A stretch of 55,930 nucleotides of DNA from the NCBI GenBank assembly GCA_001795535.1, contig MGPK01000061.1, positions 50,227 through 106,156 of the forward strand, in the 5' to 3' direction. Below are positions 1 through 55,930 of the stretch, one piece after another. The translations under genes were made by a program, and so were the position numbers. The stretch is from Deltaproteobacteria bacterium GWA2_54_12. GTDB lineage: Bacteria; Desulfobacterota; GWC2-55-46. The notes under the pieces were generated by a model, which worked only from the letters and a program-made list of their open reading frames with translations, was not told the origin of the DNA and searched no databases. How positions within the stretch are numbered: the stretch's first letter is position 1; every line of letters starts with the position of its first letter.

Positions 1-461
1 AGGTACGAAGAGATGGTTTTAAGGTACATCCCGACTGTCCTCTCGAAGACCGCCGGTACAGGGACCATCAGGAAAAGAAAACCAAGGGGCAAAATGAGCC
101 GTTTGACCAGAGCGGGGCCGAAACAAAAACCGGTGAACAAAATAACAAGGACAGGTATGGAAGGCATCGAAACATTGCCGCTTGAGCCGAGTATCCCGTA
201 AATAGAGACGAGCACGAATAGGACCAGGGCCGGGAAAATCCACCAGGCGCTCCTGAAGCGGACCTCGCCGAACACCTTGCGCTTCTCCCATATGAGATAC
301 GCCGAAGCCAGTGGGATGATGATGCCGTAGGAGTAATCCTCGTTATTCCACCAGATGTTCACCATCGACCTCAATGGCACATAGTAGGCCGACATAAAGA
401 GGACCATCAGAACGACAAGCTGCGTATGTACATCCCCCAGGAGGGATTTCACTCTGCTCAT
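1..461 (-). CDS. Exosortase (partial, C-terminal part outside window)
   Basis: The first 153 residues of a polytopic membrane protein are visible and the frame runs off the left edge. Alternating hydrophobic segments surround the motif WWNNEDYSYGIIIPLASAYL, followed by FLFLMVPVP. Both are typical of the exosortase (EpsH/Xrt) family, whose members cut and anchor PEP-CTERM proteins at the inner membrane. The catalytic Cys/Arg/His of the family would lie in the missing part. ATG at 461 follows the radical SAM gene by 31 nt. Two PEP-CTERM proteins encoded at 33649 and 38260 are its plausible substrates, and the adjoining glycosyltransferases fit the usual exosortase/EPS linkage. The exosortase subtype cannot be assigned from this fragment. 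Confidence 0.85.
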   Translation of the reverse strand, partial: MSRVKSLLGDVHTQLVVLMVLFMSAYYVPLRSMVNIWWNNEDYSYGIIIPLASAYLIWEKRKVFGEVRFRSAWWIFPALVLFVLVSIYGILGSSGNVSMPSIPVLVILFTGFCFGPALVKRLILPLGFLFLMVPVPAVFERTVGMYLKTISSY

Positions 462-492
462 GTGAATGCCTCTTTCAAAAAATACCTGTTTT

Positions 493-1479
493 CTATCCGC
501 GGACCGGCCCGGCTGCAGGCTGCTGGCAACGGGTTCGCGATGCTTTCAGTTTGTGCCTTGCTATCCAGAGGAGCGGTACCCAGACCTTCTGCCTCATAAG
601 GTGGCCGACGCTGCCTATCATCCAGCAGTTGATCTCGCATGCCTCAACGCATTGACGCGCCTTTTGGGCTTCGGGGCTCTTCCATATCTCGTCAAAGGGC
701 TTCTCCATGATGTTCCCGAAAGGCAGGTCCATGACATTGCATGGCCGGACATTCCCGTACGGGTCTACATAGAAGGAGTCGGTAGCCATGGTGCATTTGA
801 GCTCGCGGGGCCTCCCGTACATCTGGTCAAGGACCCCCCTTGTGAAGTACGCCCGAAACCAGTCCTTTGGATGCCTGGAGCCGAGGTACTTGCCCATGAG
901 GTTCATCACCTCTCGTTCGACCAGCCCCTTGTCGATTATCTCGTTGTCTTCCTTGTGAAAATAATAGGCATTGTGAAGGATGGCGGTCGCCAGCTCAACC
1001 TCGTGCTCGCAGGCAAGGTCAAAAAGCGCCGTCAGGTCCCTGGCATTCTGGTCGGATATTGTCACCGCTATGCCGAGGTCTTTGATGCCGAGCTTTTTAA
1101 GCCCCTTGAGCGTCTCCAATGCCCTCTCATGGGCCTTCGCGACCCCTCTGACCCGGTCATGGGTCTCCCCGATGCCGTCAAAGCTGATGCGGATCCCGAC
1201 ATCCGGATGCTGCCTCATGACCTCAAGTGTCGTTTTAGTCAGAAAACCGTTTGTGCTGATGACTATTCTTTTTGCCCTCTTTTTAACGACATCAAGTATC
1301 TCGCCCAGGTCTTTTCTGAGGAAAGGCTCGCCACCAGTGATATTGAGCCTTGTCATGGAAGGGAGGCTCTCCAGGTCAGAAGCCTTTATCTCCCTGTCTC
1401 TTTCGCTCGGGAACTGCCATGTGTCGCACATGACGCACCGGCTGTTGCATCTGTAGGTAACAGCAAGGATCCCGTCCAT
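493..1479 (-). CDS. Radical SAM/SPASM domain protein
   Basis: This 328-residue protein starts with CNSRCVMCDTW, the CxxxCxxC that binds the SAM-reducing 4Fe-4S cluster. The SAM-binding ITGGEPFLR follows near residue 50. A C-terminal SPASM-type cysteine region (CTMATDSFYVDPYGNVRPC, then CVEACEINC) would hold auxiliary clusters. Such proteins modify peptides, sugars or lipids by radical chemistry. The substrate is unknown here. It lies between a GT4 glycosyltransferase (14 nt upstream) and the exosortase, so polymer or sortase-substrate modification is a reasonable inference. It is a paralogue of the rSAM protein at 8896. Confidence 0.85.
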   Translation of the reverse strand: MDGILAVTYRCNSRCVMCDTWQFPSERDREIKASDLESLPSMTRLNITGGEPFLRKDLGEILDVVKKRAKRIVISTNGFLTKTTLEVMRQHPDVGIRISFDGIGETHDRVRGVAKAHERALETLKGLKKLGIKDLGIAVTISDQNARDLTALFDLACEHEVELATAILHNAYYFHKEDNEIIDKGLVEREVMNLMGKYLGSRHPKDWFRAYFTRGVLDQMYGRPRELKCTMATDSFYVDPYGNVRPCNVMDLPFGNIMEKPFDEIWKSPEAQKARQCVEACEINCWMIGSVGHLMRQKVWVPLLWIARHKLKASRTRCQQPAAGPVRG

Positions 1480-1492
1480 TGTTCCCCTCTGG

Positions 1493-2626
1493 TTAAGACA
1501 TTCCCGCGCAGGCGGTCATGACGCTGTTTTTCTTTACAAGTGACATATAGAGCTCTTCGAACTGGTCGGCCACGCTGTCCCATGAGTAATTCCGCCGGAC
1601 ATGCTCCTGCGCGGCTTTCCTCTTCACCATTACTTTGTCGGGATTTACAATAAGGTCCCCGAGCACGCGTCTGAGGTCATTTACATCCCGGTTCCGGAAG
1701 ACATAACCATGCTCTCCGGCGGCTTCCAGGTTTTCGGGTATATCGCTGGATACGCAGCAGTTGCCGTAGTTCATCGCTTCAAGGAGCGCAACTGGCAGGC
1801 CCTCGACCGTGGATGGCAGGCAGAACAGGTAAGCGTTGCTGAAAAGCTCCTCCATGGGCGCCCCGGTGACAAATCCCGGGAAGATTATCCTCGCGTCTTC
1901 TCCTGCCAGCTCTTTCAAATGGGCCTTGTACCCCTCCGAGTGGGCCGCATCCCCCGCTATCACCAGCTTCATATCCGTCTTCAATGCCCGGAACGCCCTG
2001 ATCAGGTAATGCGCGCCCTTCTCTTCGACCAGACGCGCGGCAAAAAAGATGAACTTTCCAGGCATAAGCCCCTTTTCGATAATCCAGTTCGGGGCTCTGT
2101 GCTGCGTGGGGCTGACGCCGTTCGGGATGTAGACGACCTCCCTGCCAAATCTGTCTTCATAATACTTTTTCTGCACCTTTGAGACGGACGTAGCCTTGTT
2201 CGGGAAATAAGCAACGCTGTAGTCTGAAAGGCGGAGAAAAGTCTTTCCGATCAAGCCCCATTTATCCCTTTTCCATTCGAGGCCGTGCGTCTGAACTACC
2301 GTCGGTATCCCTTTCAGACGCGGGAATATCGAAAAGGCGGAAGGCCCGACCGCATGGACATGGACCAGGTCAATATCAGAGCTCCTTAATACGTCGATCG
2401 TTGCGTTGTAACAGATTGAAAGCTTATGGAGAGTCTTCGTGTTTATCGAAGGGACCGCCCTTATCTCCATCCCCTTGTAGGTGCCGCCGCATGTCCCGTA
2501 GTCCCTGCTGGAGTAGACAACGACTTCATGGCCTTTGGCGACCAGGCGGGAGCCGAGCTCTTCGGTTACCTTTTCTATCCCGCCCCCTTTAGGGAGCCCC
2601 TTTACCGCCACATAAGCGATTTTCAT
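1493..2626 (-). CDS. Glycosyltransferase family 4
   Basis: A 377-residue GT-B enzyme. The N-terminus (MKIAYVAVKGLPKGGGIEKV) is the acceptor-side Rossmann fold. The C-terminal half has FAARLVEEKGAHYL and LPSTVEGLPVALLEAMNYG, the donor-nucleotide-binding EX7E region of GT4. It probably transfers a sugar from a nucleotide sugar to a lipid-linked repeat unit at the cytoplasmic face. I chose the ATG at 2626 rather than an upstream in-frame start because GGAGG lies 6 nt before it. A 281-nt gap separates it from the GH20-like gene upstream, so it may have its own promoter. Confidence 0.87.
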   Translation of the reverse strand: MKIAYVAVKGLPKGGGIEKVTEELGSRLVAKGHEVVVYSSRDYGTCGGTYKGMEIRAVPSINTKTLHKLSICYNATIDVLRSSDIDLVHVHAVGPSAFSIFPRLKGIPTVVQTHGLEWKRDKWGLIGKTFLRLSDYSVAYFPNKATSVSKVQKKYYEDRFGREVVYIPNGVSPTQHRAPNWIIEKGLMPGKFIFFAARLVEEKGAHYLIRAFRALKTDMKLVIAGDAAHSEGYKAHLKELAGEDARIIFPGFVTGAPMEELFSNAYLFCLPSTVEGLPVALLEAMNYGNCCVSSDIPENLEAAGEHGYVFRNRDVNDLRRVLGDLIVNPDKVMVKRKAAQEHVRRNYSWDSVADQFEELYMSLVKKNSVMTACAGMS

Positions 2627-2648
2627 TGCAAACCTCCAGCCTGTAACA

Positions 2649-2663
2649 CTGCCCAATCGGCAG
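2649..2663 (-). other. Small hairpin in leader of GT4 gene
   Basis: CTGCC and GGCAG pair around a 5-nt loop about 25 nt upstream of the start at 2626. It has no U-tract, so it is not an obvious terminator. It may affect leader stability. Confidence 0.3.
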
Positions 2664-2705
2664 CATTACTACAGTTTACTTCCGGGGTGATCAGCTTCAG
2701 GGCTT

Positions 2706-2739
2706 ACGATACTCCTGGTTTGTTAAGCGGGAATAACCG
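2706..2739 (-). promoter_or_regulatory. Weak Pho-box-like promoter upstream of the 2626 GT4 gene
   Basis: Reading the minus strand, half-sites CGGTTAT and GCTTAAC are 4 nt apart, and a -10-like TATCGT follows after 10 nt. The layout matches stronger sites elsewhere in the window, but the first half-site and the -10 are poor. It is the only promoter candidate I see in the 281-nt gap 2627-2907. Confidence 0.3.
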
Positions 2740-2907
2740 GTATGTGAATATTTGATGAAATTCCTCAGGAGGGTTGCCGGACGGCTATTTTTGTTTCGCG
2801 GCAGGGTTGAGGTATGGGCTGGACTGGAGATCTCGCGGACCTGCGCGTTGAGCTTTGGTGACGGAAAAAGCGCGTTTTCGTAACATACAGATGGTAAATG
2901 AAGGAGT

Positions 2908-5766
2908 CTATTCCTGTAAAAATGTCAGCCCCAAAAGTGCCAGCTTCGTCCCTTTGGGATCATCTCCAGCGACAAGGCTTATTGAACGGATTTTTTTTAC
3001 CGGACGCGGGTTGTTCCAGACAAAAAGCTGCAGGTTAAGCGGCACCCCGCTTCCGGAGTTGCCTTGCCATGCCGTCCTGGAGCCTATTAGAATGTCCGGG
3101 CTCCTCAGGAAGGTCCAGTCGTTATGTCTCAGGCCCACGCTGGAACGGATGTCCGTTATATTCCAGTTCTCAAGGAGGTCTATCGTTTCCAGACGGCCGT
3201 CATCGTATTCGACGATATACCGTCCCAGATTGCGCACCCTCATCGCCGGCTCCTCGATAAAAGCTGTGTGCACAAAGGCGACCCTGCGCGCCGGTGCGTC
3301 CCCTTTGAAGATCGTGATTGCTTTCGACTCACCGGTAAGATGACTCCCTTTATTCGACAGCACAGCATAGTTGTTCCGCCCTCCATCACTGTCCGGGATA
3401 ATATCAAAAAGGATGCCGCCCAGGAGCTGTTTGCCAGGCTTCAAAGCCCGCGGGTCAAGAACCGGGCCTGCGCCGAATAGTCCTTTATTGTCTCCAGCGG
3501 CGACAGCTTGCTTGTTGGCTCTTTCATCGAGGCGCACAGGGACCTGTTTCAACGGACTTTTAGCGTATGCTGGGTCTCTCACGGTGGCAGCCAGCGCGGT
3601 GACATCAGAGTCCTTGCCGCTGACTTTGCAACTGACCGACCAGCCACAAAGTGGAGCGTACAGGGTAGTCGCCGCCGGAGACATGGTCCTCCAGAGACCC
3701 CAGTCCGTCGATATGATACCCTGCCCACCTGAGCGCTTGACGCTTTCAGCCATGTTCCGGGCGGCGTCAGGTTCATGCCAAACAGTCCCCAGGACGCCAA
3801 ATCCGTTCCGGCGGAAATGCTCGACGCTGTCGTAGCCGTCCCTCTTTTCATAATGCCAATCGAGAATCAGGACATCCTTGGGCATGTCTTCAAGCGCGTG
3901 ATGGGTTGCCCCGGACCTGAAAAACGGGTTCTCGCTGTTTGCCGACCCCACCTTCGCCTCCCACCTGCCATGTTCAAGCAGCATATCCCCCCAAATGGCC
4001 GTTCGCACGCCGCGCCGTTTGAGCCAGTCATGTATTCGATTTGTATCCATAACAAGAACTTCAGCGGTGGTCTTCCCGTATGCCGCGGCGTAAGCGGTCA
4101 GACCCTGTATTTCATCATGGGCTATCAACAGTGTCGAAGGCTGGTAGGTCTTCAGTATTTCTTCATACAGAGAGAACATGAACTGATAGTTCTTTTCCTT
4201 GAACGGGTCGTAGAAGTTCGCCCCTTGACGAAATTCCATTTCAGGGAAGTGGGCGGGATTGAACTGGGAAGTCATACCTGCCCAGACGTCCATGTGCAGA
4301 AAGCGCGCGTACCTGGTGACCTCAATCATCTGCTCCTTTGTCCAGCCGCCGTCATCCGCCCTCTTCATCCATGAGCGGGCCTGCTGCGGGGAATGCAGAA
4401 AGATGACTGTGTTGCTCCTGGCCCTGGATAAGGCGTCAAGGTAGCGTTTCATGAGGTCGACATCCCGTATCGCCGGTGGCAGGAGTTCCAGGCACCCGCC
4501 TCGGACCGCGAGGTCCGGCCAGTCCTTCAAAACGCCAAGCTCGATACCCCACGCGCCTGATGTTCGCGTAAGCCGAGCCAAAAGAGCGTATGCCCCGTAC
4601 AGGCATCCCCTTTCATCAACGCACCTTATGACAGCTTTGTCCGCGCTCACAGCCATCTCAAAGCCTTCCGCCAGTATATCCGGACGGGACTTTCTGGACA
4701 CCCTGTCGATAATGATCCCGCTTCTCGCGGTGGCCGCCATCTGAGGCTTCACTTCAAGACGCAAAGAGGTCAGGAGCGCGACCTCTTTTGCGAGCACAGT
4801 TTCAGCTGTGCCTAAAACGGCCCCGTAGATTTTGTCAGTATCCCTTAGGAGGTAGGACCCCGAACCTGGGCTCTGTTTTTTTGCCGGGAGATTGAAGAAT
4901 GACCATGCGTTAAAGTCGCCGGCCTGACTTGATAAAACATTAGAATTCTGCCCCGCCTCAGCCTGCGACGGCGGCAGGGATTTTATTAAGTATCTGAAGG
5001 AGTAGCTACTGCCGGGTTGAAGGTTCGAGTGCCTCGCGCCGACGATGATGCCCCGGGACTTGTTCCATGGGACATTGCGCCCATCCGCGGCGTACATCGA
5101 TTTCGCGCCGGAGGCCTCCTCTATTTCAGCGTCGCAGAGCACCCCTCTCACTGTTATCCTGTTTTTGCCGGTGAGCAGCATCCTTGCGGCGAAAGACCGA
5201 GGCTCCACTGGAACAGCTTTGGGGTCAATAATAGAGGCCGGGCTGGATTCAAGGGCTCCGCCCTTGAAAAGGTCGGCTGAAAGTTTAAGGAGGTCAAATT
5301 CAAGGTTTGAAGGCATGGAGGGGGCCTTGAACGTCATCAGAAGCTCTATGGACGAGGCATCCTTATGTCTGAAAATGATATTGTATTCAGCGCCGGAGGC
5401 ATGGTCTCTGCCGCTAAGAGAATACGAACCGGGAGAATTCTCTCTGAGGACGCCTCTCCACGGCCCTGAGAAAATGCGCTTTCGCCCGCGAGTGAGGCCC
5501 TGTTCATAAAACTCGAAGAAATCCCCTAAGCCGCTCATCAACTGGAAGCCGCCGTACATGACCCGTCCGCGCTTGACAGTATCGACGCGCAGCTCCATAA
5601 GCCGCGTCTGTCCCTCTGAACCGGCGTGCGCAACCCCCGCCTTATCCAACGCAGGAAGGAGAGCCGACAGCAGTAATAATAGCGCAAGTGTAAACGAGAG
5701 CTTTGGCCAGAGAAGACTTCTGCCTTTTCTGGCGCGGCCAGAAAAAAAACTCTGAAGCGGCTTCAT
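2908..5766 (-). CDS. GH20-like glycoside hydrolase, exported/anchored
   Basis: A 952-residue protein. Residues 22-45 are a hydrophobic signal peptide or anchor ending in AHAG. Residues about 330-410 resemble the N-terminal domain of GH20/GH67-type hydrolases (DERGCLYGAYALLARL). Residues about 420-720 look like a TIM barrel with LLIAHDE at 546-552, comparable to the Asp-Glu catalytic pair of GH20 beta-hexosaminidases. The first 300 residues are unassigned and beta-rich. It sits inside the EPS cluster, 12 nt after a GT4 gene, so it may trim or recycle a HexNAc-containing polymer. Poly-N-acetylglucosamine is one possibility but is not shown. Confidence 0.65.
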   Translation of the reverse strand: MKPLQSFFSGRARKGRSLLWPKLSFTLALLLLLSALLPALDKAGVAHAGSEGQTRLMELRVDTVKRGRVMYGGFQLMSGLGDFFEFYEQGLTRGRKRIFSGPWRGVLRENSPGSYSLSGRDHASGAEYNIIFRHKDASSIELLMTFKAPSMPSNLEFDLLKLSADLFKGGALESSPASIIDPKAVPVEPRSFAARMLLTGKNRITVRGVLCDAEIEEASGAKSMYAADGRNVPWNKSRGIIVGARHSNLQPGSSYSFRYLIKSLPPSQAEAGQNSNVLSSQAGDFNAWSFFNLPAKKQSPGSGSYLLRDTDKIYGAVLGTAETVLAKEVALLTSLRLEVKPQMAATARSGIIIDRVSRKSRPDILAEGFEMAVSADKAVIRCVDERGCLYGAYALLARLTRTSGAWGIELGVLKDWPDLAVRGGCLELLPPAIRDVDLMKRYLDALSRARSNTVIFLHSPQQARSWMKRADDGGWTKEQMIEVTRYARFLHMDVWAGMTSQFNPAHFPEMEFRQGANFYDPFKEKNYQFMFSLYEEILKTYQPSTLLIAHDEIQGLTAYAAAYGKTTAEVLVMDTNRIHDWLKRRGVRTAIWGDMLLEHGRWEAKVGSANSENPFFRSGATHHALEDMPKDVLILDWHYEKRDGYDSVEHFRRNGFGVLGTVWHEPDAARNMAESVKRSGGQGIISTDWGLWRTMSPAATTLYAPLCGWSVSCKVSGKDSDVTALAATVRDPAYAKSPLKQVPVRLDERANKQAVAAGDNKGLFGAGPVLDPRALKPGKQLLGGILFDIIPDSDGGRNNYAVLSNKGSHLTGESKAITIFKGDAPARRVAFVHTAFIEEPAMRVRNLGRYIVEYDDGRLETIDLLENWNITDIRSSVGLRHNDWTFLRSPDILIGSRTAWQGNSGSGVPLNLQLFVWNNPRPVKKIRSISLVAGDDPKGTKLALLGLTFLQE

Positions 5767-5778
5767 TGGTTCATGACC

Positions 5779-7053
5779 TCACTTTTTCGGGGCCATCCTT
5801 CTCTGATCAACGCAGCGTCGGAACAGCGCGTCAAGAGAGCCAAGATGTCTTTCAAGCGAATGGTTACGGAGGACATATCTCCTTGCCCGCAGCCCCATCG
5901 CCTGCGCCTTCCTTTTATTCGCGAAAAGGTCGTCGAGCCTTTCGGCGAGCCTTGAGGCGTTCCCAGCCTCGAAGCGGTACCCTGTAACTCCGTCGGCCAC
6001 CAGCTCCCTCATGCTCCCGAGGTCTGAGACAACCGCTGGCCTGGCAAAAGACATCCCTTCAAGGACCGTATTGGGCTGGTTTTCATACCAGTTCGATGGG
6101 GCGACAAAACAGCAGGCTCTCTCGAAAGCGAGCCTGATCTCTTCCTGGTCCTGGAAACCTTTAAAGATTATACGCCCTCTCAACCTGTCTGGAACGCTCG
6201 CCTTGAGGCCCTGGGCGTACGGGGAGGTATCGTCGCCTATTATCGTAAGCCTGGCCCTGTCGTTTCTGAGAAGCCCGAAGGCAGAAAGAAGCGTCGGGAG
6301 GCCTTTTTCATGGCTGAGGCGGCCGACAAAAAGGACCTCCGGCGCATCAGGCAGCGGCTTTGGCTGGCTTGAAGGCGCTTTCACCATGGTCGGTATGTGA
6401 ACGACCTTGTCAGGGTCGAACCCTCCCTTTATCATCTTCTCCCTCGTGAAGGCCGAAGGCGCGATGAAAAAATCGACATGGTCATAAATCTTTCGCACGC
6501 GGGAGAGCCACATTCCGGCCGCCTTGACCGCAGCGGCCAAAGTCGAACGCTGATAACCGCCGCACCTGTTGCGCACGGCCCTGAAGAGCCCGTGCTCCAG
6601 GCACTCTTCACAGACCTTTCCGTCGCGGTATAAAAGGTAATTGGCGCAGACCCTGTTGAAATCCGACAACCGGCAGACTATCGGGATGTTGTTGGCGCGG
6701 CAGGCGTCGATTACGCTGTCGCTGAAGTAGACCGCGTTCAGGAGGAGGGCCAGGTCTGGCCGTTCATTTTTTATGAGGCGATCGAGGTTCCTTCTCGCCT
6801 GCCTGTGGTATATCGAATCAGTGGCATACGCGAGCTTCTGAAAAAAAGACATCCTGAATTCCTGGAAGTATATGTTCCCTTCGCCGCCCGGAGGCGTCAC
6901 AAAATACGTGCTGTACGGCGTCTCCCGGTTCTGTTTGAAGGCGCAGCAGAACGGTATGAACTCGTGGCGCTGGAAGTTCTCCATGACGGTGAACATGTAT
7001 TTTTCCGGCCCGCCGGTCACGAAGTAATTCCTGTTGACGACGACTATCTTCAT
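5779..7053 (-). CDS. Glycosyltransferase family 4
   Basis: A 424-residue GT-B glycosyltransferase. It opens with MKIVVVNRNYFVTGGPEKYM (nucleotide-fold start with the Gly-Gly-Pro/Ala-Glu motif). The C-terminal half contains VLFVGRLSHEKGLPTLLSAF and a VAPSNWYENQPNTVLEGMS donor-site region. The central insert carries four cysteines around VCEECLEHGLFRAVRNRCGG, which is seen in some GT4 enzymes and could bind a metal. It starts 3 nt after the methyltransferase stop, so the two are co-translated within the EPS operon. Confidence 0.85.
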   Translation of the reverse strand: MKIVVVNRNYFVTGGPEKYMFTVMENFQRHEFIPFCCAFKQNRETPYSTYFVTPPGGEGNIYFQEFRMSFFQKLAYATDSIYHRQARRNLDRLIKNERPDLALLLNAVYFSDSVIDACRANNIPIVCRLSDFNRVCANYLLYRDGKVCEECLEHGLFRAVRNRCGGYQRSTLAAAVKAAGMWLSRVRKIYDHVDFFIAPSAFTREKMIKGGFDPDKVVHIPTMVKAPSSQPKPLPDAPEVLFVGRLSHEKGLPTLLSAFGLLRNDRARLTIIGDDTSPYAQGLKASVPDRLRGRIIFKGFQDQEEIRLAFERACCFVAPSNWYENQPNTVLEGMSFARPAVVSDLGSMRELVADGVTGYRFEAGNASRLAERLDDLFANKRKAQAMGLRARRYVLRNHSLERHLGSLDALFRRCVDQRRMAPKK

Positions 7054-7056
7054 ATG

Positions 7057-7773
7057 TCAAACATTGGCCCTGGCGACGCACACGAACTTCGAGTAACGCG
7101 TGTCATCGAGACGGTTGAGGAGCATCCCGTTAAGAAGCTTGAACTTCCATGAAAAATCGCATTTATCTATTCCTTCGAGCGTGACGACTTGATAGCCGCT
7201 CGTCTCGAACAGGTCTCTTACGCCGTTCACGGTGAAAAACCGCAGATGGGTCCGGTCAAGCACACCGTTATCCTTGTATTCCCATTTCTTTCGCACGACC
7301 AGATCCTTTAAAATCTGGAAGTACCTGATATTGGGTATCGACGAGACGACGACGCCGTTCGCTCGAAGCTTTGACCTGAGCATGCTGAGGACCCGCCAGG
7401 GGTCGACCATATGCTCGAGCACGTCATTGCAGATAACGCAGTCAAAATACCCGTCCGGCAGGGTTATCTCGCCTGTTTCGATATTCCCGGCAAAGACTCT
7501 GTCAAGTTTACCGGCGGCCACGCTCGCCACTTCCGGGACCAGCTCTACTCCCCAGACTTCCGAGCCTCTCCTGGTTTTCAAGATCCGTCCGAACTCGCCG
7601 GCTCCGCACCCTATGTCGAGTATCGTGGTTGCGCCGGAAGGGACAAAACGAAGCATCTCCTCGCGGCCGTGCTGATAATACTGGTTTGTATTCACGCTCT
7701 CCCGCCCATTGCGCTCATGCCCAATTGCTCCTTCATTTAATGCGGCCAGCCCCTGTTGCTCTGAAAGAGCCAC
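7057..7773 (-). CDS. Class I SAM-dependent methyltransferase
   Basis: A protein of up to 238 residues. TTILDIGCGAGEFGRIL is motif I of class I methyltransferases. FDCVICNDVLEHMVDP is the post-motif region typical of Methyltransf_11/23 members. It probably methylates a sugar or polyprenyl-linked intermediate in EPS assembly. The 7773 start is a GTG 6 nt after the previous stop, with only a poor ribosome site. A second GTG at 7695 has GGGAG just upstream and could be the true start, giving 212 residues. Confidence 0.8.
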   Translation of the reverse strand: MALSEQQGLAALNEGAIGHERNGRESVNTNQYYQHGREEMLRFVPSGATTILDIGCGAGEFGRILKTRRGSEVWGVELVPEVASVAAGKLDRVFAGNIETGEITLPDGYFDCVICNDVLEHMVDPWRVLSMLRSKLRANGVVVSSIPNIRYFQILKDLVVRKKWEYKDNGVLDRTHLRFFTVNGVRDLFETSGYQVVTLEGIDKCDFSWKFKLLNGMLLNRLDDTRYSKFVCVARANV

Positions 7774-7779
7774 CCCGCG

Positions 7780-8892
7780 TCATAACAGGCTTTCGTAATA
7801 ACCTGCCAGCATTTCGCAATGCCTGTCGATGGTATACTCGCTGAGGAAAAGGGCCGAAGCCGCGTTGCCAGCCCTTCTGCGCAGGCCTTCGTCCCTGAGC
7901 ATCCGGATAATGGCCGCCGCGAGCCTTTCTGGGTTTTCTGGAGGCACAAGGGTTCCGGTGAGTCCGTCGCGCACTACTTCCGGGTTCCCTCCAGTATCGG
8001 TTGCTACCATCGCCCTGCCGCATGAGCTCGCCTCAAGAAGGGTCATTGGCAGGCCTTCCCGCCGTGATGAATTGACATACAGGTCGCATGCCGCCATGAC
8101 CTCGCGCGCTTCCCTCACGACCCCCGGCAGCCGGACGCTATCCTTGAGACCGGCGGATTCAACAAGCCCGTCAAGGCTATCCTTCTCAGCTCCGTCTCCG
8201 CATATGAGAAGTACGGCCTCTGGCACTTCTGCGACTACGCGCCGGAAGGCCTCTATAAGCAGGTCGTAGCCCTTGTCGCGTATCAAGCGTCCGATGGAAA
8301 GGACGAGCCTGCTTTCCTGCCTGAACCCGAACCGCCTCAGGATCTCTTCGCGGGTAACCCGGACGCCATCGGGCCCTCGGACAGCGTTGCTGAGAGCACG
8401 CACTTTTCCTTGCGGGACGAAATCAGAGAGATTACGCAACACCGCGTGGCCGCACCCGAGCACCAGGTCGCTTTTTGACAGCCAGAACCTTTCAAGCGGC
8501 GTGAAATTCCTGTCGCTGTGCACCGTAGCAACGACCTTCGCGCCTGAGAGCTTCCCGGCCATCGGCCCGCTCCAATCGAGCAGGTGGCTGTGCACGATAT
8601 CACAGCGGCTCCGGCGCAAATACCTGATGAGGCCCATGTATGTCCTCAACATGTAAGCGGAGTTGTGAGGAGCGTTCCAGACGCGCACGGGGAAGCCGAG
8701 CGCCGCCAGCTCGTCAAACATCGGCCCTTTCTCAAAGACAAGATGCACCTCGAAGGCGAACCTCGGGTCGTCTTTCAGAATTGATAGCTCCTCAAGGACA
8801 AGCCTTTCCGCACCTCCGACCTCCATGGCCGGCATAAGAACGGCGACGCGCCTGGCGGCTTTAATCATCTTTTTTTCAGGGTGCGCGCCCAT
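7780..8892 (-). CDS. Glycosyltransferase family 4
   Basis: A 370-residue GT4 enzyme with MPAMEVGGAERLVLEELS at the N-terminus. VLSIGRLIRDKGYDLLIEAF and SSRREGLPMTLLEASSCGR form the donor site with the EX7E glutamates. ATG at 8892 begins 1 nt after the TAG of the rSAM gene upstream; the next in-frame ATG at 8868 is also possible. Inferred role: adding one sugar of the repeat unit to a lipid carrier. Confidence 0.87.
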   Translation of the reverse strand: MGAHPEKKMIKAARRVAVLMPAMEVGGAERLVLEELSILKDDPRFAFEVHLVFEKGPMFDELAALGFPVRVWNAPHNSAYMLRTYMGLIRYLRRSRCDIVHSHLLDWSGPMAGKLSGAKVVATVHSDRNFTPLERFWLSKSDLVLGCGHAVLRNLSDFVPQGKVRALSNAVRGPDGVRVTREEILRRFGFRQESRLVLSIGRLIRDKGYDLLIEAFRRVVAEVPEAVLLICGDGAEKDSLDGLVESAGLKDSVRLPGVVREAREVMAACDLYVNSSRREGLPMTLLEASSCGRAMVATDTGGNPEVVRDGLTGTLVPPENPERLAAAIIRMLRDEGLRRRAGNAASALFLSEYTIDRHCEMLAGYYESLL

Positions 8893-8895
8893 CGG

Positions 8896-9945
8896 CTAAA
8901 TTCTTGTCGCGTGTTCCCGCGAATTAAACGGCGGGTCGAGGAAATTTTCCGGATCGTTGTCCCAGCAGGTGCAGCGCGGGCAGACATCAGCCAGGCCCTT
9001 TTCATAGAGGTTTTTTCTAAGCTCTTTCATTCCCTTGCTGTTCCAGATATCCCCTGGGGGGGTGCTCCGCAGGTCGCCTATGATGTATCTTTCGCGCGGG
9101 CATGACATCACGGTGCCGTCCCAGTTCACGACCATCATGTCAAACAACATGCTGCAACCCGTCCTGCGTTTGGCCTCCAGGCTGGGCTGGTTGAATTTTA
9201 TTCCGTACTTTTCCGCCAGCTTCGAAGCCTTCTCAAAGGCTGCCTTCGCCTCAACGGGATTGAGCCAGACGCTCTCTTTACGCAACGCTTCGCCCTGCGC
9301 GACCATATTCGCCACGGTGACCGTTTTAACCTCCAGCTCGCTGGCCAGCTCGATAAACGCGGTCATCTCCGGAAGGACGCTGTTTACAGCCACGACCTCG
9401 AGGAAGACTGCGGGCCTGGCGACTCCCTTTTTCTTCTTATAGTCACGGATGAGCTTCAGGTTTTCCACGACCCTGTCATACTTGTCAACGCCCCTTATCT
9501 TTTTATAGGTCTCCCTTGAAGCTCCGCCGATCGACACGCATATCCTGTCCATGCCCGCGTCAACAAGGGCCCTGCCGACCTCTTCGGTCATCAATATCGC
9601 GTTGGTGTAGGTAAACACGAAGCGGGCTTCCTTTTTCATCTCCCTCAGCATTGGGATGTATTCAGGATGGAGTAGTGCTTCGCCAAACCCTCCAAACAGC
9701 ACGCTTCTGGTATATTTGAAAAGCGGCCTGACCATGTTGAAGGTCTCCCAGCTCAGAAAAGACTCGGCCTTTTTCGTCTCGGCGCGGCTGAAGTTCCGGT
9801 TGCACATGAAACAATCGGAATTGCACTTGAGCGTCGGCTCGAGCGCGATGTTGAGAGGCCTTGAGAGAAGGCGAGTTCTTTTTTGACTGACCTCGAACCT
9901 GTTCAGGTACATGTTCGAGATAGAGACCAGGCTGGACAAGCGCAT
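8896..9945 (-). CDS. Radical SAM/SPASM domain protein
   Basis: This protein of about 349 residues has CNSDCFMCNRNF (CxxxCxxC cluster motif) near residue 42 and LFGGFGEALLHPEY as its Gly-rich SAM site. A SPASM tail contains CSMLFDMMV, MSCPRERY and CPRCTCWD for auxiliary Fe-S clusters. The ATG at 9945 is chosen because GGAGG is 5 nt upstream; an earlier in-frame GTG at 9951 overlaps that ribosome site. Like the gene at 493 it is embedded among glycosyltransferases, so a radical modification of the polymer or of its protein partner is inferred. The substrate is unknown. Confidence 0.85.
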   Translation of the reverse strand: MRLSSLVSISNMYLNRFEVSQKRTRLLSRPLNIALEPTLKCNSDCFMCNRNFSRAETKKAESFLSWETFNMVRPLFKYTRSVLFGGFGEALLHPEYIPMLREMKKEARFVFTYTNAILMTEEVGRALVDAGMDRICVSIGGASRETYKKIRGVDKYDRVVENLKLIRDYKKKKGVARPAVFLEVVAVNSVLPEMTAFIELASELEVKTVTVANMVAQGEALRKESVWLNPVEAKAAFEKASKLAEKYGIKFNQPSLEAKRRTGCSMLFDMMVVNWDGTVMSCPRERYIIGDLRSTPPGDIWNSKGMKELRKNLYEKGLADVCPRCTCWDNDPENFLDPPFNSREHATRI

Positions 9946-9974
9946 TGCCACCTCCGGGAAAATATAAGCTGCTC

Positions 9975-10976
9975 CTACTTCAACCTCTTGATGCCGTACT
10001 CGACCGACTCTCTGACCATGCCAAGGAAGATAACGGGCTTCATGACCCCGAAAATATAAGTATAGAGAAAGGCATCCAGGCCGAGCTTTTTCGTTACGAT
10101 ATTTTTCCAGTCAGCCAGGACGACCACCGCCGGATAAATAACCGGATATGAAAAGAGCAGGGCCAGGACCTCGTACCCGTATCCGAGGAAAAGCATGAGA
10201 GAGATAACGGCCAAGGCTATGGCCGCCTGCCTGGGCAGCTTCCAGCTCGATTTTCTGATCTCCTCCGGCACGTCCCGGCAGACCAGTATCCTGAAGCGCC
10301 CTCTTCCCGACCCGTAATACCTGAGCGCCAGTTCCCATACGCTGTTGACCCCGTAATCGTGCGCAGCCATGACATCGTTTATCAGACATATCCTGTACCC
10401 GGCAGCCCTCAGCCTGATGCCAATGTCGATTTCCTCAGCCACCGGAAGCCCGACGTTATACCCACCTATCTTCTCGAGGGCGGCCCTTATGAAAGTCCCG
10501 CCTCCGCCAGGGGCGTTGATGTAGCCTTCCTCCTTCTTTTTCCAGTCTATGTTGAGCACCCTTGATATCCAGTTTGTCTCAGAGTGCCTCTCCGTCACCC
10601 TTCCTATGACCGACGCGGCGTCTCCGGCCGCAAGCCTTTCAACAGCCTTCTTGAGGTAGCCCGGCGCGATCGCCATGTCACCGTCGACGAAGTGCATGAC
10701 CCCGTGTTTCGATTCTTTGAGCCCGGTATTTCGCGCGAGCGCGGCGCATGGGGAAAGGCTTCTCACCTCCACGACCCGGGCTCCGGCGGCACTGGCGATA
10801 TTCTGAGTCCCATCGGTTGAGCCGGTATCGACATAGATGACCTCCAGAAGCTCCTGCGGATAATCCATCTTCAGGACCGACTCGACGCACTCCCTGATGT
10901 TCCCTGCCTCGTTCCTGCCGATTATCACCACTGACACGGGCGGCAACGATTTTTCCTGGTTTGAAACCACCTGCAT
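9975..10976 (-). CDS. Family 2 glycosyltransferase with C-terminal membrane segments
   Basis: A 333-residue GT-A enzyme. VSVVIIGRNEAGNIRECVESV and VIYVDTGSTDGT form the nucleotide-binding fold, and MHFVDGDMAI holds the DxD metal site. After residue about 250 there are hydrophobic stretches (IALAVISLMLFLGYGYEVLAL) that would anchor it in the inner membrane. It belongs to the EPS operon, 3 nt after the next GT2 gene upstream. Confidence 0.85.
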   Translation of the reverse strand: MQVVSNQEKSLPPVSVVIIGRNEAGNIRECVESVLKMDYPQELLEVIYVDTGSTDGTQNIASAAGARVVEVRSLSPCAALARNTGLKESKHGVMHFVDGDMAIAPGYLKKAVERLAAGDAASVIGRVTERHSETNWISRVLNIDWKKKEEGYINAPGGGGTFIRAALEKIGGYNVGLPVAEEIDIGIRLRAAGYRICLINDVMAAHDYGVNSVWELALRYYGSGRGRFRILVCRDVPEEIRKSSWKLPRQAAIALAVISLMLFLGYGYEVLALLFSYPVIYPAVVVLADWKNIVTKKLGLDAFLYTYIFGVMKPVIFLGMVRESVEYGIKRLK

Positions 10977-10979
10977 CCG

Positions 10980-11915
10980 TCAGCCCCTTTGGAAGCCAAG
11001 GGCGCTCGCGCACAGGGCCCTCCCCTTGGCAAGTCCGTGCTCCCGCTTAGGCCTGTCCTTGCGAAAGGCATTCCGCGCGAGCAAGGCCATACCATAGGCC
11101 GCGTCAAGGCCGCGAATAGCGGCCATTGAAAAGTAACCGTAGTTTTTTCTATAAAAATAATACTGTGAACACAAATAGTAGGAATATATCGTCCTGTTTA
11201 TAACTCGCCGGCCGGTCTGCGACACTGAACTCTCTCCGCCGTAGTGGATAATCGCCGGGTCAGGCAGGTAGACTACGCGCCAGCCTTCACGGATGACCCT
11301 GTAGCACAGGTCAGTCTCTTCGAAATACATGAAATAGTTGGAGTCAAGCCCGCCAAGCCTCCTGAAAAGCTCAGACCTGATCATGAGCGAACACCCTGAG
11401 ACCCGCTCAACGTCCCTGACCGCGCAGTAGTCCCAGTACTGCATCCTCGAGCGCCTGAACATTTTCACCTTTGGAAAGCGGTTCACGAGATTGCTGTAGA
11501 CGCACAGGGTATTCCAGAGGCCCGGGAAGTGATCGCAGCTGTACTGCACCTCTCCGCTGCGGCCCACGTTCCTCGGGGCGCATATCCCGGCATCAGAGTC
11601 CTTTTCCATGAAGTCGGCCAGCTTGTCTATCGCGCCGTCGAGAATGACGGTGTCGGAGTTGAGCATGAAGAAGTATTTTCCGCGCGCCGCCGCGAAACCC
11701 TGGTTGTTTGCCCGCGCGAACCCAGCGTTATCGTTGTTTTCGATCAGCGTGACCTCTGGGTATTTTTGCTTGAGCATGCCGCACGAGCCGTCGTGCGAGG
11801 CGTTGTCGACGACTATGACCTCGTAGCTCACGGCCGTCTCCCTCTTTATCGAGGCGATGCACTCATCGAGTATGCGGCATGTGTTGTAGCTGACTATGAC
11901 GATTGATACGACCAT
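10980..11915 (-). CDS. Family 2 glycosyltransferase (rhamnosyltransferase-like)
   Basis: A 311-residue soluble GT-A enzyme. MVVSIVIVSYNTCRILDECI and EVIVVDNASHDGSCGML form the nucleotide fold, YFFMLNSDTVILDG the DxD region, and MYFEETDLCYRVIREGW the conserved C-terminal ED motif of the rhamnosyltransferase-like subgroup. The start overlaps the upstream O-antigen-ligase-like gene by 22 nt, which implies translational coupling. Confidence 0.85.
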   Translation of the reverse strand: MVVSIVIVSYNTCRILDECIASIKRETAVSYEVIVVDNASHDGSCGMLKQKYPEVTLIENNDNAGFARANNQGFAAARGKYFFMLNSDTVILDGAIDKLADFMEKDSDAGICAPRNVGRSGEVQYSCDHFPGLWNTLCVYSNLVNRFPKVKMFRRSRMQYWDYCAVRDVERVSGCSLMIRSELFRRLGGLDSNYFMYFEETDLCYRVIREGWRVVYLPDPAIIHYGGESSVSQTGRRVINRTIYSYYLCSQYYFYRKNYGYFSMAAIRGLDAAYGMALLARNAFRKDRPKREHGLAKGRALCASALGFQRG

Positions 11916-13198
11916 GGGTCAGGCGCTGCCTCCTGAACTTTTTCGGCCTTCGCGGCCATGATAACGCTCGATGACAACCCGAGAAAAATCCCGAAGAGGA
12001 AGAGGCATTCGTTCCTGAAAAACATGTCGAGGGTGGGCAAAGAGAAGGTACCGATGATGAAATAGCAGGCGGGTACGAGGTGCCTGCCGCCGTACGTCAG
12101 TATGCCCCTCCAGAGCCTCAAGAGCCCGTACACGAGCCACGCTACGCCCGCAAGGCCGGCCTGGACAACCAGGCTCATGACGCCGATGTCGCTCAGGTGA
12201 ATTCCGTATTTCTTCTGCAATTTTCTGTCCGGGTTTCCTTCCCAGTTGAAGTTCATCATGCCGCGGCCGGTGAGGGGCTGTTTTTGCAGCTCCTTCCAGT
12301 AATATTCATACGCGTTCAGGCGCGCCTGCAGGCTTCCCCCGTAGCTGCCCCCCCGCTTCACCATGTCGGTCTGGGTCCTCTTGACGAATCCTATGTTGCT
12401 TAAATCCGCGCTGGCGAGCAGCATGGAGAGGGCCAGGCATACGGAAAAGAAAGTGTACTTAGTGACCCGCATCAGAGTGATCTTGCGGGACAGGATAAAG
12501 ACGACGACCATGCTAAGGATGCCGGCTACGATGAACCCGCGCGTCTGCTGAACGATGACGACTTCCGTGAACAGGAGAGCCGAAGCGAGAATATACCAGG
12601 GGCGCGAGCCCTGCCAGAACCTGGCGAACGCGATGATAGCGCCAAGCGAGATGACAAACTGCCCCGCGGTCACGCGCAGCCTGCCCGACTGTTCTGCCAG
12701 CTCCCGCGGCAAGCCCGGGAACAGGTTAAAGGCTCCATGGGTCATGTAGCTGACAGTTGCCAGGGAAGCTACGCCAAGTCCCATGACGATGAAATATCTC
12801 GAGAACCTCTCGGCGTCTATCATTCTGCCAGCCAGCAGGAAATAGACCATGACAAGGGGAATGAACTTGGCCGCCTTTATGCCCATGGTGACACCCTGTC
12901 CGGCGGACCATGCGACCAGGACCCCCAGCACAGAGAGCCCCAGGAAACCGGCAACCCAAAGACCGTACCTGCCGAGCGACAGCTGACCTCTCAAAAGGTT
13001 TTCTAACAGAAGGACAGTGAGCATCGGAAGGAGCAGGAGCTTGTAATTGTCAGCTCCGGCTATGCTTGGCACCAAATAAAAGAACTCAAAGTTGATTGCA
13101 ATAAGAAAACACAGGAACAGTTCGAGGTTCCTCCGGTAAAGGACCCATGCCGCGCCGAGCAGCATAAGGGAAATACAGGCAAGGACTGCGAAGATCAT
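11894..13198 (-). CDS. O-antigen ligase/polymerase-like membrane protein
   Basis: A 434-residue polytopic membrane protein with about 10-12 hydrophobic helices. A large periplasmic loop lies between residues 240 and 330 (KRTQTDMVKRGGSYGGSLQ, then LTGRGMMNFNWEG). That layout fits the Wzy_C/O-antigen ligase family, which polymerises or transfers undecaprenyl-linked glycans in the periplasm. ATG at 13198 overlaps the flippase stop as ATGA; longer in-frame upstream extensions would lie inside the flippase gene and are not credible. Polymerase (Wzy) or ligase (WaaL) cannot be told apart from sequence alone. Confidence 0.75.
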   Translation of the reverse strand: MIFAVLACISLMLLGAAWVLYRRNLELFLCFLIAINFEFFYLVPSIAGADNYKLLLLPMLTVLLLENLLRGQLSLGRYGLWVAGFLGLSVLGVLVAWSAGQGVTMGIKAAKFIPLVMVYFLLAGRMIDAERFSRYFIVMGLGVASLATVSYMTHGAFNLFPGLPRELAEQSGRLRVTAGQFVISLGAIIAFARFWQGSRPWYILASALLFTEVVIVQQTRGFIVAGILSMVVVFILSRKITLMRVTKYTFFSVCLALSMLLASADLSNIGFVKRTQTDMVKRGGSYGGSLQARLNAYEYYWKELQKQPLTGRGMMNFNWEGNPDRKLQKKYGIHLSDIGVMSLVVQAGLAGVAWLVYGLLRLWRGILTYGGRHLVPACYFIIGTFSLPTLDMFFRNECLFLFGIFLGLSSSVIMAAKAEKVQEAAPDPWSYQSS

Positions 13199-14721
13199 CA
13201 GACGGCCACCAGCTTCTTTCTGAGATAGAAGTACATGACCCCTGAGCAGAGTATCCCGGTGACGGATATTCCGGCCAGAAGGGATGCCATGGGCCAGGGC
13301 ACAAGCGCCCGAATGGCTGACATGAGGGCCAGCAGCACCGCCCCGGTGGCGGCCCACACGACCCCTGAACCTCGCATGTAGCTCAAAAAACGCATCTGAA
13401 CGATCTCCAGGCTCTTAGCGACTGCGTACCAGTTATTTGTAAGTACCTGCGCCACCATCGTCCCCAGCGCGACCCCCAGCAGGCCGAGCCACATTACGCC
13501 AATATAGGTAAGGACCAGGTTGATTACCCCGGCGAGCACCGCCATCTTTCCCCATACCGAGTCTGTGCCGGAGCTCTGGCCGAAACGGGCGAAAATAACA
13601 TGGTGATTCTCAAGGGTCAGCATGGCGCAGAAGACCCACAGGACTCCCCACCCGACGAAGTGCCCCTTGCCGAGCCAGAGCTGCATGATGTAATCGCCGA
13701 ATACCGCGAGTACTGACACGGCGGCGATCTGGATTATCATGCCCACTGTTGTATTGAGCATCAGCATGCGGTGGACCGCTGTGCGCTCTGCGGCCCCGCT
13801 CCTTCTTGAGATGAACGGCACGCACATCTGGGACACGGTCGAGGAAAAAACATAAAATACCTGAACAAGCCGGTAGGCAGCAGCGTAGTCCGGCAGGGCG
13901 GCGGTCCCCAGGAATTTCACGATGAAGTACTGGTCCGTGTTGAGTACAAGAAAACCGCCTAACCCGATTAAAAAGAAGTCCAGCGCCGGCCTCAGATGCG
14001 GCCTCACGTCACGCCAGGCGACCCTGACCCTTTCCCTGAAGGCCTTGTCAACGCGGCCGCGCACCAGAAACCCGAGCAGGATCGCGTTCAGGATATTGCG
14101 CCCGAGGACGACTATGGAGAGCACGACGATACCGCCCTGCCAGAGGTAAAGGGCCATGAAGTAGCCGAGAAGCGTCAATGACTGGACCGCAGCCTGGGCC
14201 CAGTTCTGCCAGCCCACCTCGCCGTGGCTGTTCAGGGCCGTCTCAAGGTATTTGAACCTGCACGTCACAGTCTGTGCCAGGCAGAATATCGCCCAGGCCT
14301 CAAGCGAAGAAGCCAGCAGCCCGTGGGGCAGCCCCAGCGCCCAGATAAAGAGACCTCCGGGCAGCAGCATGACGCACAGAAGTATCGACGAGGTTATATT
14401 TGATACATATCTGGAAAGGCTGAAGTAATAGGAAGCGCCGGTATGGTTCGGTCTCGCCTCCCTGTCGCCTTTTCCAAGTTCGAACGCCAGTTGACGGCCC
14501 AGGACCGGCGAGAAGCCCAGGTCCGCAAGATTGACGAAGAGCCCTGTCCCGAGAATGAACATCCATACGCCCAGCTCCTCTTGAGGCAGATACCTGAAAA
14601 AAAGGGGCATGGTCAGGACGCCAAGAGCGAGCGAAACCATCTGAGCTCCCCAGCCTGACATGATGCCGAACATTATCCTGTTCCGGAATATGCCCGGTAT
14701 CCTGCCGGCAGGCGCGCTCAT
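13198..14721 (-). CDS. Wzx-type oligosaccharide flippase
   Basis: A 507-residue, roughly 12-helix membrane protein of the polysaccharide transporter/MOP superfamily. The N-terminal FGIMSGWGAQMVSLALGVLT and PLFFRYLPQEELGVWMF are characteristic. It would flip lipid-linked repeat units to the periplasm for the O-antigen-ligase/polymerase encoded next. It overlaps both neighbours by ATGA-type junctions. Confidence 0.85.
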   Translation of the reverse strand: MSAPAGRIPGIFRNRIMFGIMSGWGAQMVSLALGVLTMPLFFRYLPQEELGVWMFILGTGLFVNLADLGFSPVLGRQLAFELGKGDREARPNHTGASYYFSLSRYVSNITSSILLCVMLLPGGLFIWALGLPHGLLASSLEAWAIFCLAQTVTCRFKYLETALNSHGEVGWQNWAQAAVQSLTLLGYFMALYLWQGGIVVLSIVVLGRNILNAILLGFLVRGRVDKAFRERVRVAWRDVRPHLRPALDFFLIGLGGFLVLNTDQYFIVKFLGTAALPDYAAAYRLVQVFYVFSSTVSQMCVPFISRRSGAAERTAVHRMLMLNTTVGMIIQIAAVSVLAVFGDYIMQLWLGKGHFVGWGVLWVFCAMLTLENHHVIFARFGQSSGTDSVWGKMAVLAGVINLVLTYIGVMWLGLLGVALGTMVAQVLTNNWYAVAKSLEIVQMRFLSYMRGSGVVWAATGAVLLALMSAIRALVPWPMASLLAGISVTGILCSGVMYFYLRKKLVAV

Positions 14722-15740
14722 CAGGGCTGCTTGGCCGCTTTGTTGCCATCCGCGAGAAATGTCTCGACGCTGGCCTTATCACGCAAGCCTTTGGCGTACA
14801 GGTCCGCCTCCTGCTTCGCCTTTTCAAAACGCAGGAGCTTTAATATCCTGTCCTTGACCTCCTCGTAGGACATGACAGTCGCGTTCTTCCTGTCCGTCAC
14901 CTTGAAGATATGGATGCCGTGGTCAGTCTCGATAAGCTCAGTTGTCTCTCCGGGCTTCAGGGCGAAGACTGCGCCCTCGAATTGCCTGTCTATCTGCCCG
15001 GGCCGCACATAGCCGATCTCCCCGCCGTTTGCCTTTGTTAGCCCGTCGGACTGCTCGCGTGCGATAGTGGCGAAGTCCTGGCCTTTCTTGAGGTTCTTCA
15101 GTATCTGCTCCGCCTTTTTGCGCGACTCCTGCTTGCGGGCTTTGTCCCATACCGGGTCGACCTGCACGAGGATATGGCTCAGTTTCGCCTGAAGCGGCTG
15201 CTTGAACTGGTCGAGGTTTCCCTCGTAATAGCCTATCATATCCCTGTCCGTGACCGTGACCTTCGGCACGAACTGGCGTTCGATGTATTGCTGGATGAGG
15301 TTGTTCCTCTCGACGCGGGCTCTGAGCGCCTCCTCAGACAGATTTCTCCTGGCCAGCTCGCCCAGATATTCGGCCTCGCTAACAAACTGCTTTTTGAGAG
15401 TCTCTATTTCCTTCAATACTGCGCTCTCATCAGGCTTGATGTCAGCCTTGCGGCTCTCCTGAAGGAGTATCTCCCGCCTTATCATGCTCTCAAGCACATC
15501 AGCGTTCACGGACGAGACCTGGCCCTGCGTGAGCGGCTTTCCGAAGCCGAGGATGGCCTTCTGCACGACAAGGACCTCGCCTTCGAATTCCGCCCTGTCT
15601 ATGGCCGCCCCGTTCACTGCCGCGACCCTGTCGGCTTTATCTGGAGCAGCGGCCAAAGCGTAATCAGGCGCTGATAAGGCCACGAGGCACACGAGCAGCG
15701 CCTTTATCCGGAACCCCGGTATTTTTTTTAAAGACATCAT
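14721..15740 (-). CDS. Periplasmic parvulin-type peptidyl-prolyl isomerase (SurA/PrsA/EpsD-like)
   Basis: A 339-residue protein. The signal peptide ends near LAAAPDKADR. A SurA_N-like chaperone helical region spans residues 40-180. A parvulin domain occupies about 185-285, with LSHILVQVDP, FATIAREQSDG, GGEIGYVRPGQ and HGIHIFKVTDR, which are the conserved parvulin strands. Such proteins fold outer-membrane or secreted proteins, and EpsD-family members occur in exosortase loci. It overlaps the coiled-coil gene upstream (tandem ATGATG) and the flippase downstream. It may serve the TPS/porin module, the EPS module, or both. Confidence 0.82.
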   Translation of the reverse strand: MMSLKKIPGFRIKALLVCLVALSAPDYALAAAPDKADRVAAVNGAAIDRAEFEGEVLVVQKAILGFGKPLTQGQVSSVNADVLESMIRREILLQESRKADIKPDESAVLKEIETLKKQFVSEAEYLGELARRNLSEEALRARVERNNLIQQYIERQFVPKVTVTDRDMIGYYEGNLDQFKQPLQAKLSHILVQVDPVWDKARKQESRKKAEQILKNLKKGQDFATIAREQSDGLTKANGGEIGYVRPGQIDRQFEGAVFALKPGETTELIETDHGIHIFKVTDRKNATVMSYEEVKDRILKLLRFEKAKQEADLYAKGLRDKASVETFLADGNKAAKQP

Positions 15741-16429
15741 CTCTCCCCCGCGCTCTTTTTGATTTTCAGCGAGTCTATCTCTTCCCTGTACTTCTTGACG
15801 AACTGCTCGAGCTCTACCCTCTTGAACTTGGTCAACGGCTCTTTTTCCATGATGACAGTCCCAAAGCCCTTATCGTTGTATTTTTTCACAAGCTCTTCTG
15901 CTATGACACAAAGCCTGGCGTTATCCGCGACGCTCTTATCAAGATTCTTGACTGTCTTCGCGAGCTCAGCATGAAGGTACTGTTTCTCAGAGCTTGTCTT
16001 TTTGAGCTTGTTATCTAACTCATTGCTGGCAGCTTCGAGTTCCTGTAGCGCCTTGCGCGCCCTCGCGAGCGCCTCGTCAGATTCCTTTTTGCCCCTGGCG
16101 GTTGTCTCCTCAGCTTCCTTGACTTTCACTCCGAGCGTCTTCGCAAGTTCCCTTGCTTTGAGCAGCTGGCCATGAGCGGCCATCTTCTCGCCTTCAAGCT
16201 TTTCCAGCTCCGCCTGGCATTGCTGTTCCATCAGCGCGGCCGTCTCGCTCTTCTCCTCTGACATCTTCCTTTTTACCGAGGCCATCTTCCTGTTCGCGTC
16301 CTTGAGCTTAACCTCAAAGGCCTTCTGCTCTTTTTTCACATTGGCATTTCCAACGCCAAGCCCAATAGCGAGACCTACCGCGAGGGCGACGACAGGCACT
16401 ATAAATTTTTTAAACCGTGATATCCCCAT
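15737..16429 (-). CDS. Membrane-anchored coiled-coil protein
   Basis: A 230-residue protein with one N-terminal membrane segment (FIVPVVALAVGLAIGLGVG). A long, highly charged helix of heptads then runs from residue 30 to about 175, rich in Lys, Glu and Ala. I recognise no family. GGAGG lies 7 nt before the ATG. It sits between a porin and a prolyl isomerase in an operon with TonB/ExbBD, so a periplasm-spanning scaffold is plausible but inferred. Its role is unknown. Confidence 0.7.
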   Translation of the reverse strand: MGISRFKKFIVPVVALAVGLAIGLGVGNANVKKEQKAFEVKLKDANRKMASVKRKMSEEKSETAALMEQQCQAELEKLEGEKMAAHGQLLKARELAKTLGVKVKEAEETTARGKKESDEALARARKALQELEAASNELDNKLKKTSSEKQYLHAELAKTVKNLDKSVADNARLCVIAEELVKKYNDKGFGTVIMEKEPLTKFKRVELEQFVKKYREEIDSLKIKKSAGER

Positions 16430-16444
16430 TCTCTTCCTCCGAGC

Positions 16445-18298
16445 CTAAAATCTTGCCGTTATGTCGGCCTGAAAGACATCGATCGCCAGAGGCGGCCCGC
16501 TTATCTCGTTAGTGGAAAGCCAGCGGAGAGTAAGCCATGAGTTTTTCGTGAAGGCGTAATCGGTCCCGACGACCCAGCCCTGCGCATTAGTGCCACCGAG
16601 ATGAAAGTCCGAATCGGTGAAAGCGTCCACTACAGCATCGCCCTCGAGGCGCTTGTAATTAAGGTACGCCTTCCACTGGCTGGCTTCCTTGATAGCGGGA
16701 TACCCCAGTGTCACTCCGAGCTGGTAGCCGGTTGTCTCTTCCGAAATATCTGGGTTCCCGTTCCTCTGCGAGACCTCTTCCTTGTCGAAGCCAAAGTTTT
16801 TCACGAAGTCGAAGAGGAACACGACATGGAACGGGTCCCAGAAGCCGATATCAAGGGCGCCAGTTAAGTTCAGTTCCTTGAAATCTGAGGCGAGCGCCAA
16901 TTTGTATTCGGACTGGCTCGCGGCCAGCGGATTGATATTGAATAGCGTATTTCCCTTCTGCATGAACAGCGGGGCAGTCCAGTCGTTGGCGCTGGGATAG
17001 AGCGGGTCGTTCATGACTCCAGTGATGTTGCTGAAATCATAGTAGGCCGCGCCGAGCCTGGCTCCCACGCCCTTGCTGTCTTTTCTTTCAAGCCCCAGCT
17101 GCCCGGCGACAAGCCATTTGCCGTCTGCGGACAGATCATACTGCTGCAAGGAGAAGGCCCCGGCGGTCATAAAGGCCGACCAGGGTCCTGAAACAGGTCT
17201 TTTCCCTGTAACAGCGAGTCCCTCGAAGGCCAGATCGCTGTCCCAGACAAGGTCGGTCGAAAACCAGGGGTTGGGCATGCGTCCGCCGTATACCGTGACC
17301 CAGTCCAGCGGCTTCCACTTGAGGTACGCGAGGTCGAGAACGATCGAGTCCTTGTTCAGGTAGTCGCTGAAGGTCGAGTTAGTGGAAACAGGGTTTGACG
17401 TGTTGCCTGTCGCGAGGCGAAGGTGGGCGTCGAGCCCATCGCTTACCCTTGCCTCGACCCCGAAGCGGACCCTGTACTTCAAATAGCTTTGATCTACAGT
17501 GGTATTCAGTGTCTCTCCGGGGTTTGACGGCTTGGCGAAAAGCTCGTTGCTATCGTTGAAGCGGTTGGCTTCATACCTGAGCCTTATATCGCCGCTGAGG
17601 CGAATGCGCCGTGTCCACTCCGGCATATCGAGCGGCGTAGCTTTTTCGCCTGAAAACCACTCGTTGACCGCGCTCCTGACCTGTTCTGGTATGCTTTTGC
17701 CGAACTCATCCCTGACGGTGGCCTCGATCTTTCCGGCCCGCTCGTCTTCCATCGCCCTCATCGCCCTGGGCAGCTCCTCTTTCAACTTGCTCTCGACCTC
17801 TTCGTCGAGGTCTTTCAGGAGCGCCTGTACAACACCTGCCTCGATCTTCTCGGTCTGCTCCTTTTTGACCGCGGCGCTCACTTCCCGTGGGAGTTGCTCT
17901 TTTATTTTCTTCTCGATCTCCTCGTAGATGCCCTTCATGATATCCTGGGCATCCGCAGCCGTTGGCTTCACGGTCCGCTCGCTTTCAGGTGCTTGAACAA
18001 CTGGCACCACGGTCCCGTTCTGCACGGGGACCAGAACGGCGTTTTCGGCTATCGTTACCTTTTTACTCTCCGGAATGACAACCTGGGCCGCCGCGGCCTG
18101 TACCTTCTGGTTTTGCTGGGCAGAGGCCTTCGCGTTTCTGGTCAGCGGCTTATCGTGCTTTATCGTCACTGGCTTGGGAACTCCCGCGCACCCGGCAAAA
18201 ACGAATACGAGTGGAAAGGCCGCAAGAAATATCTTCCTGAAACTCCTCTCCCTCCACACTCCGGCCTTCAATGGTATACAGCCTTCAAATCGGTTCAT
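16445..18298 (-). CDS. Putative outer-membrane porin with lipoprotein signal
   Basis: A 617-residue protein. The signal region ends in the lipobox VFAGC (Cys 37), suggesting a lipidated N-terminus. Residues about 100-230 are charged and helical (IEKKIKEQLPREVSAAVKKE and a related repeat DEEVESKLKEELPRAM), likely a periplasmic or oligomerising stalk. From about residue 235 the protein is beta-barrel-like with alternating aromatic strands (IRLSGDIRLRYEANRF, VRFGVEARVSDGLDAHLRL) and ends in ADITARF, whose terminal Phe is the BAM-recognised end. It resembles the PF16930 putative porins found beside ExbB/ExbD/TonB genes. I chose the ATG at 18298 because it gives a normal-length signal; in-frame starts at 18340 (ATG) and 18361 (TTG) exist. 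Confidence 0.75.
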   Translation of the reverse strand: MNRFEGCIPLKAGVWRERSFRKIFLAAFPLVFVFAGCAGVPKPVTIKHDKPLTRNAKASAQQNQKVQAAAAQVVIPESKKVTIAENAVLVPVQNGTVVPVVQAPESERTVKPTAADAQDIMKGIYEEIEKKIKEQLPREVSAAVKKEQTEKIEAGVVQALLKDLDEEVESKLKEELPRAMRAMEDERAGKIEATVRDEFGKSIPEQVRSAVNEWFSGEKATPLDMPEWTRRIRLSGDIRLRYEANRFNDSNELFAKPSNPGETLNTTVDQSYLKYRVRFGVEARVSDGLDAHLRLATGNTSNPVSTNSTFSDYLNKDSIVLDLAYLKWKPLDWVTVYGGRMPNPWFSTDLVWDSDLAFEGLAVTGKRPVSGPWSAFMTAGAFSLQQYDLSADGKWLVAGQLGLERKDSKGVGARLGAAYYDFSNITGVMNDPLYPSANDWTAPLFMQKGNTLFNINPLAASQSEYKLALASDFKELNLTGALDIGFWDPFHVVFLFDFVKNFGFDKEEVSQRNGNPDISEETTGYQLGVTLGYPAIKEASQWKAYLNYKRLEGDAVVDAFTDSDFHLGGTNAQGWVVGTDYAFTKNSWLTLRWLSTNEISGPPLAIDVFQADITARF

Positions 18299-18357
18299 AT
18301 ATGCTTCCCTGCCCTTCTTATCTCTGTTTTCAGGCGCCATCCGCCCCTGAGAGGGCG

Positions 18358-19059
18358 TCAACCCTTTGAAGTTATCCTGATGACCATCGTCCTTGGCATC
18401 CCGTCTGGCGGAGGCGAACTAATCTGCACTTTGCCTACGGAGTCCCTGACCGCCTCGTCGATCTTATGATCGCCTGATGAGCCGACTATCTTGAAATCGA
18501 CAACCGCGCCGTTCCCGTCCACGCTGACTCTTGCAATGACCTGGTGATTCCCCTTGGGGATGCCGCCCTCTTCATCGAGACGCTTCCTGACCTTTTTTCT
18601 GATTTCAGATTCGACTATCTGGGAATACTCGGCGAATCTGGTAAGCAGCGTAAGCTTTCCCAGGCCTCCGCCATCTCCAGCCAGAAGGCTTCTGCCGCCT
18701 TTTTTCCCGACAAGCCCGAAGGCGTCAGAGCCTGCCGCACCCTCGGCGTCAACGCCAAGCTTGTCCCCGGCCGGGGCGTCGTCCTGCTCCGCCGAAGGGG
18801 CTTCCGGCTCGGCCGCTTCCTGCTCAGGCGCGATGATCTCCTCTTTCTGGATTTCCTCGATCTTCGGCTCCGGCGGCTTTTCCACAGGAGGCGGCGGCGG
18901 GGGCTTCAGCAAAGTCACGACCGTAAAGGAATTCCTTTTCCGTGGACTTTTCTCTGACAGGACCGACTTCACGAAATAAACGCCCGCGCCGAGAACGGCC
19001 ACCATCACAATTACAAGGCCCCAGGGCACCTTGGATTTTCTGGCTTTATTTTCCGGCAT
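18358..19059 (-). CDS. tonB: TonB-family energy transducer
   Basis: A 233-residue protein. One N-terminal membrane helix (VPWGLVIVMVAVLGAGVYFV) is followed by a Pro-rich spacer (KPPPPPPVEKPPEPKIEE) and an acidic linker. A C-terminal TonB domain follows, with VIARVSVDGNGAVVDFKIVG and IDEAVRDSVGKVQISSPPPDG. It would transmit proton-motive force from ExbB/ExbD to an outer-membrane partner. No classical TonB-dependent receptor with a plug domain is encoded in the window, so the partner may be the adjacent porin or the TPS system. The ATG at 19059 is preferred; a GTG at 19086 overlaps the exbD stop. Confidence 0.85.
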   Translation of the reverse strand: MPENKARKSKVPWGLVIVMVAVLGAGVYFVKSVLSEKSPRKRNSFTVVTLLKPPPPPPVEKPPEPKIEEIQKEEIIAPEQEAAEPEAPSAEQDDAPAGDKLGVDAEGAAGSDAFGLVGKKGGRSLLAGDGGGLGKLTLLTRFAEYSQIVESEIRKKVRKRLDEEGGIPKGNHQVIARVSVDGNGAVVDFKIVGSSGDHKIDEAVRDSVGKVQISSPPPDGMPRTMVIRITSKG

Positions 19060-19082
19060 TTCCCGGCCCTTCCCCTGCGAGG

Positions 19083-19499
19083 TCACTTGACGAGCTTCTG
19101 CGTCACCAGCGCAAGCTGGGATATCTCGAGCCTCTGGAGCAGATCGAGGACTTCGATGACTCCCTTGTAGGCGATCTTCTCGTCTCCCCTCACAACGACA
19201 GGGAAATCCGGGTCAGCGGCCTTAAACTGCCGGAGCCTCTCTTCGAGTTCAGCCATAGTCACGGGGAAGCTGTCGAGATACATGGTGCCTTCGGCGGTTA
19301 TGGTGATGGCCTTCGTGGTTGACTTGACCTTGCCGACGGCGGCGCTCGCCTTCGGCAGGTTTACGCTTATGCCCTGCACCGAGGCCGTTACAACTATCAT
19401 GAAGACCAGCAGGAGGTTCCATGCCAGGTCAAGCATCGGCACGACATTTATATCCGTGTGCACCTCATGCTCGTCATAGGGGTTTTTCCTACGGCGCAT
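19083..19499 (-). CDS. exbD: ExbD/TolR biopolymer transport protein
   Basis: A 138-residue protein with the cytoplasmic N-terminus MRRRKNPYDEHEVHTDINVV. A single membrane helix carries PMLDLAWNLLLVFMIV, whose Asp is the proton-relay residue of ExbD/TolR. A periplasmic domain follows. It overlaps the exbB-like gene by 11 nt and the tonB frame by a GTGA junction, so the three are translationally coupled. Confidence 0.9.
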   Translation of the reverse strand: MRRRKNPYDEHEVHTDINVVPMLDLAWNLLLVFMIVVTASVQGISVNLPKASAAVGKVKSTTKAITITAEGTMYLDSFPVTMAELEERLRQFKAADPDFPVVVRGDEKIAYKGVIEVLDLLQRLEISQLALVTQKLVK

Positions 19500-21291
19500 C
19501 TGTCTTCACCTCTTCGAGCTTGAGTATAAAATCGTCGATGAAGACATTCAGGTCCGCGTTCATGTCCTTCATCTGCCCGGTCAGAAAACTGCTCGCGAAC
19601 AGGGCCGGTATCGCCACGACCAGGCCGGCCATGGTGCAGGCAAGCGCCGAGGCTACGCCGGGCGCTATCGCGGAAAGGTTCGCTTCCCCGCTTTCGGCAA
19701 GGCTGGCAAAGGTGTTCATGACGCCCCAGACAGTGCCGAGGAGTCCGAGGAAAGGCCCGCCAGCCACGCACATGTTCATGATGAACATGCCTGCCGACAG
19801 CCTCCTGCTCTGGTACATGGCCTCTTTTTCCACAGCGGCCCGAAAGCCGTTCATCGCCCTGTCGGAGAGGCCGTCGCCTTTCAGGAGCGTCTCGCCTTTT
19901 CTATTCAGCCATGCCTTGAGCTCCTCGCACCCGCTCCGGTAAACACCGTAAAACGATGACCCTTGGAAATCCGACTTTTTCTCAAAAAGCTCCATCGGGT
20001 CGTCAATGCGCTTGAAAGACTCGGAGAAGCTCTCATTTGTCTTTCTGGCCTCCCGCAGCATCGTGAACTTCTGTTTGAATACGAACGCCGCTAAAATACC
20101 CATGACCAGCAGGATGCCGATGATAAGCCATCCGTCAAGGGTAATGGTTTTCGCGATAACCTTCATCAGATGGATGGTGAGAGACTCTTCGCCCCCGCCG
20201 CCGGACTCTGCCTCCATGTAGGACACAAGCGACCCTTCAGACCCCTGGCTCTCGTACGCCTGTTTTATCCAGCTCGCCCCTCTGGCTGTGTTCGACAACT
20301 GGACTTCGTCTATGTCTCCCCGGAACGCGCCGGCGATGGTCATATCCCCGGCGGGAGCCGGGACAGTCCCGATGAACTTGTTCGAGGCGGCCTCAGTGCC
20401 GTCTATATAGACAGTGACGCGTTCCCCCGGGGCCACTGCGACTGCCAGATGGTGCCACTGTCCGGGCGTTAAGGCCGCGGTTTTTGGAGTGGTCATTGTC
20501 TGGCCGGAGATCAGACTCAGGTAAGGCTTCGCGTCGTCGATGCCGACGACAATGGACTGCTTCGCGTCTGCCCATGAAAACAGCTGCGAGTTGCCGGTTG
20601 CCTGGCCGGGGCGGACCCAGGCCGAGAAGGTGAATCCCTTGGAAAAATCGAGTGAGGCCGGGGCTGGAACCGTCATCTGCCCACCGGCCGCGCCAAAACT
20701 CGCGCCGTATCCGGCAACTGACGAGACGATATCTCCTGAAAAAGCGGACGCGTGGTTGCCGTAGGCTGTCGAGTCTTTGGGCGAGCCTTCCTCCTCACCG
20801 AAATGAAAGACCGCGATATGGTTCACGTCATAGGTGCCGCCGGAGTCCTGGCCTGACGCAGCCGAACTGTTCCCGTAATACATCCAGACATAATCTTTCT
20901 TATCCCCGCCGGTTATGTTGGGCGCCTTCACCCAGACGAGAGCTATCTCCTCTGAGGGGTCGAACTTCTCAATGTGGTACTTGAGCGGCGTCTTGTCATC
21001 GGCTGCAAGAAATCTCAGGTCAGAGCCGTCTTCATTCGCGTCCGGGAAGCTGAAGTTGCCGGTATGCAGGCGTATGAGCACCGGTATGTCAGCGAGGTTT
21101 TCACCTATATCCGCGCCTTCAGTCGAGGCGTCGAGATCAACCTGCATCCTCTGCTGCCATTTGCCGTCCCACCATGCGTGGGCTTCAGGGACAACCAGCA
21201 CAGCGATGATAAACGTCAGCGCTGCCACTACCGCCGGGATTCTGCTCATAAAACGCCAAACTGATAATTGGCCTCTCACTTCTTTTTTCAC
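19489..21291 (-). CDS. ExbB/TolQ proton channel fused to DUF2341 and LamG-like domains
   Basis: A 600-residue fusion. A signal peptide ends at AHA (residue 39). Residues about 40-150 resemble DUF2341 (WWDGKWQQRMQVDLD, YVWMYYGNSSAASG). Residues about 155-345 resemble a LamG/concanavalin-like lectin fold (FTFSAWVRPGQ, GQWHHLAVAVAPGERVTVYI). A membrane helix at 387-405 precedes the MotA/TolQ/ExbB core at about 430-590, with GGPFLGLLGTVWGVMNTF and the ASALACTMAGLVVAIPAL helix. The channel core would use proton flow with ExbD, while a carbohydrate-binding-like region lies in the periplasm. The GTG at 21291 follows AGGAGG at 13 nt, slightly far; an ATG at 21249 is the alternative. Confidence 0.85.
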   Translation of the reverse strand: MKKEVRGQLSVWRFMSRIPAVVAALTFIIAVLVVPEAHAWWDGKWQQRMQVDLDASTEGADIGENLADIPVLIRLHTGNFSFPDANEDGSDLRFLAADDKTPLKYHIEKFDPSEEIALVWVKAPNITGGDKKDYVWMYYGNSSAASGQDSGGTYDVNHIAVFHFGEEEGSPKDSTAYGNHASAFSGDIVSSVAGYGASFGAAGGQMTVPAPASLDFSKGFTFSAWVRPGQATGNSQLFSWADAKQSIVVGIDDAKPYLSLISGQTMTTPKTAALTPGQWHHLAVAVAPGERVTVYIDGTEAASNKFIGTVPAPAGDMTIAGAFRGDIDEVQLSNTARGASWIKQAYESQGSEGSLVSYMEAESGGGGEESLTIHLMKVIAKTITLDGWLIIGILLVMGILAAFVFKQKFTMLREARKTNESFSESFKRIDDPMELFEKKSDFQGSSFYGVYRSGCEELKAWLNRKGETLLKGDGLSDRAMNGFRAAVEKEAMYQSRRLSAGMFIMNMCVAGGPFLGLLGTVWGVMNTFASLAESGEANLSAIAPGVASALACTMAGLVVAIPALFASSFLTGQMKDMNADLNVFIDDFILKLEEVKTDAP

Positions 21292-21309
21292 GGTATTCTT
21301 TGATCCTCC

Positions 21310-24300
21310 TTACTCGTCTTGAACGAAATCAATGACCTTCACGTCCAGCCATTTTGTTATGATATCCTCGACCAACTGTGACGCGTTGGCCTGATTGGAA
21401 GCCATGGCAGCCGCGTTCTGGGACAACTGCGAGGTCCCGGCTGCTGCCGCGCCAGCGCCTGAGAGGCTCCCGAGGCCCACGGCCCCGGAAGCCGCCTGCG
21501 GCATGCCTACTACGGAGCCGACAGTGGCGCTTATGTTCGCGGCGTTGGCCACCTGCTGCGCCCCTATGAAGATGTTCCTGCCAGAGACCCCGGCCTCGCC
21601 GGCGTCTATCATCCTCGCGTGCAGGTAGGAGTCGCCTTCCAGCGGGGCCTCACGGGGACCCACCAGCCCGTCCGGGTCATAGGTCACGGCACGGATGCCG
21701 CTGCCCACGGCAGGAGGCTCGAATTTAATAACCCACTCGCCACGGTCCCCTTTGTCTGGATCCCATACATAGGTATGGGCTTCAGCGTTGATCTGTGTCT
21801 TCGACCCTCTGCCTGCGTTTATGTCCCCGCTGTCGCTCCATACGCTGATGTCGCCGCCGAAGAATGTTATGACCCGGGACTCATTAACATCAATATCCCC
21901 TGCGGCGAAGATGTTTATGCCTCCGCCCTCCGCAGTAAATATGCCTGTCTTCTGACGGGCTTTCTCGCTGATAAGCGTGCTTTTACCCACATTCACCCTG
22001 CCGCTGGCGAGGATGAAGATGTCGCTTTTACCGTAGTTCGTGCTGATCTGCGACCGGGTCATGTCGATATTGCCATCGCCAGACGGCGGACCGAGAACTG
22101 AGATGATATCCCTTGCCGCGGAATACTGTCCTTCGTATGAGCCGTGGTCTTTTATCGCGGCGCGGAGTCCATCAAAGAAAGACGTGGCATCCGTAAATGT
22201 CAGATCTCTTGAATACCCGGCAGCCACAAGGACGGAGCTTCCCCTTGAGTCCAGGGCCGGGTTGTATTCATTGCCCTTTGATTGGACGCCGTCTGAATTA
22301 CCCAGATCAATGGAGCCGCCAGCCTGGACGAGCAATGCTCCGGGGCCGGCCTGCCGAAACCCGAGCGTTTTAGTCGAACCGTAGCCAAAGGAGATGTCCC
22401 TGCCTGAGCGGACCTTCGAGACATCCGAGGCGGCGATGTTCTGGCCGAAGTAATAAATGTCCTTTATGTCCCTGCCAGCCGAGATATCGGCCTTCTTGGG
22501 CAGATAGAGGCTGAGCCCTGTGATGTCGCGGCCTGCCCTCAACTCAACAGCCGTTTCGTCCTTCCCATGGAGCGGGATATGCTCTCCAGCAGCCTCGACA
22601 AACACCGCGTCGTGCGCCGGGTTGGTTGAAAACAGGTTCGGGTAACTGCCGGTAATGTTCGAAAAACGCACTCCGTAAACCCCGGCCGGGTCAATATCCG
22701 AAAGGAATATCGCGTGGCCTTCGATGTCGCCCCCGGCGGAGAGCCTCAGGCCGCCAGTAGAAGACGGCGCGAGGGCGAACTGGTTATTGAGCAGGATGTC
22801 TCCATCGGCCTCGACCTCAACGGTAGCTGGCAGGATGCGGGCGAAGTCGCTGGCGCTTGTCGCGTACTCGCTCGCGCCCTCGATCGTGACATCTCCGCCC
22901 GCTCTGAGGCTCAGGCTTGTTGCCCCGGCATAGGTAAGCTTCCACTGCTGCTTTTCTAACGCTTTTGCATGGGTCACGGTTGGGTTGAGCACCGCGCCGA
23001 GGCCTATAAACCCCTGGGCGCTCGCGTTTATGCGGCTGTCATGAGCCTCGATGACCTGCTCTGTTATGAATTCATCCACCGCGCCCAGGTTGCCCATCGC
23101 GTGGATCTCGGCCAGGCCATTCTTGTTCATGAACCTGCCTTTTATGTCCCCTCCAGCATGGATGATGAGGTCTCCACTGCCGAAGGTCCCGGCCTGTGCC
23201 ATGAAATCTGAGCCAGTGCGGACCTTGAGGCTGCCGCCGCCCATGGCGGCGAGGCCCTCAGTAGGCTTTGCAGCGTAATTCGCCCCGATAGTGACATCGG
23301 TAAATTTTCCAATTCTATAACTGTAGATGAGGGCGTCCCATGCATTGCCATTATTTGCCGTAACATAGACCCCGCCGCTATTCTTGCCGGCAAGGGTCCT
23401 GCCGACATTGAGGACGATATCCCCGCCCCCTGCATAATTCTGATATTGAGTCACGCCAGAAGGGTAATGGCCGGTCGTCCGTATGCTGCCAAGGCTGCCC
23501 GACGTATTGAGGAGGAGATCGCGGCCTGCGTTAATCGTTATATCCCCTGTCGCAGTCTGGATTGCTCCGCCGTTTACGATGAGGTCGTTCCCGGCGCTTC
23601 CATTGATGGCGCCGCTGTATGAGCCCATGGTGAAATAAAATTTGTTATTGATCATATAGTCGGGGTTCGAACCCGCTCTGAGGGTCGTGTCATTACCCGA
23701 GGCGAAGCGGATGGGGGCGGACTCAGTGTAAACCACCCTGGCAGCATCGAACGAAAGATTACCCTTACCCCGCACCGTACTCATGTAATCTGCCGCGCCG
23801 TCAGCGCCGGCGACCAGGTTGATGCCCCATGAATTCATCCCCTCGGCTGCGAATTGCCTGGGATGGTCTACGATATCGGATTTTACATTCAGGTTTTCGC
23901 CAGCCCTGAATGTCAATACGCCGGGCTCCCCGCCGAACCTGTAATCGGTCAAGTCCATTTTAGCGTTTATATTTATATCGCCCGAATTGACGACCTCTAT
24001 GCCGGGAAGGAGGTGGAAGGACGCGCCGCCTGTTGAATCTTTGAGCCTCTCTATTGCCGTATTGGCGTCATAATAATACGCGGCATCATTGAGCCACGCC
24101 GTATAATAGCCGCCTGCTGAAAAAACCGGGGCCGTGTAGGAGTAGGTCTTGACCGCCTCGGCGTAGACTGCGGAAGCGCCAGCGATTGTCCCGTCCAGGT
24201 TTATTTTGATATCATTGCCGTCGCGTCCGGCGCGCAGCCAGAGGGTCCCCCTGGCCTCTCCTGCCCCGGCCATATCGACTGTCCCGCCGGAGTTTACATT

Positions 24301-27300
24301 GACCCATCCTTCAGAGGAACTCAACACGGCCTTACCGCCGTCAGAGCTTACACTGCCTCCGGAGTTGATGTTCAAGCCGTTCATTGCGTAAAGCTCAACC
24401 GCGCTGTCCGCGCCGCCAACGGCGTTGACCTCACCGAACACATCAATGCGCCCGGACTGTCTGTCGTCAACGCCGAGCTTGACGCGCCGAGCGTTCAGGG
24501 ATTTTCCGGCGGCGATGATTATGTCGCCTGCCCGGGCCCGAAGGCCAATCGATTCGGTGAAGCCGCCTGAGGCGAGCTTGCCCGCGAGCCACGCGATGTC
24601 AGATTCTGAAAGCTGCTTCGAATCAATGGCAAAAGACCCGCCAGAGCCGCCTTGAGCCGCGCCACGGAGCTCCCCGCCAAGGGTTACGCCTCCCTTTGGA
24701 GCGCTGAGGGAGACCTCTCCTGCGTCGCCCTGTTCTCCGGCTGAAACATCTATCAAAGCCCCGTCTTCCATCACAAGGCTGCCGTTGCCCGCATCCATAG
24801 TGACCTTGCCGCCTGGGGCTGATTCAGTTCCCCTTGAGAACACCTGGCCACCGCTGCTGAGGAATATTCCGTCATCCTTCCCGTCGCCGGTAGTTGTAAA
24901 CTTGACTGTTCCGCCATTCGCCTCGACAACGCCGGACAGGTCCATCGTTTTCGCTTTGAATTCGAGAATTCCGCCCGGAACGGAAGACGCGCCAGAATCT
25001 CCCTCGCTCCTGGAGATGCTCAAGGCATTTGCGCCCGCGTCTACAAGGAAGTTCGCGGCTACATACCTTGCCGCGCCTGCGTCAGCGGCCGCGGCCACCC
25101 TTGCCGCCTTGATATTCAGGTCCGCGCTGCCGCTTTTGAGCGAACCGACCCCAGTAAATTTAAGGTCGTTCACCGCGATCAGGTTGAGCGTGGAGAAGCC
25201 GTCAAAAAGAATATCCCCGCACCCGATCGTGATGGTGCCGCCGTTGATGGTCATCACGCTGTCATTGGCAATGAGTTGTCCAGTGGCGGCGGCCCTGGAG
25301 TTGGAAAGGCCGATCAAAGGCGCCGAGACCGATACCACGGCCTTATCCTTCCCGGAGGCTATCCTCGCGGCGTCTATGGAAATACTTCTTAGCGAAGAAA
25401 GCGCGAAGTCGTCCATGAACAGCACATCAGAGCCGCTCACGATCTCTATTTCTTCAAAAGAGGCGTACCTGTCCCAGGCGCTTTTGGTGATGAACGCGCC
25501 GGGGCCCGTGCGCGTGTAGCTCTCCGGGACAAAATAGACCGCCTCTCCGCTCAGCCTCAACGCGCTGTTGTCATGCTTGATCTCCCCCTGGATGTCCTGC
25601 TCCTTCGTGTTGAAGTTAACGGCGTGAGAGGCATGGAGCACAGAGCCTTCCCGAACGACCGCTGTCCCTGTCTGCGAGTTCAGGCTTATCTCGCCTATCC
25701 CGCTCTCCGTGATGGCACTCAGAGTCGCGCCGGACTCGATCGTAATGGTCTTTCCCGCAGTAAGCGAGATGACCGGAGCTTCCAGCGTAGCCCCTTTCAT
25801 TACGGTCACTGTCTCGGTCAACCCCTCGCTGCCGAGGTTTATCTCCTGCAATCCCTTCAGGGTCTCCGCGGCCACGCTCAACTTGCCGATGAACTCTTGA
25901 ATCTCCGGCGTTAAATCGAGGGCAGTATCAAAGCTGAAGTCAGCTGGCAGCTGAGCGACCTCAGGACGCGCGAGGATATCCTTCGCGCTCAGGTTCATCT
26001 TTCCGCCAAGGTACCCATTGAGCGCTGCCGCGAGTATCCTGCCGTTCAGGATGGCAGTATTGCCCTTGACGGTCAGTTCCCCGGCGTCCCCCATGGTCAT
26101 GGTCTTTTTGGTGAAGTTCCCCTGCTTGAGGACTTCAGTTGCATTCATGACTGAATAAGCCTTTGGCCTCGCGCCGCGGATATCGGTCCCTGCCACAGTC
26201 GTGAAACCGGCGATGACCGGGTGGCCGTCCCTGCTAGAGAGCTTCTGACCGGCGGCTATGTTGATATTCTGCTCCTCAAGAACGACGGCTCCAGGCAGGA
26301 AGGCGTATTCGGATGGCAGGATGGAATATTCACCCGCGCTCAAACCGCCACCTTCTTCCAGGTAAACAGAGCTGCCCGGCAACTGGACAGAACGGTCGCT
26401 CATGACAACCAGACGGTTGCCCTTGGTCAGAGGGTCAACCGAACCCTCGACTCCCGGCTGGAACAGGTACGAAAAGACCGCCCCCCCGCCTGAGATGTCT
26501 ATCGTCGCCCCGTCGCGGGCGATAACCTCTGGGGCGTCGATCGTGACGGACCCGGCGGTCATCTCCATGGGCTCGTACGCGTGCGTGAGCTTGTCTTTTA
26601 TGATCCACTCGCCGTCCTCGTTAATCTCTCCGAGTTTGACCGAGGCGTTCCCGGCAATGGTCACCACGCCTCCGTCTCCGAGGTAGACGCGGCTGTCGGG
26701 ACCTGTGCCCTTGAGGGCGGCCGAGCCCATGGGAGCGGCCAGCGTGCCGAGGACCTCAATCCCTTTCCGTGCTTCTACCTTAAGGCTGCCTGCGGCGGAA
26801 TAGATCGGGCCGCCAACAGGCGCGCTGGCCGGAAGTACGCTCACCTTGCCTGAAGTGGACCTGATCGTATAATCAGAGCGGACCGTTGGATATACGCGGT
26901 CTGCCTTGAGGAGAAGGTCGCCGGCAACGGCCAGCTGCCCGGCCCAGGCCTTGGCCTCTGAGTCGTACCTGTCGGTAAGCCGCATATCGCGGCCAGATTC
27001 GAGGCGGACATCCCTGAAGCCGCTCAAGTTGACTTTTCCGGTGACATCGAACCAGCCCGTGCTCGAAAAGGTAAGCTTCCCTTCGCCAGGCGTTGCCGAT
27101 CCGCCTTCCTTACTATTTGTTGTATTCGATAGAGTTATCCACGGCGACCTCAAGGTTATGCTTTCCTGCCCGCTGCCGGCTATCTCGAGCGCATCGAGGG
27201 TAAGACTGCGTCCTAAAGTCTCATCCATGCTGCCGCTGAACAAGAGGGTCCTGGCGCTTCTGAGCGTCAGGTCGTCAAAACCGGCCTCGACGATCTTTTC

Positions 27301-30300
27301 AATATCCTCGGCACCGACCTCCATAGTCCCCATCTTGTCCGTGCTGCTCACGGTAAGGGCTGCGCCCCGGAGCCCGGCCAGCTTCTTTTCAGCCTGGAAA
27401 CTGCCGTCAAGGGTGAGGCTGCCTGAATAGGAAAGGGAAAGGGTCCCCGGAGCGCCTGCTTCGGTATAGGTGATGACCCTTCCAGCCGACAAGACCTTGT
27501 TCCTTACAGGGTCGGACCCGGAGATGTCTACGAGAGAGCCGCTCTCCAGAAGGATATTGCCGCTGGTCGCCGTCAGCGTAACCTTTCCAGCGTCCATGGG
27601 CGTATGATTGTGAGAAAAGCCGGGTATCACCTGTTTGAGTTCAGGACGGTTGTAGCCCTTGGCCAGTATCTGTCCGCTTTCCTTGATGACCAGGTCTGAA
27701 TATTCTCCTGTGCCTGCGGTGAGGTTTATCTCCCCTGCCGGAGCCTCAAGTGTGCCGCCCATTGTCAAAGCGCCAGCCGCGCTCAGGACGATCTTTCCTT
27801 GCGGGTTCATTCTTACCTGAGCACCCTCGGATACTGACAACCCCGCGCTGCTGTTGGCTGCGACAATATTTTTATCCTGCCACTGAAACATCTTCCCTGC
27901 TTCAGCCTTGAAGAATGTTTGTCCGGCCTGGAAGGCCATATCAGAGCTGAGGCGGATGAGGTCATCGCGGCCCGGCAAGGCCTCTATCGTCATGCCCGGG
28001 ACGCTCCCGGGCAAGTTGCCGCGCCGGAGTACCTCTGGTATGGGCGTCTTGAGCCTCACAAGGGAGGGGCTGATCTTGACGGATTGGCCGATATTGACGC
28101 CGTTGAAGCTGTTCACCTCTATCCTGGTAAAGCCGGTATCAGCGAAACGGTCCCCGGCAATGACAAGCTTGCCCTTCAGTTCATCCGGCACCGGCGTGCC
28201 AGCGGCGAAGTCGACGGGCCATACGGCAGTCTCATTGACGATCTCTACATTGCCTGCATGGAGGATTATCTCCCCTCCCTTTATCTTCCCCTGGCTGTCG
28301 GGGAGCGCATAGCCACGGAGGTCGCCGTCGAGCCTGATCGACTCTCCCCTTATTGCCAGGGTACCGGCGTTGCCTCCGGTTATCTTCCTTTTAGTGTCGA
28401 TCTGGTAGCCGCCGCTGACATCGAGGACAGCGCCGTCCTGTATGAATACGCCATTGTTTTTGGGAACGGTCTCATCATGGAGGGTTATGCTGCCACCCTG
28501 GACCTGCCCTGAGGTCATCGCCGCGCCGGAGATTTTTCCTGCGGCCGAGTTGTCGACCCTTTCCCCTGAAACGTCAAGACGGCTCCCCCGTGACAGGAAG
28601 ACCCCTTCTGAAGCCGCGCCGCCAGCGGCAGTCAGAGTGATCGCGCCTGAGCGCGCGATGACCTCGCCGGAGTGCTCGATAAACCCGGCCCTGGCTTCAA
28701 AAACGCCGCCGGCTACCAGGTCGATCCTGGTGTTGCTTTCAGTCGCTATTTTCTTGTCAGCGTAGAGTTTCAAGGTCCCCAGACCGGCCTTGTTAAGGAC
28801 ATCAGCCGATATTACGGTCCGCTGTCCGGTCAATTCCGTATCTGGGCCGAAGCCCTCAGGCAAAGGCGATATTTCCCGTGCCACTGTGATTGCTGAATCT
28901 CCTCCTGAACCCGAATAAAGATTCATCACAAGCGTTCCGGCTTCAGGCGCCTCGGTCCCCCTGGCCACGGAAAGCTCCCTGGCCGCCTCGTCATTCAATG
29001 TCCTTCTGGTCTGAAAAAAACCCCTGGTCGCGGATGCTTTGATCTGTCCGTCGAATACGGCCGCTTTCGCATTGAGCGTGAGAGTGCCCGCGTTGCCGCC
29101 CTTTGTGTAGCCAGTCATGGCGCCCTTGAGCGGCGTTGCTCCGCCGTAATAGACGCCCGTGTACCTGTCAGTTACTCCGAACTTCTCGTGCGTCCTCTCG
29201 TAGCTCCCCATTATCCCATCATATTTCAGGTCAGCTGGTGCGTTGCTGATATCGTAGATCTTCGCACCCGAAACCAGCTTTGTCGTGTCGAGAAAACCTT
29301 TGCTGTAGCGTACTGCGCCGCCTGATATGTCAATGACAGAGCCCTGTTTGGCTATTATCTGTTCGGCGGTAATGGTTATCAGTCCGCCGTTCATGGCTTT
29401 TTCCAGCGCTGTTTTCTGCCCGGTAAGGAGCGCTCCGGAGATATCTCCGATGGAAGAGCCTGTGAGTGCGTTAGCGGTTACGGCCTCCCCCTTCAGAACG
29501 CCGTCCTTCTGCGAGTACGCATCCCTGAGCTCCACGCTGTTGAGCGTTGCGTCAACCGCGTTTTTTGAAGCTGACTCGTCGCTCCAGACGCCGCCAGCGT
29601 TGACGCGGCTGCCTGTTTCAAGAAAAACCCGCTCTCTGGCGTCAATCGTAATCACCCCTGACGGCGCGGCTATGGAACCTCTGTGTTCCACGACGGCTGG
29701 CGGCGTGCCGGTTGAGACACTCTGTATCCCGTCCTTGTCTCCAAGAACCGTCTGCAGTCCGCCAATCCAGACCTTTCCGCCGGAGAAGACAAACGAGTTG
29801 TCTACCTTTTCGGACGAAACCGACACGGGCGACTCTGTTACGCTGTCCTCGCCCGTGCTTATCCTGTCGGTCGCGCGCAACTCGATATTGCCGTTCTGCT
29901 TGACGGCGGTCACCGCGCGTATGAGCCCTTCCTGGTTCACGACGCGGCCGTACATCCCGACCCAGCCGAAGTCCGAGGACATCCTTGCGCCTTCACTGTT
30001 CCATGCCTCGCCAAGGCCGTTTTTCAGGTTGACTATGAGCCCTTCCCTCTCGTTTCCCTTAGGCGGGTTGAGGAGTTCCAGCTCAGTTGCCGCCGCAAGG
30101 CCTATCTGCCCCAGCGGGGCATCTATTACGCCGTAGTTTTCCACATGGGGGCCGAGGAGGAAGACATAGCCTCCGCTGCCGGCCCTTATCTCGCCGTGGT
30201 TGGAGACAACGGCGTCGGGGGTATACGCCAGTTCAACGTCAAGATTGAACTTCAGGAGATTGTCCATGAAGTCGCTGTCCCTGAGGTTCATGGCGGAGGC

Positions 30301-30762
30301 GATAAAGCTGTTGACATTGACCTTCGAGCCGGGCCCGAAAAATATCCCGTTCTGGTTTATGAGATAGACATGACCATCGGCCGTAAGCTGGCCGAAGATC
30401 AGGCTGGGGTTGCCGTCATATATGCGGTTCAATATCTTCCAGCCCTTGTTGCCCTGCTGGTCGAAATGAACGCTGGCATCCGCTCCGACATTGAATGAAT
30501 CATATTCGGCGACGGCATGAGAGGCGTTCTGATGAATTACGAGCCGACTGGGCGATTCGGTAATCGACGAAATACCACTCAGCACTCCGGACGGCTTCAT
30601 AACAGGCAGCATCGCCGGAGGCGGAGGCTGGACTATCGGCCTTTGAAATCCGGGGATGTTGACCGGGGCCGCCTGTCCCGGGGTATGCGCGAGGAAAGAG
30701 CCGCAGATGGTCAATACCAGTATTTCCCGGACTATGCGTTTTTTATAATTTCTTCTCGCCAT
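21310..30762 (-). CDS. Filamentous-haemagglutinin-type TpsA exoprotein
   Basis: A 3150-residue protein. It has an extended signal peptide (about 1-32) and a TPS secretion domain (about 50-280) with HVYLINQNGIFFGPGSKVNV, a variant of the conserved NPNGI motif at 136-140. Beyond it lie thousands of residues of Gly/Ser/Asn-rich beta-helix repeats (GGDITINAGRDLLLN-like). The C-terminal roughly 500 residues resemble the haemagglutinin DUF3739 region (GPGALLVQAGGSIDLGNSDG). Secreted by the TpsB encoded just upstream, it would be a surface or released adhesin. ATG at 30762 is 2 nt after the tpsB stop and lacks a clear ribosome site, so it is probably translated by coupling. There is no PEP-CTERM tail. 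Confidence 0.9.
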   Translation of the reverse strand: MARRNYKKRIVREILVLTICGSFLAHTPGQAAPVNIPGFQRPIVQPPPPAMLPVMKPSGVLSGISSITESPSRLVIHQNASHAVAEYDSFNVGADASVHFDQQGNKGWKILNRIYDGNPSLIFGQLTADGHVYLINQNGIFFGPGSKVNVNSFIASAMNLRDSDFMDNLLKFNLDVELAYTPDAVVSNHGEIRAGSGGYVFLLGPHVENYGVIDAPLGQIGLAAATELELLNPPKGNEREGLIVNLKNGLGEAWNSEGARMSSDFGWVGMYGRVVNQEGLIRAVTAVKQNGNIELRATDRISTGEDSVTESPVSVSSEKVDNSFVFSGGKVWIGGLQTVLGDKDGIQSVSTGTPPAVVEHRGSIAAPSGVITIDARERVFLETGSRVNAGGVWSDESASKNAVDATLNSVELRDAYSQKDGVLKGEAVTANALTGSSIGDISGALLTGQKTALEKAMNGGLITITAEQIIAKQGSVIDISGGAVRYSKGFLDTTKLVSGAKIYDISNAPADLKYDGIMGSYERTHEKFGVTDRYTGVYYGGATPLKGAMTGYTKGGNAGTLTLNAKAAVFDGQIKASATRGFFQTRRTLNDEAARELSVARGTEAPEAGTLVMNLYSGSGGDSAITVAREISPLPEGFGPDTELTGQRTVISADVLNKAGLGTLKLYADKKIATESNTRIDLVAGGVFEARAGFIEHSGEVIARSGAITLTAAGGAASEGVFLSRGSRLDVSGERVDNSAAGKISGAAMTSGQVQGGSITLHDETVPKNNGVFIQDGAVLDVSGGYQIDTKRKITGGNAGTLAIRGESIRLDGDLRGYALPDSQGKIKGGEIILHAGNVEIVNETAVWPVDFAAGTPVPDELKGKLVIAGDRFADTGFTRIEVNSFNGVNIGQSVKISPSLVRLKTPIPEVLRRGNLPGSVPGMTIEALPGRDDLIRLSSDMAFQAGQTFFKAEAGKMFQWQDKNIVAANSSAGLSVSEGAQVRMNPQGKIVLSAAGALTMGGTLEAPAGEINLTAGTGEYSDLVIKESGQILAKGYNRPELKQVIPGFSHNHTPMDAGKVTLTATSGNILLESGSLVDISGSDPVRNKVLSAGRVITYTEAGAPGTLSLSYSGSLTLDGSFQAEKKLAGLRGAALTVSSTDKMGTMEVGAEDIEKIVEAGFDDLTLRSARTLLFSGSMDETLGRSLTLDALEIAGSGQESITLRSPWITLSNTTNSKEGGSATPGEGKLTFSSTGWFDVTGKVNLSGFRDVRLESGRDMRLTDRYDSEAKAWAGQLAVAGDLLLKADRVYPTVRSDYTIRSTSGKVSVLPASAPVGGPIYSAAGSLKVEARKGIEVLGTLAAPMGSAALKGTGPDSRVYLGDGGVVTIAGNASVKLGEINEDGEWIIKDKLTHAYEPMEMTAGSVTIDAPEVIARDGATIDISGGGAVFSYLFQPGVEGSVDPLTKGNRLVVMSDRSVQLPGSSVYLEEGGGLSAGEYSILPSEYAFLPGAVVLEEQNINIAAGQKLSSRDGHPVIAGFTTVAGTDIRGARPKAYSVMNATEVLKQGNFTKKTMTMGDAGELTVKGNTAILNGRILAAALNGYLGGKMNLSAKDILARPEVAQLPADFSFDTALDLTPEIQEFIGKLSVAAETLKGLQEINLGSEGLTETVTVMKGATLEAPVISLTAGKTITIESGATLSAITESGIGEISLNSQTGTAVVREGSVLHASHAVNFNTKEQDIQGEIKHDNSALRLSGEAVYFVPESYTRTGPGAFITKSAWDRYASFEEIEIVSGSDVLFMDDFALSSLRSISIDAARIASGKDKAVVSVSAPLIGLSNSRAAATGQLIANDSVMTINGGTITIGCGDILFDGFSTLNLIAVNDLKFTGVGSLKSGSADLNIKAARVAAAADAGAARYVAANFLVDAGANALSISRSEGDSGASSVPGGILEFKAKTMDLSGVVEANGGTVKFTTTGDGKDDGIFLSSGGQVFSRGTESAPGGKVTMDAGNGSLVMEDGALIDVSAGEQGDAGEVSLSAPKGGVTLGGELRGAAQGGSGGSFAIDSKQLSESDIAWLAGKLASGGFTESIGLRARAGDIIIAAGKSLNARRVKLGVDDRQSGRIDVFGEVNAVGGADSAVELYAMNGLNINSGGSVSSDGGKAVLSSSEGWVNVNSGGTVDMAGAGEARGTLWLRAGRDGNDIKINLDGTIAGASAVYAEAVKTYSYTAPVFSAGGYYTAWLNDAAYYYDANTAIERLKDSTGGASFHLLPGIEVVNSGDININAKMDLTDYRFGGEPGVLTFRAGENLNVKSDIVDHPRQFAAEGMNSWGINLVAGADGAADYMSTVRGKGNLSFDAARVVYTESAPIRFASGNDTTLRAGSNPDYMINNKFYFTMGSYSGAINGSAGNDLIVNGGAIQTATGDITINAGRDLLLNTSGSLGSIRTTGHYPSGVTQYQNYAGGGDIVLNVGRTLAGKNSGGVYVTANNGNAWDALIYSYRIGKFTDVTIGANYAAKPTEGLAAMGGGSLKVRTGSDFMAQAGTFGSGDLIIHAGGDIKGRFMNKNGLAEIHAMGNLGAVDEFITEQVIEAHDSRINASAQGFIGLGAVLNPTVTHAKALEKQQWKLTYAGATSLSLRAGGDVTIEGASEYATSASDFARILPATVEVEADGDILLNNQFALAPSSTGGLRLSAGGDIEGHAIFLSDIDPAGVYGVRFSNITGSYPNLFSTNPAHDAVFVEAAGEHIPLHGKDETAVELRAGRDITGLSLYLPKKADISAGRDIKDIYYFGQNIAASDVSKVRSGRDISFGYGSTKTLGFRQAGPGALLVQAGGSIDLGNSDGVQSKGNEYNPALDSRGSSVLVAAGYSRDLTFTDATSFFDGLRAAIKDHGSYEGQYSAARDIISVLGPPSGDGNIDMTRSQISTNYGKSDIFILASGRVNVGKSTLISEKARQKTGIFTAEGGGINIFAAGDIDVNESRVITFFGGDISVWSDSGDINAGRGSKTQINAEAHTYVWDPDKGDRGEWVIKFEPPAVGSGIRAVTYDPDGLVGPREAPLEGDSYLHARMIDAGEAGVSGRNIFIGAQQVANAANISATVGSVVGMPQAASGAVGLGSLSGAGAAAAGTSQLSQNAAAMASNQANASQLVEDIITKWLDVKVIDFVQDE

Positions 30763-30764
30763 TG

Positions 30765-32369
30765 TCAGAATACCGCTTTCACTTTGAAATAGAATCTCTG
30801 GCCGTTCCTTTTGACGCGGTCCGTGGGCTCAAGCGCCACGGCCCAGTCCAGCTCGTACTCGATGTTTTTCATCACCGTGCCTCGCACGCCAGCCCCGGCT
30901 CCCTCGAGTTTGACGCTTCTGTCCTGGCCAGGAAGCGGCTCCTTTGTCACCAAATGCGCCACATCGTAGAAAAGAAAAGGGGTAGCCTGAAGAGACTTCC
31001 AGAGGCCGAATCTTTCAACAGGGTCAGGAAAGGAGACCTCAATGGTCGCGTGCGCGGCGTTATCGCCCGAAGACTCGCTTTCTTTGTATCCCCTCACGCT
31101 TTCCATTCCCCCGGCGGTATACTGTTCGTTGTCAATGAGCGGCTCGCCGGATATCTGTCCGTCCAGCTTGGCGAACAGGCCCATCCCCAGCGGCAGCTTC
31201 TGCGTGCGCTCCACGCCAACTGTGGCGTAGATGTAGCTTGCGGTGCCGTGGTATCGCTTAAGCTCGAATTCTGATTCGTCCGAGCCTACGCCGCGCAGCG
31301 AGACGTTCACTCCCGCGCTGAACATGGTTATCCCGCCAAACTGGTCGGGCAGCGATGAGTTATACAGGAGGGAGAACGGCATATATGAGACGGAGGTATA
31401 GGTCGTCTCGCCCTCTCCGGTCGTAAACCCTACGGCCTGATCGAAATCCTTGTAGTCGGCCCCGAGGGTAAGGTAATGGACATAGAGCTTGTACGCTGGC
31501 AGCGGCATCACATAGCGGCCGCCCACCATGCTTCCCTTGCCAATCACCTCGAACCCCTCGCCAAACGCGGTCGCGCTGTCAGACCAGATAGCGTACAGGG
31601 CCAACTGGTGGTCTTCCCTCCAAGGCGAAGGGAGAACATAAGAGCCGCCGAGCACCTGCACCTCTTCAAGGTCCTGGGGCGCTGTCTGGTACTGGAGCGA
31701 GATGGAATGGCCCTTCTGCCAGAGGTTGTCGTAGCGAACCATCGCGTTAAGCCTCAACTCTTCCGTGTTGTGGCTTGCCTTGTTGCTTATCTCCAGGTAG
31801 CCGTGCAAAGGGAGACGGTCCTCGACCTTGAGCTCCACGTCGATTGTGCCGAATTCCCTTCCCGGCGACATGAGCGGCTCGATCTTCAGGTCTTCTTTTC
31901 TGTTAAGGCGGCTGAGTTCTTTTTGTATGTCCGGCAGATAGGGCGTCACTCCGGGCCTCAGCGACGGCAGCGACTCCATCAGGTTTTCCATGGTGAAATA
32001 TCTATTTCCGGTAATATTCACCCGCCCTATCCAGCTCTCGACGACACTGAGCCTTACTGTGCCGTCCTTGACCGTCTGTTCCGGGATATTCACCATCACG
32101 GCCGGATAACCGGCGTCGTGGTAGAACTTCTCGATGGCATCCCGGGCTTTTTCAACATCGTCAGCCGTTTTCCCCGGGCCCGTGAAAGAGGCCGCGACCT
32201 CGCGCAATCTGGCCGATGAAAAAGCGCTGTTCCCGGTCAACTCGAATTCCTTTATCTCGAAGCCTGCCTCAGAGTGCTCCTGGGCGGCGCAGTCGGATGC
32301 CACGAACGCGTAGAAAGCCAGACACGCGATGAAGCCGAAAAACAGCCTTGCTGCCTTTTTCACCTTCAA
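30765..32369 (-). CDS. TpsB two-partner secretion transporter (ShlB/FhaC family)
   Basis: A 534-residue outer-membrane protein. The signal peptide ends near CAAQEHSE. Two POTRA domains occupy about 35-190 (FEIKEFELTGNSAFSSARL, then GRVNITGNRYFTMENLME). A 16-strand barrel follows, starting around LHGYLEISNKASHNTEELRL and ending in FYFKVKAVF with terminal Phe. It recognises the TPS domain of the haemagglutinin encoded downstream and exports it. The start is TTG at 32369, immediately after the FKBP gene's TAG, with GGGAG 5 nt upstream. Confidence 0.9.
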   Translation of the reverse strand: MKVKKAARLFFGFIACLAFYAFVASDCAAQEHSEAGFEIKEFELTGNSAFSSARLREVAASFTGPGKTADDVEKARDAIEKFYHDAGYPAVMVNIPEQTVKDGTVRLSVVESWIGRVNITGNRYFTMENLMESLPSLRPGVTPYLPDIQKELSRLNRKEDLKIEPLMSPGREFGTIDVELKVEDRLPLHGYLEISNKASHNTEELRLNAMVRYDNLWQKGHSISLQYQTAPQDLEEVQVLGGSYVLPSPWREDHQLALYAIWSDSATAFGEGFEVIGKGSMVGGRYVMPLPAYKLYVHYLTLGADYKDFDQAVGFTTGEGETTYTSVSYMPFSLLYNSSLPDQFGGITMFSAGVNVSLRGVGSDESEFELKRYHGTASYIYATVGVERTQKLPLGMGLFAKLDGQISGEPLIDNEQYTAGGMESVRGYKESESSGDNAAHATIEVSFPDPVERFGLWKSLQATPFLFYDVAHLVTKEPLPGQDRSVKLEGAGAGVRGTVMKNIEYELDWAVALEPTDRVKRNGQRFYFKVKAVF

Positions 32370-33245
32370 CTACTCTCCCGCGACTGCATTCGCAGGCTTT
32401 GCTTCCGCGACCTTGTCCTTCGTGATCTTTTCCACAGCCACCTCGCAGCTCAATGGCTCGCCTCCGAACGGGTGTCTGTAGTCTATGGTGATTGACTTCT
32501 CGTCAACCGCTTCGATTCGGCCGACAAAGGGGCCGGAGCGGACAAGCTCGCCTGCTTTAGCGTCTATCTCTATCTCATAGGCCTTTTCGTTTTCCCGAAT
32601 GCGTCCCTTGCCGAACGGAGTCTCAACACTCTGTCCGTCTTTGGCTGAAAACAGAATAACGGCTTCGTCTCCTTCAACCCTGTCAACCCTGCCCGGCACG
32701 GTCGGGTCGAGAACAAAAGGCTCGCCGGCCACCGGCTTCTTGCCGGTGCGGTACTCATAATCGGCGACGGTCATCTTCGTCTCCTTCAGCCGCTCGCGGA
32801 CCCTTGCTATCTTTATGCTGTAGTCCTCCTTGCTCCTCTCGGGCAGGTTTTCAGACGTAAGCTTCAACTCTCGGCTCTCTCCCTCTTTCATGCCGACAAC
32901 CGCCACCGCCAACCGGTCGACTATCTCCCACTCAAAAGCCTTTTCCTTGCCTTCAAGCTGCACCGGCACAGAAACAGCCGCCTTGACAGGTAAAAGGCCA
33001 TCCTGGCCTCTTTCCATGTATACGGCAGACTTAGGCGACTTCACCTTCTCCGCCATGGCTTTGTCAGACGCCGCGGCAACATCGCCGTTCGCAAGCCTGC
33101 ATACAAAATTGATCTCGGCTATGTCGCCAGGCTCAACTGCCACAGCCTCTGCGGACGCGCTCCAGGCCGTTGCCGGAAGGAGCAGGAAAGCCGCGACAAG
33201 GGCCTTTTTTATCTTTTCAGTCATCGAAGTTCCATGTCTTTTCAT
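32370..33245 (-). CDS. Periplasmic FKBP/SlyD-like peptidyl-prolyl isomerase
   Basis: A 291-residue protein with a signal peptide (ALVAAFLLLPATAWSASA). The region VEPGDIAEINFVCRLANGD looks like the first strands of an FKBP fold, and the C-terminal VDEKSITIDYRHPFGGEPLSCEVAVEKI matches the closing SlyD/FKBP strand. An unusually long middle (about 60-200) is unassigned. It is expected to help fold exported proteins and directly precedes tpsB, so assisting TpsB or TpsA biogenesis is inferred. AAGGAG and GAGG lie upstream of the ATG at 33245. A second isomerase (14721) lies at the other end of this module. Confidence 0.75.
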   Translation of the reverse strand: MKRHGTSMTEKIKKALVAAFLLLPATAWSASAEAVAVEPGDIAEINFVCRLANGDVAAASDKAMAEKVKSPKSAVYMERGQDGLLPVKAAVSVPVQLEGKEKAFEWEIVDRLAVAVVGMKEGESRELKLTSENLPERSKEDYSIKIARVRERLKETKMTVADYEYRTGKKPVAGEPFVLDPTVPGRVDRVEGDEAVILFSAKDGQSVETPFGKGRIRENEKAYEIEIDAKAGELVRSGPFVGRIEAVDEKSITIDYRHPFGGEPLSCEVAVEKITKDKVAEAKPANAVAGE

Positions 33246-33261
33246 GAGGGTCCTCTTCTCC

Positions 33262-33438
33262 TTACAGGTTCTCCTGATTTTTTCCTATCCGCGCGTGAAC
33301 TGTTTCAGTATCCTCGAATTCCTCAGCCTTCTCGACCCTGCCAAGACTTCCCTGGCTGAAGTTTATTTTTATATAGCCGCTGAATTCCCCATCGATAAGC
33401 GCCCGTATCACTTCGATGAGCCTTTTCATCCTGTCCAT
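33262..33438 (-). CDS. Small DUF2292/YezD-like protein, first gene of the long directon
   Basis: A 58-residue protein. MDRMKRLIEVIRALIDGEFS is an amphipathic helix; GYIKINFSQGSLGRVEKAEE is two short strands. It is clearly paralogous to the 44-residue protein at 39399 (ALVEKRFTGYIKINFTRGAI). The helix-strand-turn-strand pattern resembles DUF2292 (YezD) small proteins of unknown function; that link is tentative. The last 15 residues are a unique polar tail. GAGG lies 5 nt before the ATG and the FKBP gene begins 16 nt downstream. The Pho-box-like site lies about 50 nt upstream. Confidence 0.7.
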   Translation of the reverse strand: MDRMKRLIEVIRALIDGEFSGYIKINFSQGSLGRVEKAEEFEDTETVHARIGKNQENL

Positions 33439-33469
33439 TTAGCCCTCGACTCACCAATTTTGAGTGACT

Positions 33470-33517
33470 ATTTTATGCCATAGCTACTGTTAAGAAATTA
33501 TGACAGCCATGTTTTAA
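33470..33517 (-). promoter_or_regulatory. Pho-box-like promoter at head of the TPS/EPS directon
   Basis: On the minus strand three 7-nt half-sites, TTAAAAC, CTGTCAT and TCTTAAC, are each separated by 4 nt (11-bp period). A -10-like GCATAA follows after 10 nt, or TAAAAT after 13 nt. The middle and last half-sites with their spacer differ at one position from the site before the phosphate porin at 54898. E. coli PhoB binds direct repeats of CTGTCAT with the same geometry. Inferred: PhoB activates the directon starting at 33438. Confidence 0.65.
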
Positions 33518-33648
33518 TTTATTGCGACGCAAAGGTTCGTGATTTTTTCGATTCAACGGCTTGGGAGAATAATAGACGGGAAAAACAGACAGAGTCGTGT
33601 AGTGCGGCAAAAAAAGACAGGGAAAAAAGGGACCGCGCAAGCGCTATT

Positions 33649-34362
33649 TCAGGAGAGTTTTCCGGCTGTTTGTTTTCTTCTAAGGAGAGCCAGGGCCGCA
33701 AGCCCGGAGCCAAGGAGAAAGACAGGCGCAGGCACTGGCACCGGGGAAACGTCGGGCATGGCTTCGGGGGGCATTACCACAGTGCTGCCGTCTTTGTAGG
33801 TGCGGAGCTTTGCGACCTTGACGCCTGGAACCTCATCGTAGCCAGCGCCGCCTTCGCCGCCAGGGCCCCATCCGCCAGGAACCCATGTACCCGGGATGAC
33901 TCCCGGAATAACGCTTACATTCGGGCGATAATAGAGCGACGGAGAGGTTTGCGCTCCCTCACGGTCGTGATCAACCACCGCTGGCAAACCGTAACCAACC
34001 CTCTCCAATGCCGCTTTCATGTTCAAATCTTCCCTGACGTCGCTGACGCGCTTGCGTCCAGCGCTCTGGTCATTTGCTTGCCTGACCACGGGTTTCTCAG
34101 TCGCCCGCTCATTAATAAAGGAGGCGAGACGCTTGCCATCTGACTGCGCAATTAGGCCTGGCCTACCCTCCAAGCCTTGCCTTTCACTAAAGCCAGGGTT
34201 GGCGGCAGGAGGCTTGCTCACGCCGGCAACGCCCCTGCTCTTGTCGCCCAGATGCGCGCGCACGAAATCAGTGTTTATGAAATAAGCCATAGCCTGACCG
34301 CTGAAACCCAGCATGGACACGATCACTGCCGCGCGCAGAATGGTCCTGTTTTTTAAATCCAT
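33649..34362 (-). CDS. PEP-CTERM sorting-domain protein
   Basis: A 237-residue exported protein. The signal peptide (VSMLGFSGQAMAYF) is nearly identical to that of the protein at 38260. The C-terminal sorting tail VPVPAPVFLLGSGLAALALL, followed by RRKQ, is of the PEP-CTERM type recognised by exosortases. The tail is preceded by VAKLRTYKDGSTVV, shared with the same paralogue. The middle is low-complexity, Arg/Lys- and Gly/Pro-rich (VPGGWGPGGEGGAG), with no recognised fold. GGGAG precedes the ATG. It lies downstream of phoB-phoR, separated by a terminator, so it is probably expressed from its own leader. Confidence 0.8.
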   Translation of the reverse strand: MDLKNRTILRAAVIVSMLGFSGQAMAYFINTDFVRAHLGDKSRGVAGVSKPPAANPGFSERQGLEGRPGLIAQSDGKRLASFINERATEKPVVRQANDQSAGRKRVSDVREDLNMKAALERVGYGLPAVVDHDREGAQTSPSLYYRPNVSVIPGVIPGTWVPGGWGPGGEGGAGYDEVPGVKVAKLRTYKDGSTVVMPPEAMPDVSPVPVPAPVFLLGSGLAALALLRRKQTAGKLS

Positions 34363-34471
34363 CTCATCTCCCGGGCCGCGAAAGATGCCAGCCGGACAAG
34401 CCGGTCAACTTATGCAATCGCGCCCTTATTTAAGCATACCGGCTTACGCGGAGAGCCGGATATCCAAAACG

Positions 34472-34522
34472 AAAAAAGCCCGAATCAGAAAGACGGGCCT
34501 GAGGCCGTCCTCGATTCGGGCT
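34472..34522 (-). terminator. Intrinsic terminator upstream of PEP-CTERM gene
   Basis: On the minus strand AGCCCGAATC pairs with GATTCGGGCT around an inner hairpin, followed by six U residues. It could end phoR transcription, or act as a conditional terminator because it abuts a conserved leader element (34511-34564). Confidence 0.8.
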
Positions 34523-34564
34523 TTCTGGTGCCTTAAGCGGATTTTCCGCAGGCCAGCAAAGGAC
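34511..34564 (-). repeat. Conserved leader element, copy 3
   Basis: Minus-strand block starting GGGTCCTTTGCTGG, then a GCGG/CCGC hairpin, then CACCAGAAAGCCCGAATC, whose end is the 5' arm of the terminator at 34472. It matches copies at 39339-39390 and 39258-39298. Two copies are fused to terminators, and the elements precede both PEP-CTERM genes. I do not recognise the RNA class. Confidence 0.6.
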
Positions 34565-34741
34565 CCTGAAGTCTCTTTTCAGTTGTGTATGCCCTGCTTC
34601 CTTTTCAGGAAAACTGGCTCAGGACCGTGCCATCTCCGGCTTTCATAAGCCTTAAACAGCCTTCAATCTACTCTTATAGCATAGTGGCGGTTTTTTTTCA
34701 ATATGGTAAAAAAAACCAGTCTGGAAGTGCTTGCAAGAGAG

Positions 34742-35767
34742 TTATTTGCAAGCCTCTATCGAAAAGCTGAAGACAGAACCCTTGCCCGGCGCGCTCTCGA
34801 CGCTGAGCTTCCCGTTATGCCCCTGTATGATGTGTTTTACTATCGCAAGCCCGAGTCCCGTGCCGCCGAGCTCGCGGCTCCTGGCCTTGTCTACCCTGTA
34901 GAAGCGCTCGAATACGCGCGATATATCCGCCGCCGGTATGCCGATGCCGGTATCCACGACATCCACGCGCACGATGCCATCTTCCCTGGCCGCGCTCACG
35001 ATGACGCTCCCGCCGGACGGGGTGTACTTGATTGCGTTGTCGAGGAGGTTTACCATTACCTGCTCGAGCCTGTCCCTGTCCCCGAGGGCCTTGGGCAGAT
35101 CGTCGGGCACTGCAGCCGAAAGCGTAATCCCCTTGTCCCTTGACTGCTTCTCAAAACCTTTCACAGTTGAGGTAACCAGCTCGCCAAGGTCTATAGGAGA
35201 AGAAACTATGGTCATCTGGTGCGATTCCAGCCTTGAAAGGATGAGAAGGTCATCGATGAGCCTGGACATCCTTGTAGCGTGCCGGTCGATAACGCGCAGA
35301 AACTCTCGAAGGGTCTCCCTGTCATCCATAGCGCCGTCAAGGAGCGTTTCGGAGTAGCCTTTGATCGACGCCAGAGGCGTCCTGAGTTCATGCGAGACGT
35401 TTGCGACAAAGTCCCTTTTTATCGTCTCAACCCTCTTTTCTTCCGTGATGTCCTGAAGAAAGAGCATGAGGCTGAAATCGGCCTTGTCCTTTATGGGGAC
35501 TATGCGAACGCTGAAGAACCTGTTGCCTTCGGATATCTCTATGTCCTCGGATTTGCCCCCCTTCTTTTCGAGAAAAGCCCCGACGGACTGCAGGAGACGC
35601 TCGCTTTTGACAAATTCCGCAACAGGCCTGCCTTCGATGCCGCCGTCAACCGGAAAGGACTTGAGGAAAAAGGGGTTCGCGTACAGGGCGCAACCGTTCT
35701 TGTCGAGGGCTACTACGCCTGTGTGCATCTCGCGGGGTATGGTCTCAAAGATAAGGTTCTTGCCCAA
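34742..35767 (-). CDS. phoR: PhoR-type sensor histidine kinase without membrane segments
   Basis: A 341-residue protein. A PAS-like domain (about 10-115) is followed by HisKA with FVANVSHELRTPLASIKG (phospho-His) and HATPase_c with N-box NLLDNAIKYTPSGG and Gly boxes DTGIGIP and GGTGLGLAIVKHI. It would phosphorylate the PhoB encoded upstream. Unlike E. coli PhoR it has no N-terminal transmembrane helices; many PhoR-like kinases do. I chose TTG at 35767 because GGGAGG sits 6 nt upstream and it begins 1 nt after the phoB stop. An earlier in-frame TTG at 35794 has no such site. Confidence 0.85.
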   Translation of the reverse strand: MGKNLIFETIPREMHTGVVALDKNGCALYANPFFLKSFPVDGGIEGRPVAEFVKSERLLQSVGAFLEKKGGKSEDIEISEGNRFFSVRIVPIKDKADFSLMLFLQDITEEKRVETIKRDFVANVSHELRTPLASIKGYSETLLDGAMDDRETLREFLRVIDRHATRMSRLIDDLLILSRLESHQMTIVSSPIDLGELVTSTVKGFEKQSRDKGITLSAAVPDDLPKALGDRDRLEQVMVNLLDNAIKYTPSGGSVIVSAAREDGIVRVDVVDTGIGIPAADISRVFERFYRVDKARSRELGGTGLGLAIVKHIIQGHNGKLSVESAPGKGSVFSFSIEACK

Positions 35768-35768
35768 C

Positions 35769-36464
35769 TCAGTCCTCCCTGAATCTGTAGCCAACGCCTC
35801 TTACGGTCTCGATGTAATTTCCGGCAACGCCGAGCTTCGAGCGCAGCCTCCTTACGTGGGTGTCGACCGTCCTTGGTATGACAAAGCAGTCGTGGCCCCA
35901 TGCGCGGTCGAGGATGTTGTCCCTTGTCAGAACTCTTCCCTTAGCCTGCATGAGCTCTGACAAGAGATTGAACTCGGTGGAAGAAAGCTCAACGGACTTG
36001 CCTGAGACCGTTACCCTGTGGCGGGAGAAGTCTATCGAAAGTTCCTTGTATGAAACTGACTTGTCGCCAGGCTCCGGCTTTTCGGCGGCCCTCTTGAGGA
36101 CCGCCTTTACGCGCAGGATGAGTTCTCTCGGGCTGAACGGCTTTGTAATGTAGTCTTCCGCGCCGAGCTCGAAGCCGACTATTTTGTCGAGCTCTTCGCC
36201 CTTGGCGGTGAGCATTATGACGGGGATGGAAGCGGTGGACTCAAATGATTTAAGGCTGCGGAGGACTTCCGTACCCTCCATATCCGGGAGCATGATATCG
36301 AGGAGGACGAGGTCCGGCCTGTGGGCCTTTACGGCCTCTATGGCCTCGGGGCCGTCCTTGGCAAGAAGGACCTGAAAACCCGAGCGTTTGAGGTTGTATT
36401 CAAGCAGGTTCAGTATATCCGGTTCGTCGTCAACTACAAGAACCCTGGGCTGAGTCTTATGCAA
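35769..36464 (-). CDS. phoB: PhoB-type response regulator
   Basis: A 231-residue OmpR/PhoB-family regulator. The receiver domain (1-125) has acidic residues VVDDEP, phospho-acceptor LLDIMLPD, Thr in MLTAKGEELD and Lys in ITKPFSPRELI. A winged-helix DNA-binding domain (130-231) has RTVDTHVRRLRSKLG and RGVGYRFRED. It is expected to bind the Pho-box-like repeats in this window. The start is TTG at 36464 with AAGGAG 8 nt upstream. A Pho-box-like site at 36574-36607 suggests autoregulation. Confidence 0.9.
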   Translation of the reverse strand: MHKTQPRVLVVDDEPDILNLLEYNLKRSGFQVLLAKDGPEAIEAVKAHRPDLVLLDIMLPDMEGTEVLRSLKSFESTASIPVIMLTAKGEELDKIVGFELGAEDYITKPFSPRELILRVKAVLKRAAEKPEPGDKSVSYKELSIDFSRHRVTVSGKSVELSSTEFNLLSELMQAKGRVLTRDNILDRAWGHDCFVIPRTVDTHVRRLRSKLGVAGNYIETVRGVGYRFRED

Positions 36465-36545
36465 CTATGAGCTCCTTGACCATGCGTTCGGTATTTTGGC
36501 AACCCCCTCCGCCATCTACTTCAAACAGGTGTTGCCACGCAGACA

Positions 36546-36576
36546 GATAAAACTTTGCAACTAATCCAGTTTTATC
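36546..36576. repeat. Inverted repeat in phoB leader
   Basis: GATAAAACT and AGTTTTATC form a perfect 9-bp inverted repeat around a 13-nt centre. It overlaps the proposed -10 of the phoB promoter and would also make an RNA hairpin near the transcript start. Confidence 0.5.
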
Positions 36577-36607
36577 ACACGCCGGAAACGGTTGGCAATA
36601 GTTAATG
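36574..36607 (-). promoter_or_regulatory. Pho-box-like promoter of phoB-phoR
   Basis: On the minus strand half-sites CATTAAC and GCCAACC are 4 nt apart; a -10-like TGTGAT follows 10 nt later. The second half-site is degenerate, but the geometry matches the better sites. The predicted leader is about 100 nt. The rest of 36608-36820 holds only a G-rich run and A/T tracts with no gene that I can support. Confidence 0.45.
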
Positions 36608-36819
36608 CAAAAGAGAGCCAGCTGGGACTGCGTCAAACAGATGCCCAGCCGCAAGCAGCGCGGGATCTTTTTTAAAAAAATTTTCTCCATTAATGGGAGG
36701 GGATCAGGGGGGGGTGGAAGAAGTTTCTTTTCACCCCCAATTAAAACTCCACAGCAAGGTGGAGGGCTGCGTAAAATAAATCGTAAAGACGCAAAGTTCT
36801 TAAGAGAGGAAAAATGCGT

Positions 36820-36850
36820 AAATAAAGCGGGGCCCCGAAAGGGGCTCCGC
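36820..36850 (-). terminator. Intrinsic terminator after the PstS-like gene
   Basis: GCGGAGCCCC pairs with GGGGCCCCGC around a TTTC loop, then TTTATTT. It is the likely 3' end of the riboswitch-controlled PEP-CTERM/PstS-like operon. A second hairpin, CGGCCT with AGGCCG, lies at 36874-36894 right after the stop codon. Confidence 0.8.
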
Positions 36851-36894
36851 TACGGGTGTTACTTGGCTACGGCCTCAAACAAACAGGCCGTTTA

Positions 36895-38199
36895 TTACGG
36901 AAGCTGCGGGCTGGCAGCGCCCACATAGCCGGGGTAACCCTTGTCGTTGACCTTATTGAAGACCATCTCGGCACGGGTCGCCCAGTAGTCGCTCTTGGCA
37001 GAGCCCCATGCGGTAGAGGTGGTCGGGATGCTGGCCGGGTCAGCGGCAAAGGCCATCATCGCGGAGACGATGGGGTGGGTCACGGCGTAGTTCGGGGCAG
37101 CCGGGTCCTCGTACATCCACATGTTGGTGAAGTACTCGTAGCGGCCGTTCCTCATGTTGACGCGGGAGGGTACCTCGCCGTTGTAGCTCAGGCGCACGAC
37201 ATTGGGATAAGCAGACGTGGTCTGGTCGGCATCGGCATAGCCTACCGCGCCGGCGACGGTGTTTACGCACTTCATCAGGTCAGAGGAGCTGTCGTTGAAG
37301 TAGATCGTAGGACCGCCCACTGACTCAACGCTGGCCACCGGCGCGCCCCAGAAACCGCCGTTCATGATGGTGTGATCAAAGGCCGAGGCGGTGCCGGAAC
37401 CGGCATGACGGAGGCAGGCAACCGCGTCGAGGCTGACGAATTCATCGCCAAAGTCCTTCCAGTTATAGACCTGGCCGGAAAACAGCTGGACGGCCATGCT
37501 GCGGGGCATGTTGCTTATGGTCGAGAAGGCGCCGGCAGGATAGGCCGTGTCCTTCTGGACGGTGTTGTGGGAGAAGAAGGCAAAGGGCACGACGAGCGGC
37601 TGGTAGGAGGTCAGGCCCGTGACATCGATGCCGGTAAAGGTTCTGGAGATCACGCCGCCGCCAAGGGGGCCCTTGAGCTGGCCGGAGGAGGACTGGGTGA
37701 AAGACTCTGCGGCGACATCAGAAGCGCCGAGGGTGATGCGGGCGCACTTCGTGGCGCCGCAGCTGCCGGGAGCGGTAGCAGGGCCCCAGGTGGTGCAGGA
37801 GGCTTCGTCTATCATAAGCCTGTAGTAGGGGGCAAGCGCGGCGCCAGGGTACCCAACGCTGGTGGAAACGCACTTTTCGGCCGTGTCGGCGTAGTGGTCG
37901 TCGCCCATGACTGCGGAGGGGCCATCAAAGGAGGCCTTGGCGGCGACGCGGTAGTAGACGGTGTCAGCGCCGCAGGTCGCCCTGGTGATGCCCTGGTTGG
38001 AGCCGAGCTTGGCCTGCTCTATGTTGGTGCAGCCCATGTTCGTAAGGACGTTCGGGGCCACGGCGTTCCAGTAGAGGAACTGGGCGGAAGCGCCGTAGAT
38101 GTTGAGGTCGGTTGTGGCGGCGGAAACGGAACCAGCGAGGGTCAGCATCGAGGCGCCAGCGACGAACGATGCCAGTATCATTCTCTTGTTCATTGTCAT
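36895..38199 (-). CDS. PstS-like periplasmic substrate-binding protein, orphan
   Basis: A 434-residue exported protein with a signal peptide ending AGSVSA. It opens with LNIYGASAQFLYWNAVAP, comparable to the GAGAT(F) start of PstS. Later regions include VVPFAFFSHNTV, LFSGQVYNWKDFG and LRHAGSGTASAFDHTIM, which match PstS strands for ligand loops and the GSGT phosphate-binding loop. It has several extra cysteines and no Pst permease genes nearby. It lies about 60 nt after a riboswitch-controlled PEP-CTERM gene and shares its terminator. A non-transport role, for example scavenging or sensing in the extracellular matrix, is inferred. Two ATGs (38199, 38193) are possible; the second has better spacing from AGGAG. 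Confidence 0.7.
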   Translation of the reverse strand: MTMNKRMILASFVAGASMLTLAGSVSAATTDLNIYGASAQFLYWNAVAPNVLTNMGCTNIEQAKLGSNQGITRATCGADTVYYRVAAKASFDGPSAVMGDDHYADTAEKCVSTSVGYPGAALAPYYRLMIDEASCTTWGPATAPGSCGATKCARITLGASDVAAESFTQSSSGQLKGPLGGGVISRTFTGIDVTGLTSYQPLVVPFAFFSHNTVQKDTAYPAGAFSTISNMPRSMAVQLFSGQVYNWKDFGDEFVSLDAVACLRHAGSGTASAFDHTIMNGGFWGAPVASVESVGGPTIYFNDSSSDLMKCVNTVAGAVGYADADQTTSAYPNVVRLSYNGEVPSRVNMRNGRYEYFTNMWMYEDPAAPNYAVTHPIVSAMMAFAADPASIPTTSTAWGSAKSDYWATRAEMVFNKVNDKGYPGYVGAASPQLP

Positions 38200-38259
38200 G
38201 CTCTCCTTATTATTTTGGTTGTGTTCTATTTAATTTTGAAAAAAATCCCGATTCAGGTC

Positions 38260-38991
38260 TTATTTCTTCCTTTTGATACCAACGAGGGCCATGAGGCCGG
38301 AACCAAGAAGGAAAATCGGGGCCGGGATAGGTACCGGTGCAGCGCCCACTACCTCGGTGTGGCCGTCGCCATAGGTACGGAGCTTGGCGACCTGTGTGCC
38401 GGCAAGCGCGCTGTCCGGGGTGTTATAGTAGTACAGGTAAGAGTCAACATAGCCGACGGTGTCTATGTCTGCGAGACTGGTCTCGCCGTTCAGCGCGGGT
38501 ATGAACCCTGCGAAGCCGCCGGCGCCTGCCATCGTGGTCAGGGTGGTGTTGTAGGTCTGGCTATCTGTCTTCGCGATAATCGCCTGGTTGGAGATGCCGG
38601 CAACCGTGGCGTACTTGGACATTACGCTCGTTGTGGCTGACTGGTAGCCGACCCACTTACGGCTGCCTGAGGTCTGGCCGGTGGCCGGACCGCTGGTCCA
38701 CGCGTCGGAGGTAGACGCCTGCTTCACGAAGTAGGCTACCCTGAGATCTCCCCATGTGGCGGTCGAGAAGACGCCGCTGCCAGCGGTCACTGTGTTGCCG
38801 AGGGTCTGTGTCGCGCCGGTGTACGCGGTGGTGGGATGGAAAGCGCCAAGGTCGGTGGCGACTTCATAACCGCCATTGGTCTGATAAACTACCTGTATAA
38901 GGCTGCCGTCGGTAAAATACGCCATGGCCTGTCCGCTGAAGCCGAACAGGGACACGGTTGTTGCTGCAAGAAACAATAAGCTCCTCTTCAT
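38260..38991 (-). CDS. PEP-CTERM sorting-domain protein under riboswitch control
   Basis: A 243-residue exported protein. The signal peptide VSLFGFSGQAMAYF is followed by a Ser/Thr/Gly-rich beta-like middle (QTLGNTVTAGSGVFSTATWG) with no recognised family. VAKLRTYGDGHTEVV and the sorting tail VPIPAPIFLLGSGLMALVGI, then KRKK, complete it. It probably passes through the exosortase for anchoring or release into the matrix. The Shine-Dalgarno AGGAG lies 9 nt before the ATG and can pair with the 3' strand of the GEMM aptamer upstream. The PstS-like gene follows in the same transcript. Confidence 0.82.
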   Translation of the reverse strand: MKRSLLFLAATTVSLFGFSGQAMAYFTDGSLIQVVYQTNGGYEVATDLGAFHPTTAYTGATQTLGNTVTAGSGVFSTATWGDLRVAYFVKQASTSDAWTSGPATGQTSGSRKWVGYQSATTSVMSKYATVAGISNQAIIAKTDSQTYNTTLTTMAGAGGFAGFIPALNGETSLADIDTVGYVDSYLYYYNTPDSALAGTQVAKLRTYGDGHTEVVGAAPVPIPAPIFLLGSGLMALVGIKRKK

Positions 38992-38999
38992 TTACTTTT

Positions 39000-39034
39000 C
39001 TCCTGAGTTTTTTTGAATTTCTAAACTCCCTCAG
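39000..39034 (-). promoter_or_regulatory. Expression platform sequestering the PEP-CTERM ribosome site
   Basis: The minus-strand sequence CCTGAG at the 3' edge of the aptamer can pair with CTCAGG containing the Shine-Dalgarno. GAGTTT and AAACTC in between add a competing stem. CTGAGG is also the 3' strand of the aptamer P1 helix. Ligand-stabilised P1 would therefore free the ribosome site, making a translational ON switch. Confidence 0.6.
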
Positions 39035-39111
39035 GCAACCCGGCCGTCCGCGCTTCGCGGACCCGTGGCTTTCCGTCACCCGGTCACCCGGGCTTTGGCC
39101 TTATTCTGAAG
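39029..39111 (-). ncRNA. GEMM-I cyclic dinucleotide riboswitch aptamer
   Basis: Minus strand. P1 is CTTCAG with CTGAGG. AAGGCCAAAGCC is followed by a CCCGG/CCGGG helix capped by a GTGA (GNRA) tetraloop. Then come GACGGAAAGCC, close to the GEMM core GACGCAAAGCC, and ACGGG, a helix GTCCGC/GCGGAC, and GGCCGGGTTGCC. This order and the GCC...GGGTTGCC ending match GEMM-I RNAs that bind c-di-GMP (Ia) or cAMP-GMP (Ib, known from Geobacter-like bacteria). AAGGC rather than AGGGC before the P2 helix leans towards the Ib type, but I cannot decide the ligand. Confidence 0.8.
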
Positions 39112-39257
39112 GCTGGATGACCTGAGTCCGGTCACCATCCCCTTATTCGCCGCAAAGCCTTTTTTCGCCCCCTGTTCACCTCCTTTTCGAATCGAATTTT
39201 TCGAGCCTGCCCGGCTTTTTCCGAAGAAAAGGCCCCATCCGTGTGAAACAAGCTCTT

Positions 39258-39298
39258 GATACGGGCTTTCTGTTACCCAGCAGGGCAGCCAAGTACCC
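39258..39298 (-). repeat. Conserved leader element, copy 2 (degenerate)
   Basis: Minus strand GGGTACTTGGCTG, a short imperfect centre, then ACAGAAAGCCCGTATC. It matches copies 1 and 3 at most fixed positions but lacks the clean terminator; only a loose hairpin followed by TTTTC is present. Confidence 0.5.
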
Positions 39299-39303
39299 TT
39301 GAT

Positions 39304-39349
39304 AAAAAAAGCCCGAATCGAGAAGATACAACCTTCTCCGATTCGGGCT
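39304..39349 (-). terminator. Intrinsic terminator after the DUF2292-like gene
   Basis: Minus strand AGCCCGAATCGG/CGATTCGGGCT with an AGAAG/CTTCT inner stem and seven U residues. It ends the 39399 transcript or conditionally blocks read-through to the PEP-CTERM gene. The outer stem is nearly identical to the terminator at 34472. Confidence 0.85.
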
Positions 39350-39390
39350 TTCTGGTGCTACGGCATATCTGCCGGTCAGCAAAGGACCCT
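39339..39390 (-). repeat. Conserved leader element, copy 1
   Basis: Minus strand GGGTCCTTTGCTG, a GGCA/TGCC hairpin, then CACCAGAAAGCCCGAATC merging into the terminator. It is located immediately after the stop codon of the small DUF2292-like gene. Confidence 0.6.
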
Positions 39391-39398
39391 TCTAAACT

Positions 39399-39533
39399 CT
39401 ACTTCTTCAGTATTTCCTCGAACTTCTCCACTCTCCCGATGGCGCCGCGGGTAAAGTTGATCTTGATGTAACCGGTGAACCTCTTTTCCACCAGGGCTTT
39501 TATCATGTCGATGAGCTTCGGCAGCTTATCCAT
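39399..39533 (-). CDS. Small DUF2292/YezD-like protein
   Basis: A 44-residue protein: MDKLPKLIDMIKALVEKRFT forms a helix, GYIKINFTRGAIGRVEKFEE two strands. It is a close paralogue of the first gene of the long directon at 33262. The ATG at 39533 has AGGAG 8 nt upstream; in-frame extensions upstream lack such a site. Its function is unknown. It is followed at once by conserved leader element copy 1 and a terminator, then by the PEP-CTERM operon. Confidence 0.7.
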   Translation of the reverse strand: MDKLPKLIDMIKALVEKRFTGYIKINFTRGAIGRVEKFEEILKK

Positions 39534-39578
39534 TTGCGGCTCTCCTGTTTTCATGGATATACCTGAAGCTTCATGACG

Positions 39579-39623
39579 GTCATCCCGTATAGGGGACATA
39601 ATGAAGGCTCTTTGTGAATTTTT
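39579..39623 (-). promoter_or_regulatory. Possible weak Pho-box-like promoter
   Basis: Minus strand half-sites CTTCCAT and AATTCAC are separated by 4 nt, with a -10-like CATTAT 10 nt later, about 60 nt upstream of the 39533 start. Both half-sites deviate from the consensus. The remainder of 39534-39809 shows no gene and no convincing terminator for ppx. Confidence 0.25.
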
Positions 39624-39809
39624 GATGGAAGCGAAAAGAAAATTTGTGAACTCTGCTGAAATGCCCGGGCCTGTTGCTTCTCCTGAGGCTAATATCCGCG
39701 AAAAATCTGGTTTTTTTGGTCAAACAACCGATTCGCAACATACTTCAAAAAATATGGCGGCGTGAACCGACAGATCTGTTTACTGGTAATCGTGATCATC
39801 TGCGCATCT

Positions 39810-40778
39810 TCAAAATGGGCAATGCACATCCTCTCTGGATCCCCTGTCCATTGTATCAAGGACGATCCCTTCCCTCAAAGCCGCCCCTGAGACAGTCATG
39901 CTCTTTATCCTGAACTTCTTGAATGACTCTTTGAGGATTAGCGCCCCCGCGGTTATTATGTCCGCCCGTCCACTGTCGAGCCCCTTGAGGCCGGCCCTCT
40001 TTCTTGCGTCCCTCGCCGCGATAATCTCGTCAACCATCTCAAAGAGCTCTATCCTCGAAAAAGAGAGCCTGTCTTTTTTCGAATACCTTGTCCCGTCCCT
40101 CTTGTACCCGATCATGCGCGCGATGTTGAATATGGTCCCGGACGAACCGACGACGGCGTCATACTCCTCCGCGTTTATCGAGGGGGCAACCCTGTCGAGC
40201 TGGCCCGCTATATGCGACCTGCATTCCATTATCGAGGCGGCGTCAGTCTTCTCCCGGGTGAAAAAACGGCGCGTGAGCCTTACTGCCCCAAGCCTCAGGG
40301 ACGCGGCAAAGAGCGCCTCGCGCCTCTTTCCTATAACAAACTCCGTGCTGCCGCCCCCTATATCGATGAGAAGGACTTTTTTATTAAAAACAGGAAGGCA
40401 AGACAGGACGCCCTGATAGATCAAAGCCGCCTCCTCCTCGCCTGAGACCACCTCGATCCGTATGCCTGCCGCCCTCCTCGCGCGCCTTATGAACGCGTCG
40501 CGGTTTGCAGCCTCCCTCAGGGCGCTTGTGGCTATCGCCCTTACAGGGGCGCCGTTAAGGTCCGCGATAGTTTTGAACCTCTTGAGGGCTTCAATACCCC
40601 GTTCCATAGCGCTCCCTGACAGGCATTTCATCCCGCCGCCCCCGAGGCGCACCATCCTTTTCTCTTTGTACAGCGTCCTGAATTTGCGGCTTTTCTCGCT
40701 GATCTCCACGATTATCAGGTGGAATGAATTCGTGCCGAGGTCAATGGCGGCAAGCCTTTGGATGTCAGCCGTTCTCAA
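39810..40778 (-). CDS. ppx: Ppx/GppA family phosphatase (exopolyphosphatase-like)
   Basis: A 322-residue protein of the ASKHA fold. LAAIDLGTNSFHLIIVEI is the phosphate-1 loop, EVVSGEEEAALIYQGVL contains the catalytic Glu region, and LLIDIGGGSTEFVIGKRRE is the phosphate-2 loop. The length matches the short Ppx class lacking the C-terminal HD domain. It would hydrolyse polyphosphate ends or pppGpp. It is the last gene of the sixA operon and overlaps the kinase-like gene by 14 nt. Confidence 0.88.
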   Translation of the reverse strand: MRTADIQRLAAIDLGTNSFHLIIVEISEKSRKFRTLYKEKRMVRLGGGGMKCLSGSAMERGIEALKRFKTIADLNGAPVRAIATSALREAANRDAFIRRARRAAGIRIEVVSGEEEAALIYQGVLSCLPVFNKKVLLIDIGGGSTEFVIGKRREALFAASLRLGAVRLTRRFFTREKTDAASIMECRSHIAGQLDRVAPSINAEEYDAVVGSSGTIFNIARMIGYKRDGTRYSKKDRLSFSRIELFEMVDEIIAARDARKRAGLKGLDSGRADIITAGALILKESFKKFRIKSMTVSGAALREGIVLDTMDRGSREDVHCPF

Positions 40779-41499
40779 TGACAGTCAGTATCCCTTCCTT
40801 AAGATTCCTGTTCACTTCCTCGAAGCTCTTAGACGCGTCGACTGTCCTGAAGATGAATTCGCCGGTCATGAGATCGAACTCTTCGAGCACCCTTTTCTGG
40901 TATTCGACGAAACTATCGTAGAAGTCTTCTCCGAGCCTCAGGTCCATTCCAGACTCCCAATAGTCCATGCCCTCTCCGGCCCCTTCGTCAAGATAACGCT
41001 GGTTCAGGGTCTGGCTGTTTATAACGCGCGGTACGAGGTCCCCTATCCCTATCTTCATGTAGAATACCGCGTCAGGGGCGATGGCAAACCCGAAGACTTC
41101 CCTGATCCACGCCCTGTCGGCGCCCCTCACGACCGCCCTGGCGAAAGCCGTATATATGTATCTGTCCGCGAGTACGACGAAGCCGGATTTCAAGGCGGGT
41201 ATTATCTGGTGCTCGAGCCTGTCCGCGAGGTCAGCGGCATAGAGGAGATTGAAGGTGTTTATGTTCAGGCCGTGGCCGGCCTTGGCCTTCTCTATCGTCT
41301 TTCCGATGAGCGGCGAGCGGGTCCAGCCTGTCGTCATCACACCGAAGCCCTTGACCTCGAGCCATTTCTTGAGATCTTCTATCTGGGTAGACCTGCCGAC
41401 CCCGTCGGTCCCCTCTATTACTATGAGCTTTCCTGTCAGGTCAGCCAGGTTATGGTATGGTATCCCGTCACCGAAAAAACTTATCCTTTTACCGGACAT
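40765..41499 (-). CDS. Thymidylate-kinase-like protein with altered Walker A
   Basis: A 244-residue P-loop protein like Tmk: LIVIEGTDGVGRSTQIEDLK at 26-45, VVLADRYIYTAFARAV with the DR motif, and C-terminal FRTVDASKSFEEVNRNL. The invariant Walker A lysine is Arg (GVGRST), a single-base change (AGG for AAG), so phosphoryl transfer may be weak or lost. It is a tandem paralogue of the next gene upstream. Position in a sixA-ppx operon suggests a polyphosphate or nucleotide-phosphate role rather than housekeeping dTMP kinase. That is inference. Confidence 0.7.
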   Translation of the reverse strand: MSGKRISFFGDGIPYHNLADLTGKLIVIEGTDGVGRSTQIEDLKKWLEVKGFGVMTTGWTRSPLIGKTIEKAKAGHGLNINTFNLLYAADLADRLEHQIIPALKSGFVVLADRYIYTAFARAVVRGADRAWIREVFGFAIAPDAVFYMKIGIGDLVPRVINSQTLNQRYLDEGAGEGMDYWESGMDLRLGEDFYDSFVEYQKRVLEEFDLMTGEFIFRTVDASKSFEEVNRNLKEGILTVIENG

Positions 41500-42202
41500 A
41501 TACTGCCTCCGCTCTCTTCAAAAAAGGCGCGGGCCTGAACTCTTTGAGCCGCTCGCGCACGATATCACGCATCATGGCCTGCTGTTTTTCTATCGGCAGG
41601 GTAGCGTCAATGACGGTCAGTCCATATTCCTGAGCCAGCCGTTCGTATTCTTCGAGTATCCTGCCCTGAAAAAGAACGAAGCTCTCTTCCCTGTCTTCGC
41701 TCAGGCCGAGGTCCATCCCAGCCTCATGGAACTTCAGGGTCGGCCTTCCGCTCAATATCCTCTGCAGCGAAATATCCACCGGGACATTGAAGTAGAAGGC
41801 GATGTCCGGCCTGATGGCGAACCCGTAAAGATTCCTGACCCATTCCGGGTGCACGCCCCTTACCACGTCCCTGCTGAAGGCCGTATAGATGTACCTGTCC
41901 GCGAGGACGATCATCCCTGCCTTGAGCGGCGGAATGATAAGATGCGCGAGCCTGTCACCAAAGTCAGTCGCGTGAAGTATGCTGAAGGTGGTTGGCGTCA
42001 GCAGATTCTTCTTTTTCCCCCGTTTGATGGTGTCGTTTACGAGCGCGGAAGAATTCCATTCGGTGAAGAACACCTTGTATCCAGAGTTTATGAGCCACTT
42101 CTGCAGCAGTTGAAGCTGCGTCGATTTCCCGGAACCGTCTATCCCTTCCACTATTATGAGTTTTCCCGGATAGGGATGGGCTCTATTGAATGACCTGACC
42201 AC
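41489..42202 (-). CDS. Thymidylate-kinase-like protein
   Basis: A 237-residue P-loop kinase fold with intact Walker A (IIVEGIDGSGKSTQLQLLQ). VLADRYIYTAFSRDVVRG matches the downstream paralogue almost residue for residue. The C-terminus YGLTVIDATLPIEKQQAMM fits Tmk. Its N-terminal extension and lid differ from standard Tmk, and the duplication beside ppx argues for a specialised substrate. It overlaps the following gene by 11 nt. Confidence 0.75.
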   Translation of the reverse strand: MVRSFNRAHPYPGKLIIVEGIDGSGKSTQLQLLQKWLINSGYKVFFTEWNSSALVNDTIKRGKKKNLLTPTTFSILHATDFGDRLAHLIIPPLKAGMIVLADRYIYTAFSRDVVRGVHPEWVRNLYGFAIRPDIAFYFNVPVDISLQRILSGRPTLKFHEAGMDLGLSEDREESFVLFQGRILEEYERLAQEYGLTVIDATLPIEKQQAMMRDIVRERLKEFRPAPFLKRAEAVYVR

Positions 42203-42219
42203 CTGGTTGCCTCCTTTTG

Positions 42220-42723
42220 TTATCTTCCCTTTCCTAAAAGTCTGAGATGCTTCGGGCTCAAATGCCAGATCACCCTGCCAGGCGTCTCAAGCGGCAGGCA
42301 AGCTATGTCTATCCTGCAAAGGGCGCCTTTTTTGAATTCTATAACATGCGTATGAGAGCCGATGAGCGCAGAAGCGAAAAGCCCGAGCCCTGTCTCGTGG
42401 CCCACTATCAGCACCCTTTTTTTCATCCTGTTTCTGGCTAACAGGGACAGGACGCCTTTGGCAGGCGCTCCAGGCATAAGCTCAGTGCAAGTCTCGATTA
42501 TCCCCTCACACCACATCGCCCTCGCGGCTATCCTCGCCGTCCCGGCAGCCCTCGAAAGCCTGCTGGTGTATATGGCGTCGAGCGCAGGGACGACTCTTGC
42601 CATGCCTTTGGCCGCCAGCTCCATTTTTTTTATGCCGTCTTCAGTGAGCGGCCTGTCGTCGTCAGGGTACGCGGCCTCAGTCCGCTTGACTGCCACCGCG
42701 TGGCGCAATATGTATACTTCCAT
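42220..42723 (-). CDS. sixA: SixA-type phosphohistidine phosphatase
   Basis: A 167-residue histidine phosphatase. The RHG-type motif is MEVYILRHAVAVKR (catalytic His in RHA), with DRPLTEDGIKKM, IYTSRLSRAAGTARI and a second His in VLIVGHETGLG. SixA members dephosphorylate phosphohistidine in signalling proteins. The ATG at 42723 begins at the canonical fold start; a longer in-frame form would add 19 unrelated residues. It is the first gene of the ppx operon. A sigma-70-like promoter (TTGCCG, 16 nt, TAATAT) lies roughly 120 nt upstream on the minus strand. Confidence 0.85.
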   Translation of the reverse strand: MEVYILRHAVAVKRTEAAYPDDDRPLTEDGIKKMELAAKGMARVVPALDAIYTSRLSRAAGTARIAARAMWCEGIIETCTELMPGAPAKGVLSLLARNRMKKRVLIVGHETGLGLFASALIGSHTHVIEFKKGALCRIDIACLPLETPGRVIWHLSPKHLRLLGKGR

Positions 42724-42953
42724 CTTTCCCGCAGCCCCTTCATTTAAAAAAAGCCGTAGCGTTCTACAAAGCGGCTCCATCCCGGCAGAAAGGCTTTAAA
42801 TACGCTCTGACGCGGTAATTTAGCTTTTTTTTGTGAAGGGAATATTACAAATATATAGAGATTCGGCAACTTGAGCCTCCGTCCCGGAAAAGGCCGGAGA
42901 ACTGAAACGCAATAACCATGACCACATGCGCTATTAAAGACGCGCGCCATTCC

Positions 42954-43008
42954 CTGTAACTACAATTCTCCGCTCCGTAACTGAGAGTTCACAATCGTCA
43001 TGTAAAAT
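42954..43008 (+). promoter_or_regulatory. Pho-box-like promoter of small Cys protein gene 43051
   Basis: Half-sites CCGTAAC (42975) and AGTTCAC (42986) are 4 nt apart, then 10 nt to the -10 TAAAAT at 43003. An additional CTGTAAC lies at 42954, 21 nt upstream of the first. The predicted start is near 43015, giving a leader of about 36 nt. Confidence 0.5.
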
Positions 43009-43050
43009 CAAACCTATTATGTCCGAAAAACATGCGCAGGAGAATTCAGG

Positions 43051-43251
43051 ATGGACATATTCAACCCGTGCCCATATCTAAAGGGCTCAGGCAGACTCGT
43101 CATATGTGAAGCTGTCTTTAACATAATAAGGGACATGCTGAACGCAAGTCATGAGAGGTGCCTCGGCGGACGGTACAGGGAATGTCCGCTTTTCATTCAC
43201 CAACAGGAAAAAACCAATGAAAAGAACAATGTTCTGCGGCAGAACGCTTAA
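43051..43251 (+). CDS. Small four-cysteine protein, paralogue A
   Basis: A 66-residue protein. The pattern is CPYLKGSGRLVIC, 17 residues, then CLGGRYRECPLF, i.e. CP..KG......C ... C.......CP. The same framework occurs at 46167, 46518 and 51176. The four Cys could bind zinc or an Fe-S cluster. I recognise the CPYL...CP style from small hypothetical proteins of Geobacter-like bacteria but know no function. AGGAG lies 8 nt before the ATG. The tail after residue 48 is polar and probably disordered. Confidence 0.75.
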   Translation: MDIFNPCPYLKGSGRLVICEAVFNIIRDMLNASHERCLGGRYRECPLFIHQQEKTNEKNNVLRQNA

Positions 43252-43302
43252 TTCTTCCGAACGAAAGGGCTTGGTCTGATTTTAGCGCGTTAGTGAAAAT
43301 CC

Positions 43303-43334
43303 GCAGGAAACTCACAGCGGCTGTTTTTTCCTGC
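43303..43334 (+). terminator. Terminator-like hairpin after 43051 gene
   Basis: Nested inverted repeats GCAGGAAA/TTTCCTGC and ACAG/CTGT around CGG are followed within the arm by six T residues. It plausibly ends the small-protein transcript. A smaller hairpin GTTCTG/CAGAAC overlaps the 3' end of the gene. Confidence 0.6.
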
Positions 43335-43363
43335 CTGCCTAAATATATCTACCAGTGCTCAAT

Positions 43364-43408
43364 TTTTAACTGGCCTGCAATACTCCCTTAACAGGGAAGG
43401 TCTAATAT
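43364..43408 (+). promoter_or_regulatory. Pho-box-like promoter upstream of structured element
   Basis: Three half-sites TTTTAAC, CTGCAAT and CCTTAAC have 4-nt spacers; 10 nt later comes -10 TAATAT (43403-43408). It is one of the best sites in the window. The predicted transcript starts near 43415 and runs into the hairpin element at 43457 and on to the GT4 gene at 43728. Confidence 0.6.
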
Positions 43409-43456
43409 CAATGCGGAAATAAACGATAACACTCTGCAATACTTCTCTACCCTCCT

Positions 43457-43571
43457 GCTGACCGGGCAGGCGCAAGGAAACTCGATTTCGCTGTCGAGGC
43501 CTTCGCAACGGCGTTAATGTTGAGCTCTGTGTCCGCAGAGAAGGGGTGACGCCTGAAACTGCCCGGTCAGC
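43457..43571. repeat. 115-bp inverted-repeat element (MITE-like or structured RNA)
   Basis: A perfect 13-bp inverted repeat, GCTGACCGGGCAG/CTGCCCGGTCAGC, bounds about 89 bp. The interior folds into two arms: GCG-AAGG/CCTT-CGC capped by CTCGA/TCGAG, and GGCGT/ACGCC capped by CTCTG/CAGAG, giving a three-way junction. The outer flanks are ACCCTCCT and AACCTCCT, an 8-bp near-repeat as expected from target duplication. No coding capacity. I cannot tell a small non-autonomous transposon from a functional RNA. Confidence 0.6.
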
Positions 43572-43661
43572 AACCTCCTTTTCGTTCATGTCCGTATTAG
43601 ACGGGCCATTCCAATCATCATGGGCGTAACGAAGACATTGCGTTCACAATTATTCCTATCA

Positions 43662-43695
43662 CTGTAAAGGAGGCTTAACATTCCCCGTGTAATTT
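43662..43695 (+). promoter_or_regulatory. Pho-box-like promoter of GT4-phoH operon
   Basis: Half-sites CTGTAAA and GCTTAAC have a 4-nt spacer; -10 TAATTT lies 10 nt downstream (43690-43695). The predicted start at about 43702 coincides with an ATG. The block TTAACATTCCCC is shared exactly with the promoter at 51119-51130. Confidence 0.55.
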
Positions 43696-43701
43696 TGAAT
43701 C

Positions 43702-43731
43702 ATGGATCTGGCTATCTCCTGCGAACGATGA
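43702..43731 (+). CDS. Possible leaderless 9-codon leader peptide
   Basis: ATG at 43702 falls on the predicted transcription start and encodes MDLAISCER before TGA, which overlaps the GT4 start as ATGA. The GT4 gene has no clear ribosome-binding site, so coupling to this leaderless frame could supply initiation. This rests only on promoter geometry and start/stop overlap. Confidence 0.3.
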   Translation: MDLAISCER

Positions 43732-44879
43732 AAATAGCGCTGTTCACTGACACCTTCGACGAGATAAACGGAGTCGCCAACACCTACAGGCGGCTTGTGG
43801 ATTTCGCCGCCGCGAAAGGAATAAGACTGGACATCTATACCTACGGAGAAAAAGATTCCATCGAAACCTGCGGCACGGCAAGGGTTCTTCGCTTCAGGCA
43901 CATACTGCCATTCAGGTACTACTCCGACCTCTCATTCGACCTCACGGTCATAAGGCCGAAGATATTCAGAATCGCAAAATCATCCGGCTACGATCTCATA
44001 CACACCGCAACGCCGGGGTCCATGGGCATGAACGCGCTCGCGGCCGCTGTCCTTTTCCGGACGCGCCTCATAGGCGCATATCACACCGACCTTCCGAAAT
44101 ACTTCGTGCCAAGGGCCGAAAGATTTTTCGCCGCCTTGATTGGAAGGAGGGCCTGTCACCTCCGGCCCGTTTCAGAAGCGCTGACATGGATGTTCCTGAA
44201 AGCCTATTACAACAGGTGCGTGAAAGTCCTCGCGCCCTCCCGGCACACCCTCTCTGAACTCCGCTCAAGGCTCAAGCCCGAGACAGGTCTTTTCTCAAGG
44301 GGGGTTGACGCCGTGACCTTCAACCCGGCCCACAAACATGGCGTGAACAAAATCCCGGTCTGCCTTTATGTAGGCAGAGTCTCCGTTGAAAAAAGGCTCG
44401 ACCTTCTTCCTGAAATCTTCACCCGCAGGGATAACGCTAAACTCTTGATAGTCGGCGACGGCCCTTACAGAAAAAAGCTCCAGAGCGAGTTGCCCCTGGC
44501 CGTCTTCACTGGCGCGGTACATGACCTGCACGCGCTCAAAAAATTATACGCGTCAGCTGACATATTCGTCTTCCCTTCGGAGACCGAGACCTTCGGCCAG
44601 GTGCTCATGGAAGCGGCCGCGTCCGGGCTGCCAAGGATAGTCAGCGACAAGGGCGCGTCAAAAGAGCTTGTAAGGCACGGCGTGGACGGCTTTGTCGCAA
44701 AAGACAGGACCGAGTTCTCGGGATATGTTGACCGGCTCATAGCCGACCCGCGGTTGCGAGCGAGCATGGGTCAATCGGCCAGGGAGTTCGCCTTGACGCG
44801 GAACTGGGATGAGGTGTTTGACGCACTGTCCCGTGAGTGGGAATCCCATATCAGACAAAAGGAGAAACGCTGCTCATGA
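43728..44879 (+). CDS. Glycosyltransferase family 4 (glycolipid/MgtA-SqdX-like)
   Basis: A 383-residue GT-B enzyme. MKIALFTDTFDEINGVANTY matches the start of GDP-mannose- or UDP-sulfoquinovose-dependent lipid glycosyltransferases (MgtA, SqdX). GAYHTDLPKYF, FSRGVDAVTFNP, CLYVGRVSVEKRLDLL and FPSETETFGQVLMEAAASGL are the conserved acceptor, hinge and donor motifs. Given the Pho-type promoter and phoH partner, headgroup glycosylation of diacylglycerol during phosphate limitation is inferred. The sugar is unknown. A TTG at 43695 would lie upstream of the predicted transcript start, so ATG 43728 is chosen. Confidence 0.82.
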   Translation: MKIALFTDTFDEINGVANTYRRLVDFAAAKGIRLDIYTYGEKDSIETCGTARVLRFRHILPFRYYSDLSFDLTVIRPKIFRIAKSSGYDLIHTATPGSMGMNALAAAVLFRTRLIGAYHTDLPKYFVPRAERFFAALIGRRACHLRPVSEALTWMFLKAYYNRCVKVLAPSRHTLSELRSRLKPETGLFSRGVDAVTFNPAHKHGVNKIPVCLYVGRVSVEKRLDLLPEIFTRRDNAKLLIVGDGPYRKKLQSELPLAVFTGAVHDLHALKKLYASADIFVFPSETETFGQVLMEAAASGLPRIVSDKGASKELVRHGVDGFVAKDRTEFSGYVDRLIADPRLRASMGQSAREFALTRNWDEVFDALSREWESHIRQKEKRCS

Positions 44880-46102
44880 AGAAAACCTATGTGCTGGATA
44901 CGAGCGTACTGATCCATGACCCGCTTGTGCTTGAAAAGTTCGATGACAATGACCTCGTCATCCCGATAGCCGTTATCGAGGAACTCGATGGACTCAAGCG
45001 GGGCCAGGGAGAGGTGCCGCACTCGGCCAGGAAGGCATTGAAGCTCATCGACTCGTACCTTGCTGGCGTAGGCGCTGGCAGGCGGGCGGCCCTCCCCGGG
45101 GGAGGCTCGCTCAGAATAGAATTGCTGGAGAAAATCCATAACGGGCTTTCAGCCGACGACCGTGTCATAGAGACCGCAGTAATGTCCACCGGCAACGGGA
45201 GCCCGAGGACCGTGCTCGTATCAAAGGATACGGCCGTGAGGATCAAGTCAATATCCAGAGGGGTCGAGGCGGAAGACTACAAGCATGACAAGACCAGCCT
45301 GTTTCAGGACTACGGAAAAATCATCTACGACACTGAGGAGGCCAGCGGAAACGGTTCGCTGAAATATGCGCTTTCCGGGAAAAGGCTCTACAGGGTAAGC
45401 GTCAACGGCGAGCACGCGGAGGTGCCGAGGAAGAGAGAAGTCGCCGGTATAAACCCGAAGAACATTGAACAGGAATGCGCCCTCGACGCCCTTCTCGCGC
45501 CGGAAATAGAGGTTGTGGCTCTTACCGGAAAAGCCGGCACCGGAAAGACACTGCTCGCTCTTGCGGCGGCGCTCCACCTGTATGAAAAAGGCCTGTACGA
45601 GCAGATCATGGTCTCAAGGCCCGTTGTGCCGATGGGCAACGACTTAGGTTTTCTTCCAGGCGAAGTCGAAGACAAGCTCAGGCCATGGATGCAGCCCATA
45701 TTCGACAACCTCGAGCTGATCGTGAACACCCCGAAAGAGGTCAAGGACAACAGGGCGAACAGGTACAAGAATTACAATTACCTCATTGAAACAGGCGTGG
45801 TGCAGATTGAGCCACTTACTTACATAAGGGGCAGAAGCCTCCCGCGCCGCTTTCTGATAATTGACGAAGCTCAGAACCTGAGACCGCTTGACGTAAAGAC
45901 CATACTCACGCGCGCCGGGGAGAATACAAAGGTGGTGCTCGCGGGCGACCTCGACCAGGTGGACACGCCATATCTCGATTCCCAGTCCAACGGGCTCGCT
46001 TATCTCATAAGCAGGTTCATCAATGAAGAGAGCTTTTTTTACCTTAATCTCACAAAAGGGGTCCGCTCCGCGCTTGCTGAGAAGGCGGCCCGCCTGCTTT
46101 AG
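44876..46102 (+). CDS. PIN-PhoH fusion ATPase (PhoH2 type)
   Basis: A 408-residue protein. An N-terminal PIN nuclease domain (1-125) has the acidic start YVLDTSVLIHDP, IEELDGLKRG and later DDRVIETAV/SKDTAVRIKS. A C-terminal PhoH ATPase has Walker A LTGKAGTGKTLLALAAAL and Walker B FLIIDEAQNLRPLDVKTI. PhoH2 proteins are sequence-specific RNA helicase/RNases, and PhoH was named as a phosphate-starvation protein. The start overlaps the GT4 stop as ATGA. Operon and promoter fit Pho control. Confidence 0.88.
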   Translation: MKKTYVLDTSVLIHDPLVLEKFDDNDLVIPIAVIEELDGLKRGQGEVPHSARKALKLIDSYLAGVGAGRRAALPGGGSLRIELLEKIHNGLSADDRVIETAVMSTGNGSPRTVLVSKDTAVRIKSISRGVEAEDYKHDKTSLFQDYGKIIYDTEEASGNGSLKYALSGKRLYRVSVNGEHAEVPRKREVAGINPKNIEQECALDALLAPEIEVVALTGKAGTGKTLLALAAALHLYEKGLYEQIMVSRPVVPMGNDLGFLPGEVEDKLRPWMQPIFDNLELIVNTPKEVKDNRANRYKNYNYLIETGVVQIEPLTYIRGRSLPRRFLIIDEAQNLRPLDVKTILTRAGENTKVVLAGDLDQVDTPYLDSQSNGLAYLISRFINEESFFYLNLTKGVRSALAEKAARLL

Positions 46103-46166
46103 GCAAACTGTCAGCATAAAAATCAGCTTTAAAAAAATTCTTTATTCTCAGAAAGGAATAACGCCA

Positions 46167-46376
46167 ATGAAGGCTGTCAGACCATGCCCGCACGCGAAGG
46201 GAAACGGCGAGCTGATGATGTGCATGTTGGTGCTGAACTTCACGAAAAACATGTTCAGCGCAACTCCTGAAAAATGCGCCGGGGGAGCGCACGGCAAATG
46301 CCCGCTGTATCTGCAAAATGAGGAATTGACGCTGGAGTCAAAAAAAGGAGGTGGCTGTGGGCAGGGGCTGGATTGA
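46167..46376 (+). CDS. Small four-cysteine protein, paralogue B
   Basis: A 69-residue protein. CPHAKGNGELMMC and CAGGAHGKCPLYL align with paralogue A (43051) over the whole core, including KG, the LNF/FNI helix and the GG before the last CP. An extra Cys lies in the Gly-rich tail. AAAGGA precedes the ATG by 10 nt. It is the third gene of the GT4-phoH operon, 64 nt after phoH, and overlaps the 30-residue membrane microprotein gene. Confidence 0.72.
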   Translation: MKAVRPCPHAKGNGELMMCMLVLNFTKNMFSATPEKCAGGAHGKCPLYLQNEELTLESKKGGGCGQGLD

Positions 46377-46449
46377 AAAACTGCTTGAAATTGTAGCCCA
46401 CCTGGTTGTGGGCGGAGTGATAGTAATAAGCGTCCTGTCTGGGAAATAG
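46357..46449 (+). CDS. 30-residue single-pass membrane microprotein
   Basis: Starting at GTG 46357 the frame encodes MGRGWIEKLLEIVAHLVVGG and then VIVISVLSGK. That is a short amphipathic start, one hydrophobic helix of about 18 residues and a positive end. AGGAGG lies exactly 5 nt before the GTG, the best ribosome site in this area. The start overlaps the 3' end of paralogue B by 20 nt, which suggests coupling. I recognise no family. It may partner with the small Cys protein or a lipid enzyme. Confidence 0.55.
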   Translation: MGRGWIEKLLEIVAHLVVGGVIVISVLSGK

Positions 46450-46462
46450 CATCCATCAGACA

Positions 46463-46476
46463 GCGCGTATGCGCGC
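46463..46476. terminator. Weak GC hairpin between convergent units
   Basis: GCGC/GCGC around GTAT followed by GTTT lies between the microprotein and the convergent small Cys gene at 46518. It may end one or both transcripts. Confidence 0.3.
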
Positions 46477-46517
46477 GTTTAGACTTCAGGCAGGCCAGGG
46501 CTTCCGTTTCTTTGAGT

Positions 46518-46733
46518 TTACCTTGAAAGCATGGCCCCTGCCTTTTGAAGCGCGTCGATCCTTCCGTCCCTGAGAGTCCTGGCAAGGAGTATGGGGCAGC
46601 GGTAGTGCTCCTCGGTATTGCAGTAGATGGTGAACTCGAATTCGCTGGGCACCATTTTCGTGACCGAGGCGTTGCAGACATGAGCAGCTGCAAGCGGCTT
46701 GAGATAAGGACATTCCATTTCTATCTTTCCCAT
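46518..46733 (-). CDS. Small four-cysteine protein, paralogue C
   Basis: A 71-residue protein. ECPYLKPLAAAHVC, then VPSEFEFTIYC and HYRCPILLART, give the CP.LK...C ... C......CP frame. The centre (VPSEFEF.IYC) is the form I associate with many Geobacter-type small proteins. AAGGAG lies 8 nt before the ATG at 46733. It is transcribed alone on the minus strand from a Pho-box-like promoter, convergent with the phoH operon and divergent from the lipid operon. Confidence 0.75.
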   Translation of the reverse strand: MGKIEMECPYLKPLAAAHVCNASVTKMVPSEFEFTIYCNTEEHYRCPILLARTLRDGRIDALQKAGAMLSR

Positions 46734-46763
46734 GGTTTTTCTCCTTTCAGATTATTCAGGAAC

Positions 46764-46808
46764 ATCATATCAAACCAATGTTGCGGCACTGTTACAGACG
46801 CATGAAAA
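46764..46808 (-). promoter_or_regulatory. Pho-box-like promoter of small Cys gene C
   Basis: Minus strand half-sites TTTTCAT, CTGTAAC and CCGCAAC are each 4 nt apart; 10 nt later comes -10 TATGAT. Predicted leader about 25 nt. It stands back to back with the site at 46866 that serves the lipid operon. Confidence 0.6.
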
Positions 46809-46865
46809 GAAGGCTTCAGAGCTATTTTACCGGGTCTTCCTGACTTTCCCTGTTTTTTCATCCAA

Positions 46866-46899
46866 CCGCAATACTCCTGTAACAGGCATCATTTAAAAT
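46866..46899 (+). promoter_or_regulatory. Pho-box-like promoter of lipid-remodelling operon
   Basis: Half-sites CCGCAAT and CTGTAAC are 4 nt apart; -10 TAAAAT (46894-46899) lies 10 nt downstream. Seven nt after the -10 is A46906, the first base of the lipid-kinase ATG, so the transcript may be leaderless. Confidence 0.6.
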
Positions 46900-46905
46900 C
46901 AGCAT

Positions 46906-47832
46906 ATGGCAGTGAATAACGACAACGGCAACATGACCCAGGCAAGGACAATAAAGCTCATAGCCAATCCTACTGCGGGCCGGGCAGGCGGAAAGAAACT
47001 GGAACTCGCTGCCAGTTACCTTTCCGAGAAGGGCGTCACGGTTGATATCTGCATCACGCAGAAAAGGGGAGACGCCCTGGAAGCCGCCCGGTCCGCGGCC
47101 TCCTCATCGCAAAAACCAGACATGGCTGTTGCCTGCGGCGGTGACGGCACCATCAACGAGGTCGTAAACGGGCTTGCCGGGTCTGCCGTCCCCCTCGGCG
47201 TCATCCCGCTCGGCACAGTCAACCTTTACGCGATGGAGACCGGCATACCCATGGACCTCAGAGGCGCGTGCGATGTTCTCCTCAAGGGCGAAGTAAAGCG
47301 CATCAGGCTCGGGAAGGTGAACGGCAGGTATTTCCTGCTGATGGCCGGAGTCGGCTTCGACGCTGATGTCGTCTACAGGCTCGACCTCGCGCTCAAAAAA
47401 AAGCTTGGAAAGGTAGCGTACGTACTCACCGGTCTGGGACGTCTCGCTAGCTACAGGTATGACAAGTTAGAGATAGAAATTGATTCTTCGCGTAAGGTCC
47501 AGGGCTACAGCGTCGTAGTGGGAAACATGAAATTCTATGGCGGCAGGGTCTCAATTACCCCGCATGCTGATTTCTCAAAAAACCAGCTCGATATCTGCGT
47601 CTTCAAGGGTAAGGGCGCGCTCAACATGCTCAAGTACACTTTTGGCGTGATGATGGGTAAACACCTCGGCTTCAATGATGTCGAGTACGTGAGCGCGAGG
47701 TCGTTGAAGATCTCTTCAGCCAGAAAGGCCTATATACAGATAGACGGCGACTCCTGCGGCAGCCTGCCAGCCGAACTTTCCAAGACAGAGGAGTGCCTTT
47801 CAGTGGTGCTCCCAGGGAAGGACTGTAAATGA
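46906..47832 (+). CDS. Diacylglycerol kinase-family lipid kinase
   Basis: A 308-residue DagK/YegS-type kinase. IKLIANPTAGRAGGKKLELA, the signature VACGGDGTINEVVNGLAG (GGDGT nucleotide site), IPLGTVNLYAMETGIP, and GVGFDADVVYRLD are conserved. It would phosphorylate diacylglycerol or a related lipid in the cytoplasm. ATG 46906 coincides with the predicted transcription start; an internal ATG at 46933 is possible but has no ribosome site either. It overlaps the PAP2 gene by 4 nt and heads the lipid operon. Confidence 0.85.
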   Translation: MAVNNDNGNMTQARTIKLIANPTAGRAGGKKLELAASYLSEKGVTVDICITQKRGDALEAARSAASSSQKPDMAVACGGDGTINEVVNGLAGSAVPLGVIPLGTVNLYAMETGIPMDLRGACDVLLKGEVKRIRLGKVNGRYFLLMAGVGFDADVVYRLDLALKKKLGKVAYVLTGLGRLASYRYDKLEIEIDSSRKVQGYSVVVGNMKFYGGRVSITPHADFSKNQLDICVFKGKGALNMLKYTFGVMMGKHLGFNDVEYVSARSLKISSARKAYIQIDGDSCGSLPAELSKTEECLSVVLPGKDCK

Positions 47833-48362
47833 CCGCGTTCATCCAGAAGATCTACAGGTACGACCATCTCATAAGCTCGAGGCTATGCGACTTCAGGTCG
47901 AGGGAATCACTGACCTGCGTCATGATAATCGCCAGCCGCATAGGAGACGGACCGGCGTGGGCGCTCCTGGGGCTCGGGCTCCTTATCTTCGGAGGCGCCA
48001 CTGGCGCGAGCGCTGCGCTGGTCCTGACGATTGCCTCCATCATATGTATAGTTATTTTCAAACTGGTTAAAAGCGCCACATCAAGGAAGCGGCCTTTCGA
48101 GGAGTTCCCGGACCTGCCAATGGACTCCCGCACCCCTCCTCCCGACCGCTTCTCTTTTCCTTCTGGCCATTCCATGAACGCCTTCGCGGTAGCCGTGGTA
48201 TACGGGTACTACTTCCCTTCCATGCTTGTTCCCCTCATGGCCCTGGCCGCGCTGATTGCCGCTTCCAGGGTCTTCCTCTCGCTCCATTACCCTTCGGATG
48301 TGACTGTAGGGGCGGTAGTCGGCGTTACGGTCGCCTCTTTAGTCATAATGATAGCAGGATGA
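47829..48362 (+). CDS. PAP2-family membrane lipid phosphatase
   Basis: A 177-residue protein with four or five membrane helices. The phosphatase signature is present: KSATSRKRPFEE (motif 1, KxxxxxxRP), FSFPSGHSMNAF (motif 2, PSGH) and SRVFLSLHYPSDV (motif 3, SRxxxxxHxxxD). It would remove phosphate from phosphatidate or undecaprenyl pyrophosphate. Coupled to a lipid kinase and a diacylglycerol glycosyltransferase, conversion of phosphatidate to diacylglycerol is the likely job. Confidence 0.88.
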   Translation: MTAFIQKIYRYDHLISSRLCDFRSRESLTCVMIIASRIGDGPAWALLGLGLLIFGGATGASAALVLTIASIICIVIFKLVKSATSRKRPFEEFPDLPMDSRTPPPDRFSFPSGHSMNAFAVAVVYGYYFPSMLVPLMALAALIAASRVFLSLHYPSDVTVGAVVGVTVASLVIMIAG

Positions 48363-48366
48363 AAAG

Positions 48367-49392
48367 ATGAAGGTCCTTGTAGCCACAATCGGGTTCGGGT
48401 CCGGCCACAACAGGGCAGCGGAGGCAGCTGCGCAGGACTTCAGGACGAGATACCCGGAGGCCGAGGTAAGGGTCGTTGACTTCCTGAACTGGGACAAGGG
48501 ACTGTGGGACAAGATGTCCGCATGGACCTATTTCACGGCGATAAAGTACGTTCCATCCGCATACCATGCCTCGTACAAGTTTGTGGCAAAGGTGACCTCG
48601 CTTCACGGGGTCGTCTTCAGGTCTTACGTCCTGAAGATGAAAAAATACCTGGACGGGTTTCCCGCGGAACTGGTCATAAGCACGCATGTCTTCTGCGCCA
48701 AGGCGGCTTCAACAGTAAAAGCTGAGGGTGGCCCGGTAAAGGAGGCCTGGGGGGTGCTGACAGACTTCATGGACGACAGGTACTGGAACACCCTTAAGCT
48801 CGACAGGTTTTTCGTAGCGAGCGAGGAGCTGAAGGCAAAGCTCCTGAGCCACGGGACAACGGCAGGCTCGGTGGAGGTGGCGCCGATACCGGTCAGGGCA
48901 GAATTCCATAGGCGCAGGGACAGGGCTCTGGCCTGCTCGATGGTCCACGAAAGGCTAAGTCCACATACCTTCACTGTGCTGGCCCTCGGAGGAGGCAACG
49001 GCCTCGGCGCTCTGAGCGAGATAGCCGCCGCCTGTGCTGATATTCCAGCGCAGGTCATCATGGTCGCGGGAAGCAACAAGCCGCTGAAGGGCTCCCTTGA
49101 CCAGCTCAAGAGATACAACCACAGGCTTCTCGTCTTCGGCTACGTGGACAACATACATGACATGATGGACGCCTCGGACGTATGCGTGACCAAGCCCGGA
49201 GGGGTCACCATAGCCGAATGCATGGCAAAGGGCTTGCCTATAATCATTTACGGCAAACCGCTCCCAGGGCCCGAAACAGAGAATGTCGAATACCTCGTGA
49301 GAAAAAAGGCGGCAACATTCTGCTCGACACCAGAGGAACTCAGGAAAGACATCTTGAATCGGCTCGCAAAACATAAAGCGGCCGGCGCGTAA
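48367..49392 (+). CDS. MGDG-synthase/UgtP-like diacylglycerol glycosyltransferase
   Basis: A 341-residue GT28-related GT-B enzyme. MKVLVATIGFGSGHNRAAEA is the MGDG-synthase N-terminal motif (GxGH). WGVLTDFMDDRYW, FVASEELKAKL and VFGYVDNIHDMMDASDVCVT precede the donor motif KPGGVTIAECMAKGLPIII. It would move glucose or galactose from a UDP-sugar to diacylglycerol at the inner membrane. The sugar cannot be read from sequence. It starts 4 nt after the PAP2 stop. In phosphate-starved bacteria related enzymes supply glycolipids that replace phospholipids. Confidence 0.85.
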   Translation: MKVLVATIGFGSGHNRAAEAAAQDFRTRYPEAEVRVVDFLNWDKGLWDKMSAWTYFTAIKYVPSAYHASYKFVAKVTSLHGVVFRSYVLKMKKYLDGFPAELVISTHVFCAKAASTVKAEGGPVKEAWGVLTDFMDDRYWNTLKLDRFFVASEELKAKLLSHGTTAGSVEVAPIPVRAEFHRRRDRALACSMVHERLSPHTFTVLALGGGNGLGALSEIAAACADIPAQVIMVAGSNKPLKGSLDQLKRYNHRLLVFGYVDNIHDMMDASDVCVTKPGGVTIAECMAKGLPIIIYGKPLPGPETENVEYLVRKKAATFCSTPEELRKDILNRLAKHKAAGA

Positions 49393-49413
49393 AACACGTA
49401 AAAAAGGGGGCAT

Positions 49414-50295
49414 ATGGCTTTCGCGATACGAATAACCATGCTGGTTCTCATAGCGGCCCTTGCCCTTCCAGACGATGCCCTTGCCTGGGGAGTAGGCGCG
49501 CACCTCGCCCTTGCCGAGAGGATAACTGATGCGCTTACGCTTGCAGGCCCGTACCGCCATGCCTCCATCATAGCTTCGAACCCGGCTGCCTTTCTCGTGG
49601 GCAATATAATGCCCGACATCTATGCCATAAGGAACTGGTTCTTTAAACCCAGACAGGATGTGCACGGCTGGGACCTGGCGAAAAAGCTTATCTACTCGGC
49701 CATAACAGAAGAAGAGATGTCGCTGGCCCTCGGGTACGCGACGCATCTCTCGTCGGACGTCATCTGCCATAATTTCCTTATACCCCAGTTCATTTTCTTT
49801 CAGGAGAGGGGGCCGAAACTCGCGCACTTCCTGGCTGAGAGCAGGGCTGACGGGTACATAGGCAGGCCGGAACTCCTCGGGGAAGTTGAAGAGCTGCTCG
49901 GCGCTGAGGGGCTCAGGAGGTTTTTCCTGAGGTGCTCCGGCATCGGCGACAGGGAGCTCGAGGCTAACGTATCAGTGCTCAGGAAGGCGATACGGCTCAA
50001 GCGCAAGACAGCCATAGACTCTTTCGCGTTCAGGCTTGACAGCAATGAGGATTTCATACGGAAGATCGAGCACCACCTTGACCTGTCGGTCAATCTGTCA
50101 GTCAAGGCCCTTGCCGACCTGCCCGGCTCGCTGCCCATGGAATACTGCCCCGAAGGTGAACGGCGCATAAGGCTTTCGAGCATACGCAGGCGGCTGTCGA
50201 AAAAGCAGCTGAGCTCAGAGGAGTTCAGGAGGGGCCTGAGCGAAGGCCGTTTCGAGTATATACACAGGGTCCCGCCAGGGCTTGCAGGGGCTTGA
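49414..50295 (+). CDS. Exported zinc-dependent phospholipase C
   Basis: A 293-residue protein of the PF00882 family. A signal peptide (MLVLIAALALPDDALA) would be cut before Trp, giving the mature start WGVGAHLALAE. In this family the mature N-terminal Trp and a nearby His bind zinc. Further ligands fit VGNIMPDIYAI, DVHGWDLAKK and ALGYATHLSSDVICHN. It would cleave phosphatidylcholine/ethanolamine head groups on the periplasmic side, releasing diacylglycerol and phosphoester. It is fourth in the lipid operon, 21 nt after the glycosyltransferase. Confidence 0.85.
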   Translation: MAFAIRITMLVLIAALALPDDALAWGVGAHLALAERITDALTLAGPYRHASIIASNPAAFLVGNIMPDIYAIRNWFFKPRQDVHGWDLAKKLIYSAITEEEMSLALGYATHLSSDVICHNFLIPQFIFFQERGPKLAHFLAESRADGYIGRPELLGEVEELLGAEGLRRFFLRCSGIGDRELEANVSVLRKAIRLKRKTAIDSFAFRLDSNEDFIRKIEHHLDLSVNLSVKALADLPGSLPMEYCPEGERRIRLSSIRRRLSKKQLSSEEFRRGLSEGRFEYIHRVPPGLAGA

Positions 50296-50296
50296 G

Positions 50297-51040
50297 ATGA
50301 TCAAAACGATTTTTTCCATATCGCTGGTTCTGCTACTTTCATTCGGCGCATGGGCCGCTCTGGACAGGATGGCCATAGACGAGTTCCCGGCAGTCCATGC
50401 CGGCAGCTTCCCGCCCGGATGGAACAAGGCGTCATTCGTCTTCTCAAGGAAAAAAACGGAGTACGCCATCGCCGAGGAGGCAGGAAACGGCTTTCTCGCG
50501 GCCCGAAGCAGCGGGTCGGCGTCCTGCATCTATAAGGAGATAGCGATTGACTCTAAGGAGTTCCCCATACTAACCTGGAAATGGAAGGTGAGCCGCACTA
50601 TCGAAAAGGGGGACGAGACGACCAAAGCGGGAGACGACTATGCCGCGCGCCTTTATGTCTCCTTCGAGCACAGGCCAGAACGCACAAGCGTCCTCGAAGC
50701 CCTTGAAAGAAGCGTCGTGAAGCGGGTGTACGGCAAGGAGCTGCCTGGAGAGGCGCTCGTGTACGTCTGGGCGAACAGACTGCCCAGGAACAAGGCCGTC
50801 CCTAACCCGGACACATCCAGGGCAATGATGATAGCCGTGGAGAGCGGGCCTGAAAAGGCCGGAAAGTGGTTCCTCGAGGGAAGGAACGTATACGAGGACT
50901 ATAAAAAGTATTTCGGAGGCGAGCCGCCAAGAATATCCCACATAGGCATAATGACGGATACCGACAACACCGGCGAGGAGGCCGAGGCGTTCTACGATGA
51001 AATAGTGTTCCACAGGAACGCCGTGGGGAACTTCCGCTGA
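50297..51040 (+). CDS. DUF3047 exported protein
   Basis: A 247-residue protein. A signal peptide (SLVLLLSFGAWA) is followed by a beta-rich domain with FPILTWKWKVSRTIEKGDE, DDYAARLYVSFEHRP, ALVYVWANRLPRNK and HIGIMTDTDNTGEEAEAFYD. These are the conserved blocks of DUF3047. The fold looks jelly-roll-like, so carbohydrate or lipid binding is conceivable, but no function is established. ATG 50297 lies 1 nt after the phospholipase stop, with AGGGG 6 nt upstream. It ends the lipid operon. Confidence 0.78.
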   Translation: MIKTIFSISLVLLLSFGAWAALDRMAIDEFPAVHAGSFPPGWNKASFVFSRKKTEYAIAEEAGNGFLAARSSGSASCIYKEIAIDSKEFPILTWKWKVSRTIEKGDETTKAGDDYAARLYVSFEHRPERTSVLEALERSVVKRVYGKELPGEALVYVWANRLPRNKAVPNPDTSRAMMIAVESGPEKAGKWFLEGRNVYEDYKKYFGGEPPRISHIGIMTDTDNTGEEAEAFYDEIVFHRNAVGNFR

Positions 51041-51083
51041 ACATACACACTCACAGGCACGCTCGTCGAATTCGAAGTACCTG

Positions 51084-51138
51084 TTGTCATGTTAAATCAC
51101 CGGTTCGCAATTATAAATTAACATTCCCCTCTTATAAT
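51084..51138 (+). promoter_or_regulatory. Pho-box-like promoter of small Cys gene D
   Basis: TCGCAAT and AATTAAC are 4 nt apart, with 10 nt to the -10 TATAAT (51133-51138). A further TTGTCAT lies at 51084. The predicted start near 51145 falls after an upstream in-frame ATG at 51140, which fixes the gene start at 51176. Confidence 0.55.
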
Positions 51139-51175
51139 AATGAAATTGAGACAAATTCCAGAAAGGAAAACCGTC

Positions 51176-51358
51176 ATGCAGACAATCGAAAGCCTTATCT
51201 GCCCTTATCTCAAAGGCTCACAAGAGGGCGCGCTGTGCAGAATAGAAAACAGGTTCGTAAGGGAATCTGACGAGGCAGATATACACGTCTGCATGAGCGA
51301 GAACTTTGAGTTTTGCCCGGTGCTCAGACGTTATAATGAAGAGGATGTGACCATTTGA
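51176..51358 (+). CDS. Small four-cysteine protein, paralogue D
   Basis: A 60-residue protein. ICPYLKGSQEGALC, 17 residues, then CMSENFEFCPVLRR follow the same frame as the other three small proteins. AAGG lies about 9 nt before the ATG at 51176. It has its own Pho-box-like promoter. Charged and acidic between the Cys pairs. Unknown function; metal binding is the simplest guess. Confidence 0.72.
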   Translation: MQTIESLICPYLKGSQEGALCRIENRFVRESDEADIHVCMSENFEFCPVLRRYNEEDVTI

Positions 51359-51570
51359 ACCGCAGGAAAAGAAAGCATCATTTGAGAAGTGTAACAGGAC
51401 TGGAATACCCGGTGCTGGTCAGCCGTATAAACAATGCTGATTTCGACCTGTTTTGGAAGGAGCCCGGGAAAAACCTGGTTTATAAGCCCGTTATTATTTC
51501 TCAAAATAAGGATCCTATGCCCTGGAAAAGAATCCATGAATGGGTACGCAGCCGGGGTCCCGTCGCTTAA
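51355..51570 (+). CDS. Short basic ORF overlapping small Cys gene D (uncertain)
   Basis: A 71-residue frame starting at TTG that overlaps the previous stop by 4 nt. It begins MNRRKRKHHLRSVTGLEYPV, contains FDLFWKEPGKNLVYKPV and ends WVRSRGPVA. The stop codon falls inside the terminator hairpin, which is unusual for a real gene but not impossible. I recognise no family, and codon use is not clearly gene-like. Confidence 0.3.
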   Translation: MNRRKRKHHLRSVTGLEYPVLVSRINNADFDLFWKEPGKNLVYKPVIISQNKDPMPWKRIHEWVRSRGPVA

Positions 51571-51585
51571 GCGGCGGGTCTTTCT
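51559..51585 (+). terminator. Intrinsic terminator after small Cys gene D
   Basis: CCCGTCGC pairs with GCGGCGGG (one G-U) around TTAA, followed by TCTTTCT. The stretch 51586-51697 between it and the convergent regulator gene is A/T-rich and holds nothing recognisable. Confidence 0.65.
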
Positions 51586-51697
51586 GACAAATAAAAAGAT
51601 TTTTCATACCATCAAAATTTCTTCGTAATTTATGGCTGAGAATTTTAATATTGATGGCTGATTTACCTTTGTTACGAGAACCGCATAGCGCTTCTTT

Positions 51698-52390
51698 TTA
51701 TTCCTCTACTCCGTCGTAATTAAACCTGTATCCATGACTTCGCACAGTCTCGACGCAATCTTCGCACCTGCCGAGTTTCATTCTTATTCTTCTTATGTGA
51801 GTATCAATCGTCCTCAAGCCTGAACCCGCTCCAGACAGGCCTATCCTGGACAGAAGAACTTCACGGCTCAAGGGTCTGCCCTTTGATTTTATAAGCGTAA
51901 GAAGCAGTCTGAATTCAGCTGCTGTAAAATCGACCTTCTGGCCCTCCACTGACACGGCGAACCTGTCTGTATCAATTACAACGGGGCCTGCCTTTATGAG
52001 TCTGGCCTCCTCGACTTTTACGCCCTTTCTGAGGACCGTCTTTATCCTCAGCACAAGCTCCCTGGGACTGAATGGCTTTACGACGTAGTCGTCGGCGCCG
52101 AGCTCCAATCCTAAAATCCTGTCTATCTCCTCTCCTTTGGCCGTGAGCATCATGACCGGTATCATGCTCGTCTCAGAATTTGCTTTAAGGACTTTGAGAA
52201 CTTCCATCCCGTCCATGTTCGGAAGCATGAGATCGAGCAAGATGAGGTCGGGCATGGCGCTTTGGGCCAGTTCGATCGCCTCGGGGCCGTCCTCGGCAGA
52301 TATGAAATCGAAGCCAGCATTGCACAGGTTATACTGGAGGAGTTTAAGGATATCTCTTTCGTCGTCTACGGCAAGTATCTTATGTTTCAT
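51698..52390 (-). CDS. Second PhoB-like response regulator, no adjacent kinase
   Basis: A 230-residue OmpR/PhoB-family protein. The receiver has AVDDERDIL, LLDLMLPNMDGMEVL (phospho-Asp), MLTAKGEEIDR and VVKPFSPRELVLRI. The DNA-binding domain has FTAAEFRLLLTLIKSKGRPL and IDTHIRRIRMKLG, ending YRFNYDGVEE. About half of its residues match the PhoB at 35769, so both may recognise similar repeats. GGGAG lies 6 nt before the ATG. No histidine kinase adjoins it, and Pho-box-like repeats precede it. Confidence 0.87.
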   Translation of the reverse strand: MKHKILAVDDERDILKLLQYNLCNAGFDFISAEDGPEAIELAQSAMPDLILLDLMLPNMDGMEVLKVLKANSETSMIPVMMLTAKGEEIDRILGLELGADDYVVKPFSPRELVLRIKTVLRKGVKVEEARLIKAGPVVIDTDRFAVSVEGQKVDFTAAEFRLLLTLIKSKGRPLSREVLLSRIGLSGAGSGLRTIDTHIRRIRMKLGRCEDCVETVRSHGYRFNYDGVEE

Positions 52391-52414
52391 CGAGTCTCCC
52401 GACTATATGAACAT

Positions 52415-52480
52415 ATTTTAAGTCAGGACTGTTAATTCGTTGTTACGGAACCGCAGAAGTATGTTACAGGCGCATAAACA
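52415..52480 (-). promoter_or_regulatory. Double Pho-box-like promoter of second regulator
   Basis: On the minus strand, TGTTTAT and CTGTAAC (4 nt apart) are followed about 21 nt later by CCGTAAC and AATTAAC (4 nt apart). Then 10 nt and -10 TAAAAT. Two pairs suggest strong or cooperative binding, and possibly autoregulation. Confidence 0.6.
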
Positions 52481-52483
52481 GCA

Positions 52484-52514
52484 CAAAAAAAGCTGCCCCG
52501 TTGCCGGGGCAGCT
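52484..52514 (-). terminator. Intrinsic terminator after pstS
   Basis: AGCTGCCCCG/CGGGGCAGCT with a 4-nt loop, followed by seven U residues on the minus strand, 28 nt after the pstS stop. Confidence 0.9.
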
Positions 52515-52541
52515 TCCATTTTTTTATGTCTTCTGTTCAGT

Positions 52542-53579
52542 TTATTTCCAGACAGGCTGTCCATTGCAGCTTATATCATTCGTCCAGCCCTGCTCCATGA
52601 CCTTGTAGACGCTCTTGGGGATGGGCACATAGTCGAGGTTCTTGGCCATCTCCGCGCCGTTCTGGTACGACCAGTCGAAGAAATCCAGCACAGCCTTTGA
52701 GTTCGAGCAGTTCGCCGGGTTCTTGTGGACAAGTATAAAGGTCGCGCCGGCTATGGGCCAGGCGTTCTTGCCCGGCTGGTTGGTGAGCACCACGGCGTAG
52801 CCGGGAGTACCCTTCCAGTCGGCCCCTGCAGCCGCCTCTGCGAAGCTCTCAAGTGAAGGGGCCACGAACTGCCCATCTTTATTCTTGAGCTGCGTGTGGT
52901 TGAGCTTGTTCTGGAGCGCGTAGGCAAGCTCCACGTAGCCTATGGTGTTCTTTATCCTCTTCACGTAGGTGGCTACCCCTTCGTTGCCCTTGCCGCCAAC
53001 GCCAGCCGGCCAGTTCACAGCGGTACCGAAGCCCACGCTCTTTTCCCAATCCTGGCTCACCTTGCTCAAGTAGTTGGTGAATATCCAGGTCGTGCCGCTT
53101 CCGTCCGAGCGATGCACGACGGTTATCGTATCGTCAGGCAAGGCGACCCCTGGATTTAGGGCGGCTATCTGCTTGTCATTCCATTTCTTGATCTTACCCA
53201 GGTATATGTCCGCGAGGACTTCGGGAGTGAACTTCATCTGGCCGGGTTTTATCCCTTTAAGATTTACTACGGGCACGACGCCGCCTATGGCCATGGGGAA
53301 CTGCGTGAGGCCCGACTCGTCGAGGTCTTTCGCGGTAAGCGGCGCGTCGGAGGCGCCGAAGTCGACCGTCTTGGCCTTGATCTGCTTTATGCCGCCACCT
53401 GAGCCGATGGACTGGTAGTTGAGCTTCGCGCCTGTTTTCTTCGCGTACTCATAAGACCACTTGGAGTAGAGCGGGTACGGGAAGGTCGCCCCGGCTCCGT
53501 TTATCAGACCCTCCGCGAGCGCCGAGCCAGCGAAGGCGACCGAGGAAAGCAACATCGCCGCTATTGCAAATCTTTTCAT
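52542..53579 (-). CDS. pstS: PstS phosphate ABC transporter substrate-binding protein
   Basis: A 345-residue periplasmic protein. The signal peptide ends AGSALA. INGAGATFPYPLYSKW, YQSIGSGGGIKQIKAKTVDF (GSGGG phosphate loop), FGASDAPLTAKDL and VVHRSDGSGTTWIFTNYL are the canonical PstS motifs. It binds phosphate with high affinity for the Pst ABC importer, whose pstCAB genes are not within the window. It follows the phosphate porin gene in the same direction across an attenuator-like hairpin, so part of the porin transcript may reach it. Confidence 0.93.
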   Translation of the reverse strand: MKRFAIAAMLLSSVAFAGSALAEGLINGAGATFPYPLYSKWSYEYAKKTGAKLNYQSIGSGGGIKQIKAKTVDFGASDAPLTAKDLDESGLTQFPMAIGGVVPVVNLKGIKPGQMKFTPEVLADIYLGKIKKWNDKQIAALNPGVALPDDTITVVHRSDGSGTTWIFTNYLSKVSQDWEKSVGFGTAVNWPAGVGGKGNEGVATYVKRIKNTIGYVELAYALQNKLNHTQLKNKDGQFVAPSLESFAEAAAGADWKGTPGYAVVLTNQPGKNAWPIAGATFILVHKNPANCSNSKAVLDFFDWSYQNGAEMAKNLDYVPIPKSVYKVMEQGWTNDISCNGQPVWK

Positions 53580-53596
53580 AGTATCTCCTTTATTTT

Positions 53597-53612
53597 ACGG
53601 GCCTTGGCCCGT
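53597..53612 (-). other. Hairpin in pstS leader
   Basis: ACGGGCC/GGCCCGT around AA, ending about 18 nt before the pstS start. It may protect the processed pstS message. Confidence 0.4.
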
Positions 53613-53613
53613 T

Positions 53614-53648
53614 TTTAAAAACTGCGGGCGGGAGTAAGGCTCCCGCCC
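53614..53648 (-). terminator. Terminator/attenuator between porin gene and pstS
   Basis: GGGCGGGAG/CTCCCGCCC with a 5-nt loop, then GCAG and five U residues on the minus strand. It would end most porin transcripts while letting some continue into pstS. Confidence 0.7.
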
Positions 53649-53722
53649 TGACGGAGGAAGAGGGCCGCTTGCGCGGCGTTTACAGGATGTTTAAGGTTCT
53701 CTGTAAACATTGCAATCAGGTC

Positions 53723-54898
53723 TTAAAAGTACATCTGTGCCTGGACCTGGTATATGTCCTTGGAATCATCATTGGTGACTTCCTTGACATTCGTATCGAA
53801 TTCGTGATGGACCCAGTTCGCGCCCACCTTGAAGCTGTGCCCCTTGCCGTACCAGTTGACGCCGACCGTCCTTATCTTCTCTTCCTTGTCGGTTGCCTCG
53901 GAGTCATGGTCATAGACCTCATACCTGGCCACAGGCTCTATATTGAGGCCATCTATGAAGTAGCCTGCCTGGGCGTACCAGCCCTTAGGCTTCTTCGTGG
54001 CTATAGCGGGGTCAGTGGACTCTATGTCCCATGAGTTATACTCGAACTGGGCGGTAATGCCCTTGTAGTGGCCCGAGACATCGAAGCCAGTCAGCGTCCT
54101 GTCCTCTTCAAAACCGACTGTCTGATACTCGATACCCGACTGGCTGGCTATGTTGGCGCCTATGGTCAGGTGCTGGCCCTTTCCAAGGTACGCGTCGCTC
54201 TTTCCTTTCTCAGCCCAGCCCGGGGGCGAAAGCTCTACCCTTGCCGCAACGAGGGGGTTGGCGGAGAGCACCTTGCGGGCGCCGGTTGACTGTATTGCCT
54301 CGCCGTTCTGCCAGCCGTCAGCCACGGCGACTTCATAAGCGAACAAGCCCTCTGCAAGCCTGCCGCCGACCGAGAACTTCGGCTGGTAATAGGCATCAGT
54401 CAATCCAAAGAGCTTCTTGGCGGCCTCTGTTGAAACAGGCCTTTCGACTATGAGCTGCTTGGAAGATGATGTGAGCGAGACCCTTGAGAACGGGAGCTTT
54501 TCCTTGCCGACCGTAAAGACCAGTGCGTCATCCGCAAGCCATTTCACGAAGGCGTACTGAATGCCTATCGCGTTGGTGTTGGCGGCCTTGTCCCACTTAT
54601 CCCCGGTAAGAGTCAGGTTGTAAGCTATGGTCTTGGTCAGGAGATGGCCACCAAGCTCGAGGCGAATCCTTCGGAGGTACAGGTCACTCTGCGATGCGTA
54701 AGAGCTTGTGCCATCCTTCACCAGATCCCCGAAGTCAAACCTCGGCTGGAGCCTTATCCTGACATTCAGGTCGCTTTCGTTTTTGGAAATGGTCACTCCC
54801 TTGGTCTCGTCTCCGAACAAAAACCCCGCATGGGCAGGCCCGCCTGCCAACACCCCAATTACCGATACTGCCATTGCAGCGTACAGCTTCCTTTTCAT
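53723..54898 (-). CDS. Phosphate-selective porin (OprP/OprO family)
   Basis: A 391-residue outer-membrane protein. The signal peptide ends GGPAHA. IRLQPRFDFGDLVKDG, LYLRRIRLELGGHLLTKTIAYN, FTVGKEKLPFSRVSLTSS and GWYAQAGYFIDG match the PF07396 porin family. The C-terminus IYQVQAQMYF has the terminal Phe used for barrel insertion. It allows diffusion of phosphate or polyphosphate into the periplasm for PstS. ATG 54898 has AAGGAGG 10 nt upstream; an extended form upstream would precede the signal peptide by 20 residues. The best Pho-box-like array in the window lies upstream. Confidence 0.88.
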   Translation of the reverse strand: MKRKLYAAMAVSVIGVLAGGPAHAGFLFGDETKGVTISKNESDLNVRIRLQPRFDFGDLVKDGTSSYASQSDLYLRRIRLELGGHLLTKTIAYNLTLTGDKWDKAANTNAIGIQYAFVKWLADDALVFTVGKEKLPFSRVSLTSSSKQLIVERPVSTEAAKKLFGLTDAYYQPKFSVGGRLAEGLFAYEVAVADGWQNGEAIQSTGARKVLSANPLVAARVELSPPGWAEKGKSDAYLGKGQHLTIGANIASQSGIEYQTVGFEEDRTLTGFDVSGHYKGITAQFEYNSWDIESTDPAIATKKPKGWYAQAGYFIDGLNIEPVARYEVYDHDSEATDKEEKIRTVGVNWYGKGHSFKVGANWVHHEFDTNVKEVTNDDSKDIYQVQAQMYF

Positions 54899-55007
54899 CC
54901 TTTGAATTCCTCCTTGTCTGTTCTCGCTAAACATCGATTTAGCCGTCGGCATGACCACCCCGCCTCATGGACCCAAGGCTGCCGTACGGGTTCGATATCG
55001 TTGAGGC

Positions 55008-55052
55008 ATACTACCCGCCCTTTGTTAAGGAATTATGACAGACAAGTTAAGT
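55008..55052 (-). promoter_or_regulatory. Pho-box-like promoter of phosphate porin
   Basis: On the minus strand, half-sites ACTTAAC, CTGTCAT and CCTTAAC have 4-nt spacers. A 10-nt gap leads to -10 TAGTAT (55008-55013). The target gene is a phosphate porin, so this is the reference site for the motif. The predicted leader is about 100 nt. Confidence 0.7.
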
Positions 55053-55083
55053 TCCGGTAAAACGGGTTACTCTCCCTTTAAAG

Positions 55084-55930
55084 TCACTGGAATTCGATTG
55101 TGAACTCGGTGCCCTCGCCCTCCGCACTTTTAACGTTTATCGCTGCGTCCAGCCTTTCGCAGAGTACCTTTACTATATAGAGGCCGAAGCCTGAGCCCTT
55201 AACGGCGGATGGGGTATTCGCGCCCCTGAAACCCTGTTCGAAGACATGGGGCAGGTCGGCCTCCGGGATGCCTATGCCGTTATCACTGATAGAGATAAGG
55301 ACCTTTCCATCGGCCCTCGTCGCCTTCAGCGCGACCTCGCCTGCCGTGCGCGCGTATTTAACGGCGTTACCCACGAGATTGAAGATTACCTGCTTGAGGG
55401 CGTACTGGTCCGTAAACACCTCTAAAGTCTCTTCAGCCTCGATTCCGATGGTCACGCCCTTGCGCGACGCCAGTTCCCCGTATGCTCCGGCCGCGACCTT
55501 CAGGACATCAAGCACGCGGCACGGGACTGGCTTTAGCTCCATTGAATCCGCGTCAAGGAATATTCCAGCCTCATGTATGAGTTCCTCGGTCGAATCGACC
55601 TGCCTGCATACGCTCTGGATGTATTTTCTCGCCGCGTTGCCGTCCTCGGCACCCTCGATGAGCCGGGAGTATGCGCCGAGAGTCGTTATCCTGTTGGAAA
55701 GCTCGTGGATGACGCTTCTGTGCAGGTTTTTTTGCCTTTTTTCCGCGAGCAGCTTTTCTACTCGTATAACAAGTTCTTTTACACTGAAGGGTTTGGTCAT
55801 GTAGTCGTCAGCGCCGGTCTCAAGTCCCTTGACCTTGTCTTCCGGCATGCATTTGGCCGTGAGCATGAGGACCCTGGTCTCCCTGCTCTTTTCTTTAAGC
55901 CTCCTGCATACCTCCCCTCCATCTACTCCA
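55084..55930 (-). CDS. Receiver-histidine kinase hybrid (partial, N-terminus outside window)
   Basis: At least 281 residues. The frame enters from the right edge with the end of a receiver domain (VLMLTAKCMPEDKVKGLETG, then ADDYMTKPFSVKELVIRV). A dimerisation helix follows with HRSVIHELSNRITTLGAY (H-box-like His) and a HATPase domain with FNLVGNAVKYARTAGE, SDNGIGIPEADL and GSGFGLYIVKVL. The Asp phospho-acceptor is outside the window. It may be the missing partner of the orphan regulator at 51698; that is speculation based on proximity. Confidence 0.82.
   Translation of the reverse strand, partial: GVDGGEVCRRLKEKSRETRVLMLTAKCMPEDKVKGLETGADDYMTKPFSVKELVIRVEKLLAEKRQKNLHRSVIHELSNRITTLGAYSRLIEGAEDGNAARKYIQSVCRQVDSTEELIHEAGIFLDADSMELKPVPCRVLDVLKVAAGAYGELASRKGVTIGIEAEETLEVFTDQYALKQVIFNLVGNAVKYARTAGEVALKATRADGKVLISISDNGIGIPEADLPHVFEQGFRGANTPSAVKGSGFGLYIVKVLCERLDAAINVKSAEGEGTEFTIEFQ

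Follow-up and report, generated by a model that had tools for sequence, protein, structure and literature searches.

Organization of the locus

The window analysed here, that is the whole stretch of 55,930 nucleotides from Deltaproteobacteria bacterium GWA2_54_12 (assembly GCA_001795535.1, contig MGPK01000061.1, positions 50,227 to 106,156), harbors nine consecutive minus-strand genes between positions 33245 and 14721, in the order FKBP-like gene, tpsB, tpsA, exbB, exbD, tonB, a Porin_5 gene, a gene for a coiled-coil protein and ppiC (Table 1). Neighboring genes overlap by 1-11 nt or are separated by gaps of 18 nt or less, so this looks like one transcription unit, which continues from ppiC into a flippase gene (overlap at 14721) and further genes of an exopolysaccharide (EPS) cluster. 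A two-partner secretion (TPS) pair in one operon with ExbB/ExbD/TonB, a porin and prolyl isomerases, as noted in the preliminary description of this DNA, is therefore confirmed. One correction concerns the first gene, for which an FKBP-type isomerase had been proposed: no Pfam hit was obtained and the FKBP hit was below threshold. The part of the Geobacter protein that aligns to it is followed by a true FKBP_C domain and then by a thioredoxin domain, and the assignment is plausible but weak. No family was found for the coiled-coil protein.

Table 1. Features at the TPS/TonB locus, in coordinates of the window.
Position	Strand	Feature	Evidence
33488..33506	-	Pho-box-like promoter element CTGTCATAATTTCTTAACA	1 mismatch to a pattern derived only from the two porin-O/P-PstS promoters of this genome; best remaining match in 2.08 Mb; 0 in reversed-pattern control
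33262..33438	-	small ORF (58 aa), first ORF after the Pho box	sequence; no Pfam hit
32370..33245	-	FKBP-like periplasmic protein (weak assignment)	NCBIfam E 1e-4, below cut-off; 37% identity to the N-terminal half of a Geobacter FKBP_C-thioredoxin protein at the same operon position
30765..32369	-	TpsB outer-membrane transporter, no H1 plug helix	Pfam POTRA_2/ShlB; AF2 model and Foldseek to CdiB/FhaC; N-termini of related TpsBs
21310..30762	-	TpsA adhesin, 3150 aa: TPS domain, DUF3739, A/S/Q-rich linker, C-terminal strand peptide WLDVKVIDF	PF05860 E 2.6e-23; adhes_NPXG; Pfam DUF3739; alignment of TpsA tails
19489..21291	-	ExbB-type channel with N-terminal DUF2341 + LamG (inferred periplasmic)	Pfam DUF2341, Laminin_G_3, MotA_ExbB; TolQ/ExbB structures align to residues 372-593
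19083..19499	-	ExbD	Pfam ExbD
18358..19086	-	TonB, TonB_2-type C-terminal domain and a conserved Gly-rich linker before it	Pfam TonB_2 above cut-off; 87-sequence alignment
16445..18361	-	Porin_5 barrel with long helical periplasmic segment, no plug; lipobox-like N-terminus	PF16930 E 6e-130; AF2 model; closest PDB fold OmpM1
15737..16429	-	coiled-coil protein conserved after the porin	presence in relatives (see text)
14721..15740	-	PpiC/SurA-like prolyl isomerase	Pfam Rotamase E 2e-28, SurA_N_3
34742..36464	-	PhoR/PhoB-type histidine kinase and response regulator upstream (candidate regulator)	Pfam

Co-occurrence of the TPS and TonB genes in other genomes

Rare co-occurrence of the two sub-modules in other genomes had been named in advance as the outcome that would speak against a common function, and we therefore examined their distribution; the result was the opposite. 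In an evenly drawn sample of 348 Pseudomonadota genomes, DUF3739, found at the C-terminus of TpsA, occurs in 14 and a full-length DUF2341-ExbB occurs in the same 14 and in no others, the other 34 hits of the ExbB profile being short TolQ/ExbB matches of about 150 bits. One of the 14 is the chosen centre, and for the other 13 we calculate that independence would give identity with a probability near 1e-23, ignoring shared ancestry. Some pairs lie on different contigs, so adjacency alone does not produce the result. All 14 module genomes tested have DUF3739, and in one of them 17 DUF3739 matches appear. Among 78 genomes made up of the window's own and its kin, only the window genome has either marker above cut-off.

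In plasmids, the 11 records with a full-length DUF2341-ExbB are also the 11 with the strong Porin_5 hits, in loci ordered tpsB-exbB-exbD-tonB-porin-unknown-YbjN-PpiC or close to it. In 80 named genome loci (Nitrospirota, Geobacter, Desulfobacterota, alpha-, beta- and gammaproteobacteria and a few others), ExbD is present in 78/78, TonB in 74/74, the porin in 69/70 and the coiled-coil protein in 64/67 where the flank allows. A TPS gene was detected within 10 kb in 65/74; several of the rest have truncated upstream ORFs of 1,700-3,300 aa, and 30 of 30 module genomes searched hold this TpsB clade. Hosts of the module include non-pathogenic environmental bacteria, for example Methylovulum and Methylosinus. 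Long antisense frames in high-GC loci are spurious and were ignored. Pairwise divergences of TpsB, ExbB, TonB, porin and coiled-coil protein correlate at 0.92-0.97, with values of 0.93-0.96 for TpsB against TonB, porin and coiled-coil protein. A search of viral contigs gave no hit.

Features of the encoded proteins

In the TpsA proteins, DUF3739 is followed by a low-complexity linker of 50-60 residues and then by a conserved peptide of the form P-S-[FWIV]-[LI]-[TS]-V-[ED]-V-[ILV]-G-[FY]-G, which is present in 66 of 68 rows of aligned TpsA tails; the window protein has KWLDVKVIDF near its end. In the TpsA copies encoded in trans that were inspected, the peptide was readable as well. A second C-terminal motif (VxVLGxGxLT) occurs in 7 of 9 genuine tails from loci with VreA/ECF/FecR signalling genes and in 0 of 58 without them (one further row is a spurious frame), although this correlation is confounded by ancestry. 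VreA-like proteins carry STN and a borderline TonB_2 domain. None of the VreA, ECF sigma or FecR genes was detected among the window ORFs scanned with Pfam.

TpsB meets the expectations for a type Vb transporter in having POTRA domains and an Omp85-type barrel, but lacks the N-terminal H1 helix that plugs FhaC-type pores, a typical although not essential feature. In the AF2 model, residues 17-38 are without helix (except 3 residues) and of low confidence, POTRA1 begins at residue 41, and homologues have A/P-rich linkers in place of the helix. The porin model is a plug-less barrel whose long helical periplasmic part was predicted with low to moderate confidence. A sequence search of the PDB with TonB returned no match. 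The preliminary statement that no plug-domain TonB receptor is present holds for the window ORFs scanned, and no Plug domain match was found in the whole genome either, whereas the 25 other module genomes searched have at least one. As the genome is 80% complete, this absence is suggestive only.

Association with phosphate-starvation genes

The region upstream of the operon holds PhoR/PhoB-type regulators, with the PhoB homologue at 35769-36464, Ppx/GppA, PhoH, diacylglycerol kinase, PAP2, MGDG synthase, zinc phospholipase C, PstS and a phosphate-selective porin. A pattern built only from the two porin-PstS promoters (55023-55041 of the window and position 73589 of contig C1 from the same genome), which replaced a first, partly circular pattern, finds with up to three mismatches five sites in 2.08 Mb and none in the control, and the best after its own two sources is the element upstream of this operon. 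The sequence match alone does not tell us whether this is a PhoB-controlled promoter, as PhoB binding was not assayed. In P. aeruginosa, PhoB binds the homologous promoters (PMC4971064). Pho-like boxes upstream of TpsB in six other genomes were weak and are not claimed.

In relatives, a PstS-like gene lies beside tpsB in 20 of 25 loci examined. About half of those scanned pass or approach the PF12849 cut-off; the others depend on a profile built in this study, and several of them show the R..GSGT loop. A general enrichment of phosphate genes downstream of the module was not found, as 121 neighbors were diverse, with EPS-export families recurring in four. The Pho box, the C-terminal TpsA peptide and the PstS-like neighbor had not been noticed in the preliminary description.

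Comparison with known systems

The gene linkage itself is not new. It was reported in 2009 for P. aeruginosa and several other species (PMC2729926), and the PUMA3/Pdt locus of P. aeruginosa (pdtA, phdA, pdtB, exbB2, exbD2, tonB4, PA0696-PA0701) shows the same order tpsB-exbB-exbD-tonB-porin-unknown-(YbjN)-PpiC (reference order from PMC7035377), with phdA-pdtB-exbB2D2-tonB4-PA0696-0701 forming one transcription unit and PhoB-bound promoters (PMC2729926, PMC7035377, PMC4971064). The window differs in having tpsA between tpsB and exbB, an FKBP-like gene first, no VreAIR genes and no YbjN, and in running into EPS genes. The presence of DUF2341 on ExbB2 and of the C-terminal peptide on PdtA of P. 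aeruginosa itself was not examined, Klebsiella and Burkholderia loci with the same order being used instead. The exbB2-exbD2-tonB4 system was still called uncharacterized in 2020 (PMC7035377), we found no treatment of it in a 2017 review of TPS (PMC5422565), and DUF2341 appendages on ExbB-type channels are noted as being of unknown function (PMC12505986). What is added here are the TpsA tail peptide, the lack of H1 in TpsB, the lack of a Plug domain match in the window genome, the Pho-box match and the PstS-like neighbor in relatives.

With classical TPS systems (FhaC/FHA, CdiB/CdiA, HxuB/HxuA) the window pair shares the TPS domain, two POTRAs and the Omp85-type barrel; CdiB and FhaC were the top Foldseek hits for TpsB, and the TPS domain matches EtpA and HxuA structures. 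It differs from them in the missing H1 plug helix, the dedicated ExbBD-TonB and the C-terminal DUF3739 plus strand peptide. The HxuCBA haemopexin system also links a TPS pair to TonB, but there the link is a TonB-dependent receptor (HxuC), whereas here there is a motor and no receptor. In Myxococcus, ExbB/ExbD/TonB is used for secretion of PopC through Oar (PMC6434023), a plug-bearing TonB-dependent transporter of a kind that was found neither in this locus nor in this genome. The Veillonella attachment porin OmpM1 is the closest solved fold to the Porin_5 barrel, but no peptidoglycan-binding SLH domain was identified here, where the periplasmic part of the model is of low confidence. TolB and Pal of the Tol-Pal system were not found among the window ORFs scanned.

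Possible roles of the TonB system

The preliminary interpretation, an energised machine for secretion, surface release or uptake of the adhesin or its ligand, is partly supported: that TPS and ExbB/ExbD/TonB form one machine is strongly supported by perfect genome-level co-occurrence, near-universal gene linkage and correlated divergence of TpsB and TonB, but whether the motor drives secretion, release or uptake is left undecided by sequence. The explanation that we favor, although we consider it no more than about as likely as not, is a TonB-coupled, phosphate-starvation-induced variant of type Vb secretion in which the motor acts on TpsA export or surface state. In this view, TpsB exports TpsA, a long beta-helical adhesin, PPIases such as the SurA-like PpiC keep TpsA export-competent, and ExbB/ExbD convert proton flow into movement of the dedicated TonB, whose partner would most likely be the TpsA export complex rather than a siderophore-type receptor. 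The most likely handle would be the conserved peptide near the very C-terminus of TpsA, the last part to leave the periplasm, held on a flexible linker, so that pulling it would finish, hold or release export. The OmpM-like porin with its periplasmic helices and the coiled-coil protein would brace or gate the outer membrane at that site, and PhoB would switch the operon on during phosphate starvation together with phosphate porin and PstS genes. Gene content, co-occurrence, the C-terminal peptide, the absence of H1 and of a plug receptor and the Pho-box match rest directly on our analyses, while contact of TonB with TpsA or TpsB, the direction of energy use and PhoB control in this organism are inferences.

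Obligate co-occurrence in the sample, the near-universal tail peptide and the absence of a plug receptor together favor this explanation, and one motor for many TpsAs argues for a role in export rather than in uptake of one ligand. Precedents exist in the TonB-powered export of PopC through Oar (PMC6434023) and in the TonB-like FusB, which touches its substrate directly (PMC7593965). However, no experiment linking TonB to TpsA export in any species was found in the open literature searched, and TPS export has been reconstituted without added energy (reviewed in PMC5422565); the energy requirement of export was not measured here. In P. aeruginosa, an insertion mutant in the tonB homologue PA0695 showed no virulence phenotype in zebrafish, and neither did tpsA or tpsB mutants (PMC2729926). 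More specifically, the dedicated TonB might grip the C-terminal peptide of TpsA in the periplasm and use the proton motive force to complete, hold or release TpsA, which would be the first proton-powered type V secretion, with the VreA sensor reading a second peptide on the same tail where it is present. This mechanism is only a tentative possibility, as the likeness of the peptide to the TonB box of known receptors was judged by eye and was not put to a test.

The main rival, which we hold to be possible but doubtful, is an uptake machine in which surface TpsA captures a phosphorus-bearing ligand (mineral, nucleic acid or phosphoester polymer) and TonB drives its import through the Porin_5 barrel, with a PstS-like protein collecting phosphate in the periplasm. 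The Pho-box match, the PstS-like and phosphate-porin neighbors, the many phosphate-starvation genes of the window and the PhoB control of the P. aeruginosa homologue (PMC4971064) fit such a role, but the porin model has no plug and resembles general/attachment porins, one genome with a module has 17 DUF3739 TpsA matches, and genes downstream of the module in relatives are not phosphate-specific. Unlikely, in our opinion, is an envelope brace in which ExbBD-TonB, the OmpM-like porin and the coiled-coil protein act like Tol-Pal and hold outer and inner membranes together so that a very large adhesin can be anchored, TpsA export itself being unpowered. The OmpM1-like fold, the long helical periplasmic part of the porin and the fact that ExbB and ExbD score at least as well against TolQ/TolR as against ExbB/ExbD models are in agreement with this idea, but the TonB domain is TonB_2 rather than full-length TolA and the conserved TpsA peptide is not explained.

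Even less likely is a pure signalling role, in which the TonB complex reads whether TpsA has been exported and passes this to the VreA/FecR/ECF switch while transport needs no energy. The restriction of the second tail motif to loci with VreA/ECF/FecR and the STN and TonB-like domains of VreA (PMC2729926) are in its favor, but most loci, the window included, lack these genes yet keep the motor, and the correlation may reflect shared ancestry. Finally, for a mere convenience operon of neighbors with unrelated roles we found no support, and this is contradicted by the identical presence in 14 of 348 genomes and by linkage in nearly all of 80 loci.

How TPS proteins cross the outer membrane without an energy source is an open question (PMC5422565). 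Here a whole TPS class, recognizable by DUF3739, never occurs without its own proton-driven motor in the genomes sampled, so that whether a pathway thought to need no power source is in fact powered becomes a question of simple gene deletion. These results also give the uncharacterized exbB2-exbD2-tonB4-PA0696 genes of P. aeruginosa a cross-phylum context, a defined peptide to mutate and a phosphate-starvation setting.

Origin of the window and of a second locus in the same bin

A second copy of the module on another contig of the bin (C71) was first considered a paralogue in the same genome. However, its tetranucleotide profile correlates only at 0.5-0.63 with the window and other contigs but at 0.85-0.89 with Nitrospirota loci, so C71 is probably a foreign contig in the bin and was treated as the locus of a second organism. 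Contamination by the window contig itself was judged unlikely, since its three parts match contigs C1, C17 and C32 of the genome at 0.88-0.96 and C1 holds a near-identical PstS/porin paralogue. The PhoH of the window is, however, absent from genus relatives and 57-60% identical to copies in Nitrospirota MAGs, so horizontal transfer of the region is possible.

Other features of the region and of related loci

The phosphate-starvation island encodes a PhoR/PhoB pair, Ppx/GppA, a SixA-like phosphatase, PhoH, DAG kinase, PAP2, MGDG synthase, Zn-PLC, an RR, PstS, the phosphate-selective porin O/P and an HK. Two adjacent thymidylate-kinase-like genes, located between the Ppx/GppA and SixA-like genes, are possibly polyphosphate-related. 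Two further Pho-box-like sites were encountered, before the SixA/Ppx block and before the GT/PhoH genes. The EPS cluster, comprising glycosyltransferases, a flippase, a polymerase-like protein and two radical SAM/SPASM proteins, is probably co-transcribed with the TPS-TonB genes. In addition, a putative secreted protein ends in a PEP-CTERM-like tail (VPVPAPVFLLGSGLAALALLRRK).

Positions of additional features in the window and in other loci
Position	Strand	Feature
493-14721	-	EPS cluster
33649-34362	-	Putative secreted protein
34742-55866		Phosphate-starvation island
40765-42202	-	Thymidylate-kinase-like genes
42832-42850	-	Pho-box-like site
43375-43393	+	Pho-box-like site
G000:C1:66000-84000 (locus L126)		Paralogous porin O/P-PstS-RR cluster
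L032:21649-22465		Two consecutive exbD genes

On another contig (C1), we found a near-identical paralogue of the porin O/P-PstS-RR cluster with the same promoter box. A module copy with frame breaks in tpsA and tpsB (locus L005, G000:C71) is present on a contig whose composition points to a different organism in the bin. In the genome of locus L086 (G086), a Bradyrhizobiaceae MAG, 17 DUF3739 TpsA matches were detected. A second C-terminal motif, VxVLGxGxLT...ER, was observed in the TpsA tails of loci L030, L035, L036, L084, L095 and L110, and only in loci with VreA/ECF/FecR. The module on an Aquabacterium plasmid (L032) has two consecutive exbD genes, and on a Methylomagnum plasmid (L027/L039) the module is split into pieces over 40 kb, interspersed with PhoX, alkaline phosphatase and RiPP genes, with PhoU nearby.
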